Shown here piece by piece: positions 1 to 64,000 of a stretch of 64,000 nt of DNA. How positions within the stretch are numbered: the first letter of the stretch is position 1; every line of letters starts with the position of its first letter. Under the pieces are notes generated by a model. That model ran no database searches, was not told where the DNA came from, and worked only from the letters and a program-made list of their open reading frames with translations. Source of the stretch: Omphalotus guepiniiformis (taxonomy: Eukaryota > Basidiomycota > Agaricomycetes > Agaricales > Omphalotaceae); contig JAQOOI010000046.1 of assembly GCA_028554645.1 (NCBI GenBank), forward strand, positions 124,001 to 188,000. The letters run 5' to 3'. The translations under genes were made by a program, and so were the position numbers.

Positions 1-526
1 ATTGTATATAGACGTGTTCTTTTCTTTATTTAACACCAGACAGTGTCCACTGTTGTTTAGTATTCAATCTTTCTTATGATTTACCTCTTTAGATCAGTAT
101 TTTATTGGGCAGATGTGATTTTCTGCGTATTCCTTTTGCCCTACGACATATGTAGTACTCTTTCTTACGTTTTACACTTTGGATTTTATTGTATTGGACA
201 CAAATGTGATTCGGGTTCTCTGAATCACTTTTCTTTTTGTAGTATTTATCGTACTTGACAAACTATTCTTTGTTTGAAATAGTAATATAGTTTTATAAAT
301 AACTATATGATACAGATTGAGCAGTAGTCGTAGAGTGTCTACATAGAATCAAATCATCCAACCAAAAAGTAATCATATTCGTAGTTGCGCAGAAAAACCA
401 TCCGATAATCTTTGCTCTCCCGGTCGAACAAATTCAGGACAAGGAGGTTGATGTTCAGGACACCCTCCACTCCAATTATGATTCAACGCTGTCTTAGCAG
501 ACGCTACATAACCATCAAAAGATCAA
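1..526. other. AT-rich intergenic sequence
   Basis: No reading frame here looks like a real gene. The stretch is AT-rich and is probably the 3' flank of the minus-strand kinase/armadillo gene together with the flank of a gene lying outside the window. Confidence 0.5.
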
Positions 527-3500
527 TCAACACCCCAAAGCACCCAAACCAAAGAAAATATCCTCACCAGCATTCCTAGACCACAAATTCCCCGAAACAC
601 TCGTAGCAGCCAACATACAAGCCTTCCTAACCTCCAAACTCCCACTCTCCCCAACCCTCTTCAAAATCCTAACCCCACCAGCATTAATAATCTCTTTCCT
701 AATCGCACCCCCACCAACATCCCCAAGAAAACTAACAGCCAACGCCAACTCGATATGTACCCTCGGATACGGCTCATCAGCAGCAGTTCTCAGAGCCGCA
801 AGTAAAGCATCAACAACCCCCGCATCAACCAACGCTTTCCTCGTCCCACCACCCCATTCCGCACAAGAAAATCGTTGAATGGCGAATGCGAACGAAGCCA
901 GTGGTTCGACTTGCGAAGAAGGTAAAACACTAGGTAACCTTGCCAAACCCCTCGCTACACCAGCTTCAAGTAGTAGTTTCGACATATCACTACTATTAGG
1001 TCTCATCATACACCCAATAGCCCTCGCAGACCAATCAAGTACTTGTCCATCCGTTGAATAACTCAAATGATACGCCAAGAGATCAACAGCACCAGCCTTC
1101 GCTAGAGATTTCGCTAACTTTATCGATCTACCCATTCGAGCGATAGCGAAAAGACCAGAAGAAATATCTTCTGGTGAAGGTGGTTTTATATCCGTGCATG
1201 TTCGGAGATGTTTGACGATTTCGGGTATAACGCCCATATCCGCGAGTAGTTCTGCTATAGCATCTGAATGGACTAGGTTCCCTAAACACCAAGCTGCGTG
1301 TCGTGCGGCTTCTCTACCGCCGTGAAGACCTCTTTGTATGAGATCCTTTGTAAGACCTTGTTTAATTAGCCCGTTGGCGATATCGGTACTTCGACAGATA
1401 CGAGAGAGGCACCAAACGGAAAGCGTGGAAATTTCGTCTGATATGGAAGAGATGTATAGTTGGATGAGGGTAGTAGTGGTATTGGTACGATAAATCGTAT
1501 TGGCGGTGATTGAATCGAAACTAAGAGGCCCGCAGACATATATCAGTACGCGACAATCATGACACCACCAAAATTCAAAAGTCAAAAGTAAACGCACGCT
1601 AAAGCACCCAAAGCCATCAACACAAACTCAACCCCAGAATCCGCATTCGCAGCTCGAATCTTGAGTAGAAGTAATAGCGTCGGTATGACACCAGCCGTAA
1701 CAAGTTTCTGAGCCGTCTTTGACGAATCAGAAGCTAAACGATAGATAGTGTAAAGATGTTCGTTGATAGCTGAAGCCCTTCTTCCTTCATTAACCTCAGC
1801 TTGTAAAGCCCCAACCAATAGAAGGACACTCGTCACACCTAGTGTTTTGCTATGAGCAAAAAAAAAACCACGTTGAAAAGCTAAGCGGAGTACTGACCAG
1901 TGATACTACTCCTATCGTTCGTGGATTGTACATCTTCATACACACTCGCCTTACGCAAAGGAGCTAAATGTGCATGCGTATAATACCTCGATTCTTCTTC
2001 CACATCAGGTAGTTTCCCAGTACGAACCGAATACGAACGTTGACCAAATGACTGTACACTCGGAGGCGCGCTAGCTTTAACCCAATATGAAGATATATCA
2101 GTACCCAGAATCTCATAAGAGGCAAAGCAAAGTATAACCTCACCAGGTAACTGACTCGCACGAACACCAAGAGGTACCGAAAACGAATCGACATCCGGAG
2201 GAGCAGAAAACGGTTGTAGCGTAGTACTATGCTTCCCCGACTCGAAGTCTTTCCCAGGAGTGCCAGTAGGATATACCATCCCCGGACCAGGCGACGACGA
2301 CGAAGAACTCGATCCTTTACTAATACTATGACCCGAAGCGTTTGATCTCCTAGGAACAAGAGCCCTAGGTGGAGTATTGGATTCATCACTCCCAGGGGTA
2401 CGCATAGAAGAGCTTTCCTGAGGGCGTAACGCTGATAATTCACGTGCACGAATTTCTTCTATGATAGTACTTTGTCCACCTCCATGTCCATGGAATCCTC
2501 GTGATTCCGAGAAAGGAGGTGGTACATGCATCGTTGGCGTAGAAGGTGAACGATGTATCGAACCAGAGGAATGGGCTTCATAAGCTGGAGGAGGCACTGT
2601 GAATAAACTTTGATGACGTGCGAGGTTACTGCTTCTTTCCGTTTCACCTAAAGATAACATATGCATTATATCATATCAGTTGACGCCGCAGGGTACGTGA
2701 TATGTACCACAACTCACCCGGTTGATCATGATCAAGACCATGATTAACATCCCTCCCATTCCAATCCCTCACAATATCATCAAACGTCGGTCTCAGACGT
2801 GCATCCTTCTTCCAGGACTTTTCAATCAACTCCCAAATATTATCCGTCAACCCAACCCGCGTGGATAATCCCTGTTCGGGACGATCAGGACGTGTATCTT
2901 CAAGTGCAACATTTCTATACATATGTTTTTCTGCGAGGATACCCCATGGAGGAGATGATGTAAAGATCTAACAGTGATGTGACAAAGAATAAAGAACTCG
3001 GATCAAGAAAAAGAAAAGGCTAGACGATGGCGTTAATGCGTACCTCAAGAGCGCACATAGCAAACGCAAAAACATCCGAGGGTCGTGAAACAGTCTACAC
3101 AAAATACTTCATATGAATTACTCCGCAATTCGAGAAGGGGAGGGGTAAACGTACACCTTTCCAAGCTTCAGGACTAAAATATCGATGCGATTCTTCGTTT
3201 TTAGACGTTTGAACTTCTGTCATACCGGCATCTGCGATACACGCGTGGCCGTCGTCTTTAATGAGGATCTCTGAGGTTTTTAGGCTACCGTGGATCAGAC
3301 CGCGCTGATAGAGTAGAGTAGAACAAAGTAGAGTAGAGTCAGAACGCAAGAAGGGAGGGATAGATTTCGAATTGAGCCTCACGGAGTGAAGATATTGCAT
3401 TCCTATCGCAGTATCCAATACCTATGACAATGTAGAGCGATATCAGCAAGCCAGGAAAAGCGAGACACGACAACAAAACTCACGATGTTTGGTCTATCAG

Positions 3501-3865
3501 CATTAGGAGTAGTTCCAAGATAGCGCCTAACATCCATATTCTGATGAAATTCGGTAACAACATAAAGAGGATCCGCATCGTAGGGCGAGACTCCAAAAAC
3601 TCGTAGGACGTTAGGATGATCCAAGCTTTGCCAGAGACTGCCTCTTTGTTGTAAAGCCTTGACGCACGCAAAAGCGACTCGGAGTCAGTCTCCTAGAAAC
3701 ACTGAGCGAGGCAGAGCAGAAACACACCTCAAACGTCGCATCCGAAGCCAGCTTTTTCAACGCAACAACCCGATTCCCTTGAAACGTAGCTTTGAAAACA
3801 CTATCATTCTTCCCTCCAACAAGCGAATCGTCTTCATTGATATCGATTTCTTCAGGTCGTATCAT
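527..3865 (-). CDS. Pseudokinase-like kinase domain fused to armadillo-like repeats
   Basis: Multi-exon minus-strand gene. The first convincing exon begins MIRPEEIDIN (ATG at 3865); an exon further upstream is possible. It encodes an N-lobe with a glycine-loop-like VGGKNDSVFKA and a VALKK lysine. Further exons give MDHPNVLRVFGVSPY, then a catalytic loop that reads HGSLKTSEILI where active kinases have HRDLKxxN, then IADAG in place of DFG, and a C-lobe ending RPTFDDIVRDW near 2760. About 250 Ser/Pro-rich residues follow (2666-1881). Helical repeats resembling armadillo/HEAT repeats fill 1836-527 (for example ARHAAWCLGNLVHSDAI and LLAALRTAADEPYPRVHIELA). Loss of the HRD Asp and the Asn suggests a catalytically weak or dead kinase used for signalling or scaffolding. 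The domain calls are firm. Exact exon joins are not resolved. Confidence 0.72.
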
Positions 3866-4695
3866 ACCTTCAACTTGAATCAACTTGAAGTGGAATGAAA
3901 GTCGTAATCAGAGGAGAGAGATGCGTTGAGAAGATTTAAGAAAGAAGAGAGGAACCGCACCGAATCAGGAACCACACCACATATCTATAAAACTAATCAT
4001 GTTTTAGTCTGGATCCCCGGTCATGAGTGGTGTGTTTCAGAATCTAAGAACTGATATCATACATTTGAATTGCGGTATCGCCATTCCAATATCCGACCCG
4101 TAACGCCCGCGTAAGTTTCCGGAAGAAAAAAACCAGACCATTCTATATCAGCAAGTACTTTCTCAGAGATTTTTGCGAATGCGAGGGATTTCGATGCGAA
4201 GCAGTGCTGAGAGAGTCAGTCACGTTATGTAAGCGAGGATCCTCCTCACCCAATCACCACGACCGTCGACCGCGACTCCCACTTCCACTACCACTGCCAG
4301 TTACTTAGACTGTTTTGCCCCGAGTTGCCCTTTTGCGCACAGGTGAATTATCACGGATGCATTGCCCAATGCCTAGAGCAGTGACCCAGCAGTCGCACCC
4401 GCGCGCGCGTTTCCAATATGTCTCTCTTCGATCGGGTTTCGCGGGACGGAAGCTGATGATCCTATTGCTGTAATCCTTCACCGTCGACAGTGGTTGAAGT
4501 TATGTTAACCAGTGCTAGTGAGTATACTCCGTGTTTATTCATTGAAGCAGTGAGATTCACTCTTGATGAAGATGCTTGGTATATCGGAAAAGAGTCTTGG
4601 AATTCCACAAGGTATTCGCAGTAACTCAATAACGGTCGAATGCAAACATGTTTACAATCTTTCTACTACCGAACATTGCATGCGAAAAAGTAACT
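3866..4695. other. Intergenic region between kinase gene and cryptochrome gene
   Basis: This is the 5' flank of the minus-strand kinase gene and the 3' flank of the minus-strand cryptochrome gene. I see no supported coding frame. Open frames on the plus strand beyond 4650 are antisense shadows of the RGG-rich cryptochrome tail. Confidence 0.5.
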
Positions 4696-6655
4696 CTAAT
4701 CATCGCCAAACTCTTCACGGCCACGACCACGATTTCGCTGGCCACCCTTCCCTCTGCTCCCTTTACCCTTCCCTTTCCCCCGTCCACCTCCTCCACCTCC
4801 TCCTCTTCCTTTCCCATTCCCCCTCCCTCCCTGCCTCTGATACTCAATCCTAACCAACGGATCACGTACCCACTCAACCCCATTCAACCTCTCCCCAACT
4901 TCACCAGCATCACTTCCTTTCATCCTCTCAACTCTCCACCCCTGAAAAACCACATCCCTCCACTCCACCCCCCTCGGAACACCCTCAAACTCACCAACCC
5001 AACTCCTCACATACTCCCCCTCAGCATCATAATCCCACCCCTGCTTCACAGGATTAAACCTCCTTCCCTCCTTCCCATTCCTAGGATCATTCCCTACCCC
5101 AGCAACATACGCCCAATTACCCCAATTACTCGAAACATCATAATCAATCAACATATACTCATACCACTCTGCTCCGAGTCGCCAATCAATGTTTAACCAT
5201 TTCGCTAGGAATGATGCGCAGTTCTGTCGAGCGCGGTTGGAGGTGTAACCTGTGAGCGCGAGCTCTCGCATGCTAGCGTCTACGAGACCAATACCTATTT
5301 CGCCTGCGATAAATCGTTCGAATATCCTCCGCGTGTGAGGCGTAGACAGGTCCGCCCACGATGACGAGTATCGCTCGGTAGGATACTTTCGCCCTCGAAA
5401 CCCATCAATAGAGAACAAACCAGCCCCATATTTCCGCATACACAGCCGCATATAATCCCTCCACAGCAGCTCAAAACGAACTGCAGCAGTTCCTTTATTT
5501 TCCCCTTTCCCATATCCAACAGCCTTCGATACATCCACATCAACTCCCGTCTTCAGATTAGCCATAGGTAACGACTTCCCATCTTCAAACGCCACAAGAT
5601 ACTCGTTCACCTGACGAGCAGTAACACATCCCAACGCAAGATACGCGCTCAGTTTGGTTGAAAAGTCTTCTCCGAGTAACCCGTTTCGAGTATCCTTATA
5701 TGCGGACATACTACCCGAAACTAGAAGATGAACTATACGTTCATGCGCTTTGGTTTCCCCTCCGATGAATGAATGGGCAGATTTCGCATGGCGAGGATAT
5801 TGTATCGCATGTGGTAACCCCGTATCGCGTTCAAGTGGCTTCCGCATCCGGGATATCAAATCCTCGAGAGTATCAGGAATAACGAACGGAGTCGACTGCG
5901 ATGGTACATATGGTGGTAACGGAGGTAGCTTCCTCGGCCGCGAATAAGGCAAACGAATATTCTCCCGAATCGGTTCAAAAGACTTTCGAAACGAAGTAAA
6001 AACATCAGGACATTCCTCCGGCTTCCAATCGACAAAATCATCACTAGGTTCAACAAATCAGTCCTCGTATCACCAGAAACAAGAACCCATACACATACTC
6101 ATGTATCAACATCTCCTCCCCATCCCAAACCCTCCACTCAACCTCGCCCTTCCCCTCCTCCAAAACAACCCTCCTAACCTCCCTCTCCTCCTGCATCTCC
6201 TCATACCCCCAATCCCTACTCATCCAAACACCCCCCACTTTCCCCTTAAACCCCCCATCCAGCAACAATCCCCTAACGACATCCTCCATCCTCCCAACCC
6301 TCAAAACCAAATCACTCCCAACATCCTTGAGAGATTCTTTCAAGTCCCAAATACTCTCAGCGATAAACTTTACTCTGTGTGGTCCACAACGCCAGAAGTT
6401 ACCTAGGCGGGAACGGGCGGGGGGGTATGGACTCGGAGGACTCGGAGAGTTAGGAAAGGAGTTTGTACTGTGATTTGGGTTGGGTTGACCTTGGTCTTGT
6501 TGGTGTTCGAGGAACCCGGAAACTTCGATTTGGTGCGGGGGTATGATGTATATAGGGAGAATGTGAGTGTATTTGTGGTTTTGGGTTTGGAGGAAGTGGA
6601 ATATGGGATTGTCGGAGAGTCGGAGGTCGCGTCGGAGGAGGTAGATGAGGTACAT
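4696..6655 (-). CDS. Cryptochrome DASH (photolyase/cryptochrome family)
   Basis: Two exons, 6655-6099 and 6043-4696, joined through a 56-bp intron with GTATGT..CTAG borders. The product is about 634 aa. The N-terminal photolyase domain starts MYLIYLLRRDLRLSDNP. Just after the intron comes a PDVFTSFRKSFEPIREN stretch. The FAD-binding half carries the cry-DASH hallmarks FELLWRDYMRLC, MRELALTGYTSNRARQN, DYDVSSNWGNWAYVAGVGND and NPVKQGWDYDAEGEYVRSW. Family members bind FAD and usually an antenna folate and act as blue-light receptors or repair CPD lesions in single-stranded DNA. The last ~50 residues are a Gly/Arg/Lys-rich RGG-type tail ending EEFGDD, a plausible nucleic-acid-binding extension. 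The ATG at 6655 is immediately followed by the conserved RRDLRL motif. A frame from 6782 could add an N-terminal peptide only through another splice and is not needed. Confidence 0.93.
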
Positions 6656-6988
6656 TTTGTTGTTGTTGGAGATGTGATGTTGATTTCGATGTTGGATGTG
6701 TGATGAAGGGATTTGGACTGGACAGTATATATGCGCTCAGGAATTCGTTGAAGGACGTTGGATCGACGTGGACGTCATACATATTTTATTACATCACGAT
6801 CGATCGAGTAAATGCACATACATAGGGGCTTTTACATAGACATCGTACATCGTACATCGTACTGTACATACACAAAACAGAGAAAAGATACAAACTCCTG
6901 CTTCCTCCTCCTTCTCGTCCACTTCCTCCTCCTCCCACCTCACCAACCTCACCAAGGTATCCTAACCCCAAACCTCAAATTTCAAACC
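6656..6988. other. Spacer between DUF1479 gene and cryptochrome gene
   Basis: Roughly 330 bp with short tandem repetition (a TCGTACATCGTACA-type run near 6842-6868) and pyrimidine-rich tracts. No supported gene. It must contain the promoter of the minus-strand cryptochrome gene and the 3' end of the minus-strand DUF1479 gene. Confidence 0.4.
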
Positions 6989-9145
6989 TCAAGCAGCACC
7001 AACAATCCTATTAACCTTCCTAACAAACTCCGATTCCTCAGGGTATTCGACATCAAACGGTTCAAACCCATAAGCCTGAAGACCCTTCCGATTCGTCTTC
7101 TTGATATCTTCAACGCTCCCACGTCCGATGAATCGTGATTCGCCTTCGCCTCCTGGGAAGTCACTAGAAAACATAGCGTGTGTAAATGAGTCACGAGTCG
7201 CTCGAGTAGTGTGATAGGAATAGGAATAAGGAATATATGCGTAGGGTAGGTATTAGAATGATGAAGTACGGGAGTACGTACGGAGCTGGAAGTCCTTTGA
7301 TAAAGTTGATTTTTTGGTCACGGAGGTATCCCGCGCTATGGATATGGAGCGTTTATTATGGATGACGAAAATGAGGAGGTTAGCGGGGCTTACTTACTTG
7401 AATGTAGTCAGAGGTATAGCAGGGATATACATAACCGATGAATCACCCTTTCCTTTATGTTCAAACTCGACAGCATGAACAACATCACAGTGCCCTACAC
7501 AACACAACACAATCAGGGTACGTCAACGCAGGGAAAAAAAACCCCCCCAATCGCAAACCCACTCACAATAAACCTGATCCCCAGGTTCAACCCTCGGAAC
7601 ACTAGTCATAGTCCTCTCAAGCCTCAAATGCGGATGAGTCTCCTCATTCAACTCCTGTGCAGTCCCCATCCCACTCCCAGGGAACACTGAACTATCCAAA
7701 TCAAGAACATCCCAATTCTCGAATTTCAGTGACCCCGATCCCCGGACGTGAGGGTTACGGGAACGGAAAAATGGTCTGAGGATGAGATACGCGGTGGTTA
7801 ATGAAAGCATGGGTAATACACGAAGTGTTCCTTCGTTTGGACCTGTAGAAGACATTGATGTCCATCCTTGCCAGGGTCTGAATACTGAGCATTGGTTCCT
7901 GTACCCCCTCAATCGGAAAAAAACTCATTAAGCAAGTGGAACCCATTCAACTCACGGAGCATTATACATATCCTGCCTCACCCCCAACCTAACCCCCGCA
8001 TCAAACGAATCATGATCCCTCCACCTCCCACTAAGTATCTTCCCCCAACAAGCCCTAAACCCCTCATCCTCCCATCGTTCAATTGCCCCCCCATCAATAT
8101 GAGGTCCGAGGGTGAATGTCGTGTCACCTGGTTTTCGTATACGCAAGCGATCAAAGTATGATATTGGTGTTGTTAGGCTTATTTCGCTGCTTGGGCTGGT
8201 GTTGGTGGTGGTGGTGGTGGTGTTGGTGGTGTGCCATAAGGACAGGAGAGATTTTTGAGTTTGGAGGATCGAGGGGTGGGTACGGGCGAGGGTTTGGGAT
8301 TTGGTGTTGTAGAGTTCGAAGACTTGGACGTCGTGTTCGGGGAAACCTGCGTGTATGGGTAGGTAGTAAGTACGTGAGAAAAGTTCGCGGCAGGTTAGGA
8401 TTCAAATGTGATTACCTCGCACAAGATCTTTATTCAAAGCCGCGTAATCTTGAATCATTTTCTTCCAAGATAGAGCTTCCTATGAAACAACAAGTAAGTA
8501 AGTCACGGACCCACTAACTACATAGTCACGAATTCCAACGGTGTATACGTACCTCCTTAGGAACAGCACCAGTAACAACCACAACCCCAGTTTTCTTCAC
8601 CTGATCCAGCTTCTCACCCTTAAGCCCACCGGGCCCGCTCAACTCTTCATAACTAACCCGAGGAATCATCTTCGTACCCGAGTCAGCCAACACCCTGACA
8701 ATCCAAACGACTCCAAGTCGGAAAGAATCGAACCCACCTCAGACCCACGCTCAACAATCTCCTCCGTCCTCACCTCAAGTTCACCAAGAACCTCCCTCCA
8801 CGACTCCATCAACTCATCCCTCCAAAGCTCCTTCTTCAAATCTGAAAATCGATCAGGAAGGGTATGTGTGATTAATGGGTTTAAGGAAGAGAATAATGCT
8901 TGGATTGTTCCGTCGGTTTTTTGAGGTCTTGTACTCTGGCTTGTTACATGATCATCCGAGTTTACATTCGAGTTGGATGTGGGTGGTACTATCGTAGTGG
9001 ACACGGTACGTGCGCTCAAGTAAGGCTTGAGCTTGAGCAAGTCGCCGATTGTCCCGGCGGGGAACGCTACAGGATTAGCTCCGGCGGCGGCCACTCTGCG
9101 TGAGATGGTGGGGCTGGCTCGGGATACGAGCGCGAGTCTGAACAT
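6989..9145 (-). CDS. DUF1479-family protein (2OG-Fe(II) oxygenase-like), mitochondrial
   Basis: Minus-strand gene with about five short introns. The ATG at 9145 opens MFRLALVSRASPTISRRV, a basic amphipathic leader typical of mitochondrial import. The body has the DUF1479 order: IPRVSYEEL; a VVVVTGAVPKE segment; LRIRKPGDTTFTLGPHIDGG, where HID is the likely first part of the metal-binding facial triad; WRDHDSFDAGVRL; FRPWQGWTSMS; GTLRVLPML; and GDQVYCEWVCD followed after an intron by a HAVEFEHKG segment that supplies the distal His. The last exon ends VRKVNRIVGAA. Proteins of this family adopt a double-stranded beta-helix and are presumed Fe(II)/2-oxoglutarate enzymes, but the substrate is unknown. 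Family assignment is confident; activity is inferred from the fold. Confidence 0.82.
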
Positions 9146-9665
9146 GATGGTACCTAGTAGTTCTACGTAGTTAGTTAGTTAGTGTTTGGATGACTGTACA
9201 AAGGGAAAACAAAGAGCCTGAGTTCGTTCACTTTGCCAATGCCGCATACCTTATATACTTACTGCCATTCCTTTAAGTTATCGTACTATCCTGCAATTTC
9301 TCCGAAGTACATCCGAAACGGCGAACTTGAAATTATGAAAGTATGTATGCTGTAGGATGATTATCAAAACACGAATGAATTCGAATAACGACAAGGAGAG
9401 TCAGCAGGACTCTCGGAAGACCTACGTTAGTACGTTAGAGGGGCTAGAAAGTCTAGTATATGAACTAGAAATCAGTGCACGATGTCGATGTGGCGAGCCT
9501 TGCCTTCAATACCGAAGAACGTATGGATATAGAGATAGTTCCGAAGTCCGGGGTTATATGAATACAGTATCAGCCCGGGTGGGAGTGATTTGTGAATGGG
9601 AAGGTTTTCATGCAGAGCAGAGGATGTCGATGAGTTAGCAAAGAATATGATGACGCGCCTGCTTC
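9146..9665. other. Intergenic flank left of the hAT element
   Basis: Contains the promoter of the DUF1479 gene. A 93-codon open frame on the plus strand (9357-9638) has no recognisable domain, no clear introns and no conserved motif. I do not support it as a gene. Confidence 0.4.
9250..9258 (-). promoter_or_regulatory. TATA-like box of the DUF1479 gene
   Basis: On the minus strand the sequence reads TATATAAGG about 105 bp upstream of the ATG at 9145, a usual position for a fungal TATA element. Confidence 0.4.
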
Positions 9666-9673
9666 ATCAGATG
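9666..9673. repeat. Left 8-bp target-site duplication of hAT element (ATCAGATG)
   Basis: ATCAGATG immediately precedes the TAGGG terminus and is repeated exactly at 13631-13638. Eight-bp duplications are characteristic of hAT elements. Confidence 0.92.
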
Positions 9674-12600
9674 TAGGGTTTGGTGAGCAAATAATGCCCG
9701 AGTTACTAACAAGTTATTAACAAACACCCTTCCAGACATATTATTCACAGTCGTTATTAACAATTTCTCACATATCTTGTGAACAATGTGAGTAACATGT
9801 GAGAAATACATTTTCTAACATGTGAGCAATTATATGTGCGTGAAAAATAGCTAAAAATCATAATTCGGTACATCTGGCCTCTTTGGTGCAGTCTGGAAAG
9901 CCGCCGCGTGCTTAGAGCCTATAGTCTTGGTGGTCGTACCATTGAGCCCAGCTTTACCAGCAGTAGGATCACTAACTGCTAGTAGGTCCCGCAATTCCGG
10001 AGCATTAAGATTGATATCCTTGTCCATTAGGAGTTCCGTTGACTCGCAGTCATCGAAAGAAGAGTAAGAGTCAACTGCAAGGGCCCATGAACCCTCTTCG
10101 TTCGCATTGTCATCTGATTCCGAATCATCGTCTATATCAACTTCGTCACCCGCTTCTGCTTGAGAGTCTTGGCTGTGAGTGGATGCGAGCTCTTTTACCA
10201 TGTCTCGGAATTTCACAACAGGGCGGCGGCATTCTGGCAAGACTTCTCCAGCAACCTGAAAATATTATTGACATGAATATCTCGAACCATTGTGCAATAT
10301 AATAGCATTACGCACTCGAGGAGCATGAGTCTTATACCACTGACCAACTTGTATCATATTGACGAGAGTATCAACTGTCTGATTTCCACGTAGTGGTGAG
10401 TTGAACCAGGTAATGTTTGATCCAGTGCGCTCATCAGGCATGGAATTGACGAGGACTGAGAAGATCTTCACAGCAAGAGTCTGAAAACAAAATGAATGAA
10501 AAAACGAACATAAACAATCAATCTGCACTTACAGCAAGCACATCTGCATTGTCATCCAGAACCAAGCGCTCCCACCATTTGAGACTATCCACTGTGGAGC
10601 TACGGCCTGCTCTGAACGGATACTGATTTTTACCATATGCAAATAGCTGAGACCGAAAAGCTTCAACAAGGTCATCCTTGCGGCTATTATACTTGAGATA
10701 AAGAGGGAAAAGGAGTGAATCTTCTGGACTGCCTCCGAGTCCCTCATCCAAGCGATCAACTTCTGCCGCTAATACTTTCTTCAGAAATTCTTTGGCACGC
10801 TTGAATGCTGCGGGATGTACTATATCAACATACAAATCGTTCTCGTCAGAGTCTCGGACTCTTGCTGCAGGAACGGAAATTGTGAACGACATTCCTGTTG
10901 GTTTCTTGAGTATAGCTGACTGACTATAGCCTTGAGTCAGATTAGATGACAATCGGCTATGGTGAATGAGGACAACAACATACGAGGATCAAGATAGAAT
11001 GCAGTAAAGTAGATATCAGTGGGTGCTTCATCAATGAATGCCTTCCACCGTCTGTTAAAGATACGGGTCACAGATTGAATGAGAGAATCATCTAGTGAGA
11101 GTCGAGCTTTCGAGTTTATGAATAGGTCCTTCAACGATGAGCCTATTGCCAACCAGAAGACATATACGTCAGATGCATTGGCCTTTGTAGACTCAAGCGA
11201 CCACAGAGATCGAGCCAAGGGTCCAATAATGTCAATGTACTGGTGCATGACAATCTCAAACTCGTTCACCCGCTTTTTATCCAGGAAGAAGTCCCGGACC
11301 GCCTGATTCTTCTATAGTAGGTAAATGAAGATAAGTAGATGGTGAAAGACTGTGATTGTGATACTTTCCTTAATCACAATATCACCATTCTCAATCAGAC
11401 GCTGGAGTGGCCGTAAATGTGGCTCCATGGAGGATACTGATGACCAGTGCGTAGCAAATCGAGTCCGTGAAATCCCAACCACAAAATGTTCTCTTCCCGT
11501 TTCACCAAATGCATCATCTCGCAGTGTAACATTGGTGATATTGGACTTACGGATGTAAGCTACATTCTTTGAATTCTGCGAGAGCATCTAATGATTTGAC
11601 AGTGAGTGCTTGAGCTTCTGACATGATTCCAAATACATACCGATGTGAATTCTGGAATTTTGCTAATTTCACCAACAGTGTTATGAAGACCATGAATGGT
11701 ATCGCCAAGATCAAAAACTGTAGGATTATCTTCCACATAGTCCTTACGGCCCTTTCGGGTGTTTCCTGTTGAGTCTGAGCATACCCCTGCACACTTCGCT
11801 GGTCCTCCGATGGCATTCACAGTCTAATCTTCGATTAGTTCACCCATATCCAACATAGACGTGTAAGATACATTTACCTTCCCAATGAATTTTTTTACAT
11901 ATTGGGCATCATGATGTTCGCGTGAACCCTCATGTCCATCCCAGAAATATACACATCGGTCCTTCGTGATGATATGTGAAGTGTAGACAGACTGTGGCTT
12001 TCGAATACTGTTGCCGTCAAATGTGACAGTAAGATTTCGTTCATTCTTCAAAGCCTCCAAAGTACGTTTTCGGACCAGCGAAGCCTCATTAGGAATGAGA
12101 GTTTTCGTAAAAGTTTCTGCAGAAGTTGGCTTGTACGACCGGTTGGGACCATTGCGAGTACAGTATTCAATCAAATCCTTCCATTCAGGGGTGTTCAGGA
12201 TACTGGGCACAAGCCCACGCACACAAATGAGTTTCAAGATGCGGAAGTCAATTTCGTTCTGAACATCGCTCTGGCCAGCCTTCGTGAAGTCATGATCCAA
12301 TGTAGACTGCTTCTTCAGCGAAGGTGCCGAACTACTGGGAGAGACCTTCCGATTAGAGCCAGTAGCTTGAGCCGAGACATTCCCACTGCCGTCACGAACA
12401 GGTGTCAACACTTGTCCCATACCACCATTCACCTTATTCCCTAGTGCAGAATCCGCCGCTTGGTCCGTCGCCAACCGTTTCAGGTCTGAAGGCAATTTCT
12501 CGCATGACTTTGCATGGGCCAGTATACGAGAGCGGTCGGCATTACCAGCCACAATATGTGAACACGGTTCGGCGCCAACAAACTGCCTGAGCCCCATGCA

Positions 12601-13630
12601 AGCCCAGTAGCTAGCTTTGGGACTTTGTCGTTGCCGGTACCGGATGGCAAGCGCAGTTATTGTCTCGTCGTTTCTCCTACCCTTTCCCTTGACCTTAGCA
12701 ACCACCTCCTCCCAGCTCATCTAAAATCTTCAACTTTGTATTCTAACATTCGAGGTAAGCTTGCGCTATGTAGTTACCCATGACTTCGCAACTTACAGTC
12801 ACTTTGCTATACTTAGGGGCCACTACACCCTCTTCTAACATAGCTTCGTCCGCTGTCCGCTTCGCTCTGAGTATAGATGTCACGGATGTAGCCGCAACTA
12901 CTGGTCTGCTCTCCGCAGGTTTAGTTGGAAGCTACAGGACATTGACTATTAGTACGTCAAAGTAATCATGATACATAACCAGGAAATTTACAGCTTTTCC
13001 AGCAATTCTATATGCCTTCTCGGCCCCCAATACTATATCCTCCACCCACTTTCCGACAATTGTATTATCTGGCCATTTCCGGTGCGCTTCTCTCATCACA
13101 TCGACAGCTGCGCAGATTGCGGGCCCACGTTCCAGTATTGCTATGATGCCATCGCCTGTTGTTCTTGCCTGCCATCCGAATATACTCTTCATAGTTTCAT
13201 TGAACCCTCCTTGTTCATCGCCAGTTCGTTCGATGAGATCAGGGTCTATTACGAAGCTTTTGAATTGCTTGTACTGACTCTTCTCTAATGGAGGTGTACT
13301 GAGCTGGTCAGGCAAGTTCTCCATCAGGATTTCGAGCCATTGTAGTTTTTTGTGTGTGTCTTCACTGGAGGACATTTCGGAGCCTGTACCGTGTATGCCA
13401 GTCAGAGAGGATGCCTGTCGCTGAGTTACGGTCGCAAGGAATATGTCGGAAATCAATTCGCACTCGGCTTTTCTCGGATATCGTTAGTGCTATGATGTCC
13501 TATGTTTCTCAAATATTCACATTTTCTAACATACCCCTGGAGACCCTCGAGTTAGTAACATATTATTAACTAGTTAATAACAATGTGAATAAATCGTGTG
13601 AGCAAATAGTCAATTTTTCGCCAGACCCTA
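9674..13630 (-). mobile_element. Complete hAT DNA transposon, 3,957 bp
   Basis: The termini are TAGGGTTTGGTGA (left) and, reading inwards on the other strand, TAGGGTCTGGCGA (right), 11 of 13 identical. They are flanked by the perfect 8-bp duplication ATCAGATG. Subterminal DNA on both sides carries repeated TGTGAG/CTCACA motifs (9756-9835 and 13585-13605), likely transposase-binding sites. Between the ends lies one long transposase gene with no obvious stop or frameshift, so the copy may be young and autonomous. The perfect duplication also supports recent insertion. Confidence 0.93.
9851..13375 (-). CDS. hAT-family transposase
   Basis: Single multi-exon gene. Exon 1 (13375-12992), exon 2 (12931-12797), exon 3 (12720-11878) and exon 4 (11823-11641) join in frame at GT..AG sites; at least four more exons follow down to 9851. 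The MSWEEV exon lies before a zinc-finger-like segment (YWACMGLRQF..C..H..C). The RNase H-like core has VTFDGNSIRKPQ (first acidic residue), GVCSDSTGNTRKGRK (second) and TRFATHWSS. The C-terminal dimerisation region has STVDSLKWWERL (candidate Glu) and PDERTGSNITWFNSPLRG. A strongly acidic Ser/Asp/Glu tail ends the protein. The first two exons (about 170 aa) match no domain I recognise but join in phase to the rest. It cuts and pastes its own element in the nucleus. Confidence 0.9.
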
Positions 13631-13638
13631 ATCAGATG
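13631..13638. repeat. Right 8-bp target-site duplication of hAT element (ATCAGATG)
   Basis: Exact copy of 9666-9673, directly after the terminal ..ACCCTA of the element. Confidence 0.92.
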
Positions 13639-13848
13639 ACGCTGACCGCGAAAAGAGGTCGGAAGCGATTGACCGAAAAGCAGCGTGACCTATCGGCCGA
13701 CAATACCGAACTCGATTTGCCCCGGATTTTCCTGTTGCATTGCATTCCCCACAATTCAGAATGCCCCAAGCACCTTCGGCCGAATTTTCTCATATAACAA
13801 TACTCGTTTCGATTCTAATTCTCAAGCTCATGCTCGACACTTGATAGG

Positions 13849-15680
13849 ATGTCCTTCAGGATACTACGTGCATCTCCTGTGCATATATCTCGTTCTTTCC
13901 CTTTACGCGTGGATCGGTAAGTTCCTTCTTATTCTCTTACGTTGAAACTACAGTACATAACCTTCACCGCAACACTTCGTAGACGCGCTCTCAGTACGAC
14001 CCTCAAAGCAAAAACCGATGATCTTCCTCTATCGGGTATACGCGTCCTAGAGATGGGTCAACTAATCGCTGGTCCTTTCGCAGGACAATTACTCGGGTAC
14101 GTGGGATGCTCTTGGATGATTCGCCCTTCTTTACCCCTTCCCAAAAGGCAATTCGGCGCAGAAATCATCAAAATCGAACCACCAAACGTAGGAGACCCAC
14201 TACGTGTATGGCGTGAATTGGATGTAGATGGGACTAGTCCGTGGTTTAGGAGTATAGGGAGGAATAAGAAAAGCGTTGTGATTGATTTGAGGAAGGTGGA
14301 GGGGAGAGAGTGCGTATCGATATCTCGCGTTTTTTCTTTCGTGTGCTCATTGAGGTATTCGAACCTTGTTATAGGCTAGTAAAACGACTAGCTATCAAAA
14401 GCGACGTCCTACTCGAAAACTTCAAACCAGGAAGTACGCCCCTCCCTAACCTCTTCCCTTCCCCTCCCCTTCCATAACCCAACCCACTAATAAACTATAA
14501 AATCTCAAACTACAGCCCTCGAAAAATGGTCTCTCGGCCCAAAACACCTCCACCCACACAACCCCTCCCTCATCTTCACCCGCGTAAGCGGGTACGGTCA
14601 AACAGGTCCTTGGGCTCCACGACCAGGTTACGCATCAGTATGCGAGGCTGAATCAGGGTTTCGCTATATTAATGGGTTTCCTGATGCGCGGACGGGCGGG
14701 TTGGCTGGACCGCCTGTTAGGCCTAATATTAGTCTAGGTGATTCGGTTGCGGGGATTCATGCGGCTTTTGGGACTGTGGGTGTTCTTTTTGTGTGATGAG
14801 GGTCCGGGTGCTTAGAATTTGGTTTGTGTTGTGCTGCAGGTACTTGCGTTGTTGTCGAGGGAGAAGAGCAAGCGGAGTGGGAGGGAAGGAGGGGTTACGG
14901 TTGATGTTAGTATTTTGGAAAGGTGAGCTGGTATGGTTTTTTTTCCAGGGTTCGTGTCTGAGTATGTTGCTGTGAAATAGTATGCTCAATTTGATGGAGG
15001 GTATCGTTCCGGAATACGATCGAAAAGGAAAGGTGCGCCTCTATACATCGTACAAAGTCTTCGTGTCCTAATAATCTAAAAATCCATAGATTCGAGGTCC
15101 CTCCGGCTCCTCCATAACTGGAATTGTACCCACAAACGCATACCCATGTCTTCCAAACACAGACTCCCCCACAATTCCCTCATACATAGTAATCGGAGCT
15201 AACGGCGATACGATATACAACCGACTAATGAACGCTATCCAACGTCCAGATCTAACCGGCCCATCCTTCCAACAGAATCATCATCGAGTTTCACGTCAAG
15301 CAGAGATTGAGAAGGGGATTTCTGACTGGACAAGTGGGCGGACTGCGGAAGAGGTTGTTAGGGTTATGAATAATGCGGGTGTACCGGTTGGGAGGGTTGT
15401 TAGTGTCAAGGATGTTGTGGAGAATGAACAGGTTGTTGCTCGTGGTGCGATTGAGGATGTTTGGGTTGGGGGTCACGGTGGAAGTGGAAGTGGGGGACTC
15501 GGAGGAGAGGGGTGGAAGGTTAAGATGACGGGGACGGTTCCTTTACTTGAAGGATGTGATACGGAGACGAGATGGGCTGGACCTGAGCTTGGGTTTCATA
15601 CGGATGAGGTTATGAAGGATGAGTTGGGGTTGACGGAGGAAGAGGTGGGGAGGTTGAGGAAGGATGGGGTAATTGGGTGA
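13849..15680 (+). CDS. Class III (CaiB/BaiF) CoA-transferase, mitochondrial
   Basis: Begins at ATG 13849. Exon 1 (13849-13916) encodes a mitochondrial-type leader, MSFRILRASPVHISRSFPLR, and joins exon 2 at 13983 in phase. About six introns follow. Motifs in order: GIRVLEMGQLIAGPFAG, QFGAEIIKIEPPNVGDPLR, RNKKSVVIDLRK, VLLENFKPGTLEKWSLG, SGYGQTGPWAPRPGYASV, PNISLGDSVAGIHAAFG (GD is the likely CoA-carrying Asp), VIGANGD, and a C-terminal WVGGHGG..WKVKMTGTVP region. The protein resembles eukaryotic succinate-hydroxymethylglutarate CoA-transferases and bacterial formyl-CoA transferases, which move CoA between carboxylic acids. The exact acid pair cannot be read from the sequence. The hAT insertion lies only 210 bp upstream and may affect its promoter. 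Confidence 0.88.
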
Positions 15681-17347
15681 ATAGGGTTCTTGTGAAGGAG
15701 TGTAAGATGTGTATTCTTTCTTTGTATGTTAGTTTGAAGCAAAGATTCCGTAGCGAATAACATAGGCGCTTAAATTTCACAAGCGCCTGCCGAAGAAGAT
15801 TCTTTTGCCGCCCGGCGCCTTGCGCTCAAGTAAGACTGATCAGACGACTGGTACGTACTCTTCTGATATATGCTTTGAACCTTGGCTGACTGACGACCGC
15901 CTGTACATTCGGTGCAGTAGTGTTCATGATTTTGCCTTAGAAATGGAAAAGGACCTAATTCTGTACGACAGAAGGTACCTCTATATATAGAGCAACACAC
16001 TTGCATTGCAGGTGTAGTCATGTATACGAAGCCACAACTGCAACACTCGGGGAATACACCATTCCGGTGCTTCATCCTCTCCACTTTCAAATCGGACGAA
16101 CGTTCTCATGCATGGCGGTAAGTGTATTGATTTGCACGGTTCCTACGATTTGCTTAGTACACAACTTCCCGAAGCAACGTCTACCACGCAACGCGGCTGT
16201 CAACGAACAAGCGATGCTTTCAAAGTCTTCACGTCCGTAAGACAATGTATATGCATATGGTATGTCATTCATTGAGGTATTTTTAGTGTATCAATGATAT
16301 CACTTCAGGGCTTTTACATACCTTCGAGATCACGGAATTGAGACAAGCCTTTGTAAGTAGCAGCCTCACAAAGTAAGATCTATTCAGTTCGTCGATCCGC
16401 TTCCAGGTCGGGGCCAACAGTGCAAGAGTAGGTGTGTAAGTTGCGGTAAACACGGCTTTAACTTAAACATTCCAGTTCATCTCCATTCCAGTATCGAAGC
16501 AGCAGACGAGTACGTATCATTTTGTCAGCTCGTTCAACCATTCAGAACGAATCTCAGGACGACGATTCACAGCGAGAGAACTTTCGGGAAGTTCTGAGCC
16601 GAAGAGCGAGCTTAAGCTTTCTGACATCTTCATTGGGTGCGAGGGCAGGACACACCTCCAAGAGTCAGTTGAGGTAATAGGGAGAACCAGCAGAGCTGTT
16701 TCAAAGACATAGAATTATGGATGTTATATCTTATAAGCATATATAGGAGAAGGCTCACCGACCTCACGTAGGATATTTAGCACAGCCACCTACCCCGGGT
16801 GAATTGATCGAGAAAGATACATCGGCAAGAGCGGTTTCACTCGGAGGAGATTTTGGAGAGTTTTGGATACTTTCGACCTTGTTTTATGGGTGCTGAGCCT
16901 ACAGTCTGTTCTGCTCCTAAGGAACACTGATTTTGTTCAGAGAATAGGTGCGGGTATCACTCCATCTTGTTAAATGACATTCCACGGCAAACGGCTTATG
17001 TACACGGTCGGCGACCATTGGGGATGCACTTGCCTTATGCAGGGACACTTCCTGCTTGGTATAGAACCCCCTCGTTAGGCAACCGGCGGTGATGTTGTGA
17101 TTTTGAATTCTTACATCAAACTCAGATACGGTCCCCGCGCTGAATAACGTTCCTTGCCGGGTACCGTTGATATATAAAAGCCCTTCATGTCGATTGACAG
17201 CCCCTTCTTGAGTTCGTTCTTGCCCTTCAGGGCCTCCTTTCACTTGCATTTTTTGTGTTTTCCCCTTCAAAAAGTCAAGTCAAGTGATCCCATCCTTCCT
17301 TACGTGTTCTGTTCTTTTCCCTCGAAATCTTCAGCGCTTCAGTTGTC
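15681..17347. other. 1.7-kb intergenic region
   Basis: No open frame here has family motifs, and none can be extended by credible splicing. The right part is the promoter of the MFS gene. Some short direct and inverted repetition is visible but no element boundaries. A minus-strand frame at 16917-17270 is probably chance. Confidence 0.45.
17170..17179 (+). promoter_or_regulatory. TATA box of the MFS transporter gene
   Basis: The sequence TATATAAAAG lies about 170 bp upstream of the ATG at 17348 and is followed by a pyrimidine-rich tract typical of fungal transcription starts. Confidence 0.5.
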
Positions 17348-19370
17348 ATGTCTGCGGCGCCCGCTCAAGAAGTTTCTAGTCCATCTCCAGTACCAGCCGA
17401 TAGTATCGAGGGCCACCGTGCGTATTCTCCAGCTCAAGGAGAAAGTACGGTTTCGGTCAAAGAAGAAGACCTTAAAGGTGAAGGCTCGTCGAAGAGGAAT
17501 TCAGATGTTTCCGAAACAGTCGTCAAAGTAGAAAAATCTGGTGTCGAAACTTCCGCTGAACCTTCCAGTGATGATTCAGTACCGAAGATTTCTCGAATCA
17601 GGAAGAACTTTATTCTTGTCTGTCTTGCCGGTGCTCAGTTCTTTGATATCTTCAATGCTTGTGCTGCTATCGTTGCTTTACCAGCAGTGCGTATACCATA
17701 CTTCTGCCTTGCGGGCTTTATATGCGTGTGTACTGAATGAAACTCCTCCTCTTTGCTCATGTAGCTCGGAGCAGACCTCGGATTCTCAGCTAATGAACTT
17801 CAATGGGTGTTATCAGCATACACGTTAACATTCGCAGCTTTCATGTTAATCTCCGGTCGTATTTCCGATATGTTCCATCCAAAACCCGTGTTCGTCGTAG
17901 GTTTCCTTTGGGTGGGGTTACTTAGTATACCGATAGCTGCGAGTGTCAATCCTATTATGACAATCGTTTTACGTGCGGCTCAGGGTATCGGTGCGTTTCG
18001 TTGTTTCGCCCTGAGTTAATGAGATCTTACTCGTGCGTTGCAGGTGCTGCAATGAATGTTCCATCAGCTGTAGCCATGATCAGACTTACATGGCCTGATC
18101 CAGTCGAACGTGGTCGAGCGTACTCGATATACGGTGCTTTCGGTGCGACTGGAACATGTGTTGGGTTCATCGTTGGAGGTGTTTTAGCGAGTTTGGCTTC
18201 ATGGCGTTGGGGTGAGTACCATGAATTACTATACGTGGTCCACAGTTGGTTGACGTTTCACACAAAAAAAGTGTTTTACCTCCTCGCTATTATCATCATC
18301 CCATTCGCCCTGGCCTCCTGGTTCGTCCTACCAAATCATACCGACTCGGAGGGTGAGAAAAAAGCACTCGATTACCCTGGTGTGTTCAGTTTGACCGCCG
18401 GGCTTATCTTGTTCGTCTTTGCTATTTCGGAGGGTAGTGCAACAGGTTCGTTTTCCGTCTTTCCGTCTCTTCGCGTTTAACGTTATACTTACACGGAACT
18501 CAAAATAATCAGGCTGGGGCTCCGCACGTGTCATCGCACCTCTCATAATATCGATCTTCCTATTCGGTAGTTTCCTACTTATCGAGCGGATAGTCAAAGA
18601 TCCAGCTCTTCCACCTAGGACATGGACGAATAAGAACTTTACGCCTTTGTTCTTCTATGGGTGGAGTATTTACTGGTGGGCTTTCGCTTGTGAACTTCAG
18701 CTCGTGCAGATATTCACCGTAAGTACCCTTAATACATCCAACGAATCTTCTCCCTTAGCTCACTGACGATGATGATGCACCTCCACAGGACCTCTGGCAC
18801 CACTCAACTCTGAACGCAGCCATCAGATGTTTACCATTCGGTATCGCAGCAGGCGTAACAGCCTACGGTACAGGTTTCGTCGCTCCATACCTTTCCCGAC
18901 GTGTTCTCCTCATCTCAGGACAACTATTCATGGCAATCGGCTCCATCCTCTTTGCTTTAGCGAATGAACCGTCAAAGTACTGGCCATACATGGTACCAGC
19001 GATGATTGTGGGTATGCTGGGAGTGGGTGTTGCCCTTGTGGGTAGTACGATTGTTGTTATGGATGGTGTTAGAGATGGTGAGGAAGGTGTTGTTAGTGCG
19101 GTTATGTTTACGAGTTATCAAGTTGGTGCTACGCTTGGGTTGGCTAGTGAGTTTGTTTCATTACTCCGTTTTCTCTTCGTAATCTATAGATAATAGTTTG
19201 CTGACACTTTTTCTTCTTTCACTATCGTTTCTTCGATAACACTCGCTGTGAACCAAGGCCGTGCGACTGATGCTGTATCGCAATACGTTGGATACTCGGC
19301 ATCGTTTTGGTCGTTGCTTGGTATGAACGGGATTGAAATCATCATTTCGCTCTTGTTCGTGCGTAATTAG
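17348..19370 (+). CDS. Major facilitator superfamily transporter, DHA2/ATR1-like
   Basis: Plus-strand gene with about seven introns, ATG 17348, stop TAG 19368-19370. A ~75-aa hydrophilic Ser/Glu/Lys-rich cytoplasmic N-terminus precedes the first membrane span (ILVCLAGAQFFDIFNACAAIVALPAV). Recognisable pieces are LQWVLSAYTLTFAAFMLISGRISDMFHPK (MFS motif A region), LRAAQGIGAAMNVPSAVAMI, GAFGATGTCVGFIVGGVLASLASWRW (motif C-like, typical of antiporters), and late spans around FYGWSIYWWAFACELQ and VGATLGLA. The final exon ends LLGMNGIEIIISLLFVRN. Such proteins export drugs, toxic compounds or small metabolites by proton antiport at the plasma membrane. The substrate cannot be inferred. Confidence 0.88.
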
Positions 19371-20122
19371 ATGGGGTTTCGGGCTCCTTCCTCCTTCCTC
19401 TCCACCCCCTCCCTCCCCCCTTTCCCCCTCCGTCACGATGTCTTAGAGCTCATGGATTGTTATGCATGGATATGATTGTGCGATGTTGAGTGTGTCATGA
19501 AATTCCAATGGATGATGATGTGCAGTGCAATGCATGCATGATGCCTGTACGTAGGTCTACTTCTCCTCCTCCTTCATACTGCGGCGTTGCCTGTTTTCTT
19601 TCCATTTTTCCCATTCTTCTTCTTTCAAGTCATTCTCTCTGAATGGCTGTTTTTGTTCGCTACATCTTGAACGGTTTCAAATGTCGTCTGTATCAAATAG
19701 TTTCTCTCGAAGTAGAATCAATATTTACGTTTTCCATTCTTGATTTACTAGGGGATATCTGATGACGATAAACCTATTATAGAATCTGAGGTGAGTTGGA
19801 TTGATCTTTTTTCTCGGCGCAGTAATAAGAGTTAATGTTTGCAATTAGTAGCACTATTCCTTTTGCCCCCATAGAGTTCCGAGTTTCGCGTTCACTCAAA
19901 TGTATACTTATATTAAATTGAACATTACTAATTCATTGAAAGTTCACTTGCATTCCCAATCATCAAGGGAGGCTAGAAAAATGGTAGGCTTGTCAGGAAG
20001 TGGTGGAAAACGTTGAACGAAAGGAAGACTGAAGTTCGCGATCAAGCTCGCCCGGCGTGTGAAATTGCGAGAAAACCACCAGTGGCGCCACCACGATCAC
20101 GGGACCTTTCTCTGCTCTCACC
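19371..20122. other. Intergenic, containing duplicated DNA
   Basis: The 3' flank of the MFS gene and the 5' flank of family X copy 1. The part from about 19850 to 20062 is repeated in inverted orientation at about 32398-32640, including the GATCGCGAAC..GAGCTTGATCGC-type stretch near 20036-20053. A CACGGG motif lies about 25 bp before the ATG at 20123. Confidence 0.55.
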
Positions 20123-20778
20123 ATGTCTACCACCACAATTCCACCTCTTGCAACGACTGACCCCGAACTCCCCACAGAAACCAAGGTGAAGAAGGAGTCC
20201 TCGAAGAAGAAGTCTAATTCGTCTTCTGCGAAACGTTCCAAGAAGCGGTCGTCAAATGATGCCTGGGTTATGGGCTACGTGATTTCTAATGAAGACTTTC
20301 TGTGCTTCATCTCCAGTCTCAGAAAACCGGAAACCGTCGCGAATAAGGGCCCCTTATCTCTCGAAAAGTCTATTATGTACTACGACTCATTTAAGCGTTG
20401 TCTTCCGAAGAATTTGGAGCGGTATGCTCCTGAGCTCGAAGGTGCGTGCCCTTCGAATCCTCTTTCAGACACCACTTAGTCTAATTCGTGATATCCCTTT
20501 GTTTAGAGATTTATAAATCACGGAAATTGATGGATAGCGAACTTCCACTCGAAGACATAGTTTCTCATATGTTCTTTCCCATTCGTTGCATTCCGTATAG
20601 AAGCAAGGAGCAACTGTCTGATTCACACCCTGACAGTAAGATTATTCGAGAGGAGTATTACAAGGATAAGGTGCAAATGACACGTCTTGTCGAACACGTC
20701 CAATCGCGCGGTGGGAAGCTAGACTTTGACATGGTGAAGTATGGGTATGAGAAGATGCTGCATCCCCGCTTCTGGTGA
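20123..20778 (+). CDS. Family X protein, copy 1 (unknown, lineage-specific)
   Basis: Two exons, 20123-20441 and 20507-20778, giving 196 aa. I do not recognise the family. The first ~40 residues are Ser/Thr/Lys-rich and end in a basic SAKRSKKRSS patch that could be a nuclear signal. Then comes DAWVMGYVISNEDFLCFISSL, conserved in all copies, followed by SLEKSIMYYDSFKRCLPKN. Exon 2 gives EIYKSRKLMDSELPLEDIV, SHMFFPIRCIPYRSKEQL, SDSHPDSKIIREEY and KLDFDMVKYGYEKMLHPRFW. Seven related loci lie in this window. The conserved intron (phase 1, GTGCGTG donor) and conserved protein motifs argue for real selection. The promoter has a CACGGG motif 25 bp before the ATG. Confidence 0.75.
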
Positions 20779-21164
20779 TGAATATTTTGATTGTGCGTGT
20801 CTTTTGTGTGGTAGTGATATAACTCATTGACTGGCGCTTCTACCTTCTAGTACGATGCTGTTGCATTCCGGATGCTGGAAATATCTTTGGTGGCCTGCGG
20901 CGTTTTCATGAACTTACTCGGTGTGGTTTCAATCCATTTGACCGTGATGTAACAAATAATGTCCAATATGATGAACGTTCTGGGTACATATGTATATTAG
21001 CCTCGCGAGCTGATATTCGTTTATTCTTTCAACTTCTTCTGTGAACACAATTGCGAGAAAAACGACGGTCGTTCACGTACTATTAGTCATGGACACGATC
21101 ACGTGACGTTGTGTCGCTTTACCTGATGGGTCGCGACGAAACTCTGACTCACCTTTCTCTTATC
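20779..21164. other. Spacer between family X copies 1 and 2
   Basis: Holds the conserved 3' segment found behind every family X copy, with a CTTCTAG acceptor-like site about 70 bp after the stop. It also carries the promoter of copy 2 with a CACGTG box at 21100-21105, about 60 bp before the ATG. Confidence 0.5.
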
Positions 21165-21812
21165 ATGTCTACCAACACCAGTCCACCTTCTGCGACGACT
21201 GACGCCGAACTATCTACAGAGACAAAGCCCTTGAAGAAGGATAAGCCTACTTCGCCTTCTGCGAAACGTTCTAAAAAGCGACCGTCGACTCGGGATCAGG
21301 CCTTTGTTATGGGCTATGTCATATCTAACGAGGACTTTCTGTCCTTCATCTCCAGTCTCAGAGATCCGGAAGAGATTGCGGAGGAAGGTCCCTTATCTCT
21401 CGAAGAGTCTATTTTGTATTACGACAGATTCAAGCGTTGTCTTCCGAAGAATATGGTGCGGTCTGCTCCCTACCTCACAGGTGCGTGTCTTCCGGATCCT
21501 CCATCAATAAATCCTGATATCCCTTGATTTATAGAGATCTATAAATCACCAAAACTGAAGCACAGCGACCTACCGCTCGAAGACATAGTTTCTTATATGT
21601 TCTTTCCCATTCGTTGCATCCCGTATAAAAGCAAGGAACAACTATCTGATTCACATCCTGATAGTAAGATCATACGAGAGGAGTATGTGAAGGATAAGGT
21701 GCAAATGACACGTCTTGTCGAACATGTTCAATCGCAGGGTGGGAAGTTAGATTTCAACATGGTGAAGTACGGGTATGAGAAGATGCTGCATCCTCGCTAT
21801 TGGTGGCGGTGA
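21165..21812 (+). CDS. Family X protein, copy 2
   Basis: Exons 21165-21480 and 21535-21812. The ATG at 21165 matches the start used by the paralogues; an in-frame upstream ATG at 21126 would add 13 residues absent elsewhere. The product has the same layout as copy 1: a Thr/Ser/Lys-rich head with SAKRSKKRPS, AFVMGYVISNEDFLSFISSL, LPKNMVRSAPYLTG, then EIYKSPKLKHSDLPLED, FFPIRCIPYKSKEQLSD and YGYEKMLHPRYWWR. The intron position and phase are identical to copy 1. No catalytic motif is recognised. Its 3' flank (about 21860-22200) is repeated in inverted orientation at about 33010-33330. Confidence 0.75.
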
Positions 21813-22743
21813 ATATTTTGATTGTGCGCCTCTTTTCTGTGGTAGTGGTATCTCACTGACTGGCGCCTCTCCCTTCTAGTATGATGCTGCATTTTGGAAG
21901 CTGAAAAATCCTTGGTGGCTTGTGGCGTATAATTTTCTTGCTGTGGCAATCATCGACTGTGATGCAATCAACGCGACCCAAGTCCTGCAGGACGAATGTA
22001 ATCATGGTCTTCGGGGCTTCAGCTCCAAGCCTCAAGGACTCATAATCAACGTCGACTTACGCTCTTCCGAATTTCGCATCATTCCTTGCGACGACATAGT
22101 TGAATTTGTATTGACACCTAGGGCGGAGTATGTAGCAGGAGCCTGAGTGTATGATGTCGGTTGTTGCATGCAAACGGTTATAATTCAAGTATGTATCAAA
22201 TCACGATAGCCTCGAATCCAATCCAGCTCTTTGATGAATGTCGTTTATGATCTCTTTGAGCGTTCCCTCAAGCTGTGCTCGCTTCGTCAAAGTATGAATC
22301 GATAGTAATGCTGTTGGGATATCAAGTTGTCGTGCTCACCCGGGCATTATCGTACTTATGGTTAATTCCGTTTTCTGCTTTATCTTTCCTTTCGGAATTA
22401 TCCTTGCTTTATACTTTCTTGCTTTGTATGTAGTTATTATATATGTAGCTAGAAATGTGAATAAAATTCCCCGCGCGTTAGCCAGGGTTTTCTGCTATAG
22501 TATCCCGAGTAGCGTTGTTGATCCGCTATTCTAACAAATGCTTCGCGTTTTAGATTTCACAGAACCATTTGATGACCATTCAAATATTCAGCGCCAGCGT
22601 CTGCGTTTCGGAAGCGCCCTGCAAAAATCATGTGACTGCGGGCGCGTCATTCTGAATTATGTAAACGTACCGTACATCCGCGGACTCTAAAACATAAATT
22701 CGTCGCTCCGCTACGCCCACTCTTCTCTCAACCAGCTACAACC
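21813..22743. other. Intergenic, duplicated flank and dehydrogenase promoter
   Basis: The first part is a conserved family X 3' flank with an open 75-codon frame (21922-22146). Comparison with the inverted copy near 33.1 kb shows substitutions at all three codon positions, so I do not call it coding. About 22540-22620 is also repeated, inverted, near 32650-32720. The last part is the promoter of the dehydrogenase. Confidence 0.5.
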
Positions 22744-23996
22744 ATGACAGGTTCGAAGACCGTTCTCATCACTGGCTGTAGCGCTGGCGGAATAGGTCAT
22801 GCACTCGCGAAAGAGTTTCACTCTCAAGGTTCTTCTCCGAGAATTTAGCAACCTACAATCGGACGTCTTCATCTCATAACTTGAATTACAGGCTCGCGAG
22901 TTTTTGCTACGTCACGTCAACTGGAATCCATGAGCGAATTGACAGAACTTGGTGTTGAGACGTTGGCTTTGGATGTGACTGATGTTGAGGCAGTGAGGAA
23001 GACGAGAGATGAGGTTTCTGCTCGGACTGGAGGAAAGCTTGATATTCTTGTGAATAACGCGTGAGTTTCCGTGTCTTTATGATTTCCACGGCTTTCTAAG
23101 ATAATCTAGAGGACAAGGTGGGTATCTACTCTTAATCGCTCACCAAGTCCTCACGACAAGGATATCTAGCATATCCCATGGCTGCCACCGATAAGGATAT
23201 GAATGCGGTACGAGCGCTTTATGAAGTCAATCTTTTTGCTCCTATGGTGATGGTACAAGAGTTTGTTCATCTTCTCATCGCCTCCGGTAATGGATGTGTT
23301 GTCAATACGGGAAGCTTAGCTGCCATCACACCTGTCCCGTTTGGTGCTGCTTATAATAGCACCAAGGCAGCTCTTCATGCATTCGGGAATACACTTCGAG
23401 TGGAGTTGGCGCCGTTCAAGTAAGTTCATGTTTACCTGTTACCTCGTCGGAAGCGTATTTAAAACTGACATTTTGCTTAGCATTCGAGTCATGAATGTAA
23501 GACCGGCTCCTCCTCTCCGACATCTTGCTGCACTAACCCGTTCACAGGTTATCACGGGCGCCGTCAAAAGTAACATAGTGAAGCCTTTCTCAATCCCAGA
23601 TGGATCGCTTTACAAATCAATGGATCAAGTATTCCAGGAGAAATTCCTAAAACAGTCTCAAAGTATATGCGCATTTTTCTGTGCCTGAATACTCTTCTCA
23701 CCCAATATTCTCAGCGGACGCTATGGACACTGACCAGTATGCTGCCACTGTCGCCGCGGAAGCTCTCAAACCTACTCCACGAGCATCGCTATGGGCGGGG
23801 AACAAAGCCTGGGTGTGCTGGTTCATAGACACATTCCTAGGTCAAGGATTTTTCGTAAGTGTCGCTGAACTTCCTGCTGATATCATCCATTTTGATGAGT
23901 TACCTCGGGAAGACTCGGTTCATGACGAGGATATTCGGGTTTTCGGAGTTTGCAGCTCAGATACGAAACGAAAAATCAAAAGACAAGCGTGTATGA
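22744..23996 (+). CDS. Short-chain dehydrogenase/reductase, AYR1-like, copy 1
   Basis: ATG 22744, stop 23994-23996, about seven exons. Classical SDR order: VLITGCSAGGIG nucleotide-binding turn, LDILVNNAG, VVNTGSLAAITPVPFG with the catalytic Ser, and AAYNSTKAALHAFG with the YxxxK pair. The tail reads WAGNKAWVCWFIDTFLG and, after the last intron, TRFMTRIFGFSEFAAQIR. It resembles fungal NADPH-dependent 1-acyldihydroxyacetone-phosphate reductases, which work at the ER or lipid droplets, but other lipid or alcohol substrates are possible. A conserved micro-exon of only 8 nt (23110-23117) supplies the Gly-Gln between NNA and AYPM. A close second copy lies inverted at 53634-54872. Confidence 0.87.
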
Positions 23997-24322
23997 ATGA
24001 ATGCACAATGGAATGTAATGGGTGGTGAACGAAGCTGCTTGTTTGTATTTTGCTAGCTGACTATATATATATATTTACGTTTGGATTACAGTAGGCCTTG
24101 TCAGATGTGAGTGTATGCTACCAAGCTTCTTCGACTATTACTAATCTGAAGGATGGGCTCTAGGTTGTCTCAGATGTAGGGGCCCGGGCGCCCTCAGTGT
24201 AAAATGAATGAAACACTACGTATGTAATCGACGGTCGTTCAGCTGAAGTGTCGTGAAGTGTCTTGGTATGGGTAATCACATGAAGGACGGCGCTGCGACA
24301 TTGTTGACTTGTCTTCTTTCCA
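23997..24322. other. Spacer between dehydrogenase and HNH gene
   Basis: No coding potential seen. Contains a short TA-repeat run near 24060-24075 and the promoter of the next gene. Confidence 0.4.
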
Positions 24323-25520
24323 ATGGCACCCCTACCTCTCCCCGAGCAGACTGGCCTGAAGGATGATGAGCTTAGTGCATACATCACTTGTTATCAATTT
24401 CAAGAAGCTGCGACAGAAAGAGATATCATTCACGCCAGAGTCCTCGGCTACTTGATTCTTTACGCTCCATCTCTCACTGCTCAGCAAGCCGTCGTAAATG
24501 AAATCAAACAACATCGCGAAACGCTGTCCAATCTTGGAGTCTTTCATCGAGTTGTTTATCTTGCCATGTACGTTATAACCTGTCGAAACACGAGCCGAGT
24601 TTACACGCCGCTGAGTCTAGTCAAGCAATTTTCTGTGCACACACCAGACTCTTCGTATCATTCCAGTCGTGCCAGTTCGGTACATGAAGATGAAGCTGAA
24701 GAAGATTTGTTGTCCAATATCTTGTCCAATATCAAAGAATCACCTAAGGACTACAAGGATGCGAAGAATAAAGTGAGTTGAACGCTATTGCTACTTTAAT
24801 CAATATTTTACATGTTCACCTAGGCCCTTCTCCGAGACGGTTTCAAATGCGTGGTGACTGGGCAGTACGATTTCGAAAGCGCGTTCTCTTGGGGTTCAGC
24901 CTATGTCAATCCAGACGAGATATCGATCTGTATTAACACACAGTGCACTCATATCGTGCCCGAGCCTACTGTTTTCACCGTGTCTCAACTTAGCACTAAT
25001 GTGCGTCTTCTAACGTTTCAGTTACTTATCATTATCTGACTTACACCCTTCCCAGAACAACTGTACGACCTCGGTGTTGGCAGTTTTGGAAACGTTTGGC
25101 TATGATTTTGAAAGTTTGAACGGTGCCAAAGTTCATTCTCTGTATAATGTCATGACGATGTCAAGAGATGTACAAGCTTTGTTTAACCTCTTGGTTATTT
25201 GGTTTGCGGAAACAGTAAGCACTAGAGATATTTCATCACTACATGTCTTGATTTACTATCTCGTTTTCTAGGACGTTAATGATTGTTATCGCATTGAAGC
25301 TGTGCACCCTTCAATATATGGAGCGGGAAACATTGTCACGTTTACATCGAGCGACGCTACCATTCTTCCTGTTCCTTCTCCGAAACTCCTCGCTTTGCAC
25401 GCCGCTTGTGCTAGGGTAGCGCATTTCTCAGGTGCAGGTAAACTCATTGACGAAATTGATAGCGATGTGGAAGATTCGAGTGTTTCAGCGTATGATGGAG
25501 GATCGTCTAGCATCCCTTGA
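24323..25520 (+). CDS. HNH endonuclease domain (HNH_2-like) protein
   Basis: ATG 24323, about five exons. The N-terminal ~110 aa (MAPLPLPEQTGLKDDELSAY..) are helical with no domain I recognise, followed by a Ser/Glu-rich linker. After the intron at 24776 comes ALLRDGFKCVVTGQYD, then CTHIVPEPTVF and, after another intron, LETFGYDFESLNGAKVHSLYNVMTMSRDV. This C(V)VTG..HIVP..NVMTMS order is the signature of the HNH_2 proteins common in basidiomycetes. The canonical AHIIP His is present as THIVP. The C-terminus ends SAYDGGSSSIP. Presumed metal-dependent nuclease; the biological role of these fungal proteins is not established. Confidence 0.78.
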
Positions 25521-26286
25521 TCATGCCATTTCGCGTTCGTTGCGCCATCTCGAAGTCGGAACACAGAATTTACCTGTAACAAGAGTTGAGTTGTGTTATG
25601 ACTCTGAGATCTTGAGAGTGATTACCCGTACGCGTGAACTGTTGCACTTAGAGAGCCTGTTCACCTCCTGTGCAGAATGAACGACCGAAGAGACGTGTAT
25701 TGTTCCTACCAATTGCAAGCGTCCTATGTTTTACGCCTCACCGGCCGGTCCAGTCTGAGTAAAAGGTCTACACCGCAATAAGTTATATCAAATACCTATG
25801 CGCAGTCCATAAAAACCAAAGAAAATCGAGTACTGCAATACTTAGTAACGTTAAGAGACGTGACAAAAGAATTCGAAGAAGGTGAAGAGGTCATCTGATC
25901 AATATGAACGTGTAGAGATCGCAACAAGTTATGATAATGATGGAGGTAAACAGTCCGAGTAGGATATTGATAAACTAACAGAACACCGATGCGGATATTA
26001 CACGATACAAGAACTTTGAAAGGAATGTGGGGCGACATATTGATTTGATCATGAACCCTTAAGAACGAAGCGAAGAGATTGTGGGTAATAGAGATGTACC
26101 GATATGAGTTTCAAGAGTTTCGGAGATGGGGGCGGGGGACGTATGAACACGAAGCTGAAGCCCGGAAGCGAAAATCTAGGATCGCGTAACCCTCTAGAGC
26201 ATTGACAGACCAGGGGATGAACGACGAGAGCGAGCGACTACTCCTTCACACCAGACCCGATCCCCACCCCTCTCACCCCCCTCAAC
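25521..26286. other. Convergent intergenic region
   Basis: Lies between the 3' ends of the HNH gene (+) and the membrane-protein gene (-). A frame at 25432-25680 is an overlapping shadow of the HNH gene. Nothing else is supported. Confidence 0.45.
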
Positions 26287-28677
26287 TCACTCATTCACCT
26301 TCAACACTTTTTTCCCATCCACAATTTCAACCTCATACGCCCCAACTTTCAAACTCCCATTCCGCACCTCAGGAACCCTCTCCATCCCACTCTGCCCCGC
26401 CTGCCCCGGTTGCCCAACCCCAAGCACCGTCTCATACTCATTCACCGACTCCCCAAAAGGATTCGGTAACGGTAAGTTCGGACTAGGAGGCGGTGGCATC
26501 AACATCATATTCCCCCCCGCACCAGAATGTAAAGACCTCTCATCAGAAGGAATAATAGGACTATCCATTCTACTCCCTCCAGATCCTGATCCAGAAGATA
26601 GTGTCCCAGTCATCGAACGAGCATGATACTGAGATCTATACGGGTACGCCGCAGCCGAAGCAAGATAAACATCCTCTCGAGATCGAGAAGTGTATACACT
26701 CGACGGTTTAGAAGTGTATCCACCACTCGAAAGTGTTGGACTAGGTGACGTTATTCCTCCTCTATACGGTGTCGTTGACCTTGGATCGACGGGAGGCATG
26801 TTTGGTATTGGTGTTCCGTAAGCGTTAGTAGCGAGTGGTGAACCCACGCGTTGGGTAGAAGCTATACTGTATTTGCTTCGTGTACGTGCGACACCGACAC
26901 CTGCTACGCCTGCTCCTGTGTCTCGGGAGGACCATGAAGGGACGGGTGATGCTCCCCTTGGGTCGACAACGTTAGGGTCGGCATATGGGGCGTTCATCCC
27001 GATATCACCCGAGGGGTATCCAGCAACGGAGTTGGGGTTGAATGCGTCCATAGGGGGTTGAGAAAGTGATCCAAAGGAAGCTTGAGAACCTGTTGGTGGA
27101 CCTCGGTTGTAACCGCCGTAAGGATTTACTGGGAGACCAGGAGAGGAAGTGTTGGAATTGTTCATGTTTAGGTTTAATGCGCCTGGTGTGTATCTTCCGT
27201 TGTTTGGAGGGGCTATATTCCTTGGACTTGGATATCCACCTGCGGCATATCCTCCTCCATTCCCATTCCCATTCCCACCGTAGCCTGGCCCATAACCACC
27301 TCTTGCTCCTGCTCCATCCCTCGCTCCATAGCCTCTCGCTCCTCCTCCTCCTCCTCCTCCTCCTCCATATCCACCATCCCTAGTTCCATATCCACCCTGA
27401 CCACGCTTCTCTACATCTCCTCCACCTCCACCCCCACCTCCACCTCCACCCCCACCTCCACTCATATAATTCCTAATACTCCTCTCATCCTCATACAACG
27501 CCACCTTCGTATCAGAACCCACACTCCCAGTCGCACCAGCAACAACATCATTCGCCTCCTTCTCAACCTCCAAATCATACTTCCGCAACCTTCTCTTCCG
27601 AACAATCTTCCATATGATAGCGAGGATGATGAATAACAGAACTGCGCCTCCGGCGGAGAAAACTCCCGCGACGAGTTTTGTGTTTGAGAAGAATGCTGTG
27701 GGGAAAGGGGGGAGGGGGGCAAGGAGGATTAGTATAGGAGTTGAATCACAGAGACGATAGACAGATGAAACGGTGATGTAGCCCAAGCCGAGATGGCCGG
27801 TGGTAGGACTTCCCGAGAGATTGGACCCGTCGAGGGGTCACATACGCCGTACGGGAAGACCGTGATGGGCATCCTCGACATCAGTCCATCACAGATTGAA
27901 AGTGCCAGTAAAAAAAGGCCAAAACACGCCGAAAAAACCAAAAACAAAATCCAAAAGCGAAAAACTCACGCTGCCGCACCAGCACTATTAACAGCATCCG
28001 ACGTTGCTGAAGATGTAGCACTAGCAGCAAGCGTCCCACCTCCACTAGTGATGACCGAAGTGGCAGTGAACAATCCACTTTGAGAAGTAGCGCTCGAGCC
28101 TGTGCTTGATGCTTCTGATGTTGACGTAGACGTTGACGTAGCGGAACTGCTAGATGTTCTCGAATTCGAAGATGATGTTGAAGACGAAGACGAAGACGAG
28201 GTTCGAACTCCAGTTATTCCCAAAAAAGGATTTGTGGTCGTAGTCTGCTTCTGCTGCGCTGAGGAAGACGTCGAAGATGAAGACGATGAAGACGATGAAG
28301 AAGTGGACGTAGAAGTAGAAGTGGTCGGTAATTTTGCGTTAATAAGTGGATTTGTAGTAGATGCTGCCCCCTCAGTCACATCCGTCGCCGCACTGCTCAA
28401 AACCGAAGCATTGTTATCGTCTTGACCGCTCTGCGGATTGATATTGTTGTTGTCTCCATTCAACGAATCGGGAATAGCAGTTGCAGTAACTTGACTGTGT
28501 ATGTTGCGTTTCCGAGTCAGTAAACCCCCTCGTTCTGGCGCATCTCGGGAAACCAACGAAAACTCACCCAGCAGAATCCGTAGCCGTAGCATCAGCAGTA
28601 CCAGTAGTGCCTAATTCCAAGAACAAAGCGCCAAAGGTCAATAGAAACTTCCTTGATGACACAGTGAACTCACTCAT
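26287..28677 (-). CDS. Single-span membrane protein with Ser-rich ectodomain and Gly-rich cytoplasmic tail
   Basis: ATG at 28677 opens a signal-peptide-like segment, SSRKFLLTFGALFLELG. Exon 1 (28677-28568) joins exon 2 at 28494 in phase. Exon 2 encodes a long Ser/Thr-rich stretch, probably heavily O-glycosylated. One or two introns then lead to AFFSNTKLVAGVFSAGG followed by VLLFIILAIIWKIVRKRR, one membrane helix with a basic stop-transfer. The cytoplasmic ~400 residues contain a Gly run of up to 15, GGYG repeats and SPSPTLSS-type Ser/Pro segments, ending KVLKVNE. The architecture is like basidiomycete mid2/WSC-type cell-wall sensors but no cysteine-rich domain is seen. The junction near 27970-27690 is not settled: the GTGAGT donor is out of phase with the CACAG acceptor, whereas an upstream GTGCGG donor would be in phase. 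Confidence 0.68.
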
Positions 28678-29684
28678 TTCGATAAAAAAACCTCAAATCA
28701 AGAAAACCAAAAATAAAACCCTTCAAATCCTGATTCACAACATGAAACCCCCGAAAAAAGAAAGTAGCCAGACTCTGAAACAACGAAAGGGTCGAAGCTG
28801 GGCTGGCAGCTTTTGGTGGAAAGGAAAGGAACGAAGACGAAGACGAAGACGAAGACGAAACGAAACGAAGAAGACAAAGACAAAGAAGAGAAAGGAGAAA
28901 GGAGAAACAAAAAAAGAAGGAAAGAAAAGAAATAATGTAGAGTTGCTGTGGTCACGATCATTATCTTAATTTTTCCCCGATTTTACGGTTTACCAGCGAG
29001 GGGGGCTCGCCGTCTCAGTGGGTGGGAAGATGTACGATATTGAAATTTCCGATATCTCGGGACCCAGCGGGACCTTCGGGAGAGACGCGCGTGATTCTTG
29101 AGATAGACGCCGGCCGAAGTAGCATTGATTATACCCGAAAAAGAAAACCTACCGGGGTCCGGAGAGAACAAAGGAGTTCGTTGGTCCGATTTTGCCAAGA
29201 ACCATCAAAATCAATGATCAATGCTCTATTTTTGCGATGGTTCGCTTTAGTAGCTTCTCAAATCCTTTGAAGCTTTTCAAGCGCTTTGATAGAGTCCCGG
29301 TGGAGGAGACGCCCGATAACTCGAAAACTTGATGAATGTTGACACGATACCGGAACACCCCAAACCTTGAATGACACCTGTGAGCAGAAGTATTGAATAT
29401 TGCACCCTAACTGAATCTCGAATCCCCTGACAGTCTGTAACTATGTACTGGCCGTAGCCCTTCTTTTCGTCTACCCCTGTCCTTGCCGTCGCACTCAACC
29501 CTTCTCATTCATCGCAAAACCATGAACTATATACAACAAGCTAGGGTAGGTAGGTAAACATTTCGTACTACTATACATTACACAACAATCGTAATCGTAA
29601 ACATAACTGACATGACACAAGAAACACAAAGAGAAAACTGACAATCGTGGGGTAGCGTTGGTACGTCCGGAAGCTATATCCCCA
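28678..29684. other. 1-kb intergenic region
   Basis: No supported gene. The part 28833-28930 is a purine-rich run of GAAGAC/GAAACG repeats. The region holds the promoter of the membrane-protein gene (-) and the 3' flank of the ankyrin gene (-). Confidence 0.45.
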
Positions 29685-31903
29685 TCACATGTCCTCATCC
29701 GAATCTTCATCGTCATCGTCATCTTCATCGTCGTCCTCATCCTCATCGTCGTCATCTTCATCATCCACAACATAATTACCAACCATCAAACCAGGTCCCG
29801 GTACACCCATCCCGCCCATCCCTCCCATCCCTCCCATCCCTCCCATCCCTCCCATCCCGCCCATACCAGCAAACAAACCCCCCATCCCGCCCAATCCACC
29901 CAACACACCCATTCCACCTATCCCACCCATTCCCATCCCACCCATTCCCCCCATACCCCTCATCCCACCCATACCCATACCCATCCCAACACCAAACTCC
30001 TCATCATCATCCATATCCATCCCAACCAAATACGGTCCCCACCTCTCCCTAACATCATCCAACCCAACAAACCTCCTAACCAACCCAAAATTATCATCAT
30101 TCCCACACCTCCCCAACATACCCCAATCTTCTTCATCCCCCCACGACTCTTCAAAACTTCCATCACGCAGCTGTTCACTAGCAGCATACGTAATCGCATC
30201 AAGCACATACTCGACTTTACCGCCTTTATCAAAGTAATACCGTGCGGGTTGGAGGTTACCGGTACCCTCGCTCGTAAGGTGCGCTAGGATCGTTTGAACG
30301 CTGAGGATTGGGTTTGTGGGGTCGGTTAGGACTGAGTAGGCGGCTGAGAAGAGGGTTTGGTAGCCCGCGTAGAATGTTTTGTAGAAGTGCCGGTGGAGTG
30401 AAGGTGGGATGAAGTCTGCGTTGGGAAGGATGGAGATGTCTGAAGGCGAAAGCACTTGATGAGGTGTGAAGGTCCCGCACATGAGTTCCATAGACATTCC
30501 GTCTTTACCGAGCGCTGCTTGGCCTGAAAAGATCTAATCAGTTTCTAATAGATCGTAGGATAAGAAAAAGGTGCAGTGACTTACACATCAACTGGTATCT
30601 CATACGTGGAGAAAACCATCCACCAACACATTGCCCACACGTACATCCATAAACCCTCTTACTAACAAACTCCTCAATCCTAACCCCATCCACCTCCTCC
30701 TTCCCCATCGCCTTCTTCAACTCATACTCAACACTTAACCCATCAACCGAATGACCTTCCCACCTCTGCAACATAGCAACCGCAAACTCTTTCGTTCCTT
30801 CCATCGTCTCAATAACACCCTCAAGTGGCGTCATCCCAGACCCATTCGAATAATCCTTCAAATCATCCTCCATATCCCAACTAAGAAGCATCCTCACAGC
30901 TGATACGTTCATATTCGCCGAAGCGACAAACAGAGGTGTGAATCCTGAAGGATCGCGTTTGTGAATAGAAGTAGGATCGACGGAATAAGCGGCTTGAATG
31001 ATTCCTGAGATGGAAGGATCTTTAATGTTCGTAATAGCTACATGAAGAGGGTAATTTCGAGTTTTTTCTTCCATTGACATTTCACATGCTTCACGCATAC
31101 CAGGGAACGTATCGGATAATGATTCGACGTCGGCGTCGATGGGGATGAGACGCGAGGGATGTCCTGGGTTTGAGGAATAGGCAAAGAACGGAGTACGTCC
31201 GACGCGACGGAAGTGGTTCTGGGAAGGGAAGGAAGGGAAGAGTTTTGATGAGATATATGCTGAGGGAGTAGTAAACACAAACCTTTCTGAAAAACGCGAT
31301 TTGCTTCGCCTTGTTTCGCTCGAACTCTTCCTTATCTTCAGCGGTAGCCGGTACGGGTACGGGCCAACAATACACCACCGCGTCCTTAGGTACCTGCGCC
31401 GCGTTCCCAAGAAACTCGTTCAATATATGCGTTCCAACACCTTGATTACGAAACTAAAACGCCAAACATCAAAATTTCAGCTTTAGGCTAAGTATTCTCA
31501 GAAACGCAACGAAACCCGTCAAACATACCTGATCCTTAACATTCATATCCTTCAAATAAACCACATCACCCTTATTCATCTCCTCACCCCAAACACCCGT
31601 CCCACACCTAAACGACCCCTTCTCAACAAGATACCTCTTAACATTCCCTGCCCCATCAAAAATCGTCGAACTAAACTCTTGCGTCTCAGATGAATCAGCA
31701 TCCATGACCATGAGGAATTCTTCTCCTCCTCTACGAATTGCATCGCGCTTGATACGAAGTACTTCGATTGAGGCGAGTTTACCGTGGTTGGGATGTCTGA
31801 GTGTGACGTAGATATGAGTGATGTAGGAGGGGTAGTCGGAGTCTTTGGAGGTTTTGGATTTGAGGGTACATTCTGATAAGGTGATGTGGGTTGGAGTTGA
31901 CAT
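29685..31903 (-). CDS. GNAT-like N-terminus fused to ankyrin repeats with GGM-repeat acidic tail
   Basis: ATG 31903, stop at 29685, about four exons. The N-terminal ~200 aa resemble a GNAT N-acetyltransferase fold: ITHIYVTLRHPNHGKLASIEV, VYLKDMNVKDQ, then FRNQGVGTHILNEFLG (acetyl-CoA loop-like QGVG) and AFFRKNHFRRVGRTPFFAYS. Ankyrin-type repeats follow (NYPLHVAITNIKDPSI, DPSGFTPLFVASANMNVSAVRMLL, GMTPLEGVIETMEG), then a conserved YGCTCGQCVGGWFSPRMRYQL motif. The last exon contains about 20 GGM/GMGG units and a final run of about 30 Asp/Glu residues ending SDEDM. Acetyltransferase activity is inferred from weak motifs only; ankyrin repeats are clearer. Confidence 0.72.
29800..29992. repeat. 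Coding minisatellite (GGM repeats)
   Basis: Tandem 9-bp units of the CCCATCCCT type on the plus strand encode GGM repeats in the ankyrin gene. Copy number is likely polymorphic. Confidence 0.75.
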
Positions 31904-31990
31904 GGGCGTTTTTGGCGTAGAGTTGGAAGGGATGGTAAGGAAAGAGTTGAGGTAGGGAAATAAGAAAGGATGGACGGGGACAAGATGAGT

Positions 31991-32003
31991 TGCAGTATAT
32001 ATA
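31991..32003 (-). promoter_or_regulatory. TATA box of the GNAT/ankyrin gene
   Basis: Reads CTATATATACTGC on the minus strand about 90-100 bp upstream of the ATG at 31903. Confidence 0.5.
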
Positions 32004-33372
32004 GAGCCGCTAACTGAACTGATCAGGATCCATTTTTAGGCTTTTCATTTTTTGACACCCCGCTTTGCGCCCCCAATGGGTCAAAGCATGGTCAAAGCGT
32101 TGTAGAATGGAAGCCCACGCGCGCGCAAAGGTCAAAAACAAGTTTTGACATTTGATACTCGAGCTTGAGTTTGACCGGTTTGACCGAAGAGGCCTAAATA
32201 TGAGATGAAGTTGGGATGCTGTAGGGCTATGGAACTATTGCAAGAACTCACCATCAAAAATATCTGCGTGCTTCGTTGAAAAAAACTGAGCTTTGAAATT
32301 TTCAGAATGAAAAATGAAGCATTCACTGACACGGCCCAGGTGACCGCATCATTACGTCTGTGTGACGTAAGCAAATTTCTACTGTACGGCACAGTCGCCG
32401 GGCGAGCTTGATCGCGAACTCTTTCAGTCTTGCCTTGCGTTCAACGTCTTCCACCACCACTTCCTGACGAGCCTACCATGTTTCTACTTGATGATGGGCA
32501 TAAAGTTAAAATAAAGTTGGGAATGCAAGAATGAATTAGTAATTCTAAATCTGATATAAGTAAGTACACATTTGAGTGAACGCGAGACTCAGAATTCTAT
32601 GGGGGGAAAAAGGAATTGTGCTAATTACAAACACTGTTTTTTCCGCAGACGACCGACTCTGCTTCCGAAACGCAAACGGTGAATGGTTCTGTAAAATCTA
32701 AAATGCGAAGCGTTACTATCGACTCAACAAGCACGATTTGAGTGAACGTCAAAAGAGGTCATAAACACCATTCATCAAAGAGCTGAACTGGATTCCATGA
32801 CACTAGAGTCTCCGCTTCGCGACGCTGTAGCTGTGCAGAAGAAAGGTGTGTGGATAGACAGCACGTCATAGGAGTGGAGTCAGGAAAAAAGGAAAAAATA
32901 GAAACAAAAGTATGCAGCCTGAGGTGGCGACACACTTGATAGATCAAGAGCTCTTTTGACTAAACATTTCTTCTAGCTGGCAATAGTGATTTAATACATA
33001 CTTGAATCATAACCATTTGCATGGAACAACCGACATCATACACTCCTGCTATACACTCTGCGCCAGGCGCCAATACATATTCAACTGTGCCGTCGCGAGG
33101 AATGATGCGTAATTCGGACGAGCGTAAGTCGACGTTAACTATGAGTCCTTGAGGCTTGAAGCTGAAGCCCCGAACGCTATGATTACTTGGGTCGCCTTGA
33201 TTGCATCACGGTCGATTATGATTGCCACAGCAAGAAGGTTCATACAATACATTATACGCCACAAGCCACCAGATTTTTCAGCTTCCGAAATGCAACAGCA
33301 TCGTACTAGAAGGGAGAGGTACCGATCAGTGAGTTATCACTACCACAGAAGAGACACGCACAATGAAAATAT
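32004..33372. other. Inverted, shuffled duplicate of 19.8-22.6 kb DNA
   Basis: Three blocks match earlier sequence in inverted orientation: about 32398-32640 with 19850-20062; about 32650-32720 with 22540-22620; about 33010-33330 with 21860-22200. No gene is supported in the stretch. The last block is the 3' flank of the family X fragment that follows. Block order differs from the source, so more than one rearrangement occurred. Confidence 0.65.
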
Positions 33373-33735
33373 TCACCGCCACCAAAAGCGGGGATGCAGC
33401 ATCTTCTCATACCCATACTTCACCATGTCAAAATCTAACTTCCCACCACTCGATTGAACATGTTCGACAAAACGTCTCATCTGCACCTTATCCTTCACAT
33501 ACTCCTCTCGTATAATTTTACTGTCAGGGTGTGAATCAGACAGTTGTTCCCTGCTTTTGTACGGGATGCAACGAAAGGGAAAGAACATATGAGAAACTAT
33601 GTCCTCGAACGGAAGGTCGCTGTCCGTCAATTTTCGTGATTTATAAATTTCTAAAACAAAGGAATAGCACAGCATGAATTGAGTTCAGTTTTTTGAAAAA
33701 GAATCCGGAAACCACGCACCTGTGAGCTCGGGAGC
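33373..33735 (-). pseudogene. Family X copy 3, 3' part (exon 2 and last bases of exon 1)
   Basis: Exon 2 (33650-33373) encodes KFINH-type start then LTDSDLPFEDIVSHMFFPFR, SHPDSKIIREEYVKDKVQM and KYGYEKMLHPRFWWR. An intron with the family's GTGCGTG donor and only the last ~16 bases of exon 1 (GCTCCCGAGCTCACAG on the minus strand) precede it. Directly upstream begins the terminus of the 19-kb element. The missing exon 1 is found at 52755-53061 on the same strand, so this is one gene split by insertion. Neither half has a frame-breaking lesion of its own that I can see. Confidence 0.88.
33729..33735. repeat. Left 7-bp target duplication of 19-kb element (CGGGAGC)
   Basis: CGGGAGC recurs at 52755-52761. 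In the intact paralogues the equivalent bases occur once. With 7 bp, both element ends show exactly 9 nt before the AACYAGTT motif. Confidence 0.87.
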
Positions 33736-33779
33736 CCGTAAAATAACTAGTTAAAATCAGAACTTGGCAGTGATGACCG
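33736..33779 (+). repeat. Left terminal inverted repeat of 19-kb element
   Basis: Nine terminal nt, then AACTAGTTAAAATCAGAAC and a stretch ending GTGATGACC. Pairs imperfectly with 52712-52754. Confidence 0.8.
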
Positions 33780-33889
33780 AATATCAACCTGGGTGAAGTT
33801 CAATGACAAATCATTATATTCATTGTAAATACATTACAACGGAATGTACAGTACAGTAGTAAATAACAATAATATTAATATGCACCCGT

Positions 33890-34290
33890 TTGAACTCCCG
33901 TCGTGTAGAAATGAACTTGGTTTGAACTCGGTCGTGATTCAATGAACTCGCCGTTGGGATTTGAACTTGAGGAATGTATTGAACTTGCGTTGAGTGGATT
34001 TGAACTTGAGCATTTTGGCCTGGAAATGAACTTGCACTCGAAACATTTGAACTCGACGACTTTTGAATTGAACTTGAAGGTTTTGAACTCGAAACATTTG
34101 AATTGAACTTGAAGGTTTTGAACTCAACGACTTTTGAATTGAACTTGAAGGTTTTGAATTGAACTCGCCGGTTTTTGTTGAATTGAACTCGCCGGTTTTT
34201 GAATGGAACTCGAGGTTTTTGAATGGAACTCGAGGTTTTTGAATTGAACTTGAGGCTTTTGAACTCGACGAACTCGGCTTTATACTGACA
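33890..34290 (+). repeat. Left subterminal array of TGAACT motifs
   Basis: Around twenty copies of TTGAACTTG/TGAACTCG with variable 10-20 bp spacing, often in an AATTGAACTTGAAGGTTTT-like unit. The core TGAACT is in the same inward orientation as the complementary array at the right end. This is suggestive of multiple transposase-binding sites. Confidence 0.75.
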
Positions 34291-34406
34291 AAAGAAAAAA
34301 CAAAATAAACATATCGTACGCGGGTATTGTACAAGTACAATCAACGATTCTTTCAGACGCAGGTCAGATTAGATGAACACAAAATAAAATAAAACTTACC
34401 TTCCAA

Positions 34407-34850
34407 TCACAGCAAAGAAATGAGTACAAAGACCGGAGCAACGATGTTCGAAATTACTACGTCCGGAGTTCCCTGAAACTCGAAAAGCTCGCAATGTCGT
34501 CGATGGCCTATGAACCTGTTACGAGGAATCACACAAAAACACGAACGAAATACGCACAATGAATACAAGTATCTCGCGGGCGTCGTACGCATAACGTTTC
34601 CAGCATGGCATGGCAGAGTTTTTCTGAACAGCAAAGAAGGAATGAGTGACAACCAGCAAAAAAAAACGAACTTACCGGCTCGAACGTATTCTCGTACAGG
34701 TACCGCGAGGCACCAGTGCTGTTGTTGCCCTCTACACTGTGCAGCCCACTCTCGTTTACGTCGTCGGAGGTTGGTCGTGCGACCTATTTTGTAGTGATCG
34801 GTGCCGACGATATGGAACACGTAGAGGTATCCCGGTCTGTCCGCTATCAT
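34407..34850 (-). CDS. GIY-YIG superfamily (T5orf172/MUG113-like) protein, transposon cargo
   Basis: ATG at 34850 opens MIADRPGYLYVFHIVGTDHY then KIGRTTNLRRRKREWAAQC, a clear GYLYVF (GIY-like) and YKIGRT..LxxR (YIG-arm) signature of the T5orf172 branch. After an intron with a GTAAGT donor (near 34674) the frame continues EKLCHAMLETLCVRRPR, and after a second intron FIGHRRHCELFEFQ, where the Glu of CELFEF sits where family members carry a conserved C-terminal acidic residue. Total about 110-130 aa. Family members occur in phages and in fungal genomes and are thought to bind or nick DNA. It lies at the left end of the large element. It may be a nuclease accessory, a domesticated regulator, or passenger DNA. 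Confidence 0.66.
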   Translation of the reverse strand: MIADRPGYLYVFHIVGTDHYKIGRTTNLRRRKREWAAQCRGQQQHWCLAVPVREYVRAGKFVFFCWLSLIPSLLFRKTLPCHAGNVMRTTPARYLYSLCVFRSCFCVIPRNRFIGHRRHCELFEFQGTPDVVISNIVAPVFVLISLL

Positions 34851-35084
34851 CTCCGTAAAGTGTGAAGGGTGCGCGAGAAGAGAGTTGTTTGCGACGAGAG
34901 AGTGAATTGCGAAAGTGAGAGCGAGAGATCGAAGTTGTTTGTTGCCACAAAAGTCGTCGTGGTTGAATGAATCGTCTCAAGCTATTAGTGATGAGATGTT
35001 AACTACGAGATTCACGGTGAATACAACGTCACCTGATTTTGAAGAATATATGAAAGACCAACCTTAGCTGTTTTAGAGGAAGTC

Positions 35085-35563
35085 TTACGAGCTCACCGAA
35101 ACGGTTTGTTGCTGGCGGCCGTGGGAATTTGATATGGAGAGTGCCTCGGTACGTATCTTGCTCGCTCTGCAGTGATGAGGACACTGTAGAAGGACAATGT
35201 CTGTAGGTTCTGAAATAAAGAAAGATTCTGAGAGATAGAACACGTCCAGAATCGGTACAAACTCGGGATCAGGCCACCGTTGAAACCGAATTGAGCATGT
35301 GCGCACGAGCGGGGCAATGTGTGGGGAAGCAAAGAACTGGAGGCGTTCAAAGGCTTGGGCAAGCCCCTTGCGCTGGAAAGTCTGAAAAGAGTATTTGACG
35401 GTCTCCCAGGAGTACTCACAGACAATAGTGAGATTGCGATACAAGTAGGAATGAGTAAGCCAACGAAACGAGCGACAAGTCAAAGCAGTGCTACGCAAGC
35501 CAGGAAGATCCAGCTTGTGCAAAGCCCCAGGGTAAAGCTGCAGTGCTAGCGCTATTGCGGCGC
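35085..35563 (-). pseudogene. F-box-like protein fragment, captured
   Basis: The minus-strand frame reads LALQLYPGALHKLDLPGLRS, TALTCRSFRWLTHSYLYRNL and FFASPHIAPLVRTCSIRFQRW. This looks like the beginning of a basidiomycete F-box/LRR protein. No start codon fits: upstream the frame reaches a stop within 20 codons, and downstream it ends after unrelated residues. It is arranged tail-out against the PRP31 fragment on the other strand. I treat it as a captured host gene fragment inside the large element. Identity is moderate. Confidence 0.45.
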
Positions 35564-35639
35564 ACTTTTCATGTGAGATCGTGGTTGTACCGTTTATGAG
35601 CTGAATACTCGCTAATCATATTCTTTTTACTAACAGCTT

Positions 35640-36190
35640 CTGGGCGCTCAGAAAAAGATAGCAGCCGGATTTTCCTCTGTGACCCAGAGACGGCAGCCCG
35701 GTTTCGTTTTCCAGTCTGAACTGGTCACACAGACACCGCCAGAATACCAGATAAAGATTCAACGAACAATAGGAGCCAAGGCTGTTCTTGCAGCACGAAT
35801 GGATTTGGAACGCCAACAAAGGGATGGTAGGCTTGTTCCTCTGTGCTCTACCTACTCTCGTTCCTTTGACGATGCGCCATCATATAGGTAGCTATGGAGA
35901 ATTACTACGAGATAAGGTCGAAAAGCAAATAGATCGTCTTGCTGCTCCCCCTCCATCAAAGGTAGTACGGTTTACTCATCGCGCATGACTTTAGTGCACG
36001 GAAAGCAAAGGAAGCTTACGCACAAACGGAGCTGCGCAAGTTACAGAATCGTATGGCGTTTTGGCGAAGCAGAGGAGGAAGTGGGCGCGTTTGACGAAAC
36101 GAAGGGTTTGGGTATGATTGATGTCGGGACCGGTAAAGTCAGAGAAGGAATGGGAGAGGCAAAGAGTAGAGGTTTGCTGGATTTTATTCT
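35640..36190 (+). pseudogene. PRP31: PRP31 splicing-factor gene fragment, captured and frameshifted
   Basis: Three adjoining exon-like pieces give [20 protein letters not shown], then [31 protein letters not shown] and [20 protein letters not shown], then [20 protein letters not shown]. This is the C-terminal third of the U4/U6 snRNP protein Prp31. The intron between RDG and SYG is retained (GTAGGC..ATATAG, 35827-35887), so the piece was copied as DNA, not from mRNA. One extra T near 36059-36062 shifts the frame right after RMAF, and no start or upstream Nop domain is present. It cannot make functional Prp31. It sits inside the 19-kb element and is cargo or debris. Confidence 0.82.
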
Positions 36191-36432
36191 TTCTGTTGCC
36201 CCTTTCATTGATTCATATCGCTTTTGTTAGCTAAAATGTCAAAGGAAGGCTTGTTATTCGTGTATGCTTTATCATCCGTCCACAGAGGAAGCGACAGTGG
36301 GGAAAGCAGGGGGACATTCATCTTGGCTGGGTACAGACAGAAGGTAGAGAAACTGAAGTAACAGGTTTTACAATCGTGATATTACATTCGCACTCCATCC
36401 CTATTACCGTTGGTTATATGGACAGCGTAGGA

Positions 36433-39400
36433 TCAACAAATGGTGGACGTGCACTGGCAAATCCAATGAGTGTCGCGCTTCGTAAGAGGGAACATTGAAA
36501 CAAACCTCTTGACGATAGGGAACGTGCGCCGCTGCTCGGCCCGCCACTTGCGCACCTGGTCGGCTAGCGTCGAGCCAGGGGGTACTTCCCGAAGTATGTC
36601 TATCCCGCACTTCTTGAAGAGGTCTCGACACTCCTTCTCCAGATTTTTGTACAAGATTGCTTGCTGTTTTGCATAAGCCACGTGTCCGGGGGTGGATTGT
36701 TTTGATGCCAGGCTTGACCACACCTCATACATTTTGGCAAATGCTCGAATACATCACATGAATTCGGCATGCTTGATTTCTACTTGTTCTTCCCATCGCT
36801 CGAAGTTCGCTTCATCTCGGAAGAACTTCACTCTCTCCTCTATAGATACTTTGCTGTCAGTATGTTGTTCAGCCACTTTTGTACGTCACTCACGCTCCTC
36901 TGCCCATTCATCCACCTTGGCCGAATCTAAACCTCGCCGCCAAATCCATCCGTCCTCGCTACTGGTGTGCTCATCTTTGGCCTTCTTCGCTGGCGGGGCT
37001 ACAATCGACTAGCATGAGGTGGTTCTTGAAAAAACCATAATCGTAATACCTACCTTTTGTGGGCGATGCCTGTCGCTTTGGTGCTATAGAAAAATGAATT
37101 AGATATAATGACCTTGACCAAACATGTTGCTAACTTGCCTTTTCGTCTTGTCATTTCCGTTGCTCCTCGTGACTCTTGCGTGGATGATGAATCTTTTTCG
37201 GTCCTCTCCCACTTCATCCCATTCCTGGCCTGATCAGTTTCGATAGATATACTAGCAGCAGCACCTGCTCTCCATAAAGCTCCATCCATGTGCCGCGATG
37301 CCCCAGGACCCCGTTTGACTGTAGTCTGTTGCCGCCATGTATCCTCCTCTCGAAGCTCTTGCCACTCTTCTGAATCCTGTTGGATGGCGCCCAGGTTCAC
37401 GAGAGCTCGACGATGACGATTGTAGTGATATAACTGTTCCTTTCGCCTTGCAATATAATTGTTGATGACAGTTGTGCTGCGAGTGTTCTGGTCCTGACCA
37501 CGATGGTGGACAGCCTTGTAGTCTCCGGCTGCAGTCAGCATGCGAACGGTCGCCTGTAACTCGAGGATCAAATCCCATGCTAATGCCTTTCGCAGGTCAA
37601 TCTCCTTTTGAGCCAGTTCGCCCAGCCCTAGCTCGAGGTATTGATCGACCGGCACGTCTGAAGGGATCCATAGAACCTCGTCCTCCACATCACAAGGCTT
37701 CGCTGTACACACCAAGTCCTCTATGCTCGGCATTACTATAGGCTGTTGAATGCGTAATTTCTCAATCCTTCGCGAGAGCTTCACTCTTCGTTCTTCTATT
37801 TCTTGCTGAGCTTTATCGTCTGATCTCCTCCCTGTTGCCCGAACATCCTTCCCCTTGTGTTTGATGATCGCTCTAGCTGAGATATGAGTAAAGTACGGGA
37901 TAAAAAGTGTGATTCAGATTGAACGCACTGAGCTTCCTGAATTGAAAGTGCTTCTTTCAGGAACCAACCGATCAATGTCTCCTGTACCACAGCGTCGACG
38001 CCGCATGATATGACTGCAGTGGACTTGAGCATTTTCTGCATCAACTGCGTGAACGATAGCGCTGGAGAGACAGCATGTCAATAAAATCCATCAGATTACA
38101 TTACATTGACCTTGACCGTATTCTCACCTTTACTTGAAGCCTGAGCATAGACCGAATGAACCAGCCGTTTTTTTTTCTTGTCGATGGTCGGAGAACAATC
38201 TTGCTGGTTCCAAGCCTCGAGCTCGTTCTGGTGAATGACGCATAAAGCACGAAAATTGTCTCGAGCTTGAATGTGCCGATTCACTGCATATGTGAGCTCC
38301 TTATACAGCTGCTGACCTGCATCTTTTTGTTGGTGAGCTGGCCCCTGTCTTCGATATTATGTGCACTTACCCATGTTCAAGACTTTCCGAGAAGACCAAG
38401 CCATAATCATTTCAATGATCACATCTTGCCGATGGCCGTTGCTCATTTGTCTCACCGCAGGACCAAGAGCATTTGTTTCCCCCCAAATTCCCTCCGCACT
38501 CTCTCCGTAGAAGTGGCCTGTGCATTCTTTGTAGGCTGAGGCAAACAGATACATGCACATGTCGAGATGATTGCGAACATGCATGGCAGGAATGGTGAAG
38601 CGCATGTCGCGAATGACGTAGGCCAAATCTGGAAACCATGCGGAGAATCGTTGCAACAGATGTACAGAATAATTACACTGGCTATCGTAGCTCAGCACTT
38701 GATCTGGAACACGACCCTCTGTGAATTTGGTCCGACGCAGTGCATGCGCCAACGCCAAATCCGTATTCGCAAAACGTTCACCAACCTGCAGGTCCACGAT
38801 TCCTTGTGGTATCCCATGGTCACACATCACATTGACCACCCCAGTAATGTCCATTCCCCTGAACTTTTTCTTGTTTTGCCTGGAGATAGCGTTCAAATAG
38901 GTGCAATTGGCCTTCTCCTCCTTCGATTGCTGCAATTCACCATTTTCCGTCGTGATGCCCTGCTTATTATGTGCTGCGTCCTTCTGAAGCTGTGGTACCT
39001 CGTCAATATACTTCTTTTCTTCTTCATGATGCGGAAATATTGAGCGTCCTTCGTATAATGAGACGTCTGTCCCATCGTGATTTTTGCTGAAGTGATTGAG
39101 CTGAAAATTCCCATCAAGTGTTCGACGACAGGAATGGAGATGCCTGAGATCATTTGGTACACTCTCCCAACCATCCTCCATATTCACGTTCTCTTCTGGA
39201 CAGCTCGGGCAAAAGACGGCGAGGTTTCCACAGGGGCGATGGGTCAGCACGCTGTCAATGCCGTGGCCTTGCCCTGACCATTTGTTCGCTCGCATGAATG
39301 CCCATAAGCGCGTAATGGCGAGGAAATTGGCGTAGAACTCTGGCGCGGTGTGCGAAAAGTTGTAGTCGGTAAGCTGAGCAAGCGCTCGACAGTAATCATA

Positions 39401-40163
39401 CGCGTGCTTTTTGGACGATTCCGAATGTAGCTGAAATTCTCTGAGCACTTTGAAAGTGTACGCAGTTTTCGGCTCTACCACTGACCCAGGGAACAGGTTC
39501 GCAGCGAACAGTTGGTCCCATTTCTCAGGTCTACCCATGCAGTGACAGTACGAAACTCGAGTTGCATGTGCACCATTACTGTCTATGACATTCAACAACA
39601 GAGCATCCTCGCCGTAAGGGCAAGGGTCTCCTTCGTGTCCCAGATGGATAGACCATTGCGGACTCAGCGCAGACAGGTCGTGACGCCTAAAGTAACTATC
39701 TTCAGGTCCCCAAAACTCCGCCCAATGAAAAGGTAAATGTGTGTGGCATGCCAGGAAACACTGATTGCACAGTGGCGCTAACTGGAAGCAATCCCTGCAT
39801 CGCGTAGTCCGAATGCGTTCCGCACAAGAACAAGGCTGTCCTATACGTGGATCTGCGTCCTTTGAGATGTAAGAACGAAGTAACGCTTCAGATCTCATCC
39901 CATACTGCTCCAAAAGATTGGCACGCTGCACTGAATATCCTTAGCCTGTCGCACCTACACATCGTACCAAGCAAGCAACGTACTCGTGTCTTCACTTCCG
40001 CCTCGTTGACGTTCAAATTCGAAGCCTCTCCCTGTGACATGTCATTCGCACCATCTCCCTGTAGACTAGGACGAATAGCGTTCTGCAGTTTCTTTGCCGG
40101 ACGGTCCACTAAGATTTGAGCGAGAATATCCGGTTTGGTGGGACGTCTCCGGTTCGGTGCCAT
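36433..40163 (-). CDS. KDZ-family transposase
   Basis: ATG 40163 (MAPNRRRPTKPDIL). The main exon (about 39931-38372) starts with a CxC2-type cysteine cluster, QPCSCAERIRTTRCRDC then FQLAPLCNQCFLACHTH with HWAEFW. It continues with LTDYNFSHTAPEFYANFLAI and the catalytic core FRGMDITGVVNVMCDHGI, DLQVGERFANTDLALAHAL, LSYDSQCNYSVHLLQRF and GESAEGIWGETNALGP. Later exons (38329-38130, about 38050-37930, 37860-37050, 36990-36433) carry the helical C-terminus with RSTTVINNYIARRKEQLYHY and RRALVNLGAI..WQELREEDTW. The gene is long, as KDZ genes are. All core acidic candidates (DITG, YDSQC, EGIWGE) are present and I see no internal stop in the exons. The exon 1/2 join and the small introns are not fully resolved. 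Confidence 0.88.
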
Positions 40164-40859
40164 CTGCAGCCTGCGGTTAACTGTTGACTCGTGAAGGTAG
40201 TGAGTCCTAACTGACCTTGAACTTTGTTGCTTTCTTTCCCTTCCTTGGTGAGCCCGTGGACAGGCAGGGAACACAAGGACCGACCGAAAATCGGTAGGGA
40301 GACGACTTGCAGTCGCCTACCCAGTAACCACCAGACGTGGCTCTAATATCTGGAAATATATAGAACCGACAAGATAGTCGGTGGGTGCACGACGTGAAAG
40401 TCGCGCGAGGGTTGTCCCACGAGAAGTGGAAAAGGCCTTTTTTTGAGGGGAGTAATCCCGAGCGGGCGACAAGAGAGGAAAAGACCGGAACAAGGTAGCA
40501 ATCAACGGACGGTTTTCAGAGTCACGTGATTTTGTCGATAAATAAACACCTAACCCTAGTTCGTGCCCTTACTCACCCCCTATATAACCTCTTCGAATTC
40601 TGGTCTGGACTAGCTCGTGTATCTGTACTTACTATATCGTTTATGCAATATGATTTCAATGCTTTCGCTGTCCATAAGGGTCGATACGGATAATATTGTA
40701 AAATATGAAAAGTATTACAAACACGCTGTTATACATTGCACCGGACTGATATCATTTCCTGCGAGCCGCGTCGTTTTGAAGTCCTGATGTTGTAGCTACA
40801 TTGACATTGTTGAACCACGAAGAGCTGTCGATGTACGTGTCCACACCCTATATATCTCA
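40164..40859. other. Transposase promoter/leader with tandem hairpins
   Basis: Upstream region of the KDZ transposase. Between 40283 and 40420 five stem-loops follow each other (separate entry). A CCTATATAACC sequence near 40579 could be a TATA element for either direction. No coding frame is supported. Confidence 0.5.
40283..40420. repeat. Cluster of five short hairpins upstream of the transposase
   Basis: Stems seen: ACCGA/TCGGT (40283-40295); GTAGG+CGACT/AGTCG+CCTAC (40294-40320); CCAGA/TCTGG (40331-40353); CCGAC/GTCGG (40366-40381); GTGGG..CGAC/GTCG..CCCAC (40381-40420). Such density in 138 bp is unlikely by chance. Confidence 0.65.
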
Positions 40860-41866
40860 GTGAGGCACTGTCATTCAACACTCAGTTACCTCAAACATAC
40901 CATGTTCAAGCTGTTTTTCTCTTCCCGCTCTTCCGTTTTTTGCTCCGTGGCGCTCTCAGGCCTTTGCCTGGAAAGGGGTTGTCAGTTTCTAACACTGAAG
41001 CGAAGCCGGCACGAAACTCACCTCGGCTCTTCTTCAGCTGTATGCTCCCTAACAAGATGCTTCAATCCACGCAATGCAACTTCGTTCCAACTCAACGTGT
41101 TCAACGATGTTGCGGCCTCTGCGCCACTCTTTCCTTCTTTGGCAGTCACTTGCTGCTTCGTTCCTCTAGATGCGACTGCGTTCCGAATTGACGCGTCGTT
41201 CAACATTGATCTCGGGGTTTCTCGTCAGCTCCTGAGACTAGTAAGAATGCGTAACCGAAACCTCACTTTGTCTCATCTTCAGCTGTAACCGGGGTGATGA
41301 GGTGCTTCAAGCCACGCAACGCGACTTCGTTCCAGGTCAACGCGTTCGACGAGGTTTCGGGCTCGGTCCTTCGACTGGTGTGGGGTGGTTGGCTGTCTGC
41401 GCGTCTAACAACGTCCTGAGACGTACCTCGTTTCTGCTCTCACTTGCTGTTCGTCTGATGCGACAGTGTTGCAGTTTACTTCCTTTATCAACATGGTGGA
41501 AACGGGGAGGAGGTGGTCAATCAGAGAATGTAGTACTTACTTATATGACTGCCAATCGTGAAACTTGTGAAGGTGGTGAAGGTGGTGAAGGTGGAAGATG
41601 GATCAGTATGTTATGTCTGTATTGAACGACATATCTTTCATCTATATTGCCTCATTTGCATTTGCCTGCCTGCCACGTACTGATCCCGGTACGCGCACGA
41701 CCTTTGCCAAAAAAACAGCTCGCGTTTTCACCTTAGTGTCCCCTTCCCCACATGTTGGTCACAACAATTCAATATTGAGCTTGGCAACAAAAAACACAGT
41801 GATGATGATGTTGGAGATTAGTGCTACATGTTGAACTACATTTTAAAAAAAACAGAAAAGCAATAG
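40860..41866. other. Non-coding stretch with two diverged direct repeats
   Basis: Two related blocks (about 41010-41120 and 41250-41365) share GATGCTTCAATCCACGCAA-like and ACTTCGTTCCA..TCAACG-type sequence. Open frames here are short and without domain motifs. I do not call a gene. Confidence 0.4.
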
Positions 41867-44025
41867 TCAAGCAGGCAGGCGACGAGGTAGAACAGGCGGG
41901 CGTTTGAGTACGACGAAGGCTGACTGAACGTAAAATTTAACAATGTTATGCTCCCATTCTTTCCCGCGTGACGGTAACAGGTTCAGGTCTGCATCAATCC
42001 CGCGTCGCCAGATAACAGGCTTCGAACCCGACCAAGTGTCCAGTAACCGCCAAAAATGCCTCAGAGCGTGATATCGTTCCACCCAATCCTCTGCAATAAG
42101 GCCTACATTCGCATCAGGGAATGGCTGAAAGGTGGTCCCTGTTTGAAATATTTTGTCGACCAAGGCTTCTCGGGCTCGACGGTGCTGAGCTTCCGCAACT
42201 GCAAGTTGGGCTGCGCTCTCATTGACTGACGGTCGTGGTTTCGAAGAGTCCAATTGACGATCAACTGCAAGCAATTCGTGTCTGAAGTTGATCATTGCCA
42301 GCTCCCATATAAGTACTTGACCCCGCCTGCGGTCGAACGGACCTGTTCGCGAAGTCACAGGCGACGCCTTCCCACCGAATCGGTCCATAGTGTCTCGCAC
42401 CAAATGAAACGCATGACTCTTTATTGCCTGCTTTTTTGTCTCAATCGCCCGACCAGGATCAGTATTCAGTGTTGGCATGTTCAGAACCTTTCTCCACGTC
42501 TCGGTGCTTTGTGGCTCCACAGGCGTCTGCAAATCTCGGCATCTCGCCAACCACGCTGGACGGAAATGCTCCCATTGATGGAGAAGGTTGTCCTGTCGCC
42601 CGTCGGTTCGGACGCCAAAGAACAAACCGGGATCTGGCACAACGAAAAACTTCTTTTGCTGAGTGATGCCCTGAGTTTGTATGGTGAGATTGACTCGCTC
42701 CCATGATGGAATCGTCGCTGGTGCCATTGCATCCGTTGAATCATAGTCGTCGAAAGGATTGCGTTCCTCGGGTGGTGCTACATTGAAAGGTAGAATATCA
42801 GTAAGAGTGCCTCAGTGTGAGTAGATATTGAAAACTGACGCCCCACGCCCTTTCCAAACCGAGGTTTGGCGGAAGTGCCCCTCTTGGACTGGCTGTATGG
42901 GCTCACAGCAGCGGCGTGATTGATGCGGTCATTCCTAATAACTCCGGTCGACGTTTCGGCAGGTTGGGCAGCGGCAGAGTGCGAGTACACAGGGGAAATG
43001 ATACGATCGACCCCAACCCGATGGGACGACTGGTAGTCCCCCGGATGGTGGCTGTTTTGGAAAGGGCTAACATCTAAGAAACAATTGATGCCGGAAATAC
43101 GAATGGCTGCGAACTTCGTCTCAGACCCAGCCTGTGTAGTGGCGATAGGAAGGTATGGGGGCTTGGCCTGGGCTACGCAGATCTTTGGTGGGGCAGGTTG
43201 TATTAACTGCACCTCCTTCTGAATGACCTGGCAGCGGAAGCTTGAGTAGGGTCGCACAAAGTACACAGGGAGTCCGGCGCGAAATAGCAACGAAGCCTGG
43301 GCATCGTCCCACACAAACACACCAAGACGTGTGGCGCACGTTACTGTGGCTGCCTGTCCTTCACCCCTCATCAGCGCAGAGAATGTGTCGACATAGTCAA
43401 ACATGGCCTGCAAAGTCAGCCACGCCCTTTGTAATTCCACCAACCCTCGTTGAAGATCACGGATAGGGGAGGCAATGGTAGTGATGTGGATGAAACAGAT
43501 CTCCATTGTTTGACGCAGTTCCCCTACCAAAGCTCTGTCACGGCCATCAGACGAGGTCAAGAAGAACTTTTGTGTTCGATCCTCCATCTCTTTCACGGCT
43601 CGTTGGAGGTCCTCCTTGAAATCATTGGCGTAACCAGTGGTACCGCCTACAATTGCCTGTCGTGTCGGACTGTCCGGGAAAAAATGGAGGTAACAGTCTT
43701 TAATATCGCTCCACATGACTCGATAATCCCAAAAAGGCCAAAGTTCATCTTCAGGTCGCACTGGTATGCATGCAAGATAAGGATACGTTGGATGGAAAGG
43801 TTGCGGCCAGCGACAAGGGTCATCCGGACCATAGCGAGCGTCGGACCGACGATATATATCTCGAGTGGATCCATAGGGAGGTTCTGGAATGCTAATCATG
43901 TTGGGGGAGGTGATGAACGCCTGGATTTTCGGCAGGAGTGCTCCTGTTACGCCGTCAGAGTACGTGATTTCGACACCTTCTTCGACCTTGTTGCGGGTAA
44001 GATTGATTGAGTGCGTTGCTGACAT
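41867..44025 (-). CDS. 698-aa companion protein of the KDZ element (unknown function)
   Basis: Two exons, 44025-42840 and 42777-41867, joined through a 62-bp intron with an unusual GTCAGT donor. Segments that look structured: RYGPDDPCRWPQPFHPTYPY, LACIPVRPEDELWPFWDYRV, IVGGTTGYANDFKEDLQRAV, a helical DLQRGLVELQRAWLTLQAMF, then TRLGVFVWDDAQASLLFRAG and LPVYFVRPYSSF. The second exon has SWERVNLTIQTQG, FFVVPDPGLFFGVRTDGR, RKVLNMPTLNTDPG and a final ALRHFWRLLDTWSG region. I have the impression that similar proteins are common in transposon-rich basidiomycete genomes, but I recognise no named domain. Its position next to the transposase in the same element suggests a role in transposition or in persistence of the element. 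An intact frame suggests it is still functional. Confidence 0.78.
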
Positions 44026-44512
44026 TATGCTACACATGGAATGAGAAGTATTGAGAATTATTACAAGCCATGAAGGAAACTGGAAACGCACGGCTCAGTC
44101 CTTTATGCAATGCAACCAGTAAAACACCAAATGGAACCGATGGAACAGTGACAGACGCCAAAATGGCGCCGCGATCTAGACTAGCACGAGATGTGCTAGT
44201 GTTTTGCAGAAGCACAATGAAGTGCCTGTGTTCAAGAGATAGCGTTCAAAGCTGTGTGAGGAAGTAGAGGAAGGAGGAAGAATATTAAGTTAAGCGCCGC
44301 GGCGCCACATCAACTGGCTCATTAAGCGCTCAGCGCTCAGGCCACAGCGCTGCGCCACACGCAGCCCCATCTATCAGGGCACCACTTATTTAACCACTTA
44401 TCAATATATCAGGCACTACTTACTTGACATCAAAACTCTCATAAAATGTGACGTTGTGTGGTTATAAGCCAAATATATATTTATCGTTAATGTAACTAAC
44501 GCTATTCACGAC
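44026..44512. other. Spacer with a perfect hairpin
   Basis: Promoter side of the 698-aa companion gene. Contains ACTAGCAC-GAGAT-GTGCTAGT at 44180-44200 (8-bp perfect stem) about 155 bp upstream of the ATG, and a GCGC-rich palindromic stretch near 44290-44370. Confidence 0.5.
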
Positions 44513-45377
44513 TCATTGAAACATCGGATGAAGTGCAGCTTCCACTCCCTCAGCACATAGTTCCTTGTAAAACCCGACGGCGTCGTCTCTGTTTCGCCAA
44601 GCGTTACAACGTTTTTAGCGACAGTAAAGGGGGGAACACTTACAGATCCTCAAAGACTCGACACTGTTCCTTCCATTGTACCACATGCCGCAGACTCTGA
44701 CCATCCACTACTTTTCCCTTCGCTTGCTGCCGTTTCTTCTTGGGGCTCGCAGGCGAGAACGTGCACGGAGGATCAGTTCCCATGTACTGAAAAGGATCGG
44801 CAGGGTCCGGAATACGAGGTCGAGTAGGTGTAGCAGGGCCTGAAGGGGAGGATAAGAGACGAAAGCGCTGTGTGAGCTCCACCACTGATGCACCCTGAGC
44901 GACTGATGCAGGCTGAGGATTGACGCGATGAGTGGAGGGGTTTGCAGCGGTAGGCGATGACGGCAAAGGTTCAGAGGCTGGAACTGAAGGCGAAAAGGGA
45001 GACCCCACGAAAGGTTGCAGTGTGCCTGTCCAAGGATTCACGAATGAATCGTCCTCGCCATCGCGGTGATCGTGACTTTCAAGGCATGCAAACCTCCACC
45101 ATTTCAAGGCCGAGTCCTGCGAGCTGAATTTCCGGGTTATGGCCTGCACCTTTTTCGCTTGAAGGCTGGCACGATTCCTGCAGAGCATTAGAATATCTGT
45201 TTCGAAGAAAAGGTCACGGACTCACCAGTCCTCATAAATACCAGCTTTCGCTCCGTCGAATAGCACATAATAAGACGGGGTGACACTGTTATAGACAGGG
45301 CTTTTCAGGCAGTACAATGGGGGCTTGCAACCTCGGCGAGGGTCGCCACTAAAATCATTATCACTGGGGTTGCTCAT
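44513..45377 (-). CDS. RNase H1 N-terminal-domain-like protein (253 aa), transposon cargo
   Basis: Three exons join in phase: 45377-45226, 45177-44644 and 44588-44513. The first exon ends and the second starts within a segment reading SYYVLFDGAKAGIYEDW, then NRASLQAKKVQAITRKFSSQ and DSALKWWRFAC. This matches the pattern of the small RNase H1 N-terminal hybrid-binding domain (YYVV..G..PGIY..W..C..QV..F..A.F..F....EA). A Pro/Ser-rich middle and a basic KKKRQQAKGKV patch follow. The last exon ends KELCAEGVEAALHPMFQ. No RNase H catalytic domain is present. Binding to RNA/DNA hybrids or double-stranded RNA is inferred from the domain. It lies between the 698-aa companion and the next small gene, all on the minus strand. 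Confidence 0.7.
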
Positions 45378-45397
45378 GGATGAAGGATAAGAGGACA

Positions 45398-45413
45398 GTC
45401 ACACTGGTGTGAC
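45398..45413. repeat. Palindrome GTCACAC-TG-GTGTGAC
   Basis: Seven-base arms around a 2-nt centre, 21-36 bp upstream of the ATG at 45377. Could be a hairpin or a binding site for a dimeric protein. Confidence 0.5.
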
Positions 45414-45678
45414 CATCTAAACCAGCAGGATCCGCGAGGCATCCATCACGGCCACATAATTTTCTTTTGCAGGTCAAATGATTTTTCAACGACCGACAAA
45501 AAAGGATTCTGATCGCAGGGGTGATGATCTCTATGCAACCAATAGCAATCTATTCAGAACTCGTAAACTACGATACATCACGGACTAGAACCAAGGAAGG
45601 TCAAATCAATAACTTCGCGCTCGGGGGAGGAGAATCCCATTGCTGTATCTCCATCAGCTGAAGAGGGGAAAGACGATG

Positions 45679-46411
45679 TTAGCTATCAATGACAGGGAAG
45701 TATGGGTGGCACAACTGACAGTCTGGAGTGGCTGCGCGGGGTGCAGGAACCTCAACGATGTTATGCGGAGTGTACCAATGGGGGTTATAGTGAAGACGGT
45801 GCCTAAATACTTCAGGCCTCCCAACAGTGCGAACGAATTCACTGAACGCAACCCGAACGTATCCTCGAATAGAGGTGCTGAAAGCTAAGGGTTTCCTCGG
45901 GTCGCAAAGAGGGCCGCAAGGAACTGCTCGTCTCATCGCGTCTGTCGGGCCATGGGTCCTAGACCACACTGTCCGATCGGCACGCTCGTAAAGGACAACC
46001 ATTGTGCCGAGGACACAGCGCTGGAGAAAGCTGGTCCTCATATGTTGGGGCTGCTCGTTGGCGCACTCCCTATGTTCATGCCCTTCGGCCACACACTATA
46101 GATGTAAAATGGTAAATTCTGTTAGCGAGGCGCATGGTAAGGACATATTGACTGACCTCTTGTAGAGTTTGCCCCATTCGTGAGAAGTCATTACGACCGT
46201 AATCAATCCAGCGGGCCAGTTCACACGAAGGGAACCTGGGGTTGTTCACTACGGGCTGCACGATGCCGTAGATGACATGCTTGAGCATGTATTCGAGCGC
46301 ACGAGCAGGTGAGACAATAGGTGGGACAGACGAAAGAACACCCAGCAGGTTCTGGACGTCCGTGTTGAGGGGGTCATTGTGAGGTTCAACACTTTGAATG
46401 TCCACGTCCAT
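45679..46411 (-). CDS. Small element-encoded protein A (about 223 aa, unknown)
   Basis: Exons 46411-46157 and 46095-45679, joined in phase 0 with a GTCAGT donor and CTATAG acceptor. The sequence starts MDVDIQSVEPHNDPLNTDVQ, contains VPPIVSPARALEYMLKHVIY and RNDFSRMGQTLQE before the intron, then CVAEGHEHRECANEQPQHMR and YERADRTVWSRTHGPTDAMR. I recognise no domain. The intron falls at the same place as in small protein B (48196-49152), where exon 1 ends LSNIGRWYEE; the two appear distantly related. The start is the first ATG; a codon further upstream in frame is TTG. Confidence 0.6.
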
Positions 46412-46541
46412 GTTGAGCAATGCATCAAGTTGGAACTGTTATATACGCTTCAGCACCCAATCACAGGTAGGCAGTGGTTGACGCGTATACCTGTTGGGGT
46501 GACCCGAAACTACGGACATGCAGCACTCTGATAGGAGAAGG

Positions 46542-46828
46542 TGTTACGGCAGGAGCCGCCCGGCGCGCGACTCCAGGTCGCTCGCCACACAGAATGACGC
46601 AAGGGTCGTCAAAGCAAAAAGCAAAATAAAATAAAAAAAGGAAAAAAAAAAAGGAAAAAAGACCCAGTGCTGAGTTGTACTGGAAGAGAGTTGATACGCG
46701 CTTGTTGTTACGGCAGAAGCCGCCCGGCGAGCGACCTGGAGTCGCGCGCCGCACAGAACGACGCAAGGGTCGTCAAAACGAAAAAAAGGCCCAATGCAGA
46801 GTTGTACTGGAAGAGAGTTGATATGCAT
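46542..46828. repeat. Duplicated block with inverted GC-rich hairpin
   Basis: Two copies (46542-46612 and 46707-46778) are direct repeats in their flanks (TGTTACGGCAG.AGCCGCCC and ACGCAAGGGTCGTCAAA). The 25-nt GC-rich hairpin inside them (46562-46586 and 46726-46750; arms GGCG and GCGAC) is present in exact reverse-complement orientation. A second direct repeat, AGTTGTACTGGAAGAGAGTT, follows each copy. The poly(A)-rich run at 46614-46660 separates them. Confidence 0.75.
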
Positions 46829-46939
46829 TTGTCGTTGTGGAGCTAAGTCACGTGAATTGGATGAATAATTCCACGATCACGCGCAAGCAAAGGACCACGA
46901 GGCTCACATGAGCCCAAGTAATCGTCACTCTTTTCTTAA

Positions 46940-47490
46940 CCTTCACCTCGTCCGGCGTTGGCCACTTCATTGTGGTCCATCAAGCATGGCGACCGGTGTG
47001 TCGTTAGTGCAGTCTGACCATAGGTCACTACCATTTTTTTCGAATATATCTTTGTTGACCCGCGGGATAAGACCCGGTACCTTCAACTAGTTGTTACCTG
47101 AAGACCTACCTACTATCGTACTTAAGTTATCCTTCACCTCGTCCGGCGTTGGCCACTTCATTGTGGTCCATCAAGCATGGCGACCGGTGTGTCGTCAGTG
47201 CAATCTGACCATAGGTCATAACCACTTACGAATATATATTTGTTGAACCTAAATTGATACCGGAAGACCCTACTGTCGTACAAAATTTATCGTTCGCCTC
47301 GTCCAGCGGTGGCCACTTTCCTTGTGGTCCAGCAAGCATGGCGACCAGTGTGTCGTTTAGTGCAATTTGACCATAGGTCATTGCCTTTTTTCAAATATAT
47401 CTTTTTGGTCCGGCGGATAAGACCTCCACTTGTGGTTGAGAGAGCATACCGACCGTCGCGTCGTTAGAGAAATTGACCATAGGTCACTGA
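46940..47490. repeat. Tandem repeat of 160-191 bp, 3.5 copies, each with a paired hairpin
   Basis: Units start near 46940, 47131 and 47291, with a truncated fourth copy. Each holds CGAC-N6-GTCG followed 11-12 nt later (10 nt in the fourth) by TGACC-ATA-GGTCA. Hairpin positions: 46990-47003 with 47015-47027; 47181-47194 with 47206-47218; 47342-47355 with 47368-47380; 47450-47463 with 47474-47486. The loop of the fourth first-hairpin differs while its stem is kept. Confidence 0.78.
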
Positions 47491-48195
47491 CACAATGAAG
47501 ATGAGTATTGCCGGACTGCCCAGGCATGCGGTTCATCTGAAACGCATTTAGTTTTGTTTTTGTTGGCCAGGGCTCGCCGGCGCACTCAGAGCTCAGTCAG
47601 TCTCCTTATAGCTAGAGCGAGAGGGTTGTGGGGAGCGGGTGCACTTTCGTGCACCTGGTTCGATCTTACAAGATTGGCGGAAAGTGTTGGTCAGAAAGGA
47701 AGGAAAAACCAATGATCGAATTTCAGAGCTTTGCTCCGAAGGTAGGCGTCATCATTGAAATCCTTTTGAGTTGTGCTGAATCTCAGTATGGCTAGACCGA
47801 GAAGTGCAGGCTCAACTTCGGGCGCCAGTCGTGCAGGTGGTGCTATCAAGATTGACCGGAAGGGTTGGTTGGGAAGGGAGAACGTTGAATCCAATCGGCA
47901 GTTGCGCGTGAGATGGATTAACTAGAAGTGTTAGCATTGCCCCGAAGGTAGGTCACATAACTGAAAATCGATTTGAGTAACGACCCTGATAGATCCCGAT
48001 TGTTCTGTGACACAAAGTTTCTAATATTATTTCTTGAGTTTCTTAGCGAAGAATGCAGCAACTTTCAAGAATTTTATTTTTGCGGTAAGTCAATTGCATG
48101 AATTTTTCACAGACCCACTAATCTAAACACATCGCTACAGAATACTACTACTTTTTTCTCAGTTTTTGGTTTTTCAAATGTACTTCGAGCGGTAA
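47491..48195. other. Non-coding stretch with two diverged ~180-bp direct repeats
   Basis: About 47655-47780 and 47845-47980 share AAGATTG.CGGAA.GGTTGGT, ATTGCCCCGAAGGTAGG-like and TTTTGAGT segments. No coding frame with motifs is seen. The rest is AT-rich. Confidence 0.45.
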
Positions 48196-49152
48196 TCAAA
48201 ATTGTTTCACTAAAAGATCCCACCCTGGAGTGTTGGTGATTCCCACCTTGCGAAAGAGCAACAAATCACCAGGCTGGACTCGGAGATCAGTGTCCCAATT
48301 AATTGGGGCCCATCGAACCGCTCGTTTTTTGGAAATCTCGAAGCGGTCGCCGGTCTCGATGCCAGATTGGCCCAGTCGAATCTTGTTGGAATCGAGTGAG
48401 AGACGAAAATCGCCGTGGAGTAAAATGACTACCCTGCGAGCGGGGAGTCCATCCTGGAATGAAAATTAGCTCTATTTGCGCGCATGTGAGAGCAGGAAAA
48501 ATGTACCTGAAGCCAGAAGCGCAAAGTTACCTTTCCAGTGGGGCAAGGGGAGTCTACAGCGGGTGTAGCGGGAGAGAGGCTACGAGGCCTGTTTGAAGCG
48601 TTTGCGCGCGGTACTGACGTTGGGGCGTCCTCGGGGTCGAAGCGGAGCTTGCAGATAACGTGCTAACAGGAGACGACAGATTCGCTCGGAACGGGGTATA
48701 CGGCTCAGTCGCGCGAGTGGCCCTCGTGGCACGTAATGCACCAGTGGTAGCCCGAGAGGGGCGACGCAAATCTTCGCGATAGCGTAGCCTATCGGCGATG
48801 AAACCCTCTTCGAAGACTTCGGGATGTGACTCTCGCAAGTTGATATGGGTAACGTAGTGGCGGTCACGAAAGAAATAGGAAGCGCGTGCTTCCACGAATT
48901 GCTGTGATGCAAATGGTCAGGCTGGGTCATCACTGAGACATATTGGCTCACCTCCTCGTACCAGCGACCGATGTTAGAGAGGTGGCGGTCACCTGTGTCG
49001 AGGTGAAGACCACGAGCACCACGAGGTGGAGGGATCAACCGGCGCAAGTGCTTGACAAGATCACGCTCGATCGCACGCATCATAGTCTGCTTGTCGCCTT
49101 GATAGACGAGAGCGACCTCACCGTATCGTTCGACGTACCCTTCTGGACGCAT
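48196..49152 (-). CDS. Small element-encoded protein B (unknown, exon joins partly unresolved)
   Basis: Exon 1 (49152-48952) encodes MRPEGYVERYGEVALVYQGD, RAIERDLVKHLRRLIPPPRG and ends LSNIGRWYEE. Exon 2 begins at 48901 in phase 0 (QFVEARASYFFRDRHYVTHI, NLRESHPEVFEEGFIADRLR). A last exon at 48454-48196 is well formed, DGLPARRVVILLHGDFRLSL, RFEISKKRAVRWAPINWDTD and LRVQPGDLLLFRKVGI, with a proper TTCCAG acceptor. Between 48600 and 48500 the frame changes. Either a short intron I cannot place or a single-base lesion is present. No domain recognised. Divergently arranged with the 695-aa gene, 490 bp apart. Confidence 0.55.
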
Positions 49153-49477
49153 GAAAGGAAGGACAAGAAGGGGAGGGGAAGCAAGTATCAGCTTTTATGA
49201 CCTGAGCCCTACGAGGAGGTCAGTACAGTCAGATATGTTCACGTACACATAGGGACTGTTCGGCAGTGCCGGGTCAATTTTTCGTAGACTTGCTGGTTGT
49301 CTGGTTTCAAGTTAACGAGTGTTCAGATCTGGAGATCTGAAGTCTGGAATTCTCAGGCCGTAAAATCATTTTCTCTAGGTATCCAAATAAACAAGTAGAA
49401 GGCAAGAAAAACAACAAACAAAGTTTACTGTGCCAACCGAGGGGGAAATTTGATCGTCTCTCCATACCCAACCTTGC

Positions 49478-49517
49478 GCGACTTTCAGGTCGCCAGAGCA
49501 CACGACGTCAAGTCGTG
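49478..49517. repeat. Paired hairpin in the divergent promoter
   Basis: GCGAC-TTTCAG-GTCGC (49478-49493), 7 nt, then CACGAC-GTCAA-GTCGTG (49501-49517). Same module type as at 46.56, 46.73 and 46.99-47.49 kb. It lies 125 bp upstream of the ATG at 49641. Confidence 0.68.
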
Positions 49518-49640
49518 TTTGCGAGCTGACATCTGGTCAGCCCACACTGAGTTCTCCCCCCGCCTCTGACCCGTCGTAGTTCGAAAACTTCCGGATGGAC
49601 ACATCGGAAATCTCGGACCTGCTGACCGCGCCTGTGGACT

Positions 49641-52010
49641 ATGGAGGTACGCTACCCAGAGGTTTTCGTAGATGCAACTGAGGCACTGACGCGTCATTTA
49701 GCGTGTTCTAATAAACGAAGAAAAGGTCCTACAGGAGTTCTGACCGCGGAGCAGAAAGCAAGAGTGGATATGCTGATGCCGTCATGGACTGCCGTCTTGG
49801 AGGCGAATCGTGTGGCAAAGAAGCCGTATCGGTCCAAAAACCCGCCTGAGGTGTTGGCGTGGCTGCAGGCGGTAGCAGTGAGGCTGCTGGACGAATCGCC
49901 CGAGTTTGCGGCAGTTAGAGAGCAGAGAGCGTTGATTAAGGTGGGCCTTGAGAGTTGAAAGATGTTTGGTTTGGTTCTGACAACTTTCCGCCTGTAGAAC
50001 ATTGTTTCCGCCTTCAAGAACTACCGCTTTCATCAATATAGCGAGGAGTCAAACACGGTACAGTCACCCGTTCCCCCCGACGCAGGCAAAAGCCATGATC
50101 GCGTGGTCTTCAGTAACCCTTCGAAAGCTTCGGCGGTCTTTTTCTCGTTCCAGTCGAGGGTTTCCGGCAAGGACATCTTCAAGGAGGAGAGACTAGAGGA
50201 AATCAGAAAAAAAGCAAAGGAGCTACAGCTGTCGAATGATGCTGAAGGACGACAAAACAACAATGCGGGTTTGTTTGCGCGCGCGCTCGCAATCTGTTAT
50301 CGCGAGTGTGAGGAGAAGGAGCGATACGAGCAGAGGGCAAGTGAACTAAACGTCAACGAAAAGGAGTAAGTTAAACCCCCCTCCTCATTGAAATTATACA
50401 GCTGAGCCTCGGAATAGGAATCGCGCAAAGTTCTTAGGAGCGGCTCACAGCACACTCTCTGCCATACGAGATACTGGACGCTTAGGACAAGTCGGCATGC
50501 AGTTGATGCTGGCGTACATGAGTGAGAGTGGTCCACGTGCGACTATGTGAGTTGTTCCTTTGACGCTGTCAACTAATCAACTTACATTTTTGCGGTTCAA
50601 GGTTACCAATTGACCCTGTATGGAAGCCTGAGGGCGAGGAATGGGAGGACGATACCGAGTACGTTGACCGATACGCGTCTTGGGCCGGACAATTTCTTTC
50701 AGCTGGTACGTTGAGTAACTGGTGCCGCCTCGAGTTGATATTGATTGACATTCGAAACATGCGCAGTGCACACACAGGATAACGGACAGCGCCAACACGA
50801 GATACCCTCGAATAAGGAGGGTGTTCCGGTCTTTCCCGAGGTCGATCTGTGGAAGATGACAGGTGAGGAACAGAGTGCGTTGTATAACGCTTATTTCAGT
50901 AGAGTTTGGGGTATGTTCGTTTATTCTACACCTTGCGCAGGGCAATGAATCTGACCTGATCATTCAGAACACAGCTGGCCTTTTGACACCACTATGCCAG
51001 CAATCCCATGGGCTGATATTGCGGAGACTCCAAATCTATTCTACGATACACAAACGCATACGATGCCCAGACCACTTGTAGCAGCAGACTTACTTGAGCT
51101 GAGCGACATCATGAGCGTGAATAGTTCAATGAGAAAACACTCGGGAGTCGAGGCGGCGTGCCCATTCGTGTTCTACCCGAAAGCTGTTATCCAGCAAAAC
51201 CTGCATTCACATAAAACGTCGGTTCAGGAATCATGGTGTGAGGGTGAAGAGGTCGATGGCAAATCGTCGTCACCGATGGTCATGGGTGACATTCCCTTGG
51301 GTGAGGAATCTGCTGGAGAGGATGACGAAGCGGTGTGGCAGGGCATTGAGGACGATGTCAAGTCATCGTCACCGATGGTGATGGGTGACATTCCTTTGGG
51401 TGAGGAAGGTGCTGGGGAGGATGACGAAGCGGTGTGGCAGGGCATTACACAGTCGGACAAGACGCCAGGGGACGAGGAAGAAGACGAAGAAGAATGGCAG
51501 GGTATTGCCCAGGAAGAAGAGGGAGATGAATGGCAAGGCATTGCCAAGGGCTCAGTGGAGTCACCAGGCGAGGAGAAAGCGATCGACGTCGGGTGTTCGG
51601 AGATCATGCATCACGAAATCGGTTCCAGTGAAATGGGTACAACAAGACCAACACGGAAGAAGAGGGCGGCTGTGAGTTCTCCACGGGCTCGGTCGGCAGC
51701 TCGAGCGTCAGTGCAATTGGGAGCAAGAGGTCTCAGTGCACCTGCTCCTTTGGACGCCACTCCCAGCCTTTTCATGAATGGTGTCCCACGACCTGAACAG
51801 CCAAAGGAGTGGACTGAGAAGCAGCTTTGGGGAGCGGGGGCACCATCGGGATGGAGGGGTTATGCGATGTTGACGGATGATGGACAACCAATGTCTTGGG
51901 TCCCTGGCCTTGGATTTGTAGAGGTTGATGAGCACACTCAAAAAGTGATTCATCGCGACGAATTTGACAATGTTCGCTACTATGACCGACCGACACGGAC
52001 TACCAAGTAA
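49641..52010 (+). CDS. 695-aa element-encoded protein with WQGI repeats (unknown)
   Basis: Six exons join in phase: 49641-49940, 49998-50365, 50418-50546, 50602-50705, 50767-50910 and 50968-52010. The N-terminal half is charged and helical (KKPYRSKNPPEVLAWLQAVA, DIFKEERLEEIRKKAKELQL, LALAICYRECEEKERY-type stretch), then PIDPVWKPEGEEWEDDTEYV and VDLWKMTGEEQSALYNAYFS. The C-terminal exon holds an acidic region in which WQGI recurs four times, each after Asp/Glu residues; a 33-aa SSSPMVMGDIPLGEE unit occurs twice. A basic PTRKKRAAVSSPRARSAARA segment and GAPSGWRGYAMLTDDGQPMSWVPGL-type end follow (written here only in part). It is the only long plus-strand gene of the element and reaches close to the right end. 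Function unknown; the repeats look like protein-binding peptides. Confidence 0.78.
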
Positions 52011-52049
52011 AACTCGTCTTTGTGTGCGTGCCCGAAGTTTTTACTAACG

Positions 52050-52740
52050 TGGTCAAGTTCACTACTAATGGTGCGACTTCATCAGTGCAATGTCAAGTTC
52101 ATTGGTGGGGGTGGAGTTCATTGGTGCTGAGTTCAAGTTCATTAGCAAAGGTGGAGTTCATTAGTCTGGTATGAAGTTCATTACTGACAAAGCTCAAGTT
52201 CATTGGTAGGGGTGGAGTTCATTTTGTAGTCTCAAGTTCATTATTGACGAAGTCCGAGTTCATTAGTGGTGACGGAGTTCATTACGGACCTGGCGCAAAT
52301 TCATTAGCAAAGGTGGAGTTCATTTTTTAGTCTCAAGTTCGTTACTGACGAAGTCCGAGTTCATTAGTGGTGACAGAGTTCATTACGGACCTGGCGCAAA
52401 TTCATTAGCAAAGGCGGAGTTCATTTTTTAGTTTGGAGTTCATTATTGACGAAGTCCCGAGTTCATTACTGACGATGGAATGATGGTCATACCTGGCTCT
52501 GGTTGAACAAGAAGGTGAAGTTCATTACTCCAAGGCTGAAGTTCATTAGTGGCATGGGATTCATTACAGACCCAGCTCAAGTTCAATACGCAGGTGAAGT
52601 TCATAAGTAGCCAAGTTATATTTCATTAGGTTACCAGTACATTCACGCAGGCTTTTGTTGTAGTCTACCATTATGTAATCAAGCAAGTTCATTTGAAGCC
52701 AGATCAAGTTAGGTGATGACCGCCGAGTTCAGAATAGAAC
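52050..52740 (-). repeat. Right subterminal array of AGTTCATT motifs
   Basis: About 25 copies of AAGTTCATTA/GAGTTCATT, spaced 15-30 bp. On the minus strand they read TGAACT, so they mirror the left array at 33890-34290. A unit of about 100 bp containing GACGGAGTTCATTACGGACC is itself repeated around 52260-52430. Confidence 0.78.
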
Positions 52741-52754
52741 TGGTTAAAATTTAC
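52712..52754 (-). repeat. Right terminal inverted repeat of 19-kb element
   Basis: On the minus strand: 9 terminal nt (GTAAATTTT), then AACCAGTTCTATTCTGAAC and a stretch ending GTCATCACC; 25 of 34 positions match the left end. Confidence 0.8.
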
Positions 52755-52761
52755 CGGGAGC
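52755..52761. repeat. Right 7-bp target duplication of 19-kb element (CGGGAGC)
   Basis: Exact copy of 33729-33735. Confidence 0.87.
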
Positions 52762-53061
52762 ATACTGTACTATGTTCTTCGGAAGACCACACTTGAATGA
52801 GTCGTAATAGAAAACGGAGTCCCTGAGAGACAAGGGACCTTCCTCCGCAATCTCTTTTGGCTCTCTGAGACTGGAGATGAAGGACAGGAAGTCTTCGTTC
52901 GATATAACGTAGCCCATAACCCAGGCATCCTTCGACGCTCGTTTCTTGGAACGTTTCGCAGAAGACGAATTAGACTTCTTCGAGGACTCCTTCTTCAACT
53001 TCGTTTCTGTGGGGAGTTCGGGGTCAGTCGTTGCAAGAGGTGGAATTGTGGTGGAAGACAT
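52755..53061 (-). pseudogene. Family X copy 3, 5' part (exon 1)
   Basis: ATG at 53061 opens the usual head (MSSTTIPPLATTDPELPTET, SAKRSKKRASKDAWVMGYVI, SNEDFLSFISSLREPKEIAE) and runs to LPKNIVQYAP, where the 19-kb element begins. The remaining ~16 bases of exon 1 and exon 2 are at 33373-33735. Read through into the element, the frame stops after three codons, so only a truncated ~100-aa product could be made from here. Its promoter is of the CACGGG type (about 53085-53090), as in copies 1 and 7. Confidence 0.88.
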
Positions 53062-53633
53062 GATGATGGAGAGAGCAGAGAAAGGTCCCGTGATCGTGCC
53101 CACCTGTGGTTTTATCGCAATTTCGCACAATGGGCGCCTGGGCATTCCATCAGTGGACTCGGAGGTGCAACAAACAAGAGTTCACAGAAGAACGGAAGTG
53201 TACCTGGACGTGTATTCGAATCTTGAAGAAGTTGGCTTCATTCACTAAGTGTCTTAATTTTCAAGTTACTCGAAGGGGAATCCTAATTATTGATTCTGCC
53301 CTGCTCTGACCTCCCTGATGAGCTCGAGAGCGGTCAGGGTGTTAGTTTTAGAGAATAGTAACACTCAAGGTACTAGCATCTTTCCAATTAGTCGAGGAAA
53401 CTCTGTAGTAGAATCCACTCACATCTGACAAGGTCTACCATATGCACAACTCACTGAGGAACTCGAAAAGGTTGAATTCCGGAACGATTATCACTGGCAT
53501 CTAAGACCTAAATCTGAGTAGTATTTGAGTATCCAAACCATGCGTGCCACAGTCACAAATTAATAGATAGTCAGCCATCTAGCAAGGTACAAACGAGCAG
53601 CTTGATGCACCACCCATTACATTATGTACTCAA
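53062..53633. other. Duplicated flank with a relic of the lactonase gene
   Basis: About 53110-53260 matches 61930-62100 (for example GTTCACAGAAGAACGGAAGT). About 53299-53358 matches the coding stretch 62319-62375 of the lactonase gene (CTGACCTCC.TGATGAGCTCGAGAGCG), with small gaps that break the frame. The rest is intergenic DNA next to the dehydrogenase 3' end. Confidence 0.65.
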
Positions 53634-54872
53634 TCATATACGCTTATCCCTCGAGTTCTTGTTTCGCACCTGAGTCCCAAACTCCGATAACCCGAACATC
53701 CTAGTCATGAGCCAATTCTTCGCGAGTCCGAAATTCATCAGAAAGTATACATCTGCCGAAAGTTCAACGACACTTACGAAGAATTTCTGACCGAGGAATG
53801 TGTCTATGAACCAACACACCCAGGCTTTGTTACCAGCCCACAGGGATGCTCGTGGAGTAGGTTTAAGAGCTTCCGCGACGACAGTGGCAGCGTACTTGTC
53901 AGTATCCATAGCGTCCACTGAGAATCTTAGATCAGAAGGTTTCGGGCACAGATAGTTGCGCATATACTCTGAGATCGGTTGAGACGTTTCTCTTGGAATG
54001 CTTGATCCACGGCTTCGTATAGAGAACCTTCTGGGATTGCGAAGGGTTTCACTATGTTACTTTTGACGGTGCCAGTAATGACCTGTGAAATAGTCAGCAC
54101 AACGAGATGTCGGAAAAGAGAAGCCAGGCTTACGTTCATGACTCTAATGCTGAGCAAAACGTCAGTTCGCAGATGCTTCCAAAGTGATGAACATGAACCC
54201 ACTTGAACGGAGCCAACTCAATACGAAGAGTATTTCCGAATGCATGAAGCGCTGCCTTGGTGCTATTATAAGCAGCACCGAAAGGGACAGGTGTGATAGC
54301 AGCTATGCTTCCTGTATTGACGACACATCCGTTGCCAGAGGCGATGAGAAGATGAACAAATTCTTGTACCATCACCATAGGAGCAAAAAGATTGACTTCA
54401 TAAAGCGCTCGAACCGCATTCATGTCCATGTCGGTGACGGCCATGGGATACGCTAGAAATTCTCGTCGCAAGGCCTCGACAAGCTATCAAGAGAAAATAC
54501 CCACCTTGTCCCCTAAAGTACGTTAGAAAGAGTCGTGAAATTCAGAAAGACACGGAAACTCACGCGTTATTCACCAGGATATCAAGCTTTCCTCCAGTCC
54601 GACTAGCAACCTCATCTCTCGCCTTCCTCACTGCCTCAACATCAGTCACATCCAATGCCAACGTCTCAACGCCAATTGCCGCCAATTCGCTCATGGATTC
54701 CAGTTGACGGGACGTAGCAAAAACTCGTGAGCCTGTAATTCAAAGTCTGAGATATATGATAAACTCTCGAGAAGAGTCTTCAAGAGCCTTTCGAGTGAAA
54801 TTCCTTTGCGAGTGCGTGGCCTATACCGCCGGCGCTACAGCCAGTAATGAGCACGGTCTTTGATCCTGTCAT
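53634..54872 (-). CDS. Short-chain dehydrogenase/reductase, AYR1-like, copy 2
   Basis: Inverted paralogue of the gene at 22744-23996 with the same exon structure. ATG 54872; VLITGCSAGGIGHALAKEF; LDILVNNAG; AVTDMDMNAVRALYEVNLFA; VVNTGSIAAITPVPFG with Ser; AAYNSTKAALHAFGNTLRIE with the YxxxK pair; tail AGNKAWVCWFIDTFLGQKFF and a final exon with MTRMFGLSEFGTQVRNKN. The 8-nt micro-exon is conserved at 54505-54512 with its splice sites. No disabling lesion is visible. It is divergent from family X copy 4 with only 186 bp between the two ATGs, so they share a promoter region. Confidence 0.86.
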
Positions 54873-55058
54873 TTTCTTGGATTGGTTGAGAGAGAAGGGT
54901 GGGCGTCGCGGGGCGATGAAGAGTGGGTCCGCATGAGAGGATGTACGGATCGTTTACATAATTCAAATGACTCTTCAGTTGCGTGCGTGGTCACGATCAC
55001 GTGGCGTCGTGTCGCTCAGTGGCATGACCTTCGATTCTCACTTTGGATTTTTCTCATC

Positions 55059-55723
55059 ATGTCTACTAGTACTACCACCACAGGTCCACCTCTTGCGACG
55101 ACTGATGCTGAACAACTCGATAAAGACACCAACTCCTTGAGGAAGACTTCCACGAAGAAGTCTACTTCATCTTCTGCGAAACCTACCAAGAAGCGGCCAT
55201 CGGATGATGTCTGGGTTATGGGATACGTTATATCTAATGAAGACTTTCTATCCTTCATCTCCAGTCTCAGAGATCCGGAAGCCATTGAGAAGAGGGGTCC
55301 CTTAGGTCTCCTTGACTCTATGGTGTATTACGACACATTCAAGCGTTCTCTTCCGAAGAATTTGGTGCATTACGTTCCTGCGCTCGAAGGTGCGTGTCTT
55401 CGGATCCTCTTTCTGTGAAACTAGTCGACTTCGTGGTATCCCTCTATTTAGAGATTTATAAATCACAAAAATTGATGCACGCCGACGTTGAGCTCGAGGA
55501 AGCAGTTTCGCACATGTTCTTTCCCTTACGGTACATTCCGTATAAAAGCAAGGAACAACTGTCCGATTCACACCGTGACAGTAAAATTATACGAGAGGAG
55601 TCTGTGAAGGATAGGGCGCGAATGACACGTTGGGTCAAATACGTTCAATCGCGCGGTGGAAAACTAGATTTTGACATGGTGAAGTACGGATATGAGAAGA
55701 TGCCGCATCCCCGCCATTGGTAG
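55059..55723 (+). CDS. Family X protein, copy 4
   Basis: Exons 55059-55389 and 55452-55723. Head MSTSTTTTGPPLATTDAEQL, basic SAKPTKKRPSDD, core DVWVMGYVISNEDFLSFISS, LPKNLVHYVPALEG, then EIYKSQKLMHADVELEEAVS, FFPLRYIPYKSKEQLSD and KLDFDMVKYGYEKMPHPRHW. Promoter with CACGTG at 54998-55003 and GTGTCGC just downstream, about 56 bp before the ATG. Exon 2 of this copy is closest to copies 5 and 6 (RARMTRWV in place of VQMTRLV). Intact. Confidence 0.75.
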
Positions 55724-56449
55724 TCGATAATTCAATGTGCGTGTGTTTCTCTGGTAGTATTGTACCTCCCTGATTGACGCCTCCTCCCTTCTAGTACAAT
55801 GCTGTCGCAAATCAGATGACGGTCATTGCTATTCCAATTCCTGCAGGACAGACGGAACAGTGGCGCTCAGCTTTAATCTTTAAGCCTCAGACTAAACCTC
55901 AAGTTCATTGCGCTCGTTGAAAACACTACGCGCCATTCCTTGCAAAACGGTTGAATATAGATTGGTGCCTTCGGTGCCTTTGGGCAGAGTATGTAGCAGG
56001 AGTGAATGATGTTGGTTGCATGCAAATGCTCATAATTCAAGTATGTGTAAACCTACATTACTATAGCCTCGAATCCGATTCAGCTCTTTGAGGAAAGTCG
56101 AGATAACCTCTTGCAATGTTCACTCAGTCGTCCCCCATCGCACTTGCTTCGTCAAGTTGAGTAGACAGTGAAGCCAAAATATCGTGCAACGGCTGTGCCG
56201 GTTTGGGGCTCGAGTCTGTATCTGCTGGACTTGCTCGTTGATCTCTGTATTATGTAACTTTAATGCTGCGTCTGCGCTGCGATGTGTACATTTGGGTGAA
56301 ATTGACAAGAGATAATTCTGGTTGAAATCCTTTTTTTTTCGTCTCTCATCGAATGTGCGTGGAGAAACCACAGCATTGTACTAGAAGGGAGAGGCGCCAA
56401 TCAGTAAGGTTAATACTATCAGAAAAACACACGCACATTGAATTCTCGA
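55724..56449. other. Intergenic between convergent family X copies 4 and 5
   Basis: Carries the conserved 3' flank of copy 4 and, inverted, that of copy 5 (including CTAGTACAATG on the minus strand near 56378). No further gene is supported; open frames here lack motifs. Confidence 0.5.
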
Positions 56450-57109
56450 CTACCAAAAGCGAGGATGCGGCATCTTCTCATATCCATACTTCACCATGTC
56501 AAAATCTAGCTTTCCACCACGCGATTGAATGTATTCGACCCAGCGTGTCATTCGCGCCCTATCCTTGATGTACTCCTCTCGTATAATTTTACTGTCAGGG
56601 TGTGAATCGGACAGTTGTTCCTTGCCTTTATAAGTGATGTATCGTAAGGGAAAGAACATATGGGAAACAGTGTCCTCGAGATCAAGTTCGCTGTCCATCA
56701 ATTTTCGTGATTTATAAATCTCTAAGCAAAAGGACACCACAGATTAAGATACTTTCTGAAAGAGGATCCGAAGACACGCACCTTCGAGCACAAGAGCATA
56801 CCGCTCCAAATTACTCGGAAGACAAGACTTGAACGTGTCGTAATACATGATAGAGTCATGGAGAGATAAGGGACCATCCTTCTCAACTTTCTTCGGATCT
56901 CTGAGACTGGAGATGAACGATACAAAGTCTTCATTAGAAATCACGTAGCCCATAACCCAGACGTCATCCGACGACCGCTTCTTGGGACGTTTTACAGAAG
57001 ACGAACTAGACTTCTTCTTCCTCAAGGACTTCTTCTTCAAGTCGGTTTCCGTGGAGAGTTTGGGGTCGTTCGTTGCAAGAGGTGGATTTGTGGTATAGGC
57101 CGAGCGCAA
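56450..57109 (-). pseudogene. Family X copy 5, lacking the family start codon
   Basis: Exon 2 (56721-56450) and exon 1 (down to 56782) have intact family motifs: VKRPKKRSSDDVWVMGYVIS, SLHDSIMYYDTFKSCLPSN, EIYKSRKLMDSELDLEDTVS, KYGYEKMPHPRFW. At the 5' end, however, the expected ATG-TCT-ACC is replaced: the frame opens with TTG-CGC-TCG, preceded by about 75 bp of foreign sequence (about 57105-57180) between the conserved promoter box CACGTG (57226-57231) and the coding start. The gene may be dead or may start from another codon through altered splicing. Confidence 0.6.
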
Positions 57110-57527
57110 CGTGTATGTGCGCCCACCGGGGCGATGCTTCGGGCTAAATGCGTGCGAGTCTCACGGAGAACTGAAGCGATTGGACTGAAGGGTTCGTCGT
57201 GACGCGACGAGATGCGACACAAAGTCACGTGATCGTGGCCCATTGCATATTTATTATTAATATTATCTATTATTATTTCGGCGAAATCTCTTCGAAATTT
57301 GCCACCTACTTTCTCTTCGCACAATGGGCTTTGACCACAGTGAAGTGCGACAAACAACAGTTCACCGAAGTGCGAAATTTACATGTATGGAAGTTGATAC
57401 AATACTCCCGGAGTTCCGAGATGAAGTTTATACAACACATTACACGCCGCGGGCCACCAAAGACCTATCCAGCATCTAATATGCGTACTGAAAGGAAGAG
57501 GCGCCAGTTGGTGGGTTGAATTATCGA
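57110..57527. other. Intergenic between family X copies 5 and 6
   Basis: Contains the promoter of copy 5 (CACGTG at 57226-57231) with the extra ~75 bp, and the conserved 3' flank of copy 6. Confidence 0.5.
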
Positions 57528-58169
57528 CTACCATAAGCGAGGATGCAGCATCTTCTCATACCCGTACTTCACCATGTCAAAATCTAGCTTTCCACCGCGC
57601 GATTGAATGTATTCAACCCAACGTGTCATTCGTGCCCTATCCTTGACGGACTCCTCTCGTATGATTTTACTGTCAGGGTGTGAATCGGATATTTGTTCCT
57701 TGCCTTTATAAGCGATGTATCGGAAGGGAAAGAACATATGTGAAACTCGAACATCGAGCGGAAGGTCGCTGTCCATCATTTTTTGTGATGGATAAATCTC
57801 TAAACAAAGGGATACCACGGATTGGACTAATTTCAGAAAGAGGATCCGAAGACACGCACCTTCGAGCCTAGGAGCATCCAACTTACTCGGAAGGCGAGAC
57901 CTGAACCAGACGTAGTAACCCATAGAGTCACGGAGAGATAAGGAACCTTCCTTCTCAATTTCCTCCGGATCTCTGAGACTAGAGACGAACGATACAAAGT
58001 CGGCTTTAGACATAACGTAGCCCATAACGAAGGCATCGGTCGAGGGCTTCTTGATACGTTTCGCAGAAGATGAAGTAGACTGCTTCTTCAAGGACTTCTT
58101 CAAGGACTGGGTTTCTGTGGAGAGTTTGGGGACATTCGTTGCATGAGGTGGATCTGTGGTAGTAGACAT
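57528..58169 (-). CDS. Family X protein, copy 6
   Basis: ATG 58169; exons 58169-57860 and 57799-57528. The intron has no in-frame stop, so an unspliced 213-aa version is also possible. Head MSTTTDPPHATNVPKLSTET, SAKRIKKPSTDAFVMGYVMS, a diverged GYYVWFRSRLPSKLDAPRLEG, then EIYPSQKMMDSDLPLDVRVS, FFPFRYIAYKGKEQISD, KYGYEKMLHPRLW. Promoter box CACGTG at 58227-58232, about 58 bp upstream. Confidence 0.72.
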   Translation of the reverse strand: MSTTTDPPHATNVPKLSTETQSLKKSLKKQSTSSSAKRIKKPSTDAFVMGYVMSKADFVSFVSSLRDPEEIEKEGSLSLRDSMGYYVWFRSRLPSKLDAPRLEGACLRILFLKLVQSVVSLCLEIYPSQKMMDSDLPLDVRVSHMFFPFRYIAYKGKEQISDSHPDSKIIREESVKDRARMTRWVEYIQSRGGKLDFDMVKYGYEKMLHPRLW

Positions 58170-60120
58170 GATGGGAAATGAGCTGAAGTTTCGTCGTGGC
58201 GCGACAAGATTTATGCGACACGAAGTCACGTGGTCGTGGCCAATGCGGTCGTCGCAATCTCCTCGAATTTTCTGTTCGCAACTTGCATCACTAAATTCAG
58301 GGACCTGCCGTGATGGATTATAAGTCCGCGTAATACGTGTAATCTACTGTAACACCAATAATATGATCATAATATTATACATCAAATTGTAAGGAATTTT
58401 AACTCATTAGACCTTTGGACTTTTTTTGACAATTATTATACTTCATTTACACAACACACAAAATCTATGTTAAGACAGCACAATTAGAAATTTTTCTCGG
58501 ATATCCTCATACTGAGCTAACAAATATATCTTATTCAATACAATAATAAATATATCTTGACATTGCACACAACATTGCACACATTCAAACATAATAAAAC
58601 TTGTATATCATTGCGCAGGGTAGACTACATACAAGACTATTTAACTACATGCAACACTCCCGTGTAACATGCGAGGCAAGCTAAAATTAAATAATAAGTG
58701 CCGAGCACCACCATAAGCAGAATGGTGCACGTACCAGATAGTATGTATGTCCTTTTAAGTCTACTTCAGTAATGACAAGGCCAATTAGTAAAAAAGAGTT
58801 GCAAAAGATATTGAATGACATACTTGTCTGCCCACTTCAAAGTCCTACAATATAGTATCTGTGTGAGAAAACAGGATGTGAGGAATAAAGAAATTCGAGA
58901 CATAAAAGCTAACATACTATTTTCAGATTGCCCACTTCACAGTTCTACAATATAGGATCTGGTTGAGGACCAGGATGTCAGAAAGAAATAAGTTTGAGAT
59001 GTAAGAACCAACGTACTATTCCCAGAATCATTGTGGAGGTGGTGGTTGGAGAAAGAGAAGGAGATGGAAATAAATCAACGAAGTCACGGCCTTTTGTATG
59101 TTGCCAGTCACCTGATCGCGTTGCGGAGCGGAATGCCGGTGCGCGGTTACTTATCGGGTGGTGCTTATCATTTCCAGCTCCGACATCTTAGAAATTTTCT
59201 TAAGTGCATCGCTTGTGACTCGAGCATTGAGCTCGTTCCATAATTCTCAAGGCTGAGATCCAGCTAACAGTCTCTGAGTGATGTGCTACAGAAAAGTTTC
59301 TTACTGTAGGAGCTCTTCACATATGTGCAAATCCTAAGTTAGTGACATATTGGCTGGTGGTCACTTGGTATTTTATAATTAACTCGTAAATTGTATGAGG
59401 AAAGGTAAGTGTGTACAATATTGCAAAATAAATACAGCAGAAATATACAGCAGTATAGATATGTAAAATAAATCCTTCAAATTCTCACCAATCATGGTAG
59501 TGAAATAATAATTACTGGCACCCGTAATATTGTACAATTGTGGCAGCAAGATTATAACATGTCAAAATTTCGAGTAATTCTGATGCCATCCATATATGGT
59601 ATAACAATCCGTGATCATGACATATCTTATCTGCATCAAACTCAAATTCCCACAACGCCTCACCATGTTTCCCCCGATTTAGTGATGTGACTCAAGACTA
59701 CAGTGATGTGCGACAGAAACGTCAACTTGAATCATGATCCAACAACCGAAATAGTCTGCTGTTCGTTTGAACTAGAAGTTCTAAGTTTTTTGACCACCGT
59801 AATTCGCTGCGACAAACAAGAAGTCCCCGTTGCTTGCAATGACTTCGGGCGAGCGAAGTTTGAGGTTTAGTCTGAGGCTTGAGGCTGGAGCTGAACCCCT
59901 GAGCAGTACTACATCTGTCCTGCAGCAATTGGGATCGTATTGAACTCTATTTAGTTACATCACGGTCGCGCAGTCGGAATAAGTTCATACAACACATTAC
60001 ACGCCGCAGGCCACCAAAGAATGTTCCAGCATCCGAATGCGACGGCATTGTACTAGAAAGGAGAGGTGCCAATCAGTGAGGTATACACTACCACAGAAAA
60101 GATGCCCACAATTAAGATAT
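58170..60120. other. 2-kb AT-rich region without supported genes
   Basis: AT-rich sequence with a tandem duplication of about 95-100 bp (about 58828-58925 and 58926-59030). Each copy contains GCCCACTTCA.AGT.CTACAATATA and ends in an ACTATT..CAG stretch resembling a 3' splice site. About 59850-60060 is a family X type 3' flank belonging to copy 7. Weak frames at 58994-59243 lack motifs. Confidence 0.45.
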
Positions 60121-60729
60121 TCACCACCAATAACGGGGATGCAGCATCTTCTCATACCCATACTTCACCATGTCAAAATCTAACTTTCCACCGCTCGATT
60201 GGACATGCTCGATAAGACGTGTCATTAGCGCCTTATCCTTGTAATACTCCTCTCGTATAATCTTATTGTCAGGGTGTGAATCAGACAGCTGTTCCATGCT
60301 TTTATACGGGATGCAACGAATGGGAAAGAACATATGAGAAACTATGTCTTCGAGCGGAAGGTCGCTGTGCTTCAATTTTGGTGATTTATAGATCTCTATA
60401 AATCAAGGGATATCAGGATTTGATATTTATTCAGTGAGAATCCGGAAGACACGCACCTGTGAGGTAGGGCATATTCTTCGGAAGACCATGCTTGAAACAG
60501 TCGTAATGCAGGATAGATTCTCTGAGAGATAAGGGACCGTCCTCCTCAAGGTCTTTCGGATCATTGAGACTGGAGACGAAGGATAGAAAGTCTTCATTAG
60601 ATATAACATAACCCATAACCCAGGCATCGTTCGACGGTCGCTTCTTGGAACGTTTCGCAGAAGATGACGAGTTGGAAGTAGATTTCTTTTTCTTCAAGGA
60701 CTTGGTTTCTTTTTCGAGGACTTCGGCGT

Positions 60730-60736
60730 CAGTCGT
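60730..60736. repeat. Left 7-bp target duplication of the 1.1-kb element (CAGTCGT)
   Basis: CAGTCGT recurs at 61857-61863; intact paralogues have it once (ACGACTG on the gene strand). Confidence 0.85.
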
Positions 60737-60865
60737 CAAAAGTAGAACTAGTTTTGATTAATCAATTTCGGTGAAGGCCGAGATATGAACCGCAATTGAA
60801 CCAGGTTATATAATGAACTGTATTTGAACTACATTATATAATCTTACAGAAAAATACATCAAATG

Positions 60866-60944
60866 GATACAACAGGACTCGAACCTGAGACCTCTTGATC
60901 ACGTCAAATCGACAAGGCTCATAAACCACTGAGCCACACAACCA
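60866..60944 (-). repeat. tRNA-like sequence (A and B box) inside the 1.1-kb element
   Basis: On the minus strand an A box-like TGGCTCAGTGGTT and a D-arm pair GGCTC/GAGCC are followed by a CTTG/CAAG stem and a T arm CAGG-TTCGAGT-CCTG with B box GGTTCGAGTCC. The acceptor stem pairs poorly, so it is more likely a tRNA-derived (SINE-like) module than a working tRNA. Confidence 0.6.
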
Positions 60945-61686
60945 TTGACAACAGCATGGACATCTCACGGTATATTGCACCGTACATCCACATTTCGGTG
61001 CAAATATTATTCAAAGTTAATTGTTACAGTTCAATTCCACTTCATATGCCTGGTTTATTAATCATTATAGTTCAATTGCTGATCAATTGCTGTTCAAATA
61101 CTTCTTGATTCACAATATATGTTGCAGTTCAAATGCAGTTCAATTGCTAAGTTCAAATATCTAACTACTTCATTTATTGTATTATTACAATTCAAATACA
61201 GCAATTCAAATGCAGTTCAATGACTAGGTTCAACTACTGTTCAATTGCTAAGTTCAAATACCTGTTCAATTATATTTACTAGAGATGAAATGTGGTTCAA
61301 TTGCTGAGTTTTGTTCAAATATATAGTTTATTGTAATACTACAGTTCAAATACAGTTCATAACTCATAATCTCTAAGTTCACATAGTCCATTATATTTGC
61401 TTTCAATTGCTGAGTTTTGCTCTGGTTCAAATGCATAGTTCAAATGTAGTTATAATCTGTTCAAATACACAGTTCAAATGCAGTTCATAAGTTATATTCT
61501 GTTCAAATACACAGTTCAATTGCAGTTTATTCTGTTCAAATATATAGTTCAAATGCAGTCCATAAGATATATCTCTAAGTTCAAATACAAAGTTCATTAT
61601 CTCTGCTCTGGTTCAAATGCATAGCTCATAAGTTATGTATGCTGATCTATTAAGTTGCAATAATATGTGGTCTTTACAATTAATCA

Positions 61687-61757
61687 TTTGGTGCAGTGGT
61701 TAACCCGTCATAGAGTTATTGTGCCCTGCAGGCCCAGGGTTCAATCCCTGCTGTGAA
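61687..61757 (+). repeat. Second tRNA-like sequence, opposite orientation
   Basis: TTTGGTGCAGTGGTTAACCC (A box-like) and, 38 nt further, CAGGGTTCAATCCCTG, a T arm with the B box GGTTCAATCCC. The two tRNA-like sequences diverge from the centre of the element towards its ends. Confidence 0.55.
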
Positions 61758-61856
61758 CAAATATTAATTTTGTATTTCATTATATAATCTGGTTCAATTA
61801 CAGTTCATATTTCGGGCTTCACCGAAATTGATTAATCAAAACTAGTTGTCTTACAG

Positions 61857-61863
61857 CAGTCGT
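61857..61863. repeat. Right 7-bp target duplication of the 1.1-kb element (CAGTCGT)
   Basis: Exact copy of 60730-60736. Confidence 0.85.
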
Positions 61864-62146
61864 TGCAGAAGGTGGACTTGAAGTGGTAGACATGATGAGA
61901 GAGATGAAGACAAAGGTCCCGTGATCGTGGCCCATTATTTTCACCTAATATCACACAATAGACGCCTGAGCGCTAGCTTTCACCACAGTAGATTCGGAAG
62001 CGCAACAAATTTAAACAAGAATTCACAGAAGAACGGAAGTGTACATGTCTGGAAGTATCAACGTCAATTAGAACCTTGATCCGAATGAAGAAGTTGGCTT
62101 CACCTCCTCACTATCAAGAAACCACTAATCATTTATCAATCCGAGA

Positions 62147-63330
62147 CTATGCCCACCAAAAACCTGTCGGAGACTTGATCTTATCGTTAGACGCAACGAC
62201 TTTCAAGTTCTTCCCACCATCAATCCGCTCAAAAACCTTTACACCCCCTCCGTTCGCACCGCCGGCAACGAGATACTTGTCGTCTGGCCCGCCAAACTGC
62301 ATTCCACGTAGGTGATTCAGCCCCGTTCTGACCTCCGCGATGAGCTCGAGAGCGTCAGGGTTAGCTATAGAGAACATGGCGATGGTGTCGCCTTCTGGAG
62401 ATGGGTCGTTTCGGTTAGAGACGTAGACATAGGGCACCGGGAAGGAAGGGTTAGGCTTGGGAAGAAGGATTTCGGCAGCGAGCATATCGTTCGGGAGTGG
62501 AAGTGGTTTCGACAATGTGGAGACTTGAGTGATGAATTTGGGCTCTCCCAGATTGGGCGGGTACTTGTGTCGTGAAAGGGTACTAGTCAGCTCGAGAAGC
62601 GTATAGAGGTGACCGTCTAGAAGATAAGGATCGTGTATGAGGCGAATTGTACGAGAATCCGAAGAGATGGGGTAGACATACCGTGAACGGCTACGTGTCG
62701 CGGGCCATTTCCGCCTTCATATTGAACGTGTCCTCCTATCTTCCACGAGCCTGAAAGATCCTTCACAAAACGGTAGACACGATCACCTCCTAAATCCGGG
62801 ACAAGAAGTTCGTTATATGCGTTGTTGTAGAACACCTGGTGAGCATGAGATGCTTCTTGGCGAGTTTCATTAGGACCCGACCCATGCAAGGTGGTCGTCG
62901 CGGGAGCTTCGTCGAGGAGATACGGGGCGGAGTCGCTGATTGGGAGCACAGTCACGGAGCCGGGCAAGTACTGGAAGAACGTAGATGTCGATACACTTTT
63001 AATGATTCAGTATGCAGCCAAGTAATTGCAACGTACGTTTGCGATAAACAGTCGATCCTCCGCGGCAACAACAGAGCATGGATTTCCTCCGCCATACGAC
63101 GTGCGAGCCACGACCTTCCCTTTCCCTTCTTCGTCGTATCTAATCGCAACGATCTTCCCTTCATCTTGCTCCAAGCACGTAAAAAATAGCGCCTTGTCTC
63201 TAGGATGAGGCGTTATCCAAGAAGGCTGAAAACCAACTTCCACAGAGCTCGTCAAAGTCAATTTATCCCCGTCGAACGAGAGTGTATAAACATCATTCGT
63301 ATAAGAGGCGACGAAGATTCTAAAAACCAT
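62147..63330 (-). CDS. Lactonase-like seven-bladed beta-propeller protein
   Basis: ATG 63330, stop TAG at 62147, three exons. Motifs: MVFRIFVASYTNDVYTLSFD, VEVGFQPSWITPHPRDKALF, GGGNPCSVVAAEDRLFIANV, then HGSGPNETRQEASHAHQVFY, LLVPDLGGDRVYRFVKD, GPRHVAVH, and VPYVYVSNRNDPSPEGDTIA with LRGMQFGGPDDKYLVAGG. The repeated NG.P..VA and HPN.. blade pattern is that of the 6-phosphogluconolactonase/carboxymuconate-cyclase-like lactonase family. It may hydrolyse a lactone such as 6-phosphogluconolactone, but many fungal members have no assigned substrate. A short relic of this gene lies at 53299-53358, showing that a duplication including family X copy 7 took place. Confidence 0.87.
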
Positions 63331-63377
63331 TTGTCGTCAATGTTGTTATCGTGAAAGTAGAATATGGTTGAGACTCG

Positions 63378-63392
63378 CGGCTTTATAGGCGT
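63378..63392 (-). promoter_or_regulatory. TATA-like box of the lactonase gene
   Basis: On the minus strand CCTATAAAGCCGC lies about 50-60 bp upstream of the ATG at 63330. Confidence 0.4.
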
Positions 63393-64000
63393 CCAACGGT
63401 GCAACGGCCTCTTTCCTGATAGAGATGACCGACATTTTGCCGGTACTCGGGCCTACAAAACGAACACGGCCAGGCCACATCGTTAAGACTCTCATCGAAA
63501 AAAACAAGATTAAGCACGCTTTGAAAACGGACATGAAAGGAGTTTGCTGAAAGCAAGCATGAAGGTGGTGAAAATGGAACAGGGCCGTCAGAACGAATTT
63601 CGAAGGTCCGATAATTCACCAGCGAACACGTGGCTAATTACCGCAAAAGATATCTCCCTCCCCACTTAAGTACGACGAGTTTCTGAGTAAGTAGGTCGTG
63701 TAAACGGAGAATCTTTGACGTCTCGTACAGAGAGACGGTGATAGGACTATGGTGAATTCGAGGTACAGATTAATGCCGAGTTTTCTCCTTGCTTTATGGA
63801 GATGCGAGAAGCGGAGGGGAAAGAGCTTTCTTTGAAGTTGGAGAAGGTAGGTACTGCATGTAACAAAATATTCTTCAATCAAGAACACTTGGAACGGGGT
63901 ATCGCTGACGTACTTCACCACACCAAGCGGAAGTGACCCAAGAGTTAAGCAAACTCTCCATGTCGTTGGTTGCAACAGTGTGGAGTGCTTGCTATCTTTG
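63393..64000. other. Right-end intergenic sequence
   Basis: Upstream of the lactonase gene. Minus-strand frames at 63383-63619 and 63634-63975 have no recognisable motif and are not supported. Confidence 0.4.

Follow-up and report, generated by a model that had tools for sequence, protein, structure and literature searches.

A 19-kb KDZ transposon with a probable core of conserved companion genes interrupts a gene of Omphalotus guepiniiformis

KDZ elements are common in mushrooms. In the 64,000 nt of DNA analysed here (the window), a bounded DNA transposon of ∼19 kb, of KDZ type, has split one gene of family X. We assign a probability of about 85% to the reading that this feature is a KDZ-superfamily DNA transposon with a conserved multi-gene core. 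Three copies of the element and a shorter relative on another contig, C38, were found in the genome; their boundaries, gene order and protein conservation carry the argument. Coordinates are collected in Table 1.

Table 1. Features of the transposon and of the gene that it interrupts (positions in the window)
Feature	Position	Strand	Remarks
Transposon	33736-52754	.	19,019 bp; further copies on C79 (99.3%) and split over C31 and C49 (99.5%)
Left target-site duplication, CGGGAGC	33729-33735	.	Single in the C38 empty site
Right target-site duplication, CGGGAGC	52755-52761	.	Single in the C38 empty site
Family X gene, interrupted, 5′ part (exon 1)	52762-53061	-	Paralogue alignments across the junction
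Family X gene, interrupted, rest of exon 1, intron and exon 2	33373-33728	-	Paralogue alignments
Left imperfect terminal inverted repeat	33736-33778	+	28/45 ungapped; 25/34 after 9-nt tip
Right imperfect terminal inverted repeat	52712-52754	-	28/45 ungapped; 25/34 after 9-nt tip
Left subterminal region	33736-34435	+	TGAACT: 18 on plus strand, 1 on minus strand
Right subterminal region	52036-52754	-	TGAACT: 24 on minus strand, 0 on plus strand
ORF with T5orf172 (GIY-YIG-like nuclease) gene	34407-34976	-	Pfam T5orf172, 9.5e-6
F-box-like ORF	35085-35615	-	Sub-cut-off Pfam F-box-like, 0.027; no match in C38 element
KDZ transposase gene, multi-exon	36433-40163 (about)	-	In-frame stop at 36754-36756
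Transposase core exon, CxC2 and KDZ domains	38357-39940	-	KDZ 5.6e-44, CxC2 5.2e-26
Companion gene P	41867-44025	-	∼690 aa in two or more exons; approximate splice model
ORFs R	44640-46438	-	Of three stretches, only 45682-46095 has a C38 match (42.5% over 87 aa)
Companion gene S	48199-49194	-	Several exons, approximate model; C38 match
Companion gene Q	49595-52011	+	7 exons, 692-aa model; matches in C38 and at 10 non-self loci

Boundaries of the element and the interrupted gene

The first-pass annotation had placed a ∼19-kb KDZ element between the halves of a single family X gene, with CGGGAGC on both sides of the insert and the same bases present once in intact paralogues. Each of these claims was borne out. 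Once joined, the family X halves gave single alignments running through the junction to six paralogues within the window (77–84%); paralogues carry the target bases once. The joined halves also aligned with a paralogous locus on contig C38 (positions 39800–42000; 93.6% over 1645 bp), which holds one GCTCCCG. This paralogous locus is an uninterrupted (empty) site for the window insertion, found in the same assembly. Both duplications are external to the transposon. Taken alone, the heptamer CGGGAGC is not rare (3 in the window versus 4.7 expected; 2938 in the genome versus 3799 for a reversed control); we consider it a target-site duplication (TSD) because of its location, directly abutting both boundaries of a repeated unit.

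The element begins and ends with CCGTAAAA...TTTAC, and its terminal inverted repeats (TIRs) are imperfect. Identity beyond the 9-nt tip is exactly that given by the first-pass annotation, and was equalled by one of 200,000 random 34-mer pairs drawn from the window. TGAACT arrays are inverted between the two ends; inverted subterminal arrays are present in the C38 element as well.

Other copies in the genome

A search of the assembly for the termini produced two more full-length copies, with the same end bases as the window copy and different TSDs; different ends, which had been named in advance as evidence against the proposal, were seen in none of the full-length copies. One copy is whole, on contig C79 (TSD TGCGTGG); the other (TSD CTCATTT) lies partly on contig C31 and partly on C49, being broken 90 bp from its left end. 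Similarity of the window to C79, and to C49, is confined to the element (E 1e-10). The TSD has a fixed length, 7 bp in the three copies and in the C38 relative. For the C79 copy, no empty site was found in the genome at up to three mismatches. Among the five other left-end matches, which include the C31 piece and a 30-bp match, no short non-autonomous copy was seen. A candidate fourth full element on C75 was rejected: only the left 1.63 kb matches (94.6%) within the 37.7 kb compared, and we therefore call it a relic.

The three copies differ at 72 positions where a single copy deviates; 56 of these are C>T changes, 50 of them at CpG. Divergence mainly of this kind suggests that the host methylates the element. 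In the S gene, a 2-bp difference at 48604 sets the window copy apart from both others. The in-frame stop near the C-terminus of the transposase is found in the window copy and in C79, is absent in C49, and precedes a stretch conserved in the C38 element; the description of the genes as intact-looking thus fails for the full length of the window transposase. The P gene of the C79 copy also has a stop. With these stops and the break in the C31/C49 copy, none of the three copies is demonstrably autonomous.

A distant relative and the linkage of the gene set

The C38 element has a length of 14,375 bp and a 7-bp TSD, CGTTTTC, and its ends match at 39 of 45 positions. The genome holds 34 uninterrupted versions of its target (27 exact; 0 for a reversed-pattern control), a second kind of empty site beside the family X paralogue. 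The T5orf172 gene, the transposase, P, a short ORF, S and Q are collinear between the window and C38 elements. In 11 of the 14 stretches tested, pS was 0.80–0.91 versus a pN of 0.22–0.45; the proteins have been conserved despite saturated synonymous sites. For the remaining three (the F-box-like ORF and two of the three R ORFs) no C38 match was found.

The same genes recur together elsewhere in the genome. A KDZ transposase lies within 20 kb of 11 of the 18 non-self P loci (7 are without one), P lies within 30 kb of all 10 non-self Q loci, and all six non-self S matches fall at these loci. At least 8 of the 11 transposase-P loci have a T5orf172 match within 20 kb; the other three have none among the matches listed. 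Since the 11 linked loci belong to about three families, they are not independent events. Collinearity, conservation over saturated synonymous sites and the recurrence of the set with KDZ transposases make the T5orf172 gene, P, S, Q and the short ORF look like core companions rather than random cargo.

Protein-coding content

Pfam scans took in 10 and 7 proteins; above cut-off they passed KDZ (PF18758; 150.9 bits, cut-off 26.6), CxC2 and T5orf172 (26.5 bits, cut-off 20; 38% amino acid identity in the C38 element) alone. The KDZ domain, the CxC zinc cluster and defined ends with fixed short TSDs place the element in the KDZ superfamily. Matches below cut-off were to F-box-like, YqeY, MUG113, CxC1, MAGE_N and FKRP_N; the F-box-like ORF is possibly a captured host fragment.

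Relatives of P occur in Lentinula, Stygiomarasmius, Gymnopus, Marasmius and Collybiopsis. The structure model of P, built from eight sequences, has a mean pLDDT of 53; a sequence search against solved structures gave a designed protein as best match (E 0.068). In Pfam, P has just the sub-cut-off FKRP_N match (0.094) and in NCBIfam one match far under cut-off (17 of 860 bits). For Q, no Pfam family was matched by the first 431 residues, and no relative was found among 7996 candidates scored.

A tyrosine recombinase (the Starship captain) was not found in Pfam scans of 10 ORFs, part of Q and four further ORFs. We also considered TET/JBP as an explanation of the cargo and rejected it, as none of the seven matches listed in a genome search with PF12851 is on C36, C79, C49 or C38. 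On C34 and C43, sub-cut-off TET/JBP matches lie at distances of ∼4 kb and ∼2 kb from other KDZ matches.

Alternative explanations

The first-pass annotation took the further genes for captured cargo, which would make the feature a cargo-bearing KDZ element, a basidiomycete counterpart of the Starships, giant elements of Pezizomycotina, with host genes that are perhaps beneficial to the host. In its favour are the several non-transposase genes within 19 kb, the absence from the C38 element of the F-box-like ORF and of two R stretches, and the seven P loci away from a KDZ match. We nevertheless regard it as unlikely: the companion genes are present in conserved form and in the same order in the distant C38 element, they recur beside KDZ transposases, and the domains above cut-off in the Pfam scans are the three named above.

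Much less probable is a nested or composite origin, in which other mobile or host DNA accumulated by chance between the two ends of a short KDZ element. The tandem repeats and non-conserved ORFs at 44.6–47.5 kb are in line with it, but all 19 kb are common to three copies at 99.3–99.5%, and C38 has the same gene order within 14.4 kb; as a reading of the whole unit it is contradicted by these independent copies. Least credible of all is that an assembly artefact or a segmental duplication parted halves of different genes. The assembly does consist of 80 contigs with many repeats, yet the copies lie on different contigs and an uninterrupted paralogous locus exists. Misassembly, foreseen from the start as a possible refutation, is made very unlikely as the source of the structure by full-length copies elsewhere (C79; C31/C49) with the same ends and different 7-bp TSDs.

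Proposed mechanism

For the preferred reading, a KDZ transposon with a conserved core, we propose that the transposase, through CxC2 and KDZ, would bind the inverted TGAACT arrays, bring the two ends of the element together and join both to target DNA cut with a 7-bp stagger, probably in a cut-and-paste manner. Fill-in by the host would then produce the 7-bp duplication; landing in exon 1 of a family X gene broke that gene. The T5orf172 nuclease-like gene, P, S, Q and the short conserved ORF would travel with the transposase. Movement of the element is, in this sense, read from its sequence.

Because the companion genes are kept by selection, P, S, Q and the nuclease would most likely work for the element rather than for the host, in its movement, its copy number or its escape from silencing. 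Given the poor model of P and the lack of database relatives of Q, the roles of these two are guesses. The CpG-biased decay, suggestive of host methylation, turns anti-silencing into a testable idea. A wider proposal, to which we give even chances, is that Marasmius-like mushrooms have a hitherto unrecognised class of multi-gene KDZ transposons, of 14 and 19 kb in the two cases with visible ends and with gene sets spanning at least 29 kb elsewhere. In such elements the transposase, the T5orf172 nuclease, P, S and Q would be inherited together as a single machinery, for movement or against silencing, in the position held by TET/JBP in other KDZ elements.

The KDZ family described here is bounded and recently amplified, and with its conserved companions it is a defined unit for asking about the roles of these proteins. 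Proteins such as P, whose database entries from Lentinula, Marasmius, Gymnopus and others are labelled hypothetical, also gain a genomic context.

Comparison with known systems

In the papers surveyed, KDZ elements are described by the transposase and, in some, by TET/JBP. Titles and abstract openings, Iyer et al. 2014 being outside the comparison, contain no description of conserved KDZ companions of this kind. The expectation of an entirely different system has to be given up, as mushroom KDZ elements with a further gene on board (PMC12730594) and KDZ elements of 9–11 kb from Cryptococcus (PMC12810828) have been published.

TET+ KDZ elements of mushrooms carry TET/JBP and have TSDs of 7 bp in Kyakuja and 8 bp in Zisupton (PMC12730594). 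With these elements of Agaricomycotina ours shares a mushroom KDZ transposase plus an extra gene, and with Kyakuja the 7-bp TSD (PMC12730594); here P, S, Q and the nuclease-like gene stand in place of TET/JBP, of which there was none among the matches listed. Laccaria Kyakuja are described as having CA..TG ends without TIRs (PMC12730594), whereas the present element has other end bases and imperfect TIRs. KDZ1, KDZ2 and KDZ3 of Cryptococcus neoformans are elements of 9.2–11 kb with TIRs of 139–241 bp, CxC1 and TSDs of 8 bp (KDZ1) or 4–8 bp (PMC12810828). Like the present element, they have terminal repeats, short TSDs and a transposase that combines KDZ with a CxC domain; the element described here differs in its 19 kb, short imperfect TIRs, 7-bp TSD and CxC2. 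In intact KDZ elements of Pleurotus, CxC2 precedes KDZ too (PMC7641404).

Polintons and Terminons are other eukaryotic transposons with several conserved proteins, in which the core companions evolve together with the enzyme responsible for mobility; Terminons also hold GIY-YIG-like ORFs (PMC5718144). These systems use other mobility enzymes, and the likeness is one of description. Starships are classified by their tyrosine recombinase (PMC12134995). Like them, the present element is large, multi-gene and mobile in a fungal host; it differs by its KDZ transposase, its 7-bp TSD and extra genes most of which look like core.

Insertion into a family X gene

The first-pass annotation had placed CGGGAGC on both sides of the 19,019-bp KDZ transposon; it is present at 33729-33735 and 52755-52761, although as a lone 7-mer it is common in the genome (42.5 Mb, 80 contigs). 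The window corresponds to C36:124001-188000. The imperfect inverted ends reported there were confirmed (25 of 34 positions identical past the 9-nt tip), a match equalled by 1 of 200,000 random window pairs. The two halves of the interrupted gene, a member of family X, do form one gene: when the outer flanks were joined by script, six paralogous window loci could be aligned with the product through the junction (77-84% identity). The target occurs once, as a single GCTCCCG, in the uninterrupted paralogous locus C38:39800-42000, which matched the joined flanks at 93.6% over 1,645 bp; this locus is a paralogue or a diverged allele, not necessarily the ancestral allele.

Family X paralogues are clustered on C36 (window 20123-21812 and 55072-60664) and again at C38:34814-55621, where one member is 96% alike. 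Exon 1 of the family has 15 matches in all, one of them on C77. The clusters on the two contigs suggest a duplicated region or a diverged haplotype.

A staggered cut followed by joining is consistent with the 7-bp duplication, the inverted ends and the KDZ transposase. The first 700 bp of the element hold 18 plus-strand copies of the hexamer TGAACT and the last 719 bp hold 24 minus-strand copies; the intervening 17.6 kb has 8, on either strand. In other transposons subterminal repeats serve as transposase-binding sites; by analogy, the TGAACT arrays may have this function.

Copies of the element and their probable decay

A genome search with the left and right termini detected two further copies besides that of the window (see the table). 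Since the target-site duplications (TSDs) and flanks differ, the copies are independent insertions, not duplicated segments; at an E-value of 1e-10, window similarity to C79 and C49 was confined to the element. Short repeats inside the element, at 46542-47424, also show in these two comparisons. A match on C75 covered only the left 1.63 kb of the element (94.6%) and is, on its sequence, a relic.

Features of the element, its copies and the insertion within copy 3
Feature	Location	Observation
Transposase core exon	38357-39940	Pfam KDZ 5.6e-44, CxC2 5.2e-26
T5orf172 gene ORF	34407-34976	Pfam T5orf172 9.5e-6
Companion gene P	41867-44025	Relatives at 32-42% identity in Marasmiineae
Companion gene Q		Gene model of 7 exons, 692 aa
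Copy 2	C79:63327-82355	99.3% identical to window copy; TGCGTGG at both flanks
Copy 3	C31 + C49	First 90 bp on C31, preceded by CTCATTT; remainder on C49 (99.5%), then CTCATTT
Sequence X	C31:129548-157462 and C49:55864-79704	Tips in opposite orientation on the two contigs

The division of copy 3 between two contigs is due to a further insertion, sequence X (distinct from family X). Its tip, CACTGGGCCC, is found on both contigs in opposite orientation, and the insertion is flanked on either side by a 3-bp duplication of the element, TTG. The first 3.39 kb form an inverted repeat between C31 and C49 (97.6%), with about 27% GC in the first 2 kb; a further 7.9 kb is repeated at 99.9%. The second end was not reached on either contig within the stretches compared. 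Sequence X resembles a CACTA-like insertion of very large size that has taken up other, nested elements.

The three copies have 72 single-site differences; the window copy has 30 of its own, C79 31 and C49 11. With the odd base among the three taken as derived, 56 of the 72 are C>T, 50 of these at CpG; such a pattern is that of methylated-cytosine decay, and we therefore infer CpG methylation of the element by the host. Any such decay is recent, because the observed/expected CpG ratio is similar inside (0.96) and outside (0.95) the element.

The transposase core exon is open and encodes the same protein in all three copies. An in-frame transposase stop at 36754-36756, a CpG site, is present in the window and C79 copies and absent from C49. 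At the equivalent point the frame of a diverged relative on C38 continues for ~90 similar residues and then stops, which may mark an intron. The second exon of P holds a stop in the C79 copy, and companion gene S of the window copy has a 2-bp difference from the other copies. Thus, no copy can be called autonomous; mobility via the shortened transposase and via help in trans are both possible.

A conserved set of linked genes

Ten ORFs of the element were scanned against Pfam. KDZ transposases are DDE-type enzymes, and T5orf172 groups with GIY-YIG nucleases. The transposase has 13 relatives, from Dendrothele, Stygiomarasmius, Mycena, Lentinula and Mucidula; P has eight in all, including proteins of Lentinula, Stygiomarasmius, Gymnopus, Marasmius and Collybiopsis. 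These relatives point to a marasmioid mushroom as the probable host. Among the 7,996 candidates scored from the protein database, no relative of Q was found.

The C38 element (14,375 bp, TSD CGTTTTC, ends matching at 39 of 45 positions) shares with the window element the inverted TGAACT arrays and a collinear gene order: T5orf172 gene, transposase, P, short ORF, S, Q. It lies in a repeated sequence which, from the flanks, is a putative retrotransposon polyprotein; the uninterrupted target occurs 34 times in the genome (27 exact), with none for the reversed-pattern control. C38 matches were found for 11 of 14 stretches of the window element, with pN of 0.22-0.45 despite saturated pS (0.80-0.91), so the proteins have been kept by selection; the F-box-like stretch, 44640-45221 and 46076-46438 had no match in the C38 element. 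Roles of the companion genes are presumed from conservation alone.

Linkage was counted without the three copies, and matches were grouped into loci by hand. Of the 18 P loci listed, a KDZ transposase match is present less than 20 kb away at 11 and absent at seven. P is found within 30 kb of every one of the 10 Q loci; on C72 the distance is 28 kb, and the repeat targeted on C38 has a copy in between. The six non-self S matches all fall within these loci. The binomial p of 3e-13 for the linkage overstates independence, because the 11 transposase-P loci fall into about three families (C38, C41, C72; C16 twice, C42, C78; C7, C19, C44, C78). In the last family (e.g. C7:90940-120168, a gene set spanning at least 29 kb, and C78:323427-352455) the transposase-P gap is 14 kb and P is reversed.

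T5orf172 lies within 20 kb at at least eight of the 11 transposase-P loci (C38, C7, C19, two each on C78 and C16, C42), at three of them (C16, C42, C78) on the Q side; none was among the matches listed near the C41, C72 and C44 loci. The family is large (at least 84 matches in the genome). Several matches, on C78, C79, C63 and C17, are separated by a few kb from other KDZ matches, and two are inside sequence X. In this genome, the nuclease may accompany mobile elements in general.

Comparison with published KDZ elements

In the portions of literature searched, which excluded Iyer et al. 2014, no KDZ element was found whose core combines the transposase with P, S, Q and a T5orf172 gene. Mushroom KDZ elements that carry TET/JBP as an additional gene are already published (PMC12730594), and insertion events were caught for Cryptococcus KDZ elements of 9-11 kb (PMC12810828). 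In our genome, weak sub-cut-off TET/JBP matches occur at C34:105820-106185 and C43:58688-59074, ~4 and ~2 kb, respectively, from KDZ transposase matches. Size alone is not new, since the biggest element of the Marasmius oreades TE library is about 42 kb (PMC9674265) and about half of the DNA elements of this species are KDZ or Plavaka (PMC8290104).
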